A DNA stretch of 45,049 bases from positions 1-45,049 of the forward strand of contig JAKSIZ010000017.1 of assembly GCA_024398515.1 (NCBI GenBank), read 5' to 3'. Made by a program: the position numbers and the translations under genes. Every line of letters begins with the position of its first letter. The stretch's first letter is position 1. The notes below the pieces were generated by a model, which was not told where the DNA came from, did not search any database, and worked only from the letters and a program-made list of their open reading frames with translations. This stretch comes from Bacteroidaceae bacterium (GTDB lineage Bacteria > Bacteroidota > Bacteroidia > Bacteroidales > Bacteroidaceae). This document shows, piece by piece, positions 1-45,049 of this stretch.

Positions 1-10
1 TATTTTGTCA

Positions 11-140
11 TTTTATTATGTGTGGCTCTTCGGGACGAAGAGCGATGTGATGGTTGCGGCTGGGCGTTATGAACTTGTTCATATAAGCACAGGCGGAACC
101 AACACATCAAGGCTGCCTAAGGCAGACACACATAATGAAA
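11..140. repeat. 130-base cloverleaf palindrome, copy 1
   Basis: This stretch folds on paper into a four-stem structure. The outer stem is 11-24 with 127-140 (14 pairs, one G-U). A side hairpin is 25-32/36-43 (GCTCTTCG, loop GGA). A central arm pairs 44-49 with 103-108 and 52-55 with 97-100, capped by TATGAAC-TT-GTTCATA (68-83). A second side hairpin is 113-117/121-125 (CTGCC, loop TAA). Length and topology match the element at 28427-28556, although only the apical GAACTTGTTC is shared in sequence. The central and 3' parts recur at 37351-37465. It could be a non-autonomous mobile element or a structured RNA. No gene is visible in it. Confidence 0.7.
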
Positions 141-227
141 CGTATTTTTTTTCTTATATATAACACTTGGTTTTGCGAGCGTACTAAAAGCTTTTGCTCT
201 TACAGAGCGTGGCATGTTGCGTCGATA

Positions 228-275
228 TACCCAGGGCGTTGCCCTGGGCTGATAGGTGTAAGCCTTTCAGGCTAT
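228..275. repeat. REP-like double hairpin
   Basis: Two adjacent hairpins are visible. CCCAGGGC-GTT-GCCCTGGG (230-248) is a perfect 8-base-pair stem. AGCCT-TTC-AGGCT (261-273) has a 5-base-pair stem. From memory, this CCCAGGGCGTTGCCCTGGG motif followed by a TTTCAGG hairpin is scattered through Bacteroidota genomes as an extragenic palindrome. Such repeats are often linked to Y1 (RAYT/IS200-like) transposases, but no such transposase is in this window. Confidence 0.6.
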
Positions 276-280
276 AAAAT

Positions 281-598
281 GAAATAAAACACGAATAAAG
301 GCTGCCGCTTCGTTATCATTTGTAAATAATTCGTAAAAGCTCTCAAATATGTGTGAAGCACATATAGTGCGATGGGGTGCATGGCTGAATGAAATCGGCT
401 TGCCGCTTTTACAAAGCCAGGATGGCGACTAAAAGAAAACTTGTTTGCAGGCAGACATGCAGACCATCACACGTTAGTATCTGAAAAGATACTTTGAGGG
501 CTTGGTATTCGTGTATATATACATTGTGAACGGCGGATAAAACGGTCGGAATTGTGGGGGTGAGCGATAGGCTTTGTAGGGGTGTGTGGTGGGGGTGG
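281..598. other. Gene-free stretch with small hairpins
   Basis: No open frame here looks like a gene. Two small perfect hairpins are visible: ATATGTG-TGAAG-CACATAT (347-365) and AGTATC-TGAAAA-GATACT (476-493). The antisense frames that cross this stretch have low-complexity translations and run through the palindromes, so I treat them as chance. Together with the elements on both sides, the first 670 bases look like a cluster of repeats. Confidence 0.5.
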
Positions 599-684
599 AA
601 AAAAGTTGTACAACTTTCGCGCGAAAGTTGTACAACATTCAAGTGAAAGTTGTACAACTTTTTTTCGAGTTAAGCGTTCGTCTT
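599..684. repeat. Palindrome array A (3 units, 22-base period)
   Basis: GTTGTACAAC occurs at 605-614, 627-636 and 649-658, exactly 22 bases apart, each inside a 16-base palindrome (AAAGTTGTACAACTTT, last part imperfect in unit 2). Spacers are 6 bases and begin with C. An A-run precedes and a T-run follows, then GAGTTAAGCGTTCGTC (667-682). The same core, period and flank recur at 28196-28262. The ends resemble weak bidirectional terminators, and the spacing of about two helical turns would also suit a protein-binding array. Confidence 0.75.
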
Positions 685-770
685 GCGGAACGATGAACGT
701 CACTGCATGAAAAAATAAGTGCAAACAGTAAAAAATCATAATTTGTATGCCGAGAATTATAAATTTTTAT

Positions 771-778
771 TACCTTTG
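771..778 (+). promoter_or_regulatory. Promoter -7 box upstream of the Nif3-like gene
   Basis: TACCTTTG matches the Bacteroidota -7 element TAnnTTTG. A TTTG lies at 742-745, but the 25-base spacing is longer than the usual 19-21, so the -33 box is uncertain. The box lies downstream of an in-frame ATG at 747, which argues that translation begins at the GTG at 819. Confidence 0.6.
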
Positions 779-818
779 CACACGAAAAGAAGGAAACTTA
801 CAAAAAAATACGCAAAGC

Positions 819-1604
819 GTGAAGATTAAGGTCATTTTGGAAGCCCTTGAACATTTCGCGCCTCTGCCCTTGCAGGAAAGCTGGGACAATGCTGGCTTGC
901 AAGTAGGATTGACAGAGACGGATGCATCAGGGGCATTATTGTGTTTGGATGTCAACGAGGATATTGTTGACGAGGCGATAGAAAAGGGGTGCAACCTGAT
1001 TGTGTCGCATCATCCGCTGTTGTTTCGCGGACTTAAGCAGGTGTCGGATGCCAACTACGTGCAGCGCATAGTGATGAAGGCGGTGAAGAACGACATTGCA
1101 ATCATCTCCATGCATACCAACATGGACAATGCGAAGAACGGCGTGAACTATAAGATTGCCGAGAAACTTGGGCTCACGGACGTGAGGTTCCTCGACACGA
1201 AGCAGGGCGTCACACCCGAGTGCGGCAGTGGGGTGATAGGCGAATTTGTGTCGGGCATGGATGCCGAGGCGTTCATCATGAAGGTGAAGGAGACTTTCGG
1301 ATGCGGTTGTGTGATGACAAACGAGCCGTTGCAGCGAGGCATAAAGCGAGTTGCTATATGTGGTGGTGCCGGTGCATTCCTGTTGGATGAGGCAGTGAAA
1401 ACCAATGCCGATGCGTTCATCACGGGTGAGATGCACTATCATGAATACTTCGACCATGAGCAGGAAATACAGATTGCGGTAATAGGTCACTATGAGAGTG
1501 AGCATTTCACAACAGAGATTTTCCGCGACATCATAGCAAGTGTATGCCCATGCTTGCGCACGGAAATAGCAACGACAAACACCAATCCGATAAGGTATTA
1601 CTAA
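819..1604 (+). CDS. Nif3-like dinuclear metal centre protein
   Basis: A 261-residue member of the NIF3/YbgI/YqfO family. These are hexameric proteins with a two-metal site whose physiological role is unsettled (GTP cyclohydrolase type 1-like annotations are unproven). Family signatures are DNAGLQVG near the N terminus, SHHPLLF, an HTNMD-type motif, the C-terminal TGEMHYHE and HYESE metal-ligand motifs. The length fits the short form without the PII-like insert. I chose the GTG at 819 over the ATG at 747 because the TACCTTTG promoter box lies between them and homology begins at KVILEALE. The zinc-ribbon gene follows after 83 bases. Confidence 0.88.
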   Translation: MKIKVILEALEHFAPLPLQESWDNAGLQVGLTETDASGALLCLDVNEDIVDEAIEKGCNLIVSHHPLLFRGLKQVSDANYVQRIVMKAVKNDIAIISMHTNMDNAKNGVNYKIAEKLGLTDVRFLDTKQGVTPECGSGVIGEFVSGMDAEAFIMKVKETFGCGCVMTNEPLQRGIKRVAICGGAGAFLLDEAVKTNADAFITGEMHYHEYFDHEQEIQIAVIGHYESEHFTTEIFRDIIASVCPCLRTEIATTNTNPIRYY

Positions 1605-1687
1605 TACCCGCACGGAGAAAATAGGATAAAACAGTAGAATTATAAATAAATCATAAGTAGTAAAAACGTAAAATGTAGATCACTTTT

Positions 1688-2530
1688 ATGGCAAAGAAGA
1701 CAGTTAATTCAGCAGAAATGACAGTCGAAGACCGACTGAAAACATTGTATCAATTGCAGACAACACTCACTGCAATCGATGAAAAGCGTGCACTTAGAGG
1801 CGAACTTCCACTCGAAGTACAGGACCTCGAAGACGAACTCGTGGGCCTCAACACTCGCGTTGAGAAGATAATGGCAGAACTTGCAGAGCTTGATGCAGCA
1901 ATGACTGAGAAGCGTAACAGCGTAGCAGATGCCCAGGCTAAGATAGAACAATACAAGAGACAACTCGACGACGTGCGTAATAATCGCGAATACGACACGC
2001 TGAGCAAGGAAATAGAATATCAAGGTCTGGAGATTGAATTGTGCAACAAGAAGATGCGCGAAGGTGCAGCCCGCATTGAACAAAAGAAGGAAGAACTGCT
2101 AAAGACACAAGAAGCACTCACCGGCAGACGCACGGACCTCGAAATAAAACGCACCGAACTCGACGAGATTATGGAAGAGACACGTGCCGAAGAAGAGGTG
2201 TTGAAGGCAAAGGTTACAGAACTGGAGACAATGATTGAACCTCGACTCCTGCTCTCGTTCAAGCGAATCCGCAAGAATGTACGCAATGGTCTCGGCGTCG
2301 TTCCTGTTCAGCGTGACGCCTGTGGAGGTTGTTTCGCACAGATTCCACCACAGCGACAGCTCGACATAAAGATGCATAAGAAGGTAATCGTATGCGAATA
2401 CTGCGGAAGAATTCTCGTTGATCCAGAGCTTGCAGGCATAAAACCAGCCAAGGAAGAAAAGCCAAAGAAGACAAAACGAGCAGCAAAGAAGGCTGTTGTT
2501 GACTCAGACGAAAATCCAATTGAAGACTAA
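1688..2530 (+). CDS. Coiled-coil protein with C4 zinc ribbon
   Basis: 280 residues. The first 190 are heptad-rich and highly charged, predicting a long alpha-helical hairpin or coiled coil. The C-terminal part has two CxxC pairs (C212/C215 and C236/C239) forming a zinc ribbon of the zf-RING_7 (CT398-like) family, followed by a Lys-rich tail. The cellular role of the family is not well defined; nucleic-acid or membrane-associated roles have been proposed for relatives. Its end overlaps the next gene by about 35 bases in another frame, so translation of the two is probably coupled. Confidence 0.85.
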   Translation: MAKKTVNSAEMTVEDRLKTLYQLQTTLTAIDEKRALRGELPLEVQDLEDELVGLNTRVEKIMAELAELDAAMTEKRNSVADAQAKIEQYKRQLDDVRNNREYDTLSKEIEYQGLEIELCNKKMREGAARIEQKKEELLKTQEALTGRRTDLEIKRTELDEIMEETRAEEEVLKAKVTELETMIEPRLLLSFKRIRKNVRNGLGVVPVQRDACGGCFAQIPPQRQLDIKMHKKVIVCEYCGRILVDPELAGIKPAKEEKPKKTKRAAKKAVVDSDENPIED

Positions 2531-2927
2531 AATCTTCGATGTCCTGCGTAGGAAATACGTGGCACTGACACCCGAGGAGGAAGTGCGACAAGGCTTTGTC
2601 CACTTCCTCATCGAAGACCGTCACTACCCAAAAGAGTTGCTTGCCAACGAGGTAGAACTCAATAGCGGCAACAAGAAACTGCGATGTGACACGGTCGTGT
2701 ACGACACTGCACTGAAACCAGTGATGATTGTGGAGTACAAAGCACCACACATTGAACTCACACAAGCCATATTCAACCAGATTCTTGACTACAACAGCCT
2801 GCTCGGAGTGACTTATCTCGTGATGAGCAATGGGCGGACAACGGTCTGCTGCAAGGTCAACGACGGCAACTATGAGTTCCTCAAAGAGATACCAGAATAC
2901 TCAACCATCAATACAAAAGAGCAATGA
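2496..2927 (+). CDS. Stand-alone HsdR N-terminal-like (PD-(D/E)XK) protein
   Basis: About 143 residues matching the HSDR_N_2 domain, the nuclease-fold N-terminal part of type I restriction enzymes. It is a complete small gene here with no helicase domain and no HsdM or HsdS nearby. A plausible PD-(D/E)XK core is the Asp in KLRCDTVVYD followed by the EYK of MIVEYKAP. There is no ATG; TTG codons at 2496, 2499 or 2520 are the candidate starts, so the N terminus is uncertain. The stop overlaps the holA start (ATGA). From memory, Bacteroidales often keep this gene next to holA, which suggests a DNA-metabolism role rather than restriction. Confidence 0.75.
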   Translation: MLTQTKIQLKTKIFDVLRRKYVALTPEEEVRQGFVHFLIEDRHYPKELLANEVELNSGNKKLRCDTVVYDTALKPVMIVEYKAPHIELTQAIFNQILDYNSLLGVTYLVMSNGRTTVCCKVNDGNYEFLKEIPEYSTINTKEQ

Positions 2928-3934
2928 CACAGACATACATTCAGTTGATGAAAGACTTGCAGGCACGCAAGTTCGCACCCATATACTATCTTATGGGCGA
3001 AGAATCATATTATATAGATAAGGTGTCGGACTTCATTGCGGGCAATGTATTGGCTGAAGAAGAGCGTGACTTTAACCAGACTGTGGTCTTCGGTTCGGAC
3101 GTTTCGATGCAGCAGGTGGTTGAATACGCCAAGCGTTACCCAATGATGGCAGAACGCCAAGTGGTCATAGTCAAGGAATCACAGGGCATAAAGAGCATGG
3201 ATATGCTTGAACAATACATACAAAAGCCCATGACTTCGACGGTTCTCGTGTTCTGTCATAAGAACGGAAGCCTTGACAAACGCAAGAAAGTAGCGACATT
3301 GTTGACAAAATCAGATGCCGCAGTGGTGTTTGAGAGCAAGAAGTTGAAGGACACAGAACTGCCGGCGTTCATCATGTCGTACCTCAGCGAACAGGACATA
3401 AAGATAGATAATAAGTCGGTTCATATCATAGCCGAGTCGATTGGCTCGGACCTGAACCGTATGACAAGCGAGTTGGACAAACTCAAGATAGGTCTTCCTG
3501 ATGACCGAACAATAACGCCCGAGATTGTAGAACAGAAGATAGGCGTGAGCAAAGACTTCAATGCCTTTGAACTTCGCAACGCAATCGTGACGAAAAACGT
3601 GTTCAAGGCAAACCAGATAATCGACTATTTCGACAAAAATCCAAAGGCAGGAAGCATATACAACATGATTCCGTTGCTGTTTCAATACTTCGCCAACCTG
3701 ATGCAGGCGCATTATGCTCCGAAGAAAGACGACCGTAGTTTAGGCGAATGGTTAGGCATCTCGCCGTGGATGGCAAGGGAATATGTTAGTGGAATGAAGA
3801 TGTTTTCGGCAATGAAAACGCTTCAGATTATTGCAAAATTCCGTGAAGTCGATGCCAAGAGCAAGGGCCTTGACAATCCAAATACGTCGGCATCAGAACT
3901 AATGAAGGAACTTGTTTTCTTTATTCTTCATTAG
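2924..3934 (+). CDS. holA: DNA polymerase III delta subunit
   Basis: 336 residues, the usual size for HolA, the clamp-loader subunit that opens the beta sliding clamp. The N-terminal YYLMGEESYYIDKV motif is the degenerate nucleotide-fold start typical of delta. It is followed by the conserved helical segment around SDLNRMTSELDKL and by a C-terminal helical domain. It overlaps the upstream gene by 4 bases (ATGA), indicating co-translation. The stop is 9 bases from the convergent nuclease gene, with no obvious terminator hairpin between. Confidence 0.92.
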   Translation: MTQTYIQLMKDLQARKFAPIYYLMGEESYYIDKVSDFIAGNVLAEEERDFNQTVVFGSDVSMQQVVEYAKRYPMMAERQVVIVKESQGIKSMDMLEQYIQKPMTSTVLVFCHKNGSLDKRKKVATLLTKSDAAVVFESKKLKDTELPAFIMSYLSEQDIKIDNKSVHIIAESIGSDLNRMTSELDKLKIGLPDDRTITPEIVEQKIGVSKDFNAFELRNAIVTKNVFKANQIIDYFDKNPKAGSIYNMIPLLFQYFANLMQAHYAPKKDDRSLGEWLGISPWMAREYVSGMKMFSAMKTLQIIAKFREVDAKSKGLDNPNTSASELMKELVFFILH

Positions 3935-3943
3935 TTTCGGCAT

Positions 3944-4921
3944 TTATTTTAGCCCCCAGACACTCGGCACATAGTTCGACTCAACCTGCGACTCAATATC
4001 ATCTGGCAGGTTGCAGAAGAAGTCTATGCCCGTCTTTGCCTCTAACTCGTCGATTGACATGGCAAACTTCGAGAGGTTCGACCCTTGGTCAGTGCCTTTG
4101 TGTTCAATCCAAAAAGCCATTGCCTTATACCCTCCATTGCCATTCTTATGGTTCTTTACAAGGATTGCCATAAAGAAATACTTTGGCACAAGCAGGCTTC
4201 TGGCATATCCTGCCAAGCCGTTGTCGATGGTTCCACCCTTGCATACATACATTGTGTCAGTGCTTCCTGACGAAGGCGACCACTGCCTAACCTTGTTTTC
4301 CATATCTTCCCAAGTGCCGACATTAAACTCATAAAGCTGCGGCTGCATGTTTGAAAGATAGAAAGTTTGTTCGTTTGCGGTCATAGAACTAAGCCTGTCT
4401 GCCGATGGGCAAATATGTCCACGGTTGTAACCAGAACCACGATAGTCGTCGAGTTCAGTGCGGTATTGGTTCGGCAGAGATGGGTCAGGTTGGTAAGGAT
4501 CAGCGTAGGAGTGACCGGTTTGTTCGTAACAAAGATTAGCCCACTTGTTGTTGAAGATTTGATTTACCCAGTTGTTTCTGTTCCATCTTCTCGTGTTTGT
4601 CGTTGCGGTCATTTGGTATGCTGTCCACCTTTGAGCACGTTTCTCAGTGTCCCATTCAATACATATATTCACGCCTATGTCGTTGCTCTTATAGACGAGA
4701 AACCAGTTGTTGCCGCCTTTCAACGCTGGCATCTCAATGCGTTGCGCTATTTGCAATGCCTCTTGAGTGCTTGAGAGGTTTGTTGTCTCGTTAAGAAAAT
4801 TGTTTATATTCTTGTTTCCCTTGGTCATTTCTTTGCCCGTAGTATCGTCGTCGTCCGAACAAGATACCATAATCAATGCGGCAAAGAGTGCCAGAAAGAG
4901 TGCTTTCGAAAAGATTTTCAT
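3944..4921 (-). CDS. Secreted DNA/RNA non-specific endonuclease (lipoprotein)
   Basis: 325 residues. A signal peptide ends in a lipobox with Cys21 (MVSC), followed by acidic residues, predicting an envelope-anchored lipoprotein. The fold is that of the Serratia-type beta-beta-alpha-metal nucleases. The DRGH motif is present as N166-R-G-H169, giving the general-base His169, and the metal-binding Asn lies in LSNMQPQ (N191). It probably degrades extracellular DNA and RNA for nutrition or as a defence. It starts 2 bases after the PdxA-like gene ends, so the two are very likely cotranscribed from upstream of rlmN. Confidence 0.88.
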   Translation of the reverse strand: MKIFSKALFLALFAALIMVSCSDDDDTTGKEMTKGNKNINNFLNETTNLSSTQEALQIAQRIEMPALKGGNNWFLVYKSNDIGVNICIEWDTEKRAQRWTAYQMTATTNTRRWNRNNWVNQIFNNKWANLCYEQTGHSYADPYQPDPSLPNQYRTELDDYRGSGYNRGHICPSADRLSSMTANEQTFYLSNMQPQLYEFNVGTWEDMENKVRQWSPSSGSTDTMYVCKGGTIDNGLAGYARSLLVPKYFFMAILVKNHKNGNGGYKAMAFWIEHKGTDQGSNLSKFAMSIDELEAKTGIDFFCNLPDDIESQVESNYVPSVWGLK

Positions 4922-4923
4922 AG

Positions 4924-5703
4924 TTATTGCTCGTCTTTTTTCTTCATGAATTCCAACGGTGCAAAGCGTGGTCGGCGGTCTTCGCCTTCTTTCTGCTCGT
5001 GGTAAAGTTTAGGAAGAGGATTGCTGTATGCCTCATCGTATGACTTGCGTTTATTGAACGATTTTGCGATTGTGAACACAATCTCAGCCAGATTTGTGGC
5101 GTCGGCTTCAGGTGCAGAGACGATAATCTTTGGCGTGTCCATCGCCCATGCAATAGGCTTTATGTCGTTGCCGTTGACAAAATTCATTGCTTCGTTGCCG
5201 TTTATGACCAAAAGAGCATCAAAACAATCATATTGCTTTTCCTCGAAGAATGTTGCTGGCTGATATGGTCCAAAGCATTGAATCTTGCTCTGGAACAGAT
5301 TTTCTAATGCAGGTTTTACGATGCTTTCCTCGGCATTCTCAGGTTCTGCATCGTTGGAAAGCACGGCAATTCGCGGATTTGTAATAAGGAAATCACGCCT
5401 TAAAGTCTTGTGCATTGTCGTTGCCAAGGCTATGATATCGTCAGCAGTAGGCTTTGTGTTGGCAACCTTGAGCGTAGAAATCTTCACGCCATTCCCTATA
5501 TATAATAAGGAATAAGCGTTGTCGGCATTGCTCTCTTTCGCAAGGTTCAGCACAGCATCATAGTCTTCCTCTTCGCTTTCAGCGAGCGACACAACATGAC
5601 AAGCGTCGTAGAGTGCCGCATCGTTGAAGTATTGATTCAGTTCTTCTTCGTTCCAAATCTCGTTGCCATCCATTGAAATGGCGAGTCGTATCTTGTTGTT
5701 CAT
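4924..5703 (-). CDS. PdxA-derived protein lacking catalytic motifs
   Basis: 259 residues. The C-terminal half aligns by eye with 4-hydroxythreonine-4-phosphate dehydrogenase (PdxA): LRRDFLITNPRIAVLS, then an insert, then FGPYQPATFF, YDCFDALLVI, and an ending resembling the NPL-KLY tail of Bacteroidales PdxA. The metal- and substrate-binding motifs are gone: the MYHDQGL segment is replaced by INGNEAMNF, and the N-terminal GDxxGIG motif reads SMDGNEIWN. It is also about 100 residues shorter than active PdxA. The frame is open and the protein looks soluble. I infer a pseudoenzyme that has lost pyridoxal-phosphate synthesis activity; its present role is unknown. Confidence 0.65.
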   Translation of the reverse strand: MNNKIRLAISMDGNEIWNEEELNQYFNDAALYDACHVVSLAESEEEDYDAVLNLAKESNADNAYSLLYIGNGVKISTLKVANTKPTADDIIALATTMHKTLRRDFLITNPRIAVLSNDAEPENAEESIVKPALENLFQSKIQCFGPYQPATFFEEKQYDCFDALLVINGNEAMNFVNGNDIKPIAWAMDTPKIIVSAPEADATNLAEIVFTIAKSFNKRKSYDEAYSNPLPKLYHEQKEGEDRRPRFAPLEFMKKKDEQ

Positions 5704-5754
5704 AATTACAGATTTTGTTTATTTCGTGTTCTCGATAGTTCGATATTCCGGTTT

Positions 5755-6837
5755 TTAGTTTTCATTTTTCTTTTTTGCAGTCGAAAGAAGTCCACATGCA
5801 GCCCATATATCTTCGCCACGCGAAGTGCGAATAGTGGTGAAAACGCCATGCGACGATAGGTAGTCGCGCATTGCTTCCATTCGTTTATCGTCGGATGTCT
5901 CGAGCGAAATGCCGTTCCCGTCCGTCGCTTCTTTGCCCTTGTTGATGTTGTGATAGCGTATCAAGTTGATGCGGCAATCCATTCCTCCAAGCAGTTTCAG
6001 CAGTTCTCGCACATGCATCTGAGAGTCGTTCAAACCGCGGAACACGGTATATTCAAACGAAAGTCTGCGCTGATGTGAGAAGTCGTAACGCTTCAAGTCG
6101 CGTATCATCTCCGTTATCGGGTATGCTTTCTCCGCTGGCATCAGTCGTTCTCTCTGCTCAGGTATAGGCGAATGAAGGCTTATTGCGACATTGCACTGGC
6201 TTTCGTCGAGGAAACGGATTAGTCCTTTCTTCAATCCGCAAGTGCTCACGGTGATTCTTTTCGGGCTCCAAGCCCAGCCATAATCGGCTGTTAGTATCTC
6301 GGTGGAACGCATCACGTTGTCGAGATTGTCCATTGGTTCGCCCTGGCCCATATACACAATGTTGGTCAATGCACCCTTGTCGTTCTCTTCGGCAGTCGAT
6401 GCAGGGAAGTAATATATCTGGTTGAGTATGTCGGCAGCACTGAGATTTCCCTCGAAACCTTGCTTTCCGGTGTGGCAGAATATGCAGTTCATCTTGCATC
6501 CCACTTGGCACGAAATGCACAGCGTGGCGCGTTTGTGGTCGGGAATATACACCGTCTCCACGAACTTTCCGTCCGAAGTAGGGAAGAGATACTTCACTGT
6601 TCCGTCCTTCGACTTTACTTGTTCTATCGGGTCCATGCAGCCTATGGTGCACGATTCTTCCAGTCGTTCGCGGTTGGATTTTGATATATTTGTCATTTCG
6701 TCAATGCTTCTTACGCGCTTCACGTACATCCAGTTTGCTATCTGCTTAGCCGTAAACGCTGGCATACCGAACCCTGCCACAAGTTCCTTCAACTCGTCAA
6801 GCGTCATGCCCAAAAGCACTTTCTTCGTCTCTTCCAT
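5755..6837 (-). CDS. rlmN: 23S rRNA/tRNA adenine-C2 methyltransferase RlmN
   Basis: 360 residues. A radical-SAM enzyme that methylates C2 of A2503 in 23S rRNA and of A37 in some tRNAs. The [4Fe-4S] ligands are C114, C118 and C121 (CxxxCxxC in GCKMNCIFC). The catalytic cysteines are C107 (TLCISC) and C348 (WAACGLL, the methyl-carrying one in E. coli). All are present, so the enzyme should be active. It follows hicA on the same strand after 43 bases and precedes the PdxA-like gene by 51 bases containing a TCGA-rich tract. Confidence 0.95.
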   Translation of the reverse strand: MEETKKVLLGMTLDELKELVAGFGMPAFTAKQIANWMYVKRVRSIDEMTNISKSNRERLEESCTIGCMDPIEQVKSKDGTVKYLFPTSDGKFVETVYIPDHKRATLCISCQVGCKMNCIFCHTGKQGFEGNLSAADILNQIYYFPASTAEENDKGALTNIVYMGQGEPMDNLDNVMRSTEILTADYGWAWSPKRITVSTCGLKKGLIRFLDESQCNVAISLHSPIPEQRERLMPAEKAYPITEMIRDLKRYDFSHQRRLSFEYTVFRGLNDSQMHVRELLKLLGGMDCRINLIRYHNINKGKEATDGNGISLETSDDKRMEAMRDYLSSHGVFTTIRTSRGEDIWAACGLLSTAKKKNEN

Positions 6838-6880
6838 GCTTGATTTTATTTACAATTTGCGTTTCATTGCATTTATTCCT

Positions 6881-7114
6881 TTATTCACCAATCATTTCCA
6901 AAAAGTCTTTTTTCGACACTTTTAGCTCTTGCAGAATGTTCTTTACAATAAATATCGGAACAGGGTCAACGTGTGTCTGAATGACAATTGGCCTTGAACA
7001 TCCTTCTTTAACCCATATTTCATGCCCACCATTTATGTGGTCTCTTTTCAAACCATAGTTAAAAAGGAACTTCCTGAAATCCTTCAAAGGGATATTCGAC
7101 ATTCGCTTTGTCAT
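6881..7114 (-). CDS. hicA: HicA-like toxin (mRNA interferase)
   Basis: 77 residues. A double-stranded-RNA-binding-like fold of the HicA/YcfA family: the N-terminal KDFRKFLFNYGL helix, then the NGGHEIW strand with the catalytic His at about residue 30, then a C-terminal HVDPVPIFIVKNILQEL segment. The family cleaves mRNA when freed from HicB. The start overlaps the hicB stop by 4 bases (ATGA on the minus strand). A second start, MSNIPLK, four residues in is possible. Antitoxin-before-toxin order is the reverse of the classical hicAB order. Confidence 0.82.
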   Translation of the reverse strand: MTKRMSNIPLKDFRKFLFNYGLKRDHINGGHEIWVKEGCSRPIVIQTHVDPVPIFIVKNILQELKVSKKDFLEMIGE

Positions 7115-7437
7115 GCCATTGCCGGTATTTTGATTGATGCCAACTTAATTGAAATGCCTTTGTTGATTACTCTTTTCAGTTCCTTGTCCTTGCTTAATAT
7201 GGCAAAAGGCGATGGCTGCTTATTGTTTTTCCAGCCATGTGCAGTCAAGTCATCGGCAAGAGTATTGTTCTCTATGGTATATTTCAAATACTCATAGAGC
7301 ACTGTCTTGAACGATGATTGTGCCTCTTTTGTGTTGTTGCCATACCCTGTGAGGTTCAATGCCGGACAATATATAAAGGAAACTCCTTCTTCACGAAAAG
7401 CAAATACAGACAAATTTCCCTCGATAATACAATTCAT
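7111..7437 (-). CDS. hicB: HicB-like antitoxin
   Basis: 108 residues. The N-terminal half has the degenerate RNase H-like fold of HicB antitoxins (strand, FIYCPALNLTGYGNNTKEAQ, helix). The remaining tail is short and I see no clear ribbon-helix-helix or helix-turn-helix DNA-binding domain. It may neutralise HicA without being a strong autorepressor. It starts 71 bases after cmk ends and overlaps hicA. The intervening DNA is AT-rich, and a local promoter is possible but I cannot place one firmly. Confidence 0.75.
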   Translation of the reverse strand: MNCIIEGNLSVFAFREEGVSFIYCPALNLTGYGNNTKEAQSSFKTVLYEYLKYTIENNTLADDLTAHGWKNNKQPSPFAILSKDKELKRVINKGISIKLASIKIPAMA

Positions 7438-7508
7438 AACACAACTTATATATTGAATATTTATAACTATTTCTTACTTCTTGCCGATGCCCTGTGGCTT
7501 TATTTTGT

Positions 7509-8183
7509 TCAATTATTTGCCGCTTTCTCGTAGGCATTCATCAGCCATTCGTTCTGCTGGGCAATGGTCATGTGGCTGTTGTCGAGCTCTATGGCGTCGT
7601 CGGCCTTGCGTAATGGGCTTACTTCACGATGTGAATCAATGTAGTCGCGCTCCACTACATTCTTCAAAATCTCATCGTAGGATGCCTCCTGCCCCTTTGC
7701 TTTCAACTCGTCGTAACGCCTTTGGGCACGCACTTCAGCCGATGCGGTGACGAAAATCTTCAGTTCTGCATCGGGAAAAACAACGGTTCCGATGTCGCGA
7801 CCATCCATTACGATGCCCTTTTCCGTGCCCATTGCTTGCTGCTGGGCAACGAGAAACTTGCGCACGAAGGGCAGTGTTGCTATCGGACTCACATGGTTTG
7901 ATACCTCAATTGAGCGTATCTCCCTCTCCACATTCTCGCCATTGAGGTATGTTTCTGGGCGACTTTCTTCGTTAAGTCGGAACGTTATCTTTATGTCGCC
8001 GAGCGCTTGTTCGAGTGATTCCTTGTCGTCAAGCATACCATTTCGAAGTGCATAAAGCGTCACGGCGCGGTACATTGCGCCCGTATCTACGTAGATATAT
8101 CCTATCTTTCGTGCCAGATCCTTTGCCATAGTGCTCTTTCCGCACGACGAATGTCCGTCAATTGCTATCGTAATTTTTCTCAT
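7509..8183 (-). CDS. cmk: Cytidylate kinase
   Basis: 224 residues, the normal size. It phosphorylates CMP and dCMP with ATP. The P-loop is GHSSCGKST (10-18). The family's [10 protein letters not shown] substrate motif and the [13 protein letters not shown] segment are intact. The start overlaps the porQ stop by 4 bases, so the pair is translationally coupled; porQ-cmk adjacency is, from memory, common in Bacteroidota. Confidence 0.95.
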
Positions 8184-9124
8184 AACTGTAGGCTAAGATT
8201 AACTAATAATGATGTCGATGATACGTGATACTTGGCGTAGGCGAGGCTTAGTTTGAACTTCTGCAACTGCAATCCTCCGCCAAATGAAAGCCCTGCGCCA
8301 TGCGTACTGTCGTCAGTAAGTTTCATCATCGTCGCACGTTTGAAGTTGTATGCAGCGCAAAGGTAGATGGTTTCGCCTATAAGAATGTCCGTACCAATGA
8401 TTATGTGATCCATGATGTCGCTGTATTCCCAGTCGGTGATGTCGATGAAAGTCAGCGACGGACGCAATGGTGCTCCCTTCAGTCGCTTGGTCAAACCCAT
8501 CTGCAACGAGAATGGAATTGCCTCGTAAGTGTCTTCGTATGCCTTCAGCTGACCGCCAAGGTTGCGCGCCACGATTGATGCCGACAGGCCGCTGTTCTCG
8601 TTGTAATAGTTCAGACCGAGGTCAACACCCATGGCAAACGAGTTGTAACCACCGATGTGCGAGTATATTGCCTTGGCTGTAACACCGCCCACGAGACGGT
8701 CGGTAAGGTTATACGCAAACACTCCCGAGAACGACATGTCGCGTGCAGCAAACGTGCCGAGCTCAACATTCTCCACTGTGGTCTCCTTTATCTTGCCATA
8801 GTCCATGAACTGGGCTGCGATGCCGAGCGTTGAACGCTTGCCCACAACCTTAGTGTATGACGCACTACCCATGTATGCACCCGACATGTACGACATGAAG
8901 TTGAGGTTAACCGTCTTGTCGCTCACCGAACTGATGAGTGCCGGATTTGAGAACATAAGCGATGCATCGTCGGCGATAACCGACACGTTGTCGCCTCCGA
9001 GACCTGCCGCATGGGCACTCACGGGCAACCGCAGGAAGTTATAGTCCTGCTGGCTCTCTTGTGCCACAGCCGCCGTGCAAACGGCAAGCGACACAATAAT
9101 AAACGCAATGAATTTCTTTTTCAC
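8180..9124 (-). CDS. porQ: Type IX secretion system protein PorQ
   Basis: 314 residues with a signal peptide ending near VAQES. The body is rich in alternating beta strands and ends in an aromatic/hydrophobic strand ([10 protein letters not shown]), as expected of an outer-membrane beta-barrel of the PorV/PorQ (FadL-like) group. The N-terminal [15 protein letters not shown] and the [12 protein letters not shown] segment are the PorQ signature. It implies that the organism has a type IX secretion system. The -7 promoter box ends only 4 bases before the ATG, so the message may be leaderless. Confidence 0.88.
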
Positions 9125-9128
9125 ACTG

Positions 9129-9136
9129 CAAAGATA
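9129..9136 (-). promoter_or_regulatory. Promoter -7 box of porQ-cmk
   Basis: On the minus strand this reads TATCTTTG, matching TAnnTTTG. Only 4 bases separate it from the porQ ATG, and the signal peptide begins at that ATG, so transcription should start at or next to the start codon. No good -33 TTTG is seen at the expected distance. Confidence 0.55.
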
Positions 9137-9264
9137 GTAATTATTTACTATTTATGATTTACTATTTACGATTTATTTGCAATTTTTTTTCATCTATCGC
9201 AATCATGCGTCTTTCTTCGCGCCGTGGCTTGAGCGTAAGGCTTCACTCGGACGACCCTTATACT

Positions 9265-9340
9265 CCGCAGAAAACTGCTACAGTTTTCAAGTCAAAACTG
9301 CTACAGTTTTCGATGCGAAACTGCTACAGTTTTTTTTCAG
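9265..9340. repeat. Palindrome array C (3 units, 23-base period)
   Basis: CTGCTACAG occurs at 9275-9283, 9298-9306 and 9321-9329, exactly 23 bases apart, inside 17-base palindromes AAAACTG-CTA-CAGTTTT. Spacers are CAAGTC and CGATGC. A T8 run follows the last unit. The left flank (TTATACTCCGCAG) matches that of array D at 37549-37561 (TTAATACTCGGAAG). The rest of the 9125-9534 gap holds AT-rich DNA and the promoter of the next gene. Confidence 0.75.
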
Positions 9341-9465
9341 CCTTAGCGCACGATCATAGAATTTCATCCGCACACCCACTTCTTCGGGAAAAGTTAAAAA
9401 TGCAAATAAAACTTATTTTTTCGCTTTTTTCAGCACAAATATTCTTTCGTTTCACTTTTTTTCAG

Positions 9466-9473
9466 TACCTTTG
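9466..9473 (+). promoter_or_regulatory. Promoter -7 box of the 268-residue secreted protein
   Basis: TACCTTTG matches the Bacteroidota -7 consensus. The -33 region is T-rich (TTCTTTCG, 9442-9449) rather than a perfect TTTG. The ATG at 9535 gives a leader of about 55 bases. Confidence 0.6.
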
Positions 9474-9534
9474 CAGCGAAGTATGTTGAAAACATAAAGC
9501 AAACGAAAAATAAAAATTAAAGTAACAGACATTT

Positions 9535-10341
9535 ATGAAAAGAAAAGCAATTTTCGCAGCATTGTTGGCTTGTACAATGATGCTCAATGCACAGACAAAA
9601 GAACCAGCTGTAGTATTCTATGGCGGAAGTTCAAGCATGGACGAGAGTTATCTCGTATCAGGAACTGTTTCCGTAAGCTTCGATTCTGATGGCAATGGCG
9701 TAATCAAAGTAGGAGATGTACAAAAGGGTAGTTTTGCTATTAACAACGAAACTCCTGTTGTTGCCGACTTTAGGGATGCATTCACAATCACGGCAAACCA
9801 AGATCTAAAGAACACGAGCGACTACTACTCAACATTCTATTCTGAAAAGAATGCTTACAAGGTGCCAGTATCAGACGTGACTGCATACGCAGGAGAGGTA
9901 GATGGCAGCAAACTGAAGTTGACAAGCGTTGGCAGTTTTATCCATAAGGGCGAACCAGTGCTGCTTAAAGGAGCATCATCTCAATATACTCTGATGCCAA
10001 TGGCAAACGGGGATGAAGCAACTGAAAAAAACAGTTTGGAAGGTACAGAAGAAGGAAAAACGAATTGCGAACCAAACGTCTATGCACTTTCTTATGGACA
10101 AGCTGGTGTAGGTTTCTACAAGTGGGCTGGCAAAGATATTGCTGCAAATAAGGCTTATTTGATATATACAGCAAGTGCAAAGGCATTGTCGTTTGAGTTT
10201 AATGGTGAACCTTCAGGCATTGAAAGCATAAGCGACAACGCAAACATTAACGCCTCAATGTATAACCTCAAAGGTATGAAGGTTGACAAGAACTATAAGG
10301 GAATAGTAGTAAATAAGGGAAAGAAATATATAGTAAAATAA
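9535..10341 (+). CDS. Secreted protein with C-terminal sorting-like tail
   Basis: 268 residues; I do not recognise a catalytic family. A signal peptide (MKRKAIFAALLACTMMLNAQ) is followed by a beta-rich body. From about residue 90 there is a segment (YYSTFYSEKNAYKVP to ANKAYLIYT) that resembles the penultimate domain of the 1112-residue protein at 38092. The tail YNLKGMKVDKNYKGIVV ending in GKKYIVK resembles type IX-type C-terminal sorting sequences, consistent with PorQ nearby. A 51-residue peptide gene follows 27 bases later; the same pairing occurs at 41430-41457. Confidence 0.7.
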   Translation: MKRKAIFAALLACTMMLNAQTKEPAVVFYGGSSSMDESYLVSGTVSVSFDSDGNGVIKVGDVQKGSFAINNETPVVADFRDAFTITANQDLKNTSDYYSTFYSEKNAYKVPVSDVTAYAGEVDGSKLKLTSVGSFIHKGEPVLLKGASSQYTLMPMANGDEATEKNSLEGTEEGKTNCEPNVYALSYGQAGVGFYKWAGKDIAANKAYLIYTASAKALSFEFNGEPSGIESISDNANINASMYNLKGMKVDKNYKGIVVNKGKKYIVK

Positions 10342-10368
10342 TAAATAACGCAAAAAAACAAAAGTAAA

Positions 10369-10524
10369 ATGAAAAAGAATTATATCGAACCAAGCGTAAA
10401 AGTAGCTTTAGTTTCAGTAGAAAGAATGATTTGTGGGTCAGATGTTACTATTAATATCGGTGACTCAGCATACGATGATCAGAGTGCTTGGAGCAAAGAA
10501 GCCAACGAAGACTTCGGCTGGTAA
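10369..10524 (+). CDS. Small peptide, MKKxYIEP family (51 residues)
   Basis: An ORF of 52 codons including the stop, reading MKKNYIEPSVKVALVSVE at its N terminus and ending in SKEANEDFGW. It lacks a hydrophobic signal sequence long enough for export. Its N terminus (MKKxYIEPxxKxxxVxxE), acidic second half and final GW are shared with the 55-residue ORF at 41457-41624. Both sit 26-27 bases downstream of a secreted protein with a sorting-like tail. Short MKK-x-Y-x-x-P peptides are frequent in Bacteroidales as far as I recall, but their function is unknown to me. Confidence 0.65.
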   Translation: MKKNYIEPSVKVALVSVERMICGSDVTINIGDSAYDDQSAWSKEANEDFGW

Positions 10525-10582
10525 TCATATACCTTAATATTATAATATAGAAAGGCAAACTTATGCCTCTTATGTAACAATC

Positions 10583-11287
10583 TTGGAAATAAAGAAGTCA
10601 TCGGTTCATGACCTTGAACGCAGCAGAACGACATTCTTCCTCTGTGGTCTCGTTGTGGCATTGACATTGTTCTATGTCGCATTGGAGTGGGGAACTGATG
10701 CACAAGACGATGACGAGGACGTAAAACGCGAGTTGCGACACCTGACAAAGGAACTCGACATGATTCCACTGATGAAGGAAACACCAAAGGTGATACCTCA
10801 TCGCGACAAGGTAGAAGAACAAAAAGTGGAAGACATCAAGGTCGCCGACGAATTGCAACAACTCGAAGCACGGCAGGAAACAGAAGTAAAACTTACTTTC
10901 CAAGAAGAAATCCCCGAGATAGAAGAGAGAAACGACCCTTTGTCATCGGTCGAAATGAACAAACACCAGGCTGATTCCGTGTTCCGCATTGTGGAACAAT
11001 TACCGGAATATCCTGGTGGTGTTGTTGAATTTATGAAGTGGTTGACCAAGACGTTGCGCTATCCTGCAGTAGCAGAACGACAGAGGATTCAAGGCACTTG
11101 CCGCGTGTCGTTCATAGTAAACAAGGACGGAACAATCTCCGATGCAAAGGTTGAAAAGCACCTAAGCAACCAGTGCGACGCCGAAGCTTTGCGGGTTGTA
11201 AAGCTGATGCCAAAGTGGAAACCAGGCCGAATGAAGGGCGAAGTGGTGCGAACAAAAATAGTTATTCCTATAGTCTTTAAGTTGTAA
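10583..11287 (+). CDS. TonB-family energy transducer
   Basis: 234 residues. The N-terminal MEIKKS motif followed by a single transmembrane helix (about residues 18-35) ending in ALEW is typical of Bacteroidota TonB proteins. A charged Glu/Lys/Val-rich periplasmic linker follows. The C-terminal TonB domain runs from about residue 150 (YPGGVVEFMKWL, RYP, GTCRVSFIVNKDGTISDAKV, WKPGRMKG). The start codon is TTG, chosen because MEIKKS is the conserved beginning. It transmits proton-motive force to outer-membrane receptors; no TonB-dependent receptor lies in this window. Confidence 0.85.
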   Translation: MEIKKSSVHDLERSRTTFFLCGLVVALTLFYVALEWGTDAQDDDEDVKRELRHLTKELDMIPLMKETPKVIPHRDKVEEQKVEDIKVADELQQLEARQETEVKLTFQEEIPEIEERNDPLSSVEMNKHQADSVFRIVEQLPEYPGGVVEFMKWLTKTLRYPAVAERQRIQGTCRVSFIVNKDGTISDAKVEKHLSNQCDAEALRVVKLMPKWKPGRMKGEVVRTKIVIPIVFKL

Positions 11288-11337
11288 TCGAGATCCCGAA
11301 CCCTCGAAATCTCGAATTTTCGAAATCTCGAAAAACC
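11288..11337. repeat. TCGA-rich intergenic tract
   Basis: A run of short TCGA-containing words (CGAGATCCCGAACCC, CGAAATCTCGAATTTTCG) between the TonB-like and polyprenyl synthase genes. Similar tracts occur at 5730-5750, 16867-16957, 19981-20007, 32008-32040, 34992-35023 and 43657-43700. All are between genes. Confidence 0.6.
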
Positions 11338-11355
11338 GTATAACAGCAAAAAAAC

Positions 11356-12327
11356 ATGTATAGTTCAGAAGAATTACTCGAAAAAGTCAACAAGTATGTG
11401 GCTCGAATGACGTTCGACCGAGAGCCGAGAAGTCTTTACGACCCAATGAAGTATGTGCTTTCATTAGGTGGGAAACGTGTAAGACCAGTACTTATGCTGA
11501 TGGCTTATAACTTGTTTCGCGACGATGTAGATACGATTCTTTCACCTGCTTTGGCGTTAGAGACATATCACAACGTAACATTGTTGCACGACGACTTGAT
11601 GGACAATTCGGATTTAAGACGCGGTTTCCCTACAGTCCACAAGAAGTGGAATGCCAATACAGCCATACTTTCAGGCGATGCAATGATGGTTTACGCATTC
11701 AAGATGATGGACACAAACCAGACAAATGTGGCAGATGTTATGGCAACTTTTGTCGAGGCAGCACTTGACGTAAACGAAGGACAACAGTATGACATGAGCT
11801 TTGAGACGCGCGACGACGTGACCGAAGACGAATATATTGAAATGATTCGGCTGAAGACAAGCGCACTCTTGGCTTGTGCATTGAAGATGGGAGGTCTGCT
11901 TGCTAATGCGCCAAAGTCTGACGTCATGAATCTCTATTGCTTTGGAGAGAAGACAGGATTTGCCTTTCAACTTATGGACGATTACCTCGATGTGTATGGC
12001 GATCCACGCATATTCCGCAAACAACTTGGTGGTGATATTGTGTCGAACAAGAAGACATTCATGCTAATAAATGCACTTAACCGCGCCGATGCCAAGCAGA
12101 GAGCAGAACTCGACCACTGGATTTCGGCAAAAGATTTTGACCGCAACGAGAAGATTGCTGCCGTCACTCGCATTTACGATGAGATAGGAATACGCGAAAT
12201 AAGTGAGGAAAAGGTTAGCAAGTATTATGCCGAAAGCCAGAAATATCTCGATGCAATTGCCGTTGATGATGATAAAAAGGAAGGACTACGTGCATACGCC
12301 GAACGATTGATTAACCGTCAATTCTAA
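11356..12327 (+). CDS. Polyprenyl (isoprenoid) diphosphate synthase
   Basis: 323 residues. An all-trans prenyl transferase that extends allylic diphosphates with isopentenyl diphosphate. The first Asp-rich motif is D79-D-L-M-D83 with the following RRG. The GGKRVRP motif lies at 38-44. The second Asp-rich motif DDYLD is near residue 208. Size and motifs suit a long-chain synthase (for quinone side chains) or a geranylgeranyl-type enzyme; sequence alone does not tell me the product length, so I give no symbol. Confidence 0.88.
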   Translation: MYSSEELLEKVNKYVARMTFDREPRSLYDPMKYVLSLGGKRVRPVLMLMAYNLFRDDVDTILSPALALETYHNVTLLHDDLMDNSDLRRGFPTVHKKWNANTAILSGDAMMVYAFKMMDTNQTNVADVMATFVEAALDVNEGQQYDMSFETRDDVTEDEYIEMIRLKTSALLACALKMGGLLANAPKSDVMNLYCFGEKTGFAFQLMDDYLDVYGDPRIFRKQLGGDIVSNKKTFMLINALNRADAKQRAELDHWISAKDFDRNEKIAAVTRIYDEIGIREISEEKVSKYYAESQKYLDAIAVDDDKKEGLRAYAERLINRQF

Positions 12328-12329
12328 AG

Positions 12330-12403
12330 CTCCCTCCTTACTCCCCCAGGGGGAGAGATAGGAAACCTTTTATCCCTCTTTTGGGGGGACAGAGGGGGGC
12401 ACC
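12330..12403. repeat. GC-rich palindromic repeat, intergenic copy
   Basis: Between the polyprenyl synthase and tatD-like genes lies a G/C-rich element with inverted halves: CTCCCCC-AGGGGGAG (12341-12356) and a second block ending TTGGGGGGACAGAGGGGGGC. A close relative, alignable over about 72 bases with small gaps, lies inside mfd at 16213-16284. TTGGGGGGACAGAGGG is identical in both. This type of element is, from memory, scattered through Bacteroidales chromosomes. Confidence 0.75.
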
Positions 12404-12414
12404 AAAACCGTAAA

Positions 12415-13197
12415 ATGAAATACATAGATACTCATACACATCTTGATGGTGAAGAGTTTGTTGAAGACCTTGCAGATGTCGTTGTACGATGCAAGGAAGC
12501 AGGGTGTGTGAAGGCTTTTATCCCTGCAATCGACTTAAAGGGACTGCCGAGGATACAGCAGATATGTGATGAATACAAGGGATGGGCTTATCCAATGATA
12601 GGCTTACATCCAGAGGAAGTTGGCGAAGATTATGCAAATGTGTTGCATGAGATGCACAAGATTCTTGCACAAGATACGTCGAAGTATATTGCTGTGGGCG
12701 AAGTAGGATTGGATTTCTATTGGAGCCGTGAACGCTACGACGAACAACTCATAACGTTCGAAGAACAGGTAAAATGGGCTGTTGAGTTCCGCAAACCACT
12801 GATGATTCATTGTCGCAAAGGGCAAGCGGAGATGGTAAAGATACTTCGCAAATACGAAAAAGACCTTGTGGGTGGAGTGTTTCATTGCTTTACAGGAAAC
12901 GAACAGGAAGCACAAGAATTGCTAAGTTTCGATAAATTCATGCTCGGAATAGGGGGAGTGCTGACATTCAAGAAAAGTCATTTGCCAGAAGTTTTGCCGT
13001 CGGTTGTGCCGTTGTCGCGCATTGTTCTTGAAACCGATTCACCATATATGGCACCCGTTCCAATGCGTGGAACTCGCAACGAACCGTCGTTTATACCTTA
13101 TATAATAAAGGTGATGGCTGAAGCATACGGCGTCGAAGAGGATGAAATATGCAGGCAAACGATTGAAAATACACGCATTTTGTTTGAATTTTCGTAA
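12415..13197 (+). CDS. TatD-family metal-dependent DNase
   Basis: 260 residues, typical for TatD. The metal-binding signature is complete: DTHTHLD at the N terminus, the GEVGLDFY motif with its Glu, HCRKG, HCFTG, and the C-terminal ETDSPYMAP. The family removes 3' mononucleotides from DNA and takes part in repair and DNA degradation. The gene stands between a repeat element and the promoter of the His-rich mini-protein. Confidence 0.9.
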   Translation: MKYIDTHTHLDGEEFVEDLADVVVRCKEAGCVKAFIPAIDLKGLPRIQQICDEYKGWAYPMIGLHPEEVGEDYANVLHEMHKILAQDTSKYIAVGEVGLDFYWSRERYDEQLITFEEQVKWAVEFRKPLMIHCRKGQAEMVKILRKYEKDLVGGVFHCFTGNEQEAQELLSFDKFMLGIGGVLTFKKSHLPEVLPSVVPLSRIVLETDSPYMAPVPMRGTRNEPSFIPYIIKVMAEAYGVEEDEICRQTIENTRILFEFS

Positions 13198-13213
13198 AAA
13201 AACTGCAAAACAT

Positions 13214-13244
13214 TTTGCGGTCTTTAGGATTTTATTTACCTTTG
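13214..13244 (+). promoter_or_regulatory. Promoter of the His-rich protein and mfd
   Basis: TTTG (13214-13217), 19 bases, TACCTTTG (13237-13244): a perfect Bacteroidota promoter. It lies 28 bases upstream of the ATG at 13273 and would drive the mini-protein and mfd together. Confidence 0.8.
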
Positions 13245-13272
13245 TTCTCCGTAACACATATTACATATACTG

Positions 13273-13452
13273 ATGGAAACAAATACAGAAAAGCAGCATA
13301 CACATCACCATCATCATCACCATCATCGTCATCATAGCATGAGATGGAAGGTGCGCAGATACATGCGCAAGACGTTTAACGTGATAAAAATACTTGCCGT
13401 TATCGCTCTTGTGGTCATGATTGTACTTGCGATAATACAGATGTGCAGCTAA
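13273..13452 (+). CDS. His-rich single-pass membrane mini-protein
   Basis: 59 residues. After MET-NTEKQHT there are eight consecutive histidines, then R-H-H, then a basic stretch (RWKVRRYMRK), then one hydrophobic helix (about residues 38-56) ending in QMCS. The positive charge before the helix predicts the His-rich end in the cytoplasm. A well-formed promoter precedes it and mfd begins 7 bases after its stop. I do not recognise the family. The histidines could bind nickel, zinc or another metal; that is inference. Confidence 0.75.
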   Translation: METNTEKQHTHHHHHHHHRHHSMRWKVRRYMRKTFNVIKILAVIALVVMIVLAIIQMCS

Positions 13453-13459
13453 CAGAAGA

Positions 13460-16400
13460 ATGGAGTTAGAGGCGTTGCGCGGGCTTTACCGCCGTACGGA
13501 ACAGCATAAGATGCTGGCCGAGATGTTGGAAAATAAACGAAAAAAGTGTATTTTCCTTGAGGGTTTATTGGCTTCCTCTGCCCCTCTTTTCCTTAGCAGT
13601 ATAGAAACAAAATCCCCATACCTTATAATATTAAACGATGAAGAAGAGGCTGGATACTTCTATCATGACCTCTCGCAAGTGCTGGGCGCAGAGAAAGTGC
13701 TGTTCTTCCCATCCTCATATCGTAGTTCAAGGAAGTTCTCGCAGAAGGATGCTGCCAATGAGATTTTGCGTACCGAGGCTCTTTCACGCTTAGCAAATAC
13801 AGATAGTGATACGCCGTATTTCGTTGTTACTCATCCTCAAGCCGTGGGCGAACATGTGGTTTCGCAGCAAAAACTGAACGACAATACGCTGCAACTCGCA
13901 TGTGGAATGAGCATAGATGTTAGTTTCATAGAGGAAACTTTGACGCTGTTTGGCTTCGTACAGGTCGATTATGTTTATGAACCTGGTCAGTTTGCCGTGC
14001 GAGGAAGCATCGTAGATGTCTTTTCGTTCAGCTGTGAATACCCTTATCGTATCGACTTTTTCGGCGACGACATAGACTCCATCCGCACCTTCGACGTGCA
14101 GACACAACTCTCGCGTGAGAGGAAAGATAAGGTTGAGATAGTCTCAAACCTTGTTGAGGAAGACGATGAACTCATTCCTTTTATCGACGCATTGCCCGAG
14201 GATACAATCATTGTAATGAAAGACTCGACGTTTGTCTGCGACATGGTTGACAATGCTGACTTCACCCGACGACTGGTTGACTTCCGTCGCATCGAACTTC
14301 GCAGTCCAAAGTCGGCACGCTCATCTTCGTCGGTCATTACGTTCAATACCACTGCCCAGCCACTATTCCACAAGGACTTCGACTTGCTGATTCATTCGCT
14401 TGAAGACTATATCTCGCGAGGTTTCCGCCTTTATGTTCTTGCCGACAGCACCAAGCAACAGCAACGACTGAAGGAAATCTTCGAGGACAAATCGCATTAC
14501 ATCACCTTTGCTGCGGTCAACAAGACGCTGCATGAAGGCTTTGCCGACAATAATCTGAAGGCATGTTTCTTCACCGATCACCAGATATTCGACCGTTTCC
14601 ATAAGTTCAACCTCCGTTCCGAAAAGGCACGAAGCGGCAAGATTGCCTTGTCGTTGAAGGAACTGCAGCAGTTTGAATATGGTGATCTCATCGTTCATGT
14701 GGACCACGGCATAGGCAGGTTCGAGGGATTGGTACGCGTTCCGCAAGGCGATGGATACCAAGAAATGATTAAGATTGCCTACTTGAACAACGATACCATA
14801 TACGTCTCCATCCATGCACTGTACAAAGTATCGAAGTATCGAGGCAAGGATGGTGCCGATAATGTTCGCCTAAGCAAACTCGGAACGGGTGCATGGAACA
14901 ACCTGAAGGAACGTACAAAGAACAAGATAAAGGACATTGCACGCGACCTAATCCTGCTTTATGCCAAGCGAAACAAGGAGAAAGGTTACGCCTTTTCACC
15001 CGATGGGTTTATGCAGAATGAGCTTGAGGCAAGCTTCCTTTATGAGGATACTCCCGACCAATTGAAGGCAACCAACGACGTGAAAGCCGACATGGAGAAG
15101 CCGGTTCCTATGGATCGATTAGTGTGTGGCGACGTAGGATTTGGAAAAACAGAGGTTGCCGTGCGTGCTGCTTTCAAGGCTGCGTGCGACAGTAAACAGG
15201 TTGCAGTGCTCGTGCCGACCACTGTACTTGCCTATCAGCACTACCAGACTTTCTCCGAACGACTCAAAGGAATGCCCGTGAGAGTGGATTATCTCTCGCG
15301 TGCAAGAAGTGCAAAGAAGGTTTCGGAAATACTTTCCGACCTTGCCGAGGGCAAGATTGACATCATCATCGGCACTCACAAACTGCTTGGAAAGGGTGTA
15401 AAGTTCAAGGACCTCGGGCTGCTAATCATTGACGAAGAGCAGAAGTTTGGCGTTGCGTCAAAGGAAAAACTCCGTCAGATACGCAGCAACATCGACACAC
15501 TTACCATGAGTGCCACGCCAATACCACGCACCTTGCAGTTCTCATTGATGGGTGCACGCGACATGAGTGCCATTCAAACTCCGCCACCAAACCGCCATCC
15601 GATACAAACCGAGGTACATACATTCGACAAAGACTTGATTGTTGAAGCCATAAACTTTGAGCTTAGCCGCAACGGACAGGTATTCTTCGTCAGCAATCGC
15701 ATCAATTCGCTCGACGAACTTTATTACCTTATCAAGCGCAACATCCCCGATGCACGTGTCGCAATTGGGCATGGACAGATGAAGCCTGAAGAGCTTGAAC
15801 AGATTGTCATGGGCTTTGTAAACTACGACTACGACGTATTGCTTTCCACAACGATAGTCGAAAACGGCATTGACATACCTAATGCCAACACCATAATCAT
15901 CAATAATGCACAGAACTTTGGACTCTCCGACTTGCACCAGATGCGCGGTCGTGTAGGGCGCGGCAACAAGAAAGCCTATTGCTATCTGCTTGCTCCTCCG
16001 CTCAGTGCATTGCCTAACGATGCCCGTAAACGCCTTGAGGCAATCGAGAATTTTTCTGATCTTGGCAGCGGAATACACCTTGCAATGCAAGACCTTGACA
16101 TTCGTGGTGCCGGAAATCTTCTCGGTGCAGAGCAGAGCGGCTTCATTGCCGACCTTGGATATGAGACTTATCTGAAGATACTGAAAGAGGCTGTTGCGGA
16201 GATTAAGACAGACTCTTCCCTGCTCCCCAAAGGGGAAGATACCAGTATCCTTTCATCCCACCTTGGGGGGACAGAGGGAGGCTTCTGGGCACTTGCCGAC
16301 TGTTCTCTTGATTCTGATATGGAGATGTACTTCCCTGAAAGTTTCGTGCCGAGTAGCAGTGAGAGGATGCTGCTCTATCGCGAACTCGACAACCTCAACA

Positions 16401-16741
16401 CCGACGATGAATTGGAGCGGTTCCGCACGCGGCTTGTTGACCGTTTCGGACAAATACCATCCGTGGCTGAAGACTTGATGAAGGTTGTGACGCTCCGTCG
16501 CCTCGGCAAGGCAAGTGGCGTAGAGCATTTCGTGTTGAAGCAAGGTCGTATGAACATGTACCTTGTCAGTGCCCCCGACAGTCCGTACTATCAAAGTCCA
16601 GCCTTCGACCGCCTGCTGAATTTCGTCACTGCCAACCTCCAACGCTGCAAGATAAAAGAAGTGAAAGGCAAGCGCATAATCTCGGTGTCTGCCGTAAACA
16701 ATATCCAGGAAGCAATAGATGTATTGACGGCATTGCAGTAA
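13460..16741 (+). CDS. mfd: Transcription-repair coupling factor Mfd
   Basis: 1093 residues. It removes stalled RNA polymerase at DNA lesions and recruits UvrA. In order: UvrB-homology region (1-300), the RNA-polymerase-interacting CarD-like domain (QFEYGDLIVHVDHGIGRF, near 405-420), superfamily 2 helicase with Walker A GDVGFGKTE (about 556-564) and DEEQ (about 658), helicase motif VGRGNKKAYCYL, and the C-terminal TRCF domain. Residues about 919-941 are encoded by a palindromic repeat (see 16213-16284) that keeps the frame. That place is a linker between the helicase and TRCF domains, so function is probably preserved. Confidence 0.95.
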   Translation: MELEALRGLYRRTEQHKMLAEMLENKRKKCIFLEGLLASSAPLFLSSIETKSPYLIILNDEEEAGYFYHDLSQVLGAEKVLFFPSSYRSSRKFSQKDAANEILRTEALSRLANTDSDTPYFVVTHPQAVGEHVVSQQKLNDNTLQLACGMSIDVSFIEETLTLFGFVQVDYVYEPGQFAVRGSIVDVFSFSCEYPYRIDFFGDDIDSIRTFDVQTQLSRERKDKVEIVSNLVEEDDELIPFIDALPEDTIIVMKDSTFVCDMVDNADFTRRLVDFRRIELRSPKSARSSSSVITFNTTAQPLFHKDFDLLIHSLEDYISRGFRLYVLADSTKQQQRLKEIFEDKSHYITFAAVNKTLHEGFADNNLKACFFTDHQIFDRFHKFNLRSEKARSGKIALSLKELQQFEYGDLIVHVDHGIGRFEGLVRVPQGDGYQEMIKIAYLNNDTIYVSIHALYKVSKYRGKDGADNVRLSKLGTGAWNNLKERTKNKIKDIARDLILLYAKRNKEKGYAFSPDGFMQNELEASFLYEDTPDQLKATNDVKADMEKPVPMDRLVCGDVGFGKTEVAVRAAFKAACDSKQVAVLVPTTVLAYQHYQTFSERLKGMPVRVDYLSRARSAKKVSEILSDLAEGKIDIIIGTHKLLGKGVKFKDLGLLIIDEEQKFGVASKEKLRQIRSNIDTLTMSATPIPRTLQFSLMGARDMSAIQTPPPNRHPIQTEVHTFDKDLIVEAINFELSRNGQVFFVSNRINSLDELYYLIKRNIPDARVAIGHGQMKPEELEQIVMGFVNYDYDVLLSTTIVENGIDIPNANTIIINNAQNFGLSDLHQMRGRVGRGNKKAYCYLLAPPLSALPNDARKRLEAIENFSDLGSGIHLAMQDLDIRGAGNLLGAEQSGFIADLGYETYLKILKEAVAEIKTDSSLLPKGEDTSILSSHLGGTEGGFWALADCSLDSDMEMYFPESFVPSSSERMLLYRELDNLNTDDELERFRTRLVDRFGQIPSVAEDLMKVVTLRRLGKASGVEHFVLKQGRMNMYLVSAPDSPYYQSPAFDRLLNFVTANLQRCKIKEVKGKRIISVSAVNNIQEAIDVLTALQ
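16213..16284. repeat. GC-rich palindromic repeat inserted in frame in mfd
   Basis: This segment aligns with the intergenic repeat at 12330-12403. Both have a CTCCCC...GGGGA hairpin, ATCCTTT/CCTTTTATCCC, and TTGGGGGGACAGAGGG followed by GGC. Here it is read as about 23 codons (residues 919-941, LLPKGEDTS, LGGTEGGF) without a stop or frameshift. The sequence is Gly/Ser/Leu-rich and unlike the flanking Mfd sequence. Confidence 0.75.
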
Positions 16742-16794
16742 TTATTTGCGATGGTTGAGCGTAATGGTTTCTTGGGTTGAACGCTTGAGTGGGA

Positions 16795-16957
16795 AAAACA
16801 TTGCTGCAATGTTCGGCTCAACATTGGAGCAATGTTCGACTCAACATTGCAGCAATGTTTGGCGGAGTTAAGCGTTCGACTTTGAGAGTTTGAGCGTTCG
16901 GCTTCGAGATTTTAAGCGTTCGACTTCGAGAGTTCGAGTTCTCGAGTTTTCGAAATA
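16795..16957. repeat. Palindrome array E plus GTTCGA tandem repeats
   Basis: ATTGCTGCAAT (16800-16810), ATTGGAGCAAT (16823-16833) and ATTGCAGCAAT (16846-16856) are spaced exactly 23 bases apart in palindromes AACATTG-CNG-CAATGTT, with spacers CGGCTC and CGACTC. Immediately after, GAGTTAAGCGTTCGAC (16866-16881) begins about three tandem copies with a period near 22 bases (TTGAGCGTTCGGC, TTAAGCGTTCGAC), fading into a TCGA-rich tract. The first of these equals the right flank of arrays A and B. The gap upstream of the GH3 gene holds nothing else that I recognise. Confidence 0.7.
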
Positions 16958-17017
16958 TTAGGCAATAATCGCGCCGGCATTGCGTTATTCTATAAATTAA
17001 CAAAACAGGAAACCATT

Positions 17018-19312
17018 ATGATTTCATTATTCTCACGTAAACAAATTGCACGTTTTTGTATGGCACTTACAGCATCAACATTGTCGTTCGCTTCCGCAGT
17101 CCAAGCCCAGGCTATTGCTGAGGTGGAGGAACTGATGTCGAAGATGACACTGCACGAAAAGATTGGGCAGCTAAACCAACTCATTGGCGGCGACATAAAC
17201 ACAGGTTCACCGCAGAACACAAATATCGGCCGTCAGGTAGTCAACGGCGAAGTGGGTTCGATACTCAACACCAATGATCCGGAGAAAATACTTGCCCTTC
17301 AGCGGCTCGCTGTGGAGAAGAGTCGGCTGCATATTCCGTTGCTTGTAGGCTTAGACGTGGTTCATGGTTATCAGACGATATTCCCGTTGCCATTGGGCAT
17401 GGCAGCCACGTGGGACATTGAGAAGATAGAAAAGTCGGCACGCATTGCCGCAATCGAGTCGAGTGCCAACGGCATAGGATGGACTTTCAGCCCTATGGTT
17501 GACATTTGCATCGACCCACGCTGGGGGCGTCAAGCCGAAGGTGCAGGCGAAGATCCATATCTTGGAAGCCTCATTGCACAGGCTTTCGTGAGGGGTTATC
17601 AAGGTGTTGACCTGACAGATAAGGCGAGTATCCTGGCATGTGTAAAGCACTTTGCACTGTACGGAGCCGCTGAAAGTGGGCGAGACTATAACACGGTTGA
17701 CATGAGCCGACTGCGTATGTACAACCAGTTCTTGCCTCCATACAAGGCAGCAATAGACGCAGGTGTGGGTACCGTAATGTCTTCATTCAACGTAGTTGAC
17801 TACGTGCCAGCCACTGCAAACAAGTGGTTGCTCACCGATTTGTTGCGTCGTGAGTGGGCATTCAAAGGCATGGTTGTCACCGATTATGCAAGCATCGACG
17901 AGATGGAAAGCCATGGCATGGGCAACAAGAAAAGCAATGCCGTCAATGCTTTGAAGGCAGGAACAGACATGGAGATGGTGTCGCAGGCGTTCATTACAAC
18001 GCTCGAAGAGTCGCTGAAAGAGGGCTTGGTGACGCAGGAAGAAATAGACCGTGCATGTCGCAATGTGCTCACTGCGAAGTATAAATTGGGACTTTTTGCC
18101 AATCCTTATAAGTATCTTGACGGCAAAGTATCGAAGGATTTGACCTACTGCAAGGCTCATAAAGAGTTTGCAAGAGAGTTCACGGCAGAGAGTTTTGTGC
18201 TGCTGAAGAACAAGGACAACCTTCTTCCATTGCAGAAAAAAGGCACGATAGCACTGATAGGACCGCTTGCCCAGACACGCGATAATATAACAGGTTCGTG
18301 GTCTGTAGCGCAGGCAGCGGAGAAATATACCACTCTTTTTGAGGGATTTCAGCGTGCACTCAAAGGCAAGGCAAAGGTCGTTTGCGCCCAGGGAAGCAAC
18401 TTTGTTGACAACGAACAATGGCAGGATGCCGTAACCAAAGGGCATGGAAACCAGAAGATGACATGGCTCGACGAGGAAAAAGCATTGGCAGAAGCCGTTG
18501 ACGCAGCACGCAATGCCGACGTCATAATATGTGCTGTAGGCGAATGTGCATGGATGAATGGCGAAGGTACAAGCCGTGCGGACCTCTCTCTGCCCGCACC
18601 TCAACACCGACTCTTGGCAGCACTCGCAAGCTTAGGAAAGCCCGTAGTGATGCTGAACTTTGCAGGACGTGCAACGGTTTTGAACTGGGAAAACGACAAC
18701 ATTGACGCTATTCTGAACGTATGGTACGGCAGTGAATGCGCCGATGCATTGGTCGATGTGCTGTTTGGCGATGCTAATCCTTGCGGACGATTAACGGTGT
18801 CAATGCCAAGGTCAAGTGCCCAGTTACCTATTTATTACAACCACCTGAACACAGGAAGACCGGTGGCTGACGACGAGAAGGAGTATAAAATCTTCATGTC
18901 GAACTATCAGGATGTGCGCAACGGAGCGTTGTTCCCATTTGGCTTTGGGCTCTCATATACCACGTTTGAATACTCGCCGGTGCGACTTTCAGCGACTACT
19001 ATGGATGCCAAGAGCAGTCTGAAAGCCAGCGTAACAGTGACAAATACGGGAAAACGAGAAGGCACGGAAGTAGTGCAATTGTATCTTCACGACAAGTCAG
19101 CATCCATATCGCGCCCTGTGAAAGAGCTGAAATCATTCAAGCGTATCACTCTGAAAGCAGGAGAATCACGCACGGTTGAGTTCGAAGTTACGGAGGAAAT
19201 GCTGAAGTTCTACAATCAACAGTTGCAATTTGTAGCCGAGCCAGGAGCATTTGAAATCTTCATCGGTCCCGACAGCAGCACTCGGAATAAGGCAGAATTT
19301 TGCTTCAACTAA
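17018..19312 (+). CDS. bglX: Secreted beta-glucosidase, glycoside hydrolase family 3
   Basis: 764 residues, the size of periplasmic BglX. A signal peptide ends near AVQAQ. The GH3 N-terminal TIM barrel follows, with the KHFALYGAAESGRDYNT substrate motif and the nucleophile region VVTDYASIDE (Asp289), where most family members have SDW. Next come the GH3 C-terminal alpha/beta domain (about 390-620) and a fibronectin type III-like domain at the end. It releases glucose or other sugars from beta-linked oligosaccharides. Its last 8 bases overlap the convergent nucleosidase gene. The gene stands alone, with array E upstream. Confidence 0.9.
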   Translation: MISLFSRKQIARFCMALTASTLSFASAVQAQAIAEVEELMSKMTLHEKIGQLNQLIGGDINTGSPQNTNIGRQVVNGEVGSILNTNDPEKILALQRLAVEKSRLHIPLLVGLDVVHGYQTIFPLPLGMAATWDIEKIEKSARIAAIESSANGIGWTFSPMVDICIDPRWGRQAEGAGEDPYLGSLIAQAFVRGYQGVDLTDKASILACVKHFALYGAAESGRDYNTVDMSRLRMYNQFLPPYKAAIDAGVGTVMSSFNVVDYVPATANKWLLTDLLRREWAFKGMVVTDYASIDEMESHGMGNKKSNAVNALKAGTDMEMVSQAFITTLEESLKEGLVTQEEIDRACRNVLTAKYKLGLFANPYKYLDGKVSKDLTYCKAHKEFAREFTAESFVLLKNKDNLLPLQKKGTIALIGPLAQTRDNITGSWSVAQAAEKYTTLFEGFQRALKGKAKVVCAQGSNFVDNEQWQDAVTKGHGNQKMTWLDEEKALAEAVDAARNADVIICAVGECAWMNGEGTSRADLSLPAPQHRLLAALASLGKPVVMLNFAGRATVLNWENDNIDAILNVWYGSECADALVDVLFGDANPCGRLTVSMPRSSAQLPIYYNHLNTGRPVADDEKEYKIFMSNYQDVRNGALFPFGFGLSYTTFEYSPVRLSATTMDAKSSLKASVTVTNTGKREGTEVVQLYLHDKSASISRPVKELKSFKRITLKAGESRTVEFEVTEEMLKFYNQQLQFVAEPGAFEIFIGPDSSTRNKAEFCFN

Positions 19313-19946
19313 GTTGCAGGATACGGTCAACAAACTGCTTTGTGATAGCAAAGGAACTTGACGAGACGGTATTCCAGAAGTTTTTATAGTCGGCAACATT
19401 GTTTGGCTTTGCCGGCACATCGCTTACTACACGGAAACTTATAAACGGAGTGTTAAAGATATAACACGTCTGTGCTATGGCTGCAGACTCCATGTCAATG
19501 CCAATTGCGTCAGGGAAATGAGCGAGTATTTCGTCAACCTTTTCGACCTTATCGACAAACCAATCGCCAGAAACAATGAGACCAGAATGTATTTTGTGGT
19601 CGTATTCGAGGCTTGTTGCAATGTCGATGAGGTGTTGCGGAGCGATATAATATTTTGGCATTCCTTGAATTTTTCCGTATTCATCGGCTTCGAGTCCACA
19701 GTAAGCATCGTGATGAACAGCACGGTTTCCTACGATAACGTCGAGCACATTAAGGTCTGTTGAAGCCCCACCACAACATCCTGACGAGATGATAACGTCA
19801 GGGTGATGGCTGAGAATCAACTGCGTTGTGTTCACTGCTGCGTTGACTTTGCCTATGCCAGTCTTGCAGACAATGATGTTTTCATTATCAAGATGGCGGA
19901 GTTGTTCGTACTCCTTGTCCATTGCTACGAGAATTCCTATTTTCAT
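19305..19946 (-). CDS. mtnN: 5'-methylthioadenosine/S-adenosylhomocysteine nucleosidase
   Basis: 213 residues. Purine nucleosidase of the PNP_UDP_1 family. It starts MKIGILVAMDKEYEQL, and has the GIGKVNAA motif, a glycine-rich SSGCCGG, the ribose-binding DMESAAIAQ with its Glu, and the VSDVPAKPN segment with the catalytic Asp. It clears by-products of SAM-dependent methylation and polyamine or autoinducer synthesis. It lies 102 bases downstream of the phosphatase gene, past a GGTT-rich hairpin that might end the signalling operon, so cotranscription is unclear. Confidence 0.85.
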   Translation of the reverse strand: MKIGILVAMDKEYEQLRHLDNENIIVCKTGIGKVNAAVNTTQLILSHHPDVIISSGCCGGASTDLNVLDVIVGNRAVHHDAYCGLEADEYGKIQGMPKYYIAPQHLIDIATSLEYDHKIHSGLIVSGDWFVDKVEKVDEILAHFPDAIGIDMESAAIAQTCYIFNTPFISFRVVSDVPAKPNNVADYKNFWNTVSSSSFAITKQFVDRILQLS

Positions 19947-19954
19947 TTTTTTTA

Positions 19955-20043
19955 CGGTTTTGGGTTTTTGGGTTATGGGTTTTTCGAGATTTCGAGATTT
20001 CGGTCGGGCTGTCCGTACAACCTACAACCAACAACCAATAACC
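19955..20043. repeat. GGTT-rich imperfect hairpin with TCGA core
   Basis: The left arm GGTTTTGGGTTTTTGGG faces a right arm ending CAACCAACAACCAATAACC; in between lie TTTCGAGATTTCGAGATTTCGG and a short GC-rich block. A similar structure with the same AACCCATAACC/GGTTATGGGTT words lies at 33270-33337. It could act as a terminator for the upstream operon. Confidence 0.5.
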
Positions 20044-20048
20044 TTATT

Positions 20049-21941
20049 TTAATACTTCACCGTCATTATCGTGATGTCGTCGTTTTGTTCTGCACCGTCG
20101 GTAAACTTGCGTACATCGGTGAGAATGTCTTCTGTAATCTGCATCACGCTATTCTTGTTGATGTTGTTCACGAGTGAGAGCAGACGCTCTTCACCATATT
20201 GATCCTTGTTCTCCTTCTCGGCTTCGGTTACTCCATCGGTGTAGAGCACGAGGTGAGAACCGTGATGCAGTTGAACTTGTTCGTCTTGATAGTCGAATCC
20301 ATTGAACACACCACCGACCATGTTTGCCTTTGCACGGAGATAGTTTGCTGTGCCGTCAGGGTTGACGATGATTATTGAGTTGTGTCCTGCATTGCAGTAT
20401 TCAAGGAGTCCTGTGTCGAGGTGGAGCTTTCCTACGAAGAATGTGACGAACATATCCGTGTCGTTGCCTTCGCTGACAGAAGTGTTCATGCCGCAGACAA
20501 CGTCTTTAACATTGAGTCCTTGGTTGGCAAGATAGCGGAAGGAACTTCGCGTGATAGCCATATAGAGTGCAGCAGGGATACCCTTGCCAGAGACATCGCC
20601 AATGGCAAAATAGAAGCATCCGTCTTTCTCGATGAAGTCGTAGAGGTCGCCTCCAACCTCCTTTGCAGGGAAGAGGAATGCGTGAACACGCTCTGAGAAG
20701 TTCTTTGGAACCATACCCAACTGGATGTCGCGTGCAATGGAAAGTTCGCTTTCTATTCTCTGTTTTGCCGCTGTTACCGTTTGTAGTTCCGAGATATAGT
20801 TAGTCAATGAAGTCTGCATATACTCAAATGAATTGTGCAGCTGCAACATTTCATCCTTTGAATGTATCTCAGGCAATTTAGCGTTGAAGTTACCCTGCGC
20901 AATCTCTCTTGCAGAGTTGGAGAACAAGTACAATGGTTCTGTAAGGCGGCTGATTATTCTTTGTGTTATGAAGACGAGCAATGCCAAACCAATAATCAGC
21001 ACGAGAGCAAGCACAAGACCCATAGTGTTAAGTTTTTCCAGAACACTTTGATACTTACAAACGATAGCCATAGACCAACCGTTCATGACAGGTCCGTATG
21101 CAGCAAAACACTTTATGCCATCATCGTCAACGAATTTACCAATGCCTGTTTCGCCCCCAACCATGCTCTTGCCGAGTTCCATGAGTTCTGGATTCTCTTT
21201 CTTCAACGACATGATGGCTGAGAAGATAGACTCGTTGAGAATGGATGACGTGTCGGGATTTGATATGAACGATGCGTTGGCTGAAATGAGCATAACGTAT
21301 GACTCCTTGTATGGCTTTATTGCCTCGGCGTATTTTGTCAGTGCTTTTAGGTTGACATCGGCTGTGAGCACGGCGATGACTTCATTGTCCTTGTTAAGAA
21401 TTGGAACGGAATAAGTAATCATCATCTGCCTGCCGCCACCATCGTCATAGTATGGCTCGCTCCACCAAGGCTTCTTTAATAAAGAAGGAATAAGGAACCA
21501 ATCGAGAATGGTATATTCATAGTTCTCGTTTCCCATTTGTACGGAGTGGACTTTGCCAGTGGATTCCTCTATATATGTATAAGGTGCATAATACTTGCCT
21601 TTCGACTCGTAGAAATTTGGAATGAACGACACCGTGCTTCCGATAACGTATGGATTCTCTTTTACAAGGTGCTCAGGAATAGTTGCAATGAACTCGGGAT
21701 CATCAAGGTTCTCTTTCGCAATCCAAACACTATTCAGCGTGGCAGCTTCGACATTTGAAAGTACAGATTCAATGTCGCCAATAGTTGCATCGAGAAGGTT
21801 TGTCACCTTTTCTTCGGCTTCATCAATAAGTATTGAGCGTGAGAAAGCACCAACAACAATGATGGTAATGACAAACAATGTTGCCGCCAGCGTGAGGATA
21901 TATATGCTTAAGCGTTTGGAAAACGAGTGGGAGATCTTCAT
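20049..21941 (-). CDS. Membrane sensor with Cache, HAMP and PP2C (SpoIIE/RsbU-like) phosphatase
   Basis: 630 residues. A transmembrane helix (about 12-34), a periplasmic double-Cache-like sensor (about 40-295), a second helix (about 300-320), a HAMP domain (SRLTEPLYLFSNSAREIAQG), a short coiled coil (QTVTAAKQRIESELSIARDI) and a PP2C/SpoIIE phosphatase. Metal-binding motifs GGDLYDF (near 430), GDVSGKG (near 450), LYTDGVTEA and QNDDITIM are intact. RsbU-type enzymes dephosphorylate an anti-anti-sigma partner, but no STAS or RsbW-like gene is present here. The ATG overlaps the end of the binding-protein gene by 4 bases, implying that ligand binding and phosphatase output belong together. Confidence 0.88.
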   Translation of the reverse strand: MKISHSFSKRLSIYILTLAATLFVITIIVVGAFSRSILIDEAEEKVTNLLDATIGDIESVLSNVEAATLNSVWIAKENLDDPEFIATIPEHLVKENPYVIGSTVSFIPNFYESKGKYYAPYTYIEESTGKVHSVQMGNENYEYTILDWFLIPSLLKKPWWSEPYYDDGGGRQMMITYSVPILNKDNEVIAVLTADVNLKALTKYAEAIKPYKESYVMLISANASFISNPDTSSILNESIFSAIMSLKKENPELMELGKSMVGGETGIGKFVDDDGIKCFAAYGPVMNGWSMAIVCKYQSVLEKLNTMGLVLALVLIIGLALLVFITQRIISRLTEPLYLFSNSAREIAQGNFNAKLPEIHSKDEMLQLHNSFEYMQTSLTNYISELQTVTAAKQRIESELSIARDIQLGMVPKNFSERVHAFLFPAKEVGGDLYDFIEKDGCFYFAIGDVSGKGIPAALYMAITRSSFRYLANQGLNVKDVVCGMNTSVSEGNDTDMFVTFFVGKLHLDTGLLEYCNAGHNSIIIVNPDGTANYLRAKANMVGGVFNGFDYQDEQVQLHHGSHLVLYTDGVTEAEKENKDQYGEERLLSLVNNINKNSVMQITEDILTDVRKFTDGAEQNDDITIMTVKY

Positions 21942-22882
21942 TTTATGACTTCGTTATATTTCAATTCCTTCTTGATTAGCCCAAACCTTTTTGACACATT
22001 GTAGATTCGCTTGAAAACCTTTTCGGAGATTGGTGCGAAAGAGGCACGCCCAGCATGATTCTCTTGCAGCTTGAGTATCTCGTCTAACATAAACTTCTGG
22101 AAGAGGTTGTTTGTCGTAATGTTTTCAGCATCGGTGTATTTCTTGATAATCTCTAATGCTTCCTCCCGATGTTCACGGCAGTAATCCCATCCCATAATTG
22201 TTGCACGGCGGAATGATTCAACGGTTTCGCGATTGTTGTCGTAGTAGTTTCGCTCAACGTATAATCCATCTTCTGGGAAATTGTAGCCAATGTCAGAAAA
22301 ACGGATAATGTTCTTTGGATCAACTGAACCCTTTGCAAAGATTAAGCTAAGATACTCGTTGTAGCTATAGAGTAGGGTAGCATCGATGGCTTTTGCGAGG
22401 AAAAGGTTGATGCCGCTCATGAAAGGAATCCACTTTACATTGATGTGATGGTCAGAAAAGTACAATCTCGCCGCGTGATTTCCTGCACGACTCCATGTCC
22501 CGACTTTCTTTCCTTCAAACTGCTTGATGTCGTTGACCGGAAAGTTTGCAACGCAAATAAGACCGCCCTTTTGCGACGTCTGCAGGAAGTTGACCAAGTC
22601 AAGTCCAGATTCAATGGACTCTATAGCCTCGAATACAGACATGCAAACGATCTGCGACGTTCCACGTCGAAGCATCTCGCTTGGTGTGATATTCGAGCTT
22701 GGCTTCATGTGCTTGATTGCTACATCAAGACCTTCGTCTTTGTAGAATCCTTTTTCTTTAGCGACATAATAGCCTGCAAATTGTGCCTGAGCAGTCCATC
22801 GTGGTGTGAATACGACTTTCTTCAGTGCAAAACATTCAGTAATGAATGCAAGGAACAGGACAAGGAGCAATACTTTTTTCAT
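21938..22882 (-). CDS. NMT1/THI5-like periplasmic binding protein
   Basis: 314 residues with a signal peptide (about 1-19). The opening VVFTPRWTAQAQFAGYYVAKEKGFYKDEGLDV is the signature of NMT1/THI5-like solute-binding proteins, whose ligands are often thiamine-type pyrimidines, taurine or related small molecules. No ABC permease or ATPase is adjacent. Instead it sits between the HD-kinase gene (stop abutting its start) and the Cache-HAMP phosphatase (4-base overlap). I infer a ligand-presenting sensor subunit rather than a transporter component. Confidence 0.85.
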   Translation of the reverse strand: MKKVLLLVLFLAFITECFALKKVVFTPRWTAQAQFAGYYVAKEKGFYKDEGLDVAIKHMKPSSNITPSEMLRRGTSQIVCMSVFEAIESIESGLDLVNFLQTSQKGGLICVANFPVNDIKQFEGKKVGTWSRAGNHAARLYFSDHHINVKWIPFMSGINLFLAKAIDATLLYSYNEYLSLIFAKGSVDPKNIIRFSDIGYNFPEDGLYVERNYYDNNRETVESFRRATIMGWDYCREHREEALEIIKKYTDAENITTNNLFQKFMLDEILKLQENHAGRASFAPISEKVFKRIYNVSKRFGLIKKELKYNEVIK

Positions 22883-24286
22883 CTATAGTTTGAAAGTGTC
22901 TTTGATGAAATCTATCATGTATGGGTCAATGACGTTTCGGTTGTCGAACATAATCATATACAGACAAGCGTATGGCGCAAGCATCTTGTTTGCTTCCTCA
23001 ACGGTTATTCCATCGAAATACTTCTCAACAAATATGCTCCAGAACTCAAGCATTTGCGCTTTTGTAATATGGTATAGGCGCGTGATGAGTTCTTCTTCAA
23101 GTGTCGTCATCAGGTAGATGCAGCCAACATCGATGAGTGGAGTGCCGTATGCAAAGTCGCCAAGGTCAATCCAATAGTTCTGTGTGCCGTCTGTTATTAT
23201 ATTGCCAATATGCAAGTCACCGTGGATACAAGTCGTCTCCTCTGGTATATTGTCAAGGAAAGCAAAGATTTTCTGCTTTTGTTCATCATTATATGACTTG
23301 CTCTGCTCAACGATGCCACGGAATTTCTTTTTCGCATCAGGGAACTTTGTGATAGAGCATTGTGTGCTGTGAAGTGCCTTGCATTCCTTTACAAACTCTT
23401 CAGAATAATATGCGAGTTTGTCTGGTTCATTGCTTATGGCACGTGCAAACGACTTTTTCGGTGAGATGCGTTGGAACTCTACTCCTATGCGTTTGCCGTC
23501 TGTCACCATGCGAAGGGCTGCAGGGACATGAAGTCCTAACTGCTGAATATGCCAACTTGTTTGCAATTCGTTGAGCGGAACTTCCTTTGGGATGAAGTCT
23601 GAATACAGCTTCATCATTCGCTTGCCATCCTTGTGGTTGTAGCTTATGGCCGTAAATCCATCGCCACTCTGCTCGTACTCGTTCATGTCAATGAGTTCAG
23701 GCTTAGGTGCACCAAACACTAAATCGATGAGGCTTGCAAACTCACGGTATGCGAAAGTACCGGCAAGAGTGCTCAGTGCTGTGGCAAGTCCGCGATAATG
23801 CCATTCGTGGTCTGGCTTTCCGTTAGGTGCATGGAAGCGGTCCCAAAGCTTGTCGCCAATCTCGCGATAATCGCGATAGATGGCACGCATGTTCGACAGT
23901 TTGTCGCCCATTGCAACAATCTTTGCATCTTTGCTTGCATTTGTAAGTCTGTCTATCGCAGCTTGTTTTCTCATGTGCCAGCTGTCAACATCGCTGACTC
24001 CAGCAATAAATGTGTCGCTTTCGGCATCAACGAGTTTGGCTATTCTTTCGCCAAATTCTTTGCGTATTTCTTCTACTGTAGTGTCGGTGTCCTCTACTGT
24101 GTCGTGAAGTGCAGCAGCGGCAAGGAGTTCCTGGTCGGCTGTTATTGTTGCCACAATCTCTACTGCCTCCATCGGATGAACTATGTATGGGAAGCCTTTT
24201 CCCCTACGTTCTGTGTTGGCATGTGCCTTTACTGCAAAAATTATCGCTCTATCGAGCAGTGAGCTATCAATGTACTTGTTCGCCAT
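22883..24286 (-). CDS. HD hydrolase (RSH type) fused to APH-like kinase
   Basis: 467 residues in two parts. Residues 1-190 form an HD domain of the SpoT/MESH1 (HD_4) type: H37 in IVHPMEA, H61-D-T-V-E-D66, and the MGDKLSNMR segment, all expected in (p)ppGpp 3'-pyrophosphohydrolases. Residues about 200-467 form a phosphotransferase of the APH/choline-kinase fold, with catalytic HGDLHIGN (355-362) and metal-binding WIDLGDFAYG. The C-terminal part resembles the TIGR02172-type kinase family, from memory. Such a fusion is unusual. The synthetase gene lies 7 bases upstream, so alarmone synthesis and hydrolysis are split over neighbouring genes. Confidence 0.82.
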   Translation of the reverse strand: MANKYIDSSLLDRAIIFAVKAHANTERRGKGFPYIVHPMEAVEIVATITADQELLAAAALHDTVEDTDTTVEEIRKEFGERIAKLVDAESDTFIAGVSDVDSWHMRKQAAIDRLTNASKDAKIVAMGDKLSNMRAIYRDYREIGDKLWDRFHAPNGKPDHEWHYRGLATALSTLAGTFAYREFASLIDLVFGAPKPELIDMNEYEQSGDGFTAISYNHKDGKRMMKLYSDFIPKEVPLNELQTSWHIQQLGLHVPAALRMVTDGKRIGVEFQRISPKKSFARAISNEPDKLAYYSEEFVKECKALHSTQCSITKFPDAKKKFRGIVEQSKSYNDEQKQKIFAFLDNIPEETTCIHGDLHIGNIITDGTQNYWIDLGDFAYGTPLIDVGCIYLMTTLEEELITRLYHITKAQMLEFWSIFVEKYFDGITVEEANKMLAPYACLYMIMFDNRNVIDPYMIDFIKDTFKL

Positions 24287-24293
24287 AATAAAT

Positions 24294-25403
24294 TTATTTT
24301 TGAGTATTCATAAAAGGTAAGTCTTTCGCTTGTTGTATGAGTCGCTGTGCGCGACTGAGGTTGTAAGGTGATTCACCGTTCAGAGTGTCGAAGAACTTTG
24401 CCAAGTCTTGCTCGCCGTATCCGTTTTTCAGTTGGAAAACTATCAATAGGTTCTGTAAGGCAATGGTTGAAACAACGATGTCAATATCCGTTCCACTTAT
24501 CTGGAACAATGCTAATTGGTATGCAGCTTCCCAGTAATCTTGCTTCAGTCGTTCGATGTCGCCAAGTGTCTTGAACCCAAGTCGCATCAATACTTTAAGG
24601 AAAGGCAAGGCTGATGCTTGGTGTATCTCTGCTTGGTTTATGGCTGCAATCTTATTTGTCAATCGTTCAAACGGATTGAGTTCAAGGTATCTTCTGTATG
24701 AATCACCGTCGAGTTCCACTTCGTCGAACTTTCCGTCGCTTACAAGTCCTTGCACCTTGTAGCGGTATTCGCTCAATGAACGTCGGATTCTGCTGAACTC
24801 GTCGTCGGCAAGTTCAAGCATACCTGCCAGACGGTTGAGCGTTCTGAGGTATTCGGTTGGTACTTCGATGTTGGTCTTGTATCCAATATCGTGGTACATA
24901 TTTGCCCATACATGCTGCAATGCAGTACGCATCTGAATCTCAAACCTCAGTTCATTGAGCATTAGCATTTGCTCATTGTGATAGATGGATTCTGGTATTC
25001 GGCAAATATAGTGCAACGACATGTAGCCGAAGCTGTTAAGCTGATGCATCTTTCGCTTATCTACAGAATTCTGCCAGTCTATCGAGAATTTACTCTCAAT
25101 GAGTGCGGAAATTTTGTCAACATCCTCCGTATAGAACGTGATGACACGCGCTCCGACTATGTCGGTAAGATCCGAAAGGCTGTTGTACTTGTAGCCTTTG
25201 AGCAACAATTTTCCCGCAAGGCTTTCTTCAGATTTTATCCTACTTTCTATTGCCGTGACTGCAATATGGTTCGAGTCCAAGCAATTTCTCAACGTTGTGT
25301 CTATTATTTCTCGCATTTTTGTAAACACAACCTCATTGTCACGATACTCTTCGAGAATCATCGTGCCAATGATATCCAAACCGTAATCTTTCAATTCTTT
25401 CAC
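24294..25403 (-). CDS. RelA/SpoT-domain alarmone synthetase
   Basis: 369 residues. The nucleotidyltransferase domain (about 30-180) has every key motif of (p)ppGpp synthetases: R55-x-K57 with the following EESL..K, LTDIVGARV (D81), FGYMSLH (125-131), and EIQMRTALQHVWANMYHDIGYK (E155, H164). There is no HD or TGS domain in this protein. The last 170 residues are helical and unfamiliar. The listed GTG start (25403) lies 4 bases after a perfect promoter -7 box, so the message is leaderless or translation begins at the ATG at 25361 (residue 15). First gene of a four-gene operon. Confidence 0.87.
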   Translation of the reverse strand: MKELKDYGLDIIGTMILEEYRDNEVVFTKMREIIDTTLRNCLDSNHIAVTAIESRIKSEESLAGKLLLKGYKYNSLSDLTDIVGARVITFYTEDVDKISALIESKFSIDWQNSVDKRKMHQLNSFGYMSLHYICRIPESIYHNEQMLMLNELRFEIQMRTALQHVWANMYHDIGYKTNIEVPTEYLRTLNRLAGMLELADDEFSRIRRSLSEYRYKVQGLVSDGKFDEVELDGDSYRRYLELNPFERLTNKIAAINQAEIHQASALPFLKVLMRLGFKTLGDIERLKQDYWEAAYQLALFQISGTDIDIVVSTIALQNLLIVFQLKNGYGEQDLAKFFDTLNGESPYNLSRAQRLIQQAKDLPFMNTQK

Positions 25404-25407
25404 GTTA

Positions 25408-25438
25408 CAAAGATAAGTTATTTCCAGTAAATCTCAAA
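25408..25438 (-). promoter_or_regulatory. Promoter of the alarmone signalling operon
   Basis: On the minus strand TTTG (25438-25435), 19 bases, TATCTTTG (25415-25408). It is a perfect Bacteroidota promoter, diverging from the mdh promoter about 70 bases away. Transcription should begin within a few bases of the GTG at 25403. Confidence 0.8.
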
Positions 25439-25485
25439 ATATTTCAGGCATTTTAATAAAAAAACAAAAATAATTGGATTTTATG

Positions 25486-25516
25486 ATTGCCTATAAGCGA
25501 AGTTTTATTATCTTTG
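25486..25516 (+). promoter_or_regulatory. Promoter of mdh
   Basis: ATTG (25486-25489), 19 bases, TATCTTTG (25509-25516). It lies 44 bases upstream of the mdh ATG at 25561. The in-frame ATG at 25474 is upstream of the promoter and cannot be used on this transcript. Confidence 0.75.
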
Positions 25517-25560
25517 CAGTGAGTTTCAAAAACATTTATTACTACAAACAAATTATAACT

Positions 25561-26553
25561 ATGGCTTTTTTAACAAATGAGAAATTGACAATCGTGGGTG
25601 CTGCCGGCATGATTGGTTCAAACATGGTTCAGACAGCTCTTATGATGGGTTTAACAAACGAAATTTGCCTTTACGACGTATTCTCTCCTGCAGGTGTTGC
25701 TGAAGAAATGCGCCAGTGTGCATTTGGTGATGTAAAAATCACGGCTACTACTAACGTAAAGGTTGCCTTTGAGGGCGCAAAGTATATCATCTCTTCTGGT
25801 GGTGCTCCACGTAAGGAAGGCATGACACGCGAGGATCTTTTGGCTGGCAACTGTAAGATTGCCGAGGATCTTGGCAAGAGCATCAAGAAGTATTGTCCTG
25901 ATGTTAAGCAGGTAGTCATCATATTCAACCCTGCTGACCTTACTGGTCTTGTAACTCTGCTCTACTCTGGTTTGAAGCCAGGTCAGGTTACAACTCTTGC
26001 AGCTCTTGACACTACTCGTCTCCAGAGCGCACTCATCAAGAAGTTCAAGGTACAGCAGAGCGACATCACAGGTTGCGCTACATACGGTGGACACGGCGAA
26101 CAGATGGCTGTATTTGGCTCAAACGTAAAGGTTGCAGGACGTCCTTTGACTGACATTATCTGCACTGACGAGTTCCCAGAGGACGAATGGGATCAGATGA
26201 AACGCGACGTTACACAGGGTGGTGCACGCATTATCTACCTCCGCGGACGCAGTTCATTCCAGAGCCCAGCTTACCTTGCAGTGGGCATGATCCGTGCTGC
26301 AATGGGTGGCGATAAGTTCAATTACCCAATTGGTACATACGTTTGCAACGAGAAGTACAACCATATCATGATGGCAATGGACACTGAAATGACTACTGAA
26401 GGTTGCAAATACAAGATGCCTGTAGGCACTGAAGAGGAAATGGCTAAGCTTGATGCAAGCTACGAACACCTCTGCAAGATGCGCGACGAGCTCATTACTC
26501 TGAAGATTGTTCCTGCTATTGATCAGTGGAGTTCAATCAATCCTAACCTCTAA
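25561..26553 (+). CDS. mdh: Malate dehydrogenase
   Basis: 330 residues. NAD-dependent oxidation of malate to oxaloacetate, used in the reductive branch that leads to succinate in Bacteroidales. The Rossmann start LTIVGAAGMIGSN is followed by the DVFSPAGVAEEM segment, the FNPADLTG motif, the DTTRLQSALIKK segment with catalytic Arg and Asp, and the ATYGGHGEQM catalytic-His region. I chose the ATG at 25561 because it follows the promoter and begins at the conserved MAFLTNEKLTIVG. The gamma-carbonic-anhydrase-like gene follows after 8 bases. Confidence 0.92.
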   Translation: MAFLTNEKLTIVGAAGMIGSNMVQTALMMGLTNEICLYDVFSPAGVAEEMRQCAFGDVKITATTNVKVAFEGAKYIISSGGAPRKEGMTREDLLAGNCKIAEDLGKSIKKYCPDVKQVVIIFNPADLTGLVTLLYSGLKPGQVTTLAALDTTRLQSALIKKFKVQQSDITGCATYGGHGEQMAVFGSNVKVAGRPLTDIICTDEFPEDEWDQMKRDVTQGGARIIYLRGRSSFQSPAYLAVGMIRAAMGGDKFNYPIGTYVCNEKYNHIMMAMDTEMTTEGCKYKMPVGTEEEMAKLDASYEHLCKMRDELITLKIVPAIDQWSSINPNL

Positions 26554-26561
26554 TCATCCTT

Positions 26562-27074
26562 ATGGCATTGATTAAATCTATTAAAGGCCTTACTCCGAAA
26601 TGGGGTAAGGCTTGTTATTTTAGCGAGAATGCTACGATAGTTGGCGACGTTCAGATGGGCGACGAGTGCTCAATCTGGTTCAATGCCGTCGTTCGTGGCG
26701 ACGTGAATTGGATTAAGATGGGCAACCGATGCAACGTTCAGGATGGTGCCTGCCTGCATACAACCTACAAGACTGGTCCGCTTGAAATCGACGACGACGT
26801 CACTATAGGCCACCTTGCCATGGTTCATGCTTGCAAGATTCATCGCGGTGCATTGATCGGAATGAACTCTACGCTGCTCGACCATTGCGAGATTGGCGAG
26901 GGTGCAATAGTCGCTGCGGGGGCTTTAGTGCTCGGTGGAACCAAGATTGGCGACCATGAGATATGGGGCGGAGTACCGGCTAAGTTCATCAAGAAGACTG
27001 CTCCAAACCAGGCAGAATCATTTGCCGAACACTACGTAATGTATAGTAAATGGTATCTCGACGAGGAGAAATAA
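26562..27074 (+). CDS. Gamma-carbonic-anhydrase-like (YrdA type) protein
   Basis: 170 residues with hexapeptide repeats forming a left-handed beta helix. The metal-binding histidines of the family are at HTTY, GHLAMVH (the His-x4-His pair) and match the YrdA/PaaY type. The acidic loop of the Cam-type enzyme is absent, so carbonic anhydrase activity is plausible but unproven. It is separated from mdh by 8 bases and probably shares its transcript. A strong terminator follows at 27093. Confidence 0.85.
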   Translation: MALIKSIKGLTPKWGKACYFSENATIVGDVQMGDECSIWFNAVVRGDVNWIKMGNRCNVQDGACLHTTYKTGPLEIDDDVTIGHLAMVHACKIHRGALIGMNSTLLDHCEIGEGAIVAAGALVLGGTKIGDHEIWGGVPAKFIKKTAPNQAESFAEHYVMYSKWYLDEEK

Positions 27075-27092
27075 CGTTTGGGTTGACACAAT

Positions 27093-27138
27093 AAAAAACG
27101 GCTGACTTCCGTATTGCTTGCGAAAGTCAGCCGTTTTT
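27093..27138. terminator. Bidirectional terminator
   Basis: AAAAAACGGCTGACTT (27093-27108) pairs with AAGTCAGCCGTTTTT (27124-27138) around a 15-base loop. The A-run and T-run on both sides make it work in both directions, ending the mdh transcript and the convergent OmpA-like gene. Confidence 0.85.
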
Positions 27139-27152
27139 CGTGTCCTTATTCT

Positions 27153-27989
27153 TTAGTCTTCTGACGGACCTTTTTCAATCAAATCCATAAACTGGTCGAG
27201 TTTCGGAGTGATGATTATCTGTGTGCGGCGGTTGCGCTGACGGCCAAGGTCGCTGTCATTGTCGGCTATTGGGTTGTATTCACCGCGTCCACCTGCTGTC
27301 AGACGCTTAGGATCAACGTTGAAGTTGTTCTGCAAATACTGCACAACACTCGATGCACGGAGGCAAGAAAGGTCCCAATTGTTGCGGATGTTCTCCTTCT
27401 TGATAGGCACAGAGTCAGTATTTCCTTCAACGAGTACGTCGTAATCATTGTAGTCGGTGATAATCTTTGCAATCTTGCCCAACGTTTCTTGTGCGCGACT
27501 GCTGATTTCATAACTACCTGTCTTGAACAGCATATTATCTGCCAACGAGATATATACCACGCCCTTCAGTACCTGTACGTCGATGTCCTTCAGCTCTTCC
27601 TTGCTGAGCGAACGCGTAAGGTTGTTGGTCAGGATAAGGTTGAGAGAGTCTGACTTGCTCTTAAGTTCCGTCAAGTGGCGGATGTACTGGTTCGACTCAT
27701 TAATCTGGTCAACGAGCTTTGCGATATTTACATTCGACTGCGAACCGGTTGAGAGGCTCTGCTCAAGTGAACGCTGCAAGTCGGCATTCGACTTACGCAT
27801 AACCTTCAGTTGGTCTTCCAATCCCGTGATACGTGCCTTTGCCGAAGCAAGTTCTTCCTTCGACGTTTGCCAATTGCCCTGCAGAGTTTTGTATTCCTCT
27901 TGGCATTCCAATAGTTTCTTGTTGCTTGAACATGAACTAACCCCAAATGCTAATGCAACTGTAACAGTTGCCATGATAATCTTTTTCAT
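27153..27989 (-). CDS. OmpA/MotB-domain lipoprotein
   Basis: 278 residues. A lipoprotein signal with Cys20 (GVSSC) is followed by a coiled coil (about 28-125) and a C-terminal OmpA-like peptidoglycan-binding domain. Its motif elements are GNTDSVPI, NNWDLSCLRASSVVQYL, and GRGEYNPIADND...RQRNRRTQII. It probably anchors the outer membrane to peptidoglycan. A perfect promoter lies at 28042-28072 on the minus strand. Confidence 0.88.
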   Translation of the reverse strand: MKKIIMATVTVALAFGVSSCSSNKKLLECQEEYKTLQGNWQTSKEELASAKARITGLEDQLKVMRKSNADLQRSLEQSLSTGSQSNVNIAKLVDQINESNQYIRHLTELKSKSDSLNLILTNNLTRSLSKEELKDIDVQVLKGVVYISLADNMLFKTGSYEISSRAQETLGKIAKIITDYNDYDVLVEGNTDSVPIKKENIRNNWDLSCLRASSVVQYLQNNFNVDPKRLTAGGRGEYNPIADNDSDLGRQRNRRTQIIITPKLDQFMDLIEKGPSED

Positions 27990-28041
27990 ATTTCTTCCCT
28001 TTATTAAAAATGGTTTATACTCCTTTGACGAATTACGAGGG

Positions 28042-28072
28042 CAAAAGTAAAGTTTTTTTTCCTTTTACCAAA
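28042..28072 (-). promoter_or_regulatory. Promoter of the OmpA-like gene
   Basis: Minus strand: TTTG (28072-28069), 19 bases, TACTTTTG (28049-28042). This is a perfect match to the Bacteroidota consensus, giving a leader of about 50 bases. Confidence 0.75.
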
Positions 28073-28195
28073 AAATTTTAGATTTTTTATGAGATTATTC
28101 ACGTTATTTTACGTTAGTCGTGGCTTATGTTTTGCGCCGTTGAACGGATGTTTTTTGCGGCATGAACGCTACCCCTCTACAGTATGTTCTGTTGG

Positions 28196-28262
28196 GGGTG
28201 AAAAAAGTTGTACAACTTTCACTCGAAAGTTGTACAACTTTTTTTCGAGTTAAGCGTTCGTC
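28196..28262. repeat. Palindrome array B (2 units, 22-base period)
   Basis: GTTGTACAAC at 28207-28216 and 28229-28238, spacing 22, inside AAAGTTGTACAACTTT palindromes, spacer CACTCG. The left flank GGGGGTGAAAAAAG and right flank TTTTTTTCGAGTTAAGCG match array A (599-684), so these are two copies of one element with 2 and 3 units. Confidence 0.75.
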
Positions 28263-28426
28263 CTAAAAAACGATAACGTTCACCTCGCAAAACCAGAGCA
28301 AAAGATTGGCCCGCGGATTAAATATACCATGGCAGTAAGTAGGAGAGTTCGGGCACAAACAAAAATAAACCTTTCCGCGTCTTGTACCTTGAACTTTGAA
28401 CTTAAACGGTTTATTTCGGTTTATCA

Positions 28427-28556
28427 CCTTGAAGAGTATGATAGCCTTCTGTAAGAAGGTGATGCTATCGGTACAAGGATTTATCGAAGAACTTGTTCTT
28501 CAGGAAATGCTTGTACCGATAGCATCAGGTGCCGAAAGCACCCATACTCTTCAAGG
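28427..28556. repeat. 130-base cloverleaf palindrome, copy 2
   Basis: Outer stem 28427-28440 with 28543-28556 (14 perfect pairs, CCTTGAAGAGTATG). Side hairpin 28445-28449/28455-28459 (CCTTC, loop TGTAA). Central stem 28460-28477 with 28510-28527 (18 perfect pairs, TGATGCTATCGGTACAAG). Apical hairpin GAAGAAC-TT-GTTCTTC (28486-28501). Second side hairpin 28528-28532/28538-28542 (GGTGC, loop CGAAA). GGTTTATC occurs on both sides (28418-28425 and 28557-28564), like an 8-base target duplication with one extra base on the left. The length is 130, the same as copy 1. It is not a gene. Confidence 0.78.
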
Positions 28557-28625
28557 GGTTTATCTTGGTTTTCGTTTTTTCATATAACGGAATATTTCGT
28601 CTGTGCCAAGATTTGCAGAAAATAT

Positions 28626-28657
28626 ATTGCCGAAATTCAATTTTTTTACTATCTTTG
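28626..28657 (+). promoter_or_regulatory. Promoter of the dockerin-tailed GH43 gene
   Basis: ATTG (28626-28629), 20 bases, TATCTTTG (28650-28657). It lies 38 bases before the ATG at 28696 and downstream of the in-frame ATG at 28603, which supports the later start. Confidence 0.7.
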
Positions 28658-28695
28658 CACAGAAATTAAATTGTGTAATACTAAAAAAGACCAAT

Positions 28696-30858
28696 ATGAA
28701 ACTTATTAGACTACGCTCTTTCCTTATTATATATATAGCGTCGATGACGGCGGCGTGTGGGTTTGCGCAGAGCAAGGACTCGCTCATCGCACTCACTTCA
28801 ACGCAGGCAAGTGGACTGTTCAAGACAGTGTCGAAGTCGAGGGCGAGCGTTCACGACCCTTCAGTTGTGCGCGACAATTCGTCGAACCGATACTACGTCT
28901 ATGGGTCGCATCTCGCAGGAGGAGTGAGCACCGACGGCATGAAGAACTGGACCTCAACACGCTTCACGTTCAACTCATCTACACCATACGTGAAGAATGA
29001 AGTGACGAAAGTGAGAATATTAAGCGGCACCGACACCGTTGAGACCGACTTTGGCACCTACAACACCGAGCAGTGGCGATATACGGCAAACAATCCGAGC
29101 GTCGCGGGAAACCAATGGGCACCCGACATAATATGGAACCCGAACCTCGGGAAATGGTGCTTGTACATGAGTCTTAACGGTGACAACTGGCGCAGTTCAA
29201 TCATACTGCTCACGTCGAACAGCATCACCGGACCATATACTTATCAAGGACCAGTGGTGTTCTCAGGCTTCCAATGGAGCGACCTTGCCAATCAAACGTG
29301 GAAGGAAACAGACATGAAACTCGTGCCAGGACTGCAAAAGATGAACGCTCTGCCTTCACGTTACAACGTAGGAAGCAACTGGGGACGGCGTTGGCCTAAC
29401 TGCATTGACCCATGCGTTTTCTTTGATGACGACGGCGAACTATGGATGTCGTACGGATCCTGGTCGGGCGGAATCTTCATCTTAAAGCTCGACAAGAACA
29501 CGGGATTACGCGATTATACCAAGCAATATAGCATCGTGGGCACTGGTGATGGCGCAACCGAAGACCCATACTTCGGCAAGAAGATAGCCGGTGGATACTA
29601 CGTTTCGGGCGAAGGTTCGTATATCGAGAAGATAGGAAAGTATTATTATCTGTTTGTTTCATACGGCGGTTTGGAATCGACAGGCGGTTATGAGATGCGA
29701 TATTTCCGCAGCCTTACGCCAGATGGAGAGTACAAGGACGTGACGGGAGCGTCTGCAATCTTCACGAGTTACAAGATGAATTACGGTCCTAATGCGGCAT
29801 CGAACGTGGGCAATCGCCTCTTCGGAGCATACAAATGGGAAAGTATGAGCGATGCAGAACTGGCACAGGGACACAATTCAGCGTTGCAGGATGATGACGG
29901 TAGGGCATATCTCGTCTATCACACACGCTTTGCCAATGGCGGCGAAGGGCATCAGGTGCGTGTGCATCAGCTTTATCAGAACTCAATAGGATGGCTTGTC
30001 GCAGCTCCATACGAGTTCATGGGAAGCACATATAACCAAGATAGCATAGAAAACCGGCGCATCTGTTCCGACTTTGACATCGTAGGAACATACAAGGTAA
30101 TACTGCATCCATACAAGTTGGACTATGCAAAAAAGGCGTATCAAAAGGAGGGGCAGGTGTATCTTCATGCTGATGGCAGGGTGACAGGCGACTATTTCGG
30201 CACGTGGAATGTGCCGGATGAGAACAAATCTTACTTCCGTATCAGCATACGGGCAAAGAACAATTCCACCACAATAACCTACCAGGGAGTGATACTTCCG
30301 CAACAAATCAGCGGCACAAATATGAATGCCGTATGCTTTATGGCGCACTCAAGTAGCGGAGTAGCCATTTGGGGCAGCAATGCCGATGGGAGGGTTGCAG
30401 TGTCGTACAACTACAAGCAACTCAAGTCAAACGTCACTCTCAAGGCAGGTTTAGTAAAGGGCGACCTCACGATGCCAGTGTTCCCTACGACATATTACGG
30501 TGCTGAAGTCAGTTGCTTCTCGGAAAATCCGTGGATTATATCGAACGATGGCAAGCTGATGGTGAGCCTGTCCGACGATGTTCTTATGCCGGCGGAAACA
30601 GTCAATATCGTCGTGCGCTATAAGAAAGACAATTATTACTTCGACCAGAAAATAGCGATGCGCGTGAGGATAGCCAACCTGAAAGGCGATGCCAACGGCG
30701 ATGGACAGGTAGATATAGCCGACATCACTGCCATTGCATCGTACATTTTAGGCAACAATCCCGAAGCTTTTGTCAACTATGCAGCCGATGCCAACGACGG
30801 CGGAACGATTGACATAGCCGACATCACCACCGTCGCCAGCATTATTCTGGGGATATAA
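28696..30858 (+). CDS. Secreted GH43 arabinanase-like enzyme with dockerin-like tail
   Basis: 720 residues from the ATG at 28696. A signal peptide (about 1-24, ending GFAQS) precedes a five-bladed GH43 domain with SVHDPSVV (general base Asp), WAPDIIWNP, NCIDPCVFFDDDGELWM and SGEGSYIEK (likely acid Glu). A C-terminal domain like that of endo-1,5-alpha-L-arabinanases follows (about 400-520), then a beta domain. The end holds two Ca-binding-like repeats typical of type I dockerins (GDANGDGQVDIADITAIA and a degenerate second). It probably cuts arabinan side chains of pectin. No cohesin is visible in the window. Confidence 0.82.
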   Translation: MKLIRLRSFLIIYIASMTAACGFAQSKDSLIALTSTQASGLFKTVSKSRASVHDPSVVRDNSSNRYYVYGSHLAGGVSTDGMKNWTSTRFTFNSSTPYVKNEVTKVRILSGTDTVETDFGTYNTEQWRYTANNPSVAGNQWAPDIIWNPNLGKWCLYMSLNGDNWRSSIILLTSNSITGPYTYQGPVVFSGFQWSDLANQTWKETDMKLVPGLQKMNALPSRYNVGSNWGRRWPNCIDPCVFFDDDGELWMSYGSWSGGIFILKLDKNTGLRDYTKQYSIVGTGDGATEDPYFGKKIAGGYYVSGEGSYIEKIGKYYYLFVSYGGLESTGGYEMRYFRSLTPDGEYKDVTGASAIFTSYKMNYGPNAASNVGNRLFGAYKWESMSDAELAQGHNSALQDDDGRAYLVYHTRFANGGEGHQVRVHQLYQNSIGWLVAAPYEFMGSTYNQDSIENRRICSDFDIVGTYKVILHPYKLDYAKKAYQKEGQVYLHADGRVTGDYFGTWNVPDENKSYFRISIRAKNNSTTITYQGVILPQQISGTNMNAVCFMAHSSSGVAIWGSNADGRVAVSYNYKQLKSNVTLKAGLVKGDLTMPVFPTTYYGAEVSCFSENPWIISNDGKLMVSLSDDVLMPAETVNIVVRYKKDNYYFDQKIAMRVRIANLKGDANGDGQVDIADITAIASYILGNNPEAFVNYAADANDGGTIDIADITTVASIILGI

Positions 30859-30951
30859 TCAGTACAGTTTTAATAAGGTTTGACCGAAAAGTGTAGTGCA
30901 TAATATAGTGAAAAATATGCAAATTAAACGTAAATATATGGAAAAATAAAG

Positions 30952-30980
30952 TTTGGGTAAAATAAATTTTCGTAAATTTG
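30952..30980 (+). promoter_or_regulatory. Likely promoter of the second GH43 gene
   Basis: TTTG (30952-30955), 17 bases, TAAATTTG (30973-30980). The spacing is slightly short. An ATG at 30982 would lie at the transcription start, so the ATG at 31003 is the better start. Confidence 0.5.
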
Positions 30981-31002
30981 CATGCAGAAAAATTATTACA
31001 CT

Positions 31003-32007
31003 ATGAGGAGATTTTGTTTTTTATTGGTGTTGATGATGACGATAGCTTGTACTACTGCTGTGGCAAAGAAGGCTTATGTCTTCACTTCGTTTCGTGAACC
31101 GTCGGTCAGCGGATTGCAATATCTTTATAGTTACGACGGTTTACACTGGGACAGCATACCTGGCGTTTTCATGGTTCCGACGATAGGCAACGAGCATCCT
31201 TATACCGACCGCTTCACGGGAAAAGAGGTAACACCGACATATTGTGGCACTCATGTGCTGCGCGATCCTTCGATAGTGAAAGGACCTGATGGCGTGTTCC
31301 ATCTGGTTTGGACTACTGCCTGGAGCGGAAGCCGTGGGTTTGGATACGCATCCTCAAAGGACTTGATACACTGGAGTGAGCAACGCGAGATACCGGTAAT
31401 GCAGGATTCTTGCACGAATAATGTGTGGGCTCCGGAACTGTTTTATGACGATGAAACCGAGTGTTTTTACATAATATGGTCGTCGGGAATACATCCTGAC
31501 CGATACACTGAAGCTGATAAGAAAGGAAGCAATGCGTGCCATCGGCCATATTATACGAAGACGAAGGACTTCAAGACCTTTACACCAGCACGACAATACT
31601 ACGACTGCGGGTTCAACAGCATAGATGGTTTCCTCGTGAAACGTGCAGAAAGGGACTATGTTTTTGTGCTGAAAGATAATCGCAAACCAGGCTTCAGCGA
31701 CCTGTTTTGCGTGTTTGGCACATCGCCCGACGGACCGTTTTCGCAACCTTCAGAGAAGTTCGCACCCAATTATTCCGAAGGACCATGTGTGATTAAACTG
31801 GGAGATGAATGGATTATTTTCTTCGACCAGTACAAGCCAGAGCAACGATATTGTGCATACAGCACAAGGGATTTCAAAACTTTTACGGAGATAAATAGCA
31901 GGATTTCCGTTCCTGTAGGACATAAGCATGGAACGATTGTGGAAGTTACAAAGAAACAATTGAAGAAAATAATCAAACAAGGAAAATTGAAATTGGCAAG
32001 AAAATAA
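31003..32007 (+). CDS. Secreted GH43-like glycosidase
   Basis: 334 residues from the ATG at 31003 (341 if the ATG at 30982 is used). A signal peptide of about 25 residues ends near AVAKK. The body is a single beta-propeller: VLRDPSIVKGPDG (general base Asp), FGYASSKDLIHWSE, NNVWAPELFYDDETECFYIIWSS, and NSIDGFLVK. It lacks accessory domains. It probably acts on arabinose- or xylose-containing glycans with the flanking GH43 enzymes; the exact substrate cannot be read from sequence. A TCGA-rich tract and nadE follow. Confidence 0.8.
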   Translation: MRRFCFLLVLMMTIACTTAVAKKAYVFTSFREPSVSGLQYLYSYDGLHWDSIPGVFMVPTIGNEHPYTDRFTGKEVTPTYCGTHVLRDPSIVKGPDGVFHLVWTTAWSGSRGFGYASSKDLIHWSEQREIPVMQDSCTNNVWAPELFYDDETECFYIIWSSGIHPDRYTEADKKGSNACHRPYYTKTKDFKTFTPARQYYDCGFNSIDGFLVKRAERDYVFVLKDNRKPGFSDLFCVFGTSPDGPFSQPSEKFAPNYSEGPCVIKLGDEWIIFFDQYKPEQRYCAYSTRDFKTFTEINSRISVPVGHKHGTIVEVTKKQLKKIIKQGKLKLARK

Positions 32008-32040
32008 CTCGAAAATTCGAGTATTCGAGATTTCGAAAAA
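32008..32040. repeat. TCGA-rich tract upstream of nadE
   Basis: CTCGAAAATTCGAGTATTCG followed by AGATTTCG. This is an imperfect palindromic run between the second GH43 gene and nadE, alike in composition to the other tracts listed at 11288-11337. Confidence 0.55.
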
Positions 32041-32056
32041 CAAAAATCGCAAAGCA

Positions 32057-32809
32057 ATGAACTTCGATGTAAAACGACATACAGAGTCGGTTGTGGAGTG
32101 GATTCGCAATTGGTTCGAGGAAAATGGTAAAGGTTGCAATGCCGTTGTGGGAATAAGTGGAGGCAAGGATTCGAGCGTTGTGGCTGGGCTTTGCTGCCGT
32201 GCCTTGGGCAAAGAAAGGGTGATTGGTGTGATGATGCCCAATGGCGAACAGTTTGATATAGGTTGTTCGCAGAAACTTTGTGCCTCGCTCGGCATAAGAA
32301 ACTACACCATAAATATAAAGGAATCGTTTGATGCAGTAGTGAAACAAATGCAACTCGTGGGACTTAATCCGTCGGATCAGACGATGACAAACCTCGCCCC
32401 ACGCATTCGTATGGCTACTCTATACGCTGTTTCGCAGTCGTTGAACGGTAGGGTAGCGAACACTTGCAACCTCTCGGAGGATTGGGTTGGCTATTCCACA
32501 CGTTATGGTGACTCGGTCGGAGACTTCAGTCCTCTGTCGAAATTCACTGTGCAAGAGGTGAAAGCAATAGGGCATGAACTCGGTTTGCCTTACGACCTCG
32601 TGGAGAAAACGCCTATTGATGGGCTTGTGGGAAAGACAGATGAGGATAACCTTGGCTTCACCTATGCGGAACTGGACCGCTATATCCGCACAGGAGAAAT
32701 AGAAAATCTTGAGCATAAAGCGTTGATTGACCGCAAGCACAAGGCAAATCTCTTTAAATTAAAGTTCATGCCGATATACGAATCAGGCATCGAAGAGAAG
32801 GGATTTTAA
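32057..32809 (+). CDS. nadE: NH3-dependent NAD synthetase
   Basis: 250 residues. The ATP-pyrophosphatase P-loop SGGKDSS is at 34-40. NLSEDWVGYSTRYGDSVGDFSPL carries the deamido-NAD and ammonia site, and KTPIDGLVGKTDEDNLGFTY matches the family. There is no glutaminase domain, so it uses free ammonia. It makes NAD from nicotinic acid adenine dinucleotide. It stands between two unrelated groups, and the FMN-binding gene starts 73 bases later. Confidence 0.9.
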   Translation: MNFDVKRHTESVVEWIRNWFEENGKGCNAVVGISGGKDSSVVAGLCCRALGKERVIGVMMPNGEQFDIGCSQKLCASLGIRNYTINIKESFDAVVKQMQLVGLNPSDQTMTNLAPRIRMATLYAVSQSLNGRVANTCNLSEDWVGYSTRYGDSVGDFSPLSKFTVQEVKAIGHELGLPYDLVEKTPIDGLVGKTDEDNLGFTYAELDRYIRTGEIENLEHKALIDRKHKANLFKLKFMPIYESGIEEKGF

Positions 32810-32882
32810 GGAGTAAGGGATTAGAATAAATTAAGGAATAAAGAAGATAAGAAACTTATCAAAAAGAAAAAACATAAGAAAA

Positions 32883-33260
32883 ATGAAGAAATTTTTATTT
32901 ACACTGGCATTTTTAGCATGTGTCGGCAACACATTTGCTGACGAGGTAATGACTAAAGAAAGCGACGGAACATACGTTGTGAACACAACAACACTTTGTG
33001 CAGACAAGGGTTATCGTGCCACAACTCCGTTGATGGTGTATATTAAAAAAGGTAAGGTCGTAAAGGTTGAAGCCCTGCCTTGCCGCGAAACACCTAAATA
33101 CTACAAACTCGTGAAGGATGAAATGCTTCCAAAGTTTGCTGGTAAAAAAGCAAAAGATTTGAATAAAGTCGATGGCGTAACGGGTGCAACTATGAGTAGT
33201 AACGTGGTGCGCAAGAACGTACAAGCCGCCCTTGACTACTACAAGAAGAATGCAAAATAG
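32883..33260 (+). CDS. Secreted FMN-binding domain protein
   Basis: 125 residues: a signal peptide (about 1-19, ending TFADE) followed by one FMN_bind domain like the end of NqrC/RnfG. The motif DGVTGATMSS (97-106) matches the flavinylation sequence D-x-x-[ST]-G-A-[ST], with Thr103 the likely site of covalent FMN attachment by ApbE. It may shuttle electrons outside the cytoplasmic membrane. A nearby transfer partner or ApbE is not present in the window. Confidence 0.82.
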   Translation: MKKFLFTLAFLACVGNTFADEVMTKESDGTYVVNTTTLCADKGYRATTPLMVYIKKGKVVKVEALPCRETPKYYKLVKDEMLPKFAGKKAKDLNKVDGVTGATMSSNVVRKNVQAALDYYKKNAK

Positions 33261-33269
33261 GAATTGATA

Positions 33270-33337
33270 GGTTTATGGGTTTTGGGTTATTGGTTATAGG
33301 TTAAAACTGAAAACCAACAACCCATAACCATTTTTAC
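33270..33337. terminator. GGTT-rich hairpin between convergent genes
   Basis: GGTTTATGGGTTTTGGGTT (33270-33288) can pair with AACCAACAACCCATAACC (33312-33329) with few mismatches, followed by a short T-run. It lies between the FMN-binding gene and the convergent GH43 gene. The words recur at 19955-20043. Confidence 0.45.
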
Positions 33338-33338
33338 T

Positions 33339-34967
33339 TTAATTCACGTGGAAATAATCAACATCCACATGTCCACCTGTTGAAAGAGTGGCATAGTTGA
33401 ATATCGCAAACTTCGTTCCCATGAACACACGCCGATAATCGAACGGCGTATGTATCTCGTTGCCTATGTCGCTCCACGTCTTTCCGTCGAGACTATAGGC
33501 AAAGCGGCACATGTCATGCTGGTGAAGGAAATCACCGCTGACTTTCATCCACACGTATCTCTGCCCAGACTTCAGCGGAACTGATGCAATGACTTTCTTA
33601 TTTACACCCGTAACCCTTTTGTCGTTGTCGAGTTGCAGATGCTCTTCGGTAAGCACAAGTGTGAGTTTTCCATTGTCCTTGCAAACGGTCAGCAAACCAC
33701 TGTCGCCATTGAAACCAGCAAGTCCGGCACGGTCGCCATTGTTCATTCCCTTGATGTCAAGCTTTATTTCGCCCGAACATGACGGTGCTGTCATACGTTG
33801 TGTCATGGTGTTCGGTGCAAGGAAAATGTTGCCTGCCACGCGTGCAGTCGTTAGTCGCATCCATCCCTTGCGGGCACTGAGGCTCCATGCTGTGTTTATC
33901 GGGTTGTGGTTCCACTGCCAAAGCAGCGACAGTTTCTGCCCGTCGAACTCATCATCTCCTACTATTTTGCTCCAGTCTTCGTGTGCTTTCAGCGTGTCGT
34001 TCGGTATGCGGTAACTCTTTGGACTTATCTTTTCGTAATATCCAGGCTTCAATTCTCCGCACATAGGCCATCCGTCAACCCAAGTCACAGGCATCACACA
34101 AGGCACACGTCCAATGCCTCCACGGTCTTGGAATATCATTGCCCACCAGTCTGATTCGTCGTTATCGTCGAGGTCATTGCTGTTTACGAGGCAACCTTGC
34201 CCTACGCCACCATATTCCTCAAAAGGCGTTTCGAGGATAATATGCTTCTCGTATGGACCAGTGATATTGTCGGAACGATAGCAAACTTCGCGCCTTACAC
34301 GACCAGGAACGCCCCATATCATTGAAATCATGCAGACATAGTACCTGCCTTTATGCTTGAACACCTGTGATCCTTCGAGCAACGCACCGCGTTCATCTGG
34401 GTCGTTGAAGATAATCCGCTGGTTGATTCCATCTGGCTTAACGTCGCTCAAGTCGCTTTTCAACTCTGTAAGAGTGCATGAACCTGAGCCGTGGAAAAGG
34501 TATGTACGTCCATCATCGTCGAAGAAAAGCGATGCGTCGTGATGATGCCTTGGGCGTGCAATTAACTTCCAAGGGCCTTCAGCGTTGTCGGCAGAGAAGA
34601 TAAAACCCTTGCCAGGTGCGCCGTTGGCTGTGAACCAAACATAGAACTTATTGTTATGGAAACGTATAGTCGATGCCCATTGTCCTTGTCCGTATGCTGT
34701 CTGACCATCGATAAGGTCATATCGAGGGCCATCGTTAATGCTGTCGAATACGTAGCTTACGGTCTCCCAATGTATCATATCCTTGCTTCGCATGACCGGA
34801 CATCCAGGCATGAGGTGCATAGTTGTTGACACCATATAATAATACCCGTGCGCGTGACAAAGCGAAATGTCGGGTACATCGGCGTTGATTATAGGGTTGC
34901 GATACGTGTCGGCTGCAAACGAATGGATGCTGACTATGAGCATCAGGATGGTAAATATACGTTTCAT
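33339..34967 (-). CDS. Secreted GH43 beta-xylosidase/arabinofuranosidase-like enzyme
   Basis: 542 residues. A signal peptide ends near SFAAD. The GH43 propeller (about 22-320) begins YRNPIINADVPDIS, which carries the general-base Asp. It includes the RPRHHHDASLFFDDDGRTYLFHG segment, and LLEGSQVFKHKGRYYV with the probable acid Glu. A C-terminal beta-sandwich of the GH43_C2 type (about 335-542) follows, as in subfamily 12-like enzymes. It likely removes terminal xylose or arabinose from hemicellulose or pectin oligosaccharides. The next gene upstream on this strand (35043-36896) ends 75 bases away, so the two may form one transcript. Confidence 0.85.
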   Translation of the reverse strand: MKRIFTILMLIVSIHSFAADTYRNPIINADVPDISLCHAHGYYYMVSTTMHLMPGCPVMRSKDMIHWETVSYVFDSINDGPRYDLIDGQTAYGQGQWASTIRFHNNKFYVWFTANGAPGKGFIFSADNAEGPWKLIARPRHHHDASLFFDDDGRTYLFHGSGSCTLTELKSDLSDVKPDGINQRIIFNDPDERGALLEGSQVFKHKGRYYVCMISMIWGVPGRVRREVCYRSDNITGPYEKHIILETPFEEYGGVGQGCLVNSNDLDDNDESDWWAMIFQDRGGIGRVPCVMPVTWVDGWPMCGELKPGYYEKISPKSYRIPNDTLKAHEDWSKIVGDDEFDGQKLSLLWQWNHNPINTAWSLSARKGWMRLTTARVAGNIFLAPNTMTQRMTAPSCSGEIKLDIKGMNNGDRAGLAGFNGDSGLLTVCKDNGKLTLVLTEEHLQLDNDKRVTGVNKKVIASVPLKSGQRYVWMKVSGDFLHQHDMCRFAYSLDGKTWSDIGNEIHTPFDYRRVFMGTKFAIFNYATLSTGGHVDVDYFHVN

Positions 34968-35042
34968 TAGGCTTTAATATTTTATTTCAGGAACTCGAAT
35001 CCTCAAAATCCCGAAGACTCGAGCCCCTTAGATTATTGATTA

Positions 35043-36896
35043 TTACTTCTGCAGGATAATGGTTGCAGTTCCTGTTATATCGGAAACAGTGATTTCGCCG
35101 TCGTTGTCAACATCGGCATTGTCAACGTTAAATGGACTTGGATTGTTGCCAAGAATCTGCGCAGCTATTGCTGTTATGTCGGATACGTCAACCGTTTCGT
35201 CTTCGTTGGCATCGCCCTTGAGCACTTTCTTCTCAACCTTTTCGAGAAGCATCTGGTCGAAATAAAGCTTGCCTACGAAGTGTCCAAAGTTGATGAGCAC
35301 ACGGTTGAAGCCCTCACGTTCTATTGTCCATTCTGCCTCAAAAGCATCCCAATCCTCTGTTATGATAACTTCCGTGTCGCCACCGCCCGAGTAATCTGAC
35401 GTGTCTTGATAAGAAACGACTACGCTACCGGTCTCTGAAGCCTTTGCCTTGAACGAGAACTTATAGCTTGCACCAACCTCAAGGTCAGTGTCGAATGCGC
35501 ATTGTGAATCCCAACTATTGCCTGCTGATGGGTTATAGAGCATCATGCAGTATGCACTGTTGTCATATCCTGGCTGGAAAACTGTGTGGCTCGAATTGTT
35601 GCTACCATTGTTCCAACCAATCCAATTGCCCAATGAACCTTCGTTGAAATTGTATGATTCGTCGTCGAGGATATTGTTTTCAGGGTTTGGTTCCTCATTA
35701 TATTCTGGGTTTGGTCCTGGTTCGCCGCCCTCGCCTTCTGCGAGCTTAATATTAATAAGGTGGCATCCACCATTAGCAACTACGAGGAAAACAGAGTCGG
35801 CAACAGCAGGAAGAACCCATGAATACGACGCACGACCTTCAGGAAGGAACGCCTCTCCCACCTGATTTCCATCGACAACAAGTGTAAATCCGCACTGTGT
35901 CTCTGGGTTATGCGTCTCTGCTGTGATGGTCAGGGTATCGTTTGGCATGGCTGTCATGACCAATATCGAGTCGCTTTCCTTCTGCATCCATAGGAACGAA
36001 GGACCTTCATACTCCCAGTCCTCGCTCGTTGCCCAAAGGTCGTTCATCACTCCTATCGACGGTTCTGTAGTGTCGTCAGCCACGTTCTCGCCGCATCCGT
36101 GGAGCAAGAACTTCAGCATCTTTGTCTCTTCAAACACGTATCCACCAGCCGTCAGCGGAGCAAGAACCGTCTGTGGCAGCACCTTGTAGTAACCGCCTTG
36201 ATTGGTAATGTCGCCCTCAATCGTCTTCTCAAAGTCGCGCCATTCGCTTGTTTCGTCCTCTCCAGGAGTCGTTGCACCAAAGAGGGCGTTAAGTGTTTCG
36301 TCGCTCCACTCGGTGAAATCCCACTCGCGTTTTGCACCTTCCGAGTCGAACTTGAAGCCGTAGAAGCCCATCTTCGAGCCTTGGAGTGAGAAGCGATATA
36401 CCTTTCCAGCCTTCACATTGAACGTAATTGTGCCGTACGACTTAACGTCAATGCGGTTCTGTTCGTTGATTGTCTGTGGCTGCTGTTTCTCTTTGTCAGG
36501 CAAGTCATAGCCTGCCCAGTCGGCTGGCATAAGCTCTACGTCATCCTCTGTCAGGTGAATAGTCTTGTTGTTGTTAATGATAGCACCAATCTTTACAACG
36601 CCATCAGCCAGTACATCAAACTGCACGTACGACCCGCTGATAACGCCATTCTTGAATTGTCCCGTCGTACTGCTTGGCGTAGTCTGGGCAATGAAACTCG
36701 GGTCAGATTGGTTTGCAACGCCCGCATTGCCTGGTTGCCAGTCGTCGATATTGGCGTATGTAAGAATAATTCCAGGCACCGACCTGATCTGCATACCGCC
36801 TGTAATCACCTCGCCTGGCTGAACGAAATATGCACCTTGTGCCCATGCACCGATGGCGCACACTAATGTAATTAACGAAAGTAATAGTTTTTTCAT
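35043..36896 (-). CDS. Secreted CBM-like protein with dockerin-like tail
   Basis: 617 residues, no catalytic domain recognised. A signal peptide (1-19) is followed by beta-rich regions. At about 405-550 there is a jelly-roll domain resembling CBM4/9/22-type modules (SYNFNEGSLGNWIGWN, GASYKFSFKAKASE, DAFEAEWTIEREGFNRVLINFG, KLYFDQMLLEK). The C terminus has two dockerin-like repeats (GDANEDETVDVSDITAIA and ADVDNDGEITVSDITGTA) similar to those ending the 28696 enzyme. It probably binds plant or host glycans at the cell surface. Its promoter box is TATCTTTG at 36971-36964. Confidence 0.72.
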   Translation of the reverse strand: MKKLLLSLITLVCAIGAWAQGAYFVQPGEVITGGMQIRSVPGIILTYANIDDWQPGNAGVANQSDPSFIAQTTPSSTTGQFKNGVISGSYVQFDVLADGVVKIGAIINNNKTIHLTEDDVELMPADWAGYDLPDKEKQQPQTINEQNRIDVKSYGTITFNVKAGKVYRFSLQGSKMGFYGFKFDSEGAKREWDFTEWSDETLNALFGATTPGEDETSEWRDFEKTIEGDITNQGGYYKVLPQTVLAPLTAGGYVFEETKMLKFLLHGCGENVADDTTEPSIGVMNDLWATSEDWEYEGPSFLWMQKESDSILVMTAMPNDTLTITAETHNPETQCGFTLVVDGNQVGEAFLPEGRASYSWVLPAVADSVFLVVANGGCHLINIKLAEGEGGEPGPNPEYNEEPNPENNILDDESYNFNEGSLGNWIGWNNGSNNSSHTVFQPGYDNSAYCMMLYNPSAGNSWDSQCAFDTDLEVGASYKFSFKAKASETGSVVVSYQDTSDYSGGGDTEVIITEDWDAFEAEWTIEREGFNRVLINFGHFVGKLYFDQMLLEKVEKKVLKGDANEDETVDVSDITAIAAQILGNNPSPFNVDNADVDNDGEITVSDITGTATIILQK

Positions 36897-36963
36897 GAAA
36901 TTTTGTCTTTTATTAATAATGAATATGTTTTGTAAAATGTATCAACTTTTATAAAATACGTTG

Positions 36964-36971
36964 CAAAGATA
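36964..36971 (-). promoter_or_regulatory. Promoter -7 box of the CBM-like gene
   Basis: Minus strand TATCTTTG, 67 bases upstream of the ATG at 36896. A TTTG on the minus strand lies at 36998-36995, giving a 23-base spacer, longer than ideal. Confidence 0.55.
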
Positions 36972-37077
36972 AGCTTTTCCTTTCAAAAAAGTCTCAAAAA
37001 ATGTTCTAAATTCGTTTCAATTTGTATCATTTACAAAAAAAGAGAAATAGAAAAGTACGACGAACGAAAAAAGTTAC

Positions 37078-37307
37078 TATCTTTGCAAACGCAAAATTTG
37101 GCGACATTATCACATCACTAAAAATCAATAAGCAAATAATTGGCAAAGTTCATAAAGAAAATAATAATTGAAGTTTTTAGTTAAGGTTAGTGTTACAATT
37201 TAATCGCTGTAGTCACCATCCCTATTTAGTTTCGGCTACAGCAACCCCAAAGATTGTTAGTCTGTGCCCTTCTTGTTTGTGAAAATAGGAAGGGCATGTT
37301 TTTTTTT
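37078..37307 (+). ncRNA. Candidate small RNA with own promoter and terminator
   Basis: TATCTTTG (37078-37085) starts a likely transcript of about 215 bases with no credible ORF. CTAAAAA (37118-37124) can pair with TTTTTAG (37174-37180), and GCTGTAG (37206-37212) with CTACAGC (37236-37242). The transcript ends in a strong intrinsic terminator, TGCCCTTC/GAAGGGCA followed by T9 (37264-37307). I cannot assign a family. Length, promoter and terminator would suit a 6S-like or Bacteroidales-1-type RNA, but I did not confirm either consensus. Confidence 0.55.
37263..37307 (+). terminator. Intrinsic terminator of the candidate small RNA
   Basis: TGCCCTTCTT and AGGAAGGGCA pair around a loop of about 16 bases, followed by a T-run of nine. 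No ORF ends just upstream, which is why I assign it to a non-coding transcript. Confidence 0.75.
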
Positions 37308-37350
37308 ACCTGTCAGCAGAAAAACCTCAGCGCAATCATAATAGAAAAAA

Positions 37351-37465
37351 ATGTGGATGGTTGCAGCTGGGCGTTATGAACTTGTTCATATAAGCACAGG
37401 CGGAACCACCAAATCAAGGCTGCCAAAGGCTGCCAAAGGCAGACACACATAAAGAAATGTATTTT
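37351..37465. repeat. Truncated relative of cloverleaf copy 1
   Basis: From GATGGTTGCAGCTGGGCG onwards this is nearly identical to 50-140, including TATGAACTTGTTCATA, AGCACAGGCGGAACCA and CAGACACACATAA. The left side stem and first side hairpin of copy 1 are missing, and the CTGCCAAAGG unit is duplicated (37419-37439). Weaker similarity continues about 60 bases to the right of both copies. It is therefore a decayed or recombined copy. Confidence 0.75.
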
Positions 37466-37548
37466 GATCTTATTGACAACATGGGGCTTTGCAAGAATTC
37501 AACATAGTTCTTTGCTTGGTGCGGGAGCAAGACTTTTATAGAATGAAC

Positions 37549-37628
37549 TTAATACTCGGAAGAAAACTGCTACAGTTTTCGATCCAAAACTGCTACAGTT
37601 TCCAAGTCAAAACTGCTACAGTTTTTGC
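37549..37628. repeat. Palindrome array D (3 units, 23-base period)
   Basis: CTGCTACAG at 37567-37575, 37590-37598 and 37613-37621, exactly 23 bases apart, with spacers CGATCC and CCAAGTC. Core and left flank match array C at 9265-9340. No gene overlaps it. Confidence 0.75.
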
Positions 37629-37723
37629 CCGAGCATAAGGCACACCCTCGGAAACCCTTGCGTTCAACCACCTCCCACCCATCCGTCGAAATGTGAAATA
37701 ATACTAAAATTACGATAGAAACC

Positions 37724-37754
37724 ATTGTGAACAAACAAGATATTCATACCTTTG
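37724..37754 (+). promoter_or_regulatory. Promoter of the 1112-residue protein
   Basis: ATTG (37724-37727), 19 bases, TACCTTTG (37747-37754). The next gene start is the ATG at 38092, so the leader would be about 330 bases. Confidence 0.7.
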
Positions 37755-37759
37755 CAAGG

Positions 37760-38091
37760 TTGTAAAAACTTGTTGAAAACAAACTGTTATCCATTAATAC
37801 TGATGCCACATAAAGGCATCGCATACATTACATTACGCAATGACAAACTTGTCAAGACATACCAACCATATTGTTGTAAGCAATACTGCAAGCCATAACT
37901 TGCTTATTGCCAAATCATTATGGGGGGGGGTATTCTATGCCTGCAAGTTAAGCAATCACCATCTTACACACTCATACACGCACGACAGGGAAGACCGACA
38001 CTCTTCTCCGTCCCATCTGTCGTGCCCCAAAAAACGGAACTTTTATTCATTTAATATTTAACTCTATTTATTAACAAAAAAACAAACGTTT
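37760..38091 (+). promoter_or_regulatory. Long 5' leader with G9 tract and hairpins
   Basis: This untranslated stretch holds a hairpin GATGCC-ACATAAA-GGCATC (37802-37820), a run of nine G (37922-37930) and a hairpin GCACGACAG/CTGTCGTGC (37980-37988 with 38017-38025). No U-run follows the last hairpin, so it is not a simple terminator. A 73-residue frame inside it has no protein-like composition. The leader may regulate the secreted protein; the mechanism is unknown. Confidence 0.45.
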
Positions 38092-41000
38092 ATGAAAAAA
38101 CTAAAATTTTTACTCTTAGCACTCGTAGCTACCATCAGCCTCGGTGCTTTTGCGGACGCTATTGACGTAACGGCAAGTTACATCGGTGACTTATCCCGTG
38201 TTGTTAATGGAGGTGGACATAATTGTAACAACAATCACAAAATGTCACAAGGTATTGGTTTCTACAATACGCAAAACTTACAAACTAATGGTTGGCATGC
38301 ATTCGTTGGTCCTGGTGACAGTGGCGTAGGTGAAAGTTGGACTTCTGGTAACGGCAGTAAGGGAATTATGATGGGACGCATGATGGTTCTCCCTGCAGGA
38401 AATTACACACTTAAGTTTTCTGCATTTGGATGTACAGCAACTAATGCAACTAACCAAACACCTTCTTCTCCTGGAGATGTTGTCGCATTCTGCACAGGTC
38501 AAACAGACATAGACATTACAAATACGACCTTAGGAGGTAATACTTTCCACGATGTAGAGTTTACGTTTGATGTAACAACACCAAACACATCTATCGAATT
38601 TGGTATTAAGAAGGTTGCTGACGAAAGCTATCCGGATTGGTGTCAGATAAAAAGCATTAAACTTTATTTGAATTCTACAGACATCTCACCTGTTGCAAAC
38701 AACAATGTAGAACTTTGGAAAAGAACTTTTGACGGCAGTGGTAACAATGGTAACCTACAATGTAACACATGGTCAACTGAAGGTCAGTCAGACGGCACAA
38801 ACTTCATGGTTCCATTTATAGAAGATTGGGTTGCTGCAGGTAACACTCTTAGCGACCAGACAATATCAGGCTCTTACACTCCAACACAAGATGGTGTATA
38901 TAAAGTTACCGCATGGGTACGCGCAATCAACGAAGCAGGTGGTGCAATATCTGGAGCAAAAATATATGTAGGCGATATTGAGTCAGATGCTTGCGGTGGC
39001 GCTACTATAAAGAATGGCGTACTTGGAACTTATACAGCAATGGCAGACGGAAAATCAGGTACTCCTATCGAATTTGGCTTGAGATTAAAGGATGCAGCTA
39101 TCAACTGGCTGTCGTTTAAGAACTTCACAATCACATATCTTGGTGCATCACTTCCACAGGCTGACGTAGATGCAATCTTGGAAACCGTTCCAACTGGCAA
39201 TATGTCATCTAAAGTTAAGGAAGCACTTGACAACTGTGTTGCTGCTCTCAAGAGCAATGCGTCAGTTACGAATTATAATGCACTTGCTGTAGCTATTGCA
39301 AACGCAAATGCTTCTATCGCCGACTACTCAAAATTATACGCTGCTATACAAACTGCAGGTGACTATTCGGTAGTTGATAATAAATACAATAATCTTGTTG
39401 CAGCTATTGCAGTGGCAACCAATATATATAATGATGGAACAGAGGAAACCTGCGCAGAAGCCATTGCTAATCTTAACGAAGCGTTAAATGCTGCAAAAGT
39501 TTATGACTTTATGTATGTGACAGGTACTGAACAAACTCCTGGAAATTATATTTTTGGAGTAAGTTTAGGTGACTGGACAACAACAGGTTATGTATCAACA
39601 TTCGACAATGAGCACTGGAGTGGTACGAAACATGATTATAAGAACCAAGACGACTCTAATGGTCGTGGATGGAATAGCCCTACAGGCTTTGAAATTGGTC
39701 TTAATCAAAACGTAACTCTTCCTGCAGGTAACTATGTGTTCAAGGCTTGCGGACGTAAATCTGCTGGTGCTGTCCTCGAACTTGTTGTAAAGAAAGGTGA
39801 CAACGTTATCGGTCGTGTAGCAAACTTCCCTTCAAGCAACAATGCTAAGGGTATTGATAAGGATGGTGTAACAAGTTTCTCTGGCGACAATTTCGCTAAC
39901 AATGGTAATGGTTTTGGATGGCAGTGGCGTTATGTTGCATTTACATTGACAGAAGAAACGACTATCAATGTAGCAGTAAGTGCAAGCGCAACATCAGGTC
40001 AACAGTGGGTAAGCTTCGGTGACTATACAATACAAACCGATAATGAAGCAAATCTTGCTATGATAGGTTACAATATTGCATTGAATGATGCAAAATTGGC
40101 AAAAGCAAATGATGCTTATAAGAACGTAACTGGTGCTGAACTTACTGCATTGAATGAAGCAATTGCTTTTGAAACAGAAGGGAAGACTAAAGATGAAATT
40201 GAAGCGGCAACAATCGCATTACAAGAAGCTACTTCTGCTTTCAAGGCAGCCGCTCCTGCATACGATGCATTCGTCGCAATTTTAGCCAAGGTTAATAAAC
40301 TCGATGATGCTGGAAAGGCAAGGTTCAGTGAACTTGCTGGCACAATCATTAGTGCATATAATGACAACACGGTTACTGCTGCAGACTTAGATGTTTATGA
40401 TTCATACATTGCAGCTGTTAAAGCACAAACATCCGTAGATTCTGATTGGTCGGCACTTGGAAGAACTGATAAAGAAGGTTGGACAGGTGCTACTGCTAAC
40501 TATGCAACAAACTATGTTGAAAGATATGCTGACGATGGATTTGAAGCAGGAGATATCCTCACTCAAACTATCACAGGCTTGATGGCATACGCAAAGTACG
40601 AGGTTAAATTCACTGCTGTAGCGAACCATGCACGTGGCCTTTCTGACGCATATCATGGAACAGGGATTGCTCAGGTATTTGCAAATGAGACGGTAGAAGA
40701 TATTACAGTCGAGTATCTAAGTGGTTGTACACCTTCTGACAGCAAGTATCAATATACTCTTGAAGGATATGCTGACAAGGATGGAAACCTCACTTTCGGT
40801 TTGAAGAATGTGAAGACTGGTGGTCAGTGGTATGTTGCACAGTTCACAAGCCTTACTCTTAAGGCCCTTCCAGCTACAGCTAACATGACTATCACTGGTG
40901 CTAAGTGGGGAACATTCTTTGCTCCATTTGATGTTACTCTTCCTGAAAGCGCATTTGCTTACACTATTACTGTAGAAGACAACAAGACAGTGCGCAATAA

Positions 41001-41430
41001 GGTAGCTGAAGGTGGTGAAACTGTTCCTGCTAACACAGCTGTATTGGTATATAGTGCAGAAACAATTAACCAGAACTTCGTTGGTGCTCCTGTAGCTGAA
41101 GCTCCTGTTGGTTTGGAGAATGCTCTCGTTGGTACACTTGAGCCAATTGCAAGCGGTGCTGCTCCTGCTGGCGCATACTTCCTTGCAAAGAAGGATGACG
41201 TATTAAACTTCTATCCTGCTGGACAAGCTAAACTCGCTGCAAACCGTGCATACCTCGTAGTTCCTGCTGGAGCAAAGATTGAAGGCTTGTTTGAGGGTGA
41301 AGTTACTGGCATCAACGAAGTAAATGCAAAGAACGCTGACTCTATCCTCCGCAACATTCAGGGTATGCCTGTAAACAAGGGTTACAAGGGTATCGTTATA
41401 ATGGATGGTAAGAAGTATTTGAAGAAGTAA
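38092..41430 (+). CDS. Large secreted multidomain protein with sorting-like tail
   Basis: 1112 residues. A signal peptide (about 1-22) is followed by several repeats of a beta-sandwich carbohydrate-binding-like domain (near 25-200, 200-355, 480-650 and 775-940) alternating with helical FIVAR-like segments (near 360-475 and 660-775). The C-terminal region (about 945-1112) resembles the body and tail of the 268-residue protein at 9535, ending NIQGMPVNKGYKGIVI and GKKYLKK. I see no catalytic motif. It is probably a surface adhesin or glycan-binding protein exported by the type IX system. Its partner peptide starts 26 bases downstream. Confidence 0.75.
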   Translation: MKKLKFLLLALVATISLGAFADAIDVTASYIGDLSRVVNGGGHNCNNNHKMSQGIGFYNTQNLQTNGWHAFVGPGDSGVGESWTSGNGSKGIMMGRMMVLPAGNYTLKFSAFGCTATNATNQTPSSPGDVVAFCTGQTDIDITNTTLGGNTFHDVEFTFDVTTPNTSIEFGIKKVADESYPDWCQIKSIKLYLNSTDISPVANNNVELWKRTFDGSGNNGNLQCNTWSTEGQSDGTNFMVPFIEDWVAAGNTLSDQTISGSYTPTQDGVYKVTAWVRAINEAGGAISGAKIYVGDIESDACGGATIKNGVLGTYTAMADGKSGTPIEFGLRLKDAAINWLSFKNFTITYLGASLPQADVDAILETVPTGNMSSKVKEALDNCVAALKSNASVTNYNALAVAIANANASIADYSKLYAAIQTAGDYSVVDNKYNNLVAAIAVATNIYNDGTEETCAEAIANLNEALNAAKVYDFMYVTGTEQTPGNYIFGVSLGDWTTTGYVSTFDNEHWSGTKHDYKNQDDSNGRGWNSPTGFEIGLNQNVTLPAGNYVFKACGRKSAGAVLELVVKKGDNVIGRVANFPSSNNAKGIDKDGVTSFSGDNFANNGNGFGWQWRYVAFTLTEETTINVAVSASATSGQQWVSFGDYTIQTDNEANLAMIGYNIALNDAKLAKANDAYKNVTGAELTALNEAIAFETEGKTKDEIEAATIALQEATSAFKAAAPAYDAFVAILAKVNKLDDAGKARFSELAGTIISAYNDNTVTAADLDVYDSYIAAVKAQTSVDSDWSALGRTDKEGWTGATANYATNYVERYADDGFEAGDILTQTITGLMAYAKYEVKFTAVANHARGLSDAYHGTGIAQVFANETVEDITVEYLSGCTPSDSKYQYTLEGYADKDGNLTFGLKNVKTGGQWYVAQFTSLTLKALPATANMTITGAKWGTFFAPFDVTLPESAFAYTITVEDNKTVRNKVAEGGETVPANTAVLVYSAETINQNFVGAPVAEAPVGLENALVGTLEPIASGAAPAGAYFLAKKDDVLNFYPAGQAKLAANRAYLVVPAGAKIEGLFEGEVTGINEVNAKNADSILRNIQGMPVNKGYKGIVIMDGKKYLKK

Positions 41431-41456
41431 TCATATTATAATAGGAGAAACAAATT

Positions 41457-41624
41457 ATGAAGAAAATATATATTGAGCCAAAGGCAAAAGAAGTTAAAGT
41501 TCGCTTTGAAACTTTGATGACAGTGACCAGCCCAGGAGAAATACCAGGAGAAAACGGACTTAGTAATGATCCTCTGGGGGTAGATGATGAAGGTTTGGCA
41601 AAAGAACAACTCTGGGGATGGTAA
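41457..41624 (+). CDS. Small peptide, MKKxYIEP family (55 residues)
   Basis: A 56-codon ORF including the stop, preceded by a good ribosome binding site (AGGAG, 7-8 bases before the ATG). It begins MKKIYIEPKAKEVKVRFE, continues with a Gly/Pro/Asp-rich segment and ends AKEQLWGW. Start motif, length, acidic middle and final GW match the ORF at 10369-10524. A strong terminator follows 38 bases later. It is not a shadow of another gene. The role is unknown. Confidence 0.7.
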   Translation: MKKIYIEPKAKEVKVRFETLMTVTSPGEIPGENGLSNDPLGVDDEGLAKEQLWGW

Positions 41625-41661
41625 TCGCAAGAGATTATAGACATCTATAAAACAAAAACGT

Positions 41662-41703
41662 ATCGGCGCACTTTTCATATATGAGTGCGCCGATTGTTTT
41701 TTT
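41662..41703 (+). terminator. Intrinsic terminator after the partner peptide gene
   Basis: ATCGGCGCACT (41662-41672) pairs perfectly with AGTGCGCCGAT (41684-41694) around an 11-base loop, followed by TGTTTTTTT. It closes the transcript of the 1112-residue protein and its peptide. Confidence 0.88.
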
Positions 41704-41766
41704 GTGTGAAATAGCATTTGCTTTGCTGTCTTGCCCAAGCGATGGGCAATTATTTTTCTATGTTAT

Positions 41767-41797
41767 TTTGTCAGTTTGAAAAAAAGTCTTAACTTTG
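41767..41797 (+). promoter_or_regulatory. Promoter of the DUF3791/DUF3990 module
   Basis: TTTG (41767-41770), 19 bases, TAACTTTG (41790-41797), 44 bases before the ATG at 41842. It matches the Bacteroidota consensus. Confidence 0.75.
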
Positions 41798-41841
41798 CAA
41801 TGTAAAAATAAAAATTCCATACTGTTGCAATATAAGAAAGA

Positions 41842-42057
41842 ATGAATAAATACGAGATTCCATTCATCAATGCATGCATTAGAGCATTTGGGCAGCGATT
41901 CTCTCTCTCGCGTGAGAAAGCATACGAGTATTTGCATCGTTATGCAGGATTGTCGTTTCTCATTGAGTTCTACGATGTAGAGCACCTGCAATCTATTGAT
42001 GAAACAGTAGATGATTTGGTTGTGATGTGTAGTAAAAATGGAGGGCTATTAGCATGA
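41842..42057 (+). CDS. DUF3791-like small protein (putative antitoxin)
   Basis: 71 residues, helical. It resembles DUF3791 proteins: a helix around FINACIRAFGQRF, a YEYLHRYAGLSFLIEFYD segment, and a C-terminal helix (TVDDLVVMC). It has its own promoter and overlaps the DUF3990 gene by 4 bases (ATGA). Small helical partners encoded just before an enzyme fold are typical of antitoxins, but that role is inference. Confidence 0.65.
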   Translation: MNKYEIPFINACIRAFGQRFSLSREKAYEYLHRYAGLSFLIEFYDVEHLQSIDETVDDLVVMCSKNGGLLA

Positions 42058-42545
42058 AATTGTATCACGGAACGAATCAGGACATAGAATCCATTGACCT
42101 TTCAATGGGCTCACAATATAAGGATTTTGGTCGGGGTTTTTATTTGACTCCTGATATTGCTACTGCTGAACGTATGGCAAAGAAGCGTTCCCGTCTCTTT
42201 GGAGGTAATGCTTTACTGATTGAATACAGTTTCGATGAGAGTCATTTGGATTCTGGTGCGCTTAAGGTGCTGAAATTTCCTGAGAAGGCAACAGTGGAAT
42301 GGGCACACTTTGTTGATCGGAATCGTGACCGAAGCAAAGAACCTGTATCACATGATTATGATGTCATCTGTGGCCCTATTGCAGATGATGGCGTTGCATA
42401 CTTACTTGGGAGATATCACGAGGGTACGACAACACTTGAAGAACTTGCAGCAGGTCTTCAGGACAAATTTTTGGATCAGCAGTATTATTTTGCGACAGAA
42501 CGTGCCTTGCGTTGTTTGATTAAAGTTAATGTTGTATTGATATGA
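42054..42545 (+). CDS. DUF3990 protein (ADP-ribosyltransferase-like, putative toxin)
   Basis: 163 residues. LYHGT (3-7, His5) and DFGRGFYLT (Tyr30) match the first two positions of the H-Y-E type NAD-binding triad of the diphtheria-toxin/PARP side of the ADP-ribosyltransferase superfamily. The third position could be an acidic or other residue near the HDYDVICGPIADDGVAYLL segment. From memory, DUF3990 is often next to DUF3791 and has been predicted to be ART-like. It overlaps both neighbours by 4 bases, so three proteins are made in a coupled way. The target is unknown. Confidence 0.7.
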   Translation: MKLYHGTNQDIESIDLSMGSQYKDFGRGFYLTPDIATAERMAKKRSRLFGGNALLIEYSFDESHLDSGALKVLKFPEKATVEWAHFVDRNRDRSKEPVSHDYDVICGPIADDGVAYLLGRYHEGTTTLEELAAGLQDKFLDQQYYFATERALRCLIKVNVVLI

Positions 42546-42772
42546 ATTCTTTACCCACAAAAGAGCAGATAAGAGAGTATCTAATCTCGAATGCCATAAA
42601 TAAAATGGTTGAATATACTATGGAAGAAGAATCTCTGTCACTGGAGCAGGCGATGGACATTGTTTATCGCTCGCAAACGATACAATTATTGCAAATGCCA
42701 GAAGGAGAACTATATGTCCAAAGTCCAGCATACGTCTATGAGATGATGAGGCAAGAAAGAGGCTTCGCATAG
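42542..42772 (+). CDS. Small helical protein, third gene of the DUF3990 module
   Basis: 76 residues. Its Glu-rich helical sequence (REYLISNAINKMVEYTMEEESLSLEQAMDIVYRSQ) resembles DUF3791-type proteins, followed by LLQMPEGELYVQSPAYVYEMM. It starts inside the last codons of the DUF3990 gene (ATGA). It could be a second antitoxin or accessory factor. I am unsure of the family. Confidence 0.6.
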   Translation: MNSLPTKEQIREYLISNAINKMVEYTMEEESLSLEQAMDIVYRSQTIQLLQMPEGELYVQSPAYVYEMMRQERGFA

Positions 42773-42887
42773 AATGGGTATTAGAATATTTCCATAAATA
42801 TAGCCACGAAGCGAACGTAAAACGATAGATGTTGAAATAAACAAAACATTTTTGGTTTTTTTTGCTCCTTTATTCATTATTATTTAG

Positions 42888-42895
42888 TACCTTTG
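42888..42895 (+). promoter_or_regulatory. Promoter -7 box of frdCA
   Basis: TACCTTTG, 51 bases before the frdC ATG. A TTTG at 42861-42864 gives a 23-base spacer, so the -33 box is less certain. Confidence 0.6.
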
Positions 42896-42946
42896 CACCG
42901 CTAAAAGAATTTTTTATTACAAAATTACAAATACAAACAAAAATTT

Positions 42947-43651
42947 ATGTGGTTAATTGATTCAACAATTGGTAGGAAAGTGATTATGGCACTGACAGGT
43001 TTTTGCCTTATCCTTTTCTTGACTTTCCATGCAGCAATGAACTGCGTTGCCTTGTTCTCGGGCGAGGCTTACAACACGGTTTGCTCACTGCTTGGAACTA
43101 ACTGGTATGCACTGGCAGGTACACTTGCCATTGCAGCTTTGGCCGTGCTTCACATTGTATATGCTTTCTGGCTTACAATGCAGAACAGGGCAGCACGTGG
43201 TAGCCAACGTTATCAGATTACCGACAAACCTGGAAAGGTTGAATGGGCATCTCAGAACATGTTGGTACTTGGTATCATTGTCCTTCTCGGACTCCTCTTG
43301 CACTTGTACAACTTCTGGTACAACATGATGTTTGCTGAACTCGTAGGCATGGAGGCACAGTTTGCTCCTACTGATGGCTTTGCATTCATCAAGGCTACGT
43401 TCACAAACCCTGTATTCATCGTGCTTTACATTGTGTGGCTGGCAGCTATATGGTTCCACCTCACTCACGGTTTCTGGAGTGCCATGCAGACTTTCGGATG
43501 GAATGGTAAGACTTGGTTCTGCCGTTGGAAGGTTATCGGCATTGTTTATGTAACTCTTCTCATGCTCTGCTTCGTTGCAGTTGTTGTTGCTTTCGCTACA
43601 GGTATTGCTCCAAGTCTCTGCGACTGTTGCCAATCTTGCTGCGGAAAATAA
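42947..43651 (+). CDS. frdC: Fumarate reductase/succinate dehydrogenase cytochrome b subunit
   Basis: 234 residues, five predicted membrane helices, as in the B-type diheme subunit of Wolinella-like enzymes. Histidines in or near helices (LTFHAAMN, VLHIVYAF, LLLHLYNFWYN, FHLTHGFWSAMQ) are candidate heme ligands. It anchors the complex and exchanges electrons with menaquinone. The flavoprotein gene follows after 62 bases that contain a TCGA-rich tract. Succinate dehydrogenase and fumarate reductase cannot be told apart from sequence; fumarate reduction is likelier in an anaerobe. Confidence 0.9.
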   Translation: MWLIDSTIGRKVIMALTGFCLILFLTFHAAMNCVALFSGEAYNTVCSLLGTNWYALAGTLAIAALAVLHIVYAFWLTMQNRAARGSQRYQITDKPGKVEWASQNMLVLGIIVLLGLLLHLYNFWYNMMFAELVGMEAQFAPTDGFAFIKATFTNPVFIVLYIVWLAAIWFHLTHGFWSAMQTFGWNGKTWFCRWKVIGIVYVTLLMLCFVAVVVAFATGIAPSLCDCCQSCCGK

Positions 43652-43656
43652 AATAC

Positions 43657-43700
43657 CGATAATTCGAAGTTTCGAGAACTCGATAATTCGATAATCTTAT
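43657..43700. repeat. TCGA-rich tract between frdC and frdA
   Basis: ATAATTCGAAGTTTCGAGAA and CTCGATAATTCGATAAT words fill the 62-base gap between two genes that are certainly in one operon. It belongs to the same family of tracts as 11288-11337 and 32008-32040. Confidence 0.6.
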
Positions 43701-43713
43701 AATCTCAAAAATT

Positions 43714-45049
43714 ATGGCAAATCAGATAAATTCAAAAATTCCTGAAGGTCCAGTTGCTGAGAAATGGACTAACTTCAAGGCTCATCAGCGTCTTGTAAAC
43801 CCAAAGAACAAGCTTAGACTCGACGTTATTGTTGTCGGTACAGGTCTTGCTGGTGCATCGGCAGCAGCATCACTCGGCGAAATGGGTTTCAACGTACTGA
43901 ACTTCTGTATTCAGGACTCTCCACGCCGTGCTCACTCTATCGCAGCACAGGGTGGTATCAATGCGGCAAAGTGCTATCAGAATGATGGCGACTCAGTATA
44001 TCGTCTTTTCTACGACACAGTAAAGGGTGGTGACTATCGTGCTCGCGAGGCTAACGTATATCGTCTGGCTGAAGTAAGCAACAACATCATCGACCAGTGC
44101 GTGGCACAGGGCGTTCCTTTCGCACGTGAATATGGTGGCATGCTTGCCAACCGTTCTTTCGGTGGCGCACAGGTTAGCCGTACTTTCTATGCCAAGGGAC
44201 AGACTGGTCAGCAGCTTCTCCTCGGTGCTTACTCTTCATTGTCAGCACAGGTTAAGGCTGGAAAAGTAAAGCTCTACACTCGTTACGAGATGCAGGACGT
44301 TGTCATCATCGACGGTCGTGCACGTGGCATCATTGCCAAGAACCTCGTAACCGGTAAGCTCGAGCGCTTCTCTGCTAACGCAGTGGTAATAGGCACTGGC
44401 GGCTATGGCAACACTTACTTCCTCTCAACTAACGCAATGGGATGTAACTGCTCGGCAGCTATCGCATGCTACCGTAAGGGTGCATACTTCGCAAACCCTT
44501 CTTACGTTCAGATTCACCCAACTTGTATTCCTGTTCATGGCGACAAGCAGTCAAAGCTTACGCTGATGTCAGAGTCACTGCGTAACGACGGTCGTATCTG
44601 GGTACCAAAGAAACTTGAAGATGCTAAGCGTCTGCAGCGTGGTGAGATAAAGGGTCAGGATATTCCTGAAGAAGATCGCGACTACTACTTGGAGCGTCGC
44701 TATCCTGCATTCGGTAACCTCGTTCCACGCGACGTTGCCTCTCGTGCAGCAAAAGAGCGTTGCGACAAGGGATTCGGTGTAAACAACACTGGTCTTGCTG
44801 TATTCCTCGACTTCTCTGAATCAATCGAACGCCTCGGCAAGGACATCGTAGCACAACGTTACGGCAACCTCTTCGACATGTATGAAGAGATTACAGACGA
44901 GAACCCATACGAAACTCCAATGATGATCTTCCCAGCTGTTCACTACACAATGGGTGGTATCTGGGTTGACTATGAGCTCCAGACTTCAATCCCTGGTCTC
45001 TTCGCTATCGGTGAGTGTAACTTCTCTGACCACGGTGCTAACCGCCTCG
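43714..45049 (+). CDS. frdA: Fumarate reductase/succinate dehydrogenase flavoprotein subunit (3' end cut off)
   Basis: The reading frame is open from the ATG at 43714 to the window edge, giving 445 residues of an expected 640-660. The FAD-binding motif is [12 protein letters not shown] (40-51). His74 in [11 protein letters not shown] is the residue that carries covalent FAD. Substrate-site motifs include [10 protein letters not shown] and the [10 protein letters not shown] segment. The C-terminal part and the iron-sulfur subunit gene lie beyond the window. It catalyses fumarate reduction to succinate, or the reverse reaction. Confidence 0.93.

Follow-up and report, generated by a model that had tools for sequence, protein, structure and literature searches.

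Cloverleaf-ended repeats in a Bacteroidaceae genome point to a possible, little-known kind of bacterial jumping DNA

MITEs are short, gene-less, multicopy, intergenic elements whose two ends, matching terminal inverted repeats, are also those of a gene-bearing relative present in that genome. The intervening sequences of 23S rRNA have folded ends. Together with the S23 protein they form a small single-gene element, as described for the Coxiella case. REPINs and BIMEs, associated with RAYT (TnpA-REP), are inverted palindrome doublets occurring in tens of genome-private copies, with possible single-strand recognition. Their REP units measure 20 to 40 bases (PMC3733652). A 188-base repeat of Prevotella intermedia and Prevotella nigrescens, PINSR, which numbers 177 copies in one strain and 184 in another, is reported to have no terminal inverted repeats, and section 3.4 of that account (PMC4755523) mentions neither a fold nor a gene-bearing relative. 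The GxxExxY proteins (NCBIfam TIGR04256, Pfam PF13366) have genes that are named by motif only, and the literature excerpts using this term do not treat mobility.

The elements described here were found in the window, the whole 45,049-nucleotide stretch of contig JAKSIZ010000017.1 from a Bacteroidaceae bacterium (assembly GCA_024398515.1; genome G000). Like MITEs they are short, gene-less, multicopy and intergenic, and both their ends recur in a gene-bearing relative within their own genome; unlike MITEs they have two different cloverleafs as ends, no target duplication was seen, and the gene-bearing relative encodes no known transposase. They share inverted doublets, copy number, genome-private sequence and possibly single-strand recognition with REPINs and BIMEs but consist of approximately 130-base cloverleafs rather than short hairpins, and their partner ends differ in sequence. 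As with PINSR, compared here by its published description, they are intergenic repeats private to a species group. The gene found between cloverleafs in fuller copies is a member of the GxxExxY family, most examined members of which have no cloverleaf flanks by our detector.

The earlier note, made from the window's sequence, had described two 130-base cloverleafs with a shared architecture, and single-stranded DNA folding confirmed both (Table 1). Each 130-base unit folded into three arms, with a 14-pair outer stem, a first side hairpin (8 pairs in 11-140 and 6 pairs in 28427-28556), a long central arm capped by GAACTTGTTC and a 5-pair side hairpin. The folding energies were -43.1 kcal/mol (z -12.4) for 11-140 and -48.1 kcal/mol (z -14.4) for 28427-28556, and none of 200 shuffles was equal or better in either case. 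The opposite strands gave a largely similar fold (z -8.9 and z -14.3, respectively). A three-arm descriptor scan of the whole window returned both cloverleafs and one weaker match at 44070-44238, which we take for chance; one shuffled window gave two weaker matches. Chance would predict 0.17 occurrences of the apex motif GAACTTGTTC in the window, which contains 4. One further site (37378-37387) belongs to a third copy lacking the first side hairpin and the outer 5' strand, and the other, at 20273, has no cloverleaf surroundings by eye.

Table 1. Coordinates of cloverleaf-related features in the window
Feature	Position	Strand	Basis
Inner-spacer end (s2 side) preceding type A ends	1..10	+	TATTTTGTCA like spacer end of other copies, by eye
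Type A cloverleaf, putative end of a gene-less C/E-s1-core-s2-A/H element	11..140	+	z -12.4; 28 genomic places
Central-arm apex GAACTTGTTC of type A copy	71..80	+	Motif count
Outer flank with T-run, loosely conserved beside types A, C and E	141..165	+	By eye
CACAAACAAAAATAAACC, probably inner-side remains of a lost type F partner	28354..28371	+	Comparison with F-B pairs by eye
Type B inner spacer AAACGGTTTATTTCGGTTTATCA	28404..28426	+	Similar motif within F-B pairs, by eye
Type B cloverleaf; type F is its partner elsewhere	28427..28556	+	z -14.4; likeness to G120/G122 ends
Apex GAACTTGTTC of type B copy	28489..28498	+	Motif count
Outer flank GGTTTATCTTGGTTTTCGTTTTT of type B copy	28557..28579	+	By eye
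Third type A copy, 5'-truncated	37351..37465	+	85% identity to window 45-148

The count of two was therefore too low, since it missed the third copy and since the whole genome held 81 apex sites, compared with 15 for the reversed pattern. At least seven cloverleaf sequence types were distinguished in this genome, including type A at 28 places and its usual partner, type C, at 33. Units were approximately 115 to 162 bases long; of the seven named types, five have a four-way junction at the base, and types E and H formed two-armed folds only. REP-like repeats adjoined many of the copies. The sequences of the two window cloverleafs had been called otherwise unlike, which holds between the two types but not within types, where mean column identity was 91% (C) and 94% (A). 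In the central arm of type C (20 distinct copies), 16 pairs had changed on both sides while 97.8% of cells remained paired, a result matched by none of 500 shuffles, in agreement with the proposed selection on structure. The covarying arms provide a natural record in which apex, outer stem and side hairpins are kept by sequence and the central arm by shape. The shared covariance model, R1, was restricted to the outer stem and central arm because the side hairpins of the types fail to align.

Strong folds with T-runs outside the stem might also suggest a structured RNA or a transcription signal, such as a terminator or 3' end stabilizer, under transcript-level selection, and all four D copies lie directly behind the stop of the upstream gene, on the strand opposite to it (by eye). 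Against this, there was no Rfam match at gathering score on either strand of the window, and the gene context of 22 places, judged by eye, was tandem at 16, divergent at 4 and convergent at 2. G-T cells exceeded A-C cells 18:6 in type C, but the ratio in type A was 5:5 or 12:9 depending on the structure used, so that the tolerated mismatches do not clearly exhibit strand bias. Together with the patchy occurrence among genus-mates and the sharing of ends with gene-bearing elements, these results make the folded RNA that the earlier note had offered as one option most improbable.

A single cloverleaf had been read as the unit, but each proved to be one half of a two-ended element. Complete elements comprise two different cloverleafs with their 3' sides outward and a short core between them. 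The order C/E-s1-core-s2-A/H was observed in 10 elements with both ends in view, one of which had no s2 match and one a C end cut by the contig. Blocks s1/s2 without a recognized end were present at L054 and L155, and at L290 both cloverleafs had the same orientation. Only short outer motifs, ACAAAAACA and TGTTTTTGT, were inverted at the two ends (by eye), which were otherwise different cloverleafs; motifs like GGTTTATCTTGGTTTTCGTTTTT were inverted at both ends of F-B elements and of the elements in genome G120 (by eye). Target duplication was not clear at any of the four D copies, whose ends are fuzzy, and no empty site was found. The copy at 11-140 is best read as the s2-side end of a gene-less element truncated where the contig begins, with its partner expected beyond the left edge. 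The copy at 28427-28556 seems to be a B end whose F partner has been lost.

Fuller elements carried one GxxExxY gene between cloverleafs. On contig C12 of the window's genome, a left cloverleaf (L140, 3470-3596) is followed by the gene (3682-4104) and a right cloverleaf (4117-4278), and both ends are common to gene-less copies on C4, C19 and C29. On C73, the contig breaks off at a type C spacer, its C cloverleaf lying past the break, and the spacer is followed by the gene and a type H end; gene-less copies on C67, C23 and C14 have the same spacer and H end with a short core between. In G120, gene-bearing L247 and a short pair at one place (L232/L124) share both ends, at 83% and 80%. Short copies thus lack the gene but retain the two ends of an element that has it, as MITEs do (one C73 end being off the contig). 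Cloverleafs also flank the gene on both sides at L252 in G122 and L246 in G218. The 28427-28556 copy resembled gene-bearing ends of G120 (z 16.7) and G122 (z 16.4), with 0 of 200 shuffles reaching either value. In the window's own genome (88% complete), a search for F-B elements containing the gene found none. By element grammar and likeness, the A and B copies of the window appear tied to gene-bearing elements. We consider that small mobile elements of one family probably have these cloverleafs as their ends and that the window copies are probably MITE-like derivatives of an element with a PD-(D/E)XK protein as its sole known product. Shared ends, many differing intergenic places, kept pairing and kept active-site residues are the observations in its support.

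Profile searches assigned the linked gene product to the GxxExxY family (PF13366) of the PD-(D/E)XK superfamily. Six copies, either gene-bearing or candidates, scored 87 to 125 bits against PF13366 (cut-off, 22), and the G122 copy scored 95 bits against TIGR04256 (cut-off, 35). Residues E34, Y37, D74, E84 and K86 were invariant in 17 of 17 aligned proteins, and E34, D74, E84 and K86 are the PD-(D/E)XK-type active-site residues. Likeness to junction resolvases was weak (E value of 0.044), and a low-confidence structure (pLDDT 56.5) predicted from an alignment of three viral-contig relatives had no PDB match below an E value of 0.001. Judged by sequence, its product is not among the known transposases or integrases. 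The mobile-element role suggested in the earlier note is supported by the many members and gene-bearing relatives, but not the transposase or integrase named with it.

With the strict detector, cloverleafs were found on both sides of 5 of 41 GxxExxY genes and on one side of 4, compared with 0 and 4 of 205 shuffled flanks; the other 32 genes had none. Many of the cloverleaf-free genes carry other repeats. These 32 genes, and the occurrence of cloverleafs in G008 without a full-length GxxExxY gene, would suit a passenger gene, for instance a selfish or defense nuclease, within palindromic elements moved by another enzyme that owns the cloverleaf ends. However, GxxExxY was the only gene seen between paired cloverleafs, in G000, G120, G122 and G218 and, by the detector, also in G191 and G224, although searches with the gene had themselves retrieved most such loci; the one in G122 was met independently. 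Since the active-site residues are also kept, we consider a passenger role unlikely. The S23 gene (PF05635) was rejected as a partner: unlike the intervening-sequence case, cloverleafs lay on both sides of 0 and on one side of 1 of 19 such genes (from 26 rows, 7 weak or broken ones omitted). The 182-residue neighbor in L269 was a nitroreductase.

The inverted doublets, intergenic spread, genome-private sequences and neighboring REP-like repeats would also be expected of giant REPINs or BIMEs, in which a Y1 HUH (RAYT) transposase would spread the cloverleafs as REP-like palindromes. PF01797 was surveyed in the window's genome and 16 others and matched in four of the five cloverleaf genomes (G000, G008, G120, G122 and G218): four matches in G218 (best, 1E-26), two in G122, two weak ones in G120 and one remnant in G000. 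The G218 and G122 matches are open, but the sole G000 match, at 28 bits in an 88% complete genome, has an internal stop, and G008 has none, no intact RAYT gene thus being seen in either. PF01797 was also present in 6 of the 12 remaining genomes, indicating no clear RAYT link, and 60 to 80 kb sampled from five of these six yielded no accepted cloverleaf. Given also units of 115 to 160 rather than 20 to 40 bases, this origin is very unlikely.

For the preferred reading, a mobile family linked to the GxxExxY gene, a full element would comprise two different outward cloverleafs that enclose the one gene and tiny hairpins set between T-runs. Its protein may act in trans on gene-less copies, recognizing the folded end as a cruciform or exposed single strand and cutting there, after which host repair would move or copy the element; both catalysis and movement are predicted from sequence features. 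If shape is what the protein recognizes, pairing would persist while arm sequence drifts. More tentatively, these elements could represent a self-contained class of mobile DNA whose only enzyme, an approximately 140-residue PD-(D/E)XK protein, would resolve or nick cloverleaf ends resembling junctions, with large gene-less families whose ends diverge freely if folding is kept. Such a route would differ from those of DDE, HUH, tyrosine, serine and reverse-transcriptase type, and a protein moving DNA via folded ends would be a new enzyme type for bacterial mobile elements. The elements supply some of the GxxExxY genes with a context and a testable substrate.

Further members, as the earlier note anticipated, were recovered by covariance and sequence searches, many in the window's genome and some in others. 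With up to 34 candidates scored in each genome, R1 matched 5 of 100 genomes: G000 (at least 34), G120 (6), G008 (3), G122 (1) and G118 (1), the last being a simple-repeat palindrome by eye and rejected. G008, which has no full-length GxxExxY gene, is 90% complete. None of 13 apex sites in G218, the nearest relative found, was a cloverleaf by eye; this genome holds gene-bearing elements with other apices. GxxExxY relatives were found in 8 plasmid records, all from other genera and none with a clear cloverleaf (a detector match beside the Prevotella nigrescens gene being direct repeats), and in no phage record; in viral contigs, two single-sequence queries found none and an alignment query three loci. 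Type A had no match in plasmid records. As letter matches only, a type A 18-mer was found in two Pseudomonas and one Chloroflexi MAG in a named-species search and once in viral contigs, where the type C pattern matched seven times. Cloverleaf elements were found at many contig ends, so short-read assemblies have probably been broken by them.

The two 130-base cloverleafs that the earlier note described in the window, here types A and B, were both reproduced on either strand, well past shuffles, and were the top two of three matches in the 45-kb window to a descriptor built on an outer stem, a long central arm, and a pair of side hairpins. Both are real, and the count of two has to be extended by a further, incomplete copy (see the table). 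Other short palindromes, of the AAAGTTGTACAACTTT, AAACTGCTACAGTTTT, and AACATTGCTGCAATGTT types, recur in the window, and palindromes resembling them were also observed close to cloverleafs of other contigs. Next to the B copy and to the truncated third copy, which is of type A, lie genes for dockerin-bearing proteins that have GH43 and CBM_4_9 domains.

Cloverleafs and neighboring features of the window
Feature	Positions (nt)	Remark
Cloverleaf, type A	11-140	
Cloverleaf, type B	28427-28556	
Third cloverleaf copy	37351-37465	Truncated on 5' side
Short palindrome	599-664	
Short palindrome	16776-16880	
Short palindrome	28201-28244	
Short palindrome	37560-37625	
Dockerin-bearing protein gene	28696-30855	
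Dockerin-bearing protein gene	35043-36896	
REP-like block	~190-280	

Selection on structure, also proposed in that note, was borne out by type C, in which central-arm pairs had changed on both sides. Among 20 distinct type C copies there were 16 such pairs, a count that kinship among the copies can inflate, and 96.3% of the cells in the arm were paired. For the whole type C structure the figure was 97.8%, which none of 500 shuffles reached, and sliding the structure lowered pairing to 24-52%. The outer stem and side hairpins varied little across the 20 copies. The alignment plainly displays an arm that varies while staying paired, with a fixed apex and stem.

The apex GAACTTGTTC was found at 81 sites in the window's genome (39 and 42 by strand), compared with 15 for the reversed pattern. 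By raw site counts, the next highest totals among 59 other genomes were 39 in G027, 26 in G034, 24 in G032, and 23 each in G022 and G028 (reversed pattern, 14, 11, 5, 5, and 2, respectively). Two of these genus-mates, G028 and G032, had 5 and 7 matches to PF13366, the GxxExxY family. End patterns identified 53 of the 80 distinct apex surroundings as complete (C, 21; A, 13; B, 5; E, 5; F, 5; D, 4), the remainder including chance sites inside genes and copies cut by contig ends. BLAST placed type A at 28 places in the genome (40 rows, of which 12 were the same palindromes matched in reverse) and type C at 33 (46 rows, 13 reverse). A seventh named type, H, has a different apex. The fold has three arms in types A, B, C, D, and F and two in E and H. 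Two type F copies were 156 bases rather than the usual 128 and carried an insert with small hairpins within the central arm, on its 3' half.

Complete elements consist of two unlike cloverleafs with their 3' sides outward, C pairing with A or H, E with A, and F with B. Inside the C/E-A/H elements, tiny hairpins between T-runs form a spacer s1 at the C/E side and s2 at the A/H side, a layout taken from 10 elements with both ends in view (one, L152, without an s2 match; another, L020, with its C end cut by the contig). The core between the spacers measures about 15 to 110 bases and is frequently palindromic itself. Further elements had one recognised end only, and two loci (L054 and L155) had s1/s2 blocks without a recognised end. 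The copies are intergenic: of 22 places whose flanking genes could both be read by eye (disregarding small overlapping frames), 16 had tandem genes around them, 4 divergent, and 2 convergent ones. Window bases 1 to 10 look like an s2-side end, which would put the partner of the type A copy beyond the contig edge. No F partner stands with the B copy; by eye, the stretch on its left resembles what remains of the inner part of one. On contig C39 (L046, ~480-1070), an A-C element is enclosed by a larger inverted repeat (CCCTTTTCGTGTGT and ACACGAAAAGG), and an outer motif of the F-B kind comes next, an arrangement suggestive of nesting.

A covariance model joint across types, with rough E values and at most 34 candidates scored per genome, returned further members among 100 genus genomes: six in G120, three in G008, and one in G122. 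These members are different in sequence and in apex (GAGCTTGCTC or GAGCTCGCTC, GAACTGGTTC, and GAGTTTGCTC), and at some of these places a second cloverleaf lies nearby. The descriptor gave one match in 400 kb from six genus-mates (60 to 80 kb each; five without model matches and G146, from outside the model search), which is taken for chance; shuffles of all 40 scanned stretches gave two.

In G122, a 147-residue GxxExxY gene lies between the two cloverleafs. In the window's genome, contig C12 carries a GxxExxY gene between two cloverleafs, one of them of type D, and copies on C4, C19, and C29 are gene-less yet match both ends of this element. On C73, a GxxExxY gene starts after an s1 spacer at the contig end and is followed by s2-like hairpins and an H end; C67, C23, and C14 read C-s1-short core-s2-H, and C47 the same in part. 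Likewise in G120, a gene-bearing element (L247) and a short pair (L232/L124) have both ends in common, at 83% and 80%. Taking for each type the best of six targets, the window's B end scored 84 and 77 against ends of gene-bearing elements in G120 and G122 (z = 16.7 and 16.4; 0 of 200 shuffles each), type F gave z = 20.6 against G120, type D 7.6 against G218, and type A 6.3 against one G122 end; type C gave no match among the six. The second window copy is thus tied to gene-bearing elements by sequence, and the first is linked mainly via the common C-s1 and s2 grammar.

Five residues of the GxxExxY protein were invariant in 17 of 17 sequences: E34 (of the GxxExxY motif), Y37, D74, E84, and K86. 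Its profile relatives were weak and non-significant, namely T7 endonuclease I (E = 0.044 and 0.048) and the uncharacterised protein 4ic1 (0.27); the next Pfam families matched by several members were Cas4 (0.0028), phage endonuclease I (0.0092), and HSDR_N_2 (0.015). In searches with a low-confidence model (pLDDT 56.5), nuclease folds ranked first, a Holliday junction resolvase and RecU being among them, and no match fell below 0.001. By analogy with T7 endonuclease I and RecU, both established as enzymes that resolve junctions, the GxxExxY protein may do so as well. Most likely, it would read the folded end and cut there, and gene-less copies would be cut in trans. What the sequences show directly is the common ends, the many places occupied, the kept pairing, and the kept residues; folding in the cell, cutting, movement, and a role for the junction are inferred.

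Against a mechanism driven by the GxxExxY protein, G008 has cloverleafs without a full-length GxxExxY gene, and Y1 (RAYT) transposase matches occur in four of five cloverleaf genomes, the window's own being a remnant only. Most of 41 GxxExxY genes also had no detected cloverleafs: a strict detector found them on both sides of 5 and on one side of 4, compared with 0 and 1 of 19 S23 genes and 0 and 4 of 205 shuffled flanks. These 41 loci were a non-random set, mostly the best scoring among many more matches, with four weak rows excluded; one (L292) was probably read in the wrong frame, and two (L248 and L307) had short upstream flanks. By eye, more of the first 17 genes had such ends, at least L234 (on both sides) and L247, L248, and L238 (on the side missed by the detector). 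At L290 (G191), nearly identical cloverleafs flank the gene in the same orientation, in contrast to the inverted pairs elsewhere. Among plasmid records of other genera, 3 of 8 GxxExxY genes had inverted flank matches of 11 to 15 bases, a figure without a chance baseline (Treponema saccharophilum, 11; Bacteroides finegoldii, 15; Bernardetia, 12), and one of the 8 gave a detector match made of direct repeats. In those three and other records the gene is tightly placed between same-strand genes. The detector and plasmid results together indicate that GxxExxY genes occur in several settings, of which cloverleafs are one.

The short elements look like MITEs or REPINs, but their ends and partner gene are unlike either, and no description of such elements was found in searches of open-licence papers. 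A REP-like block (CTTTTGCTCTTACAGAGCG, CCCAGGGCGTTGCCCTGGGC, and CCTTTCAGGCTAT), noted in the window and at L071 (1380-1850), lies directly outside many cloverleafs; since a similar block stands beside the genome's only, decayed Y1 match, it may be a RAYT-linked repeat.
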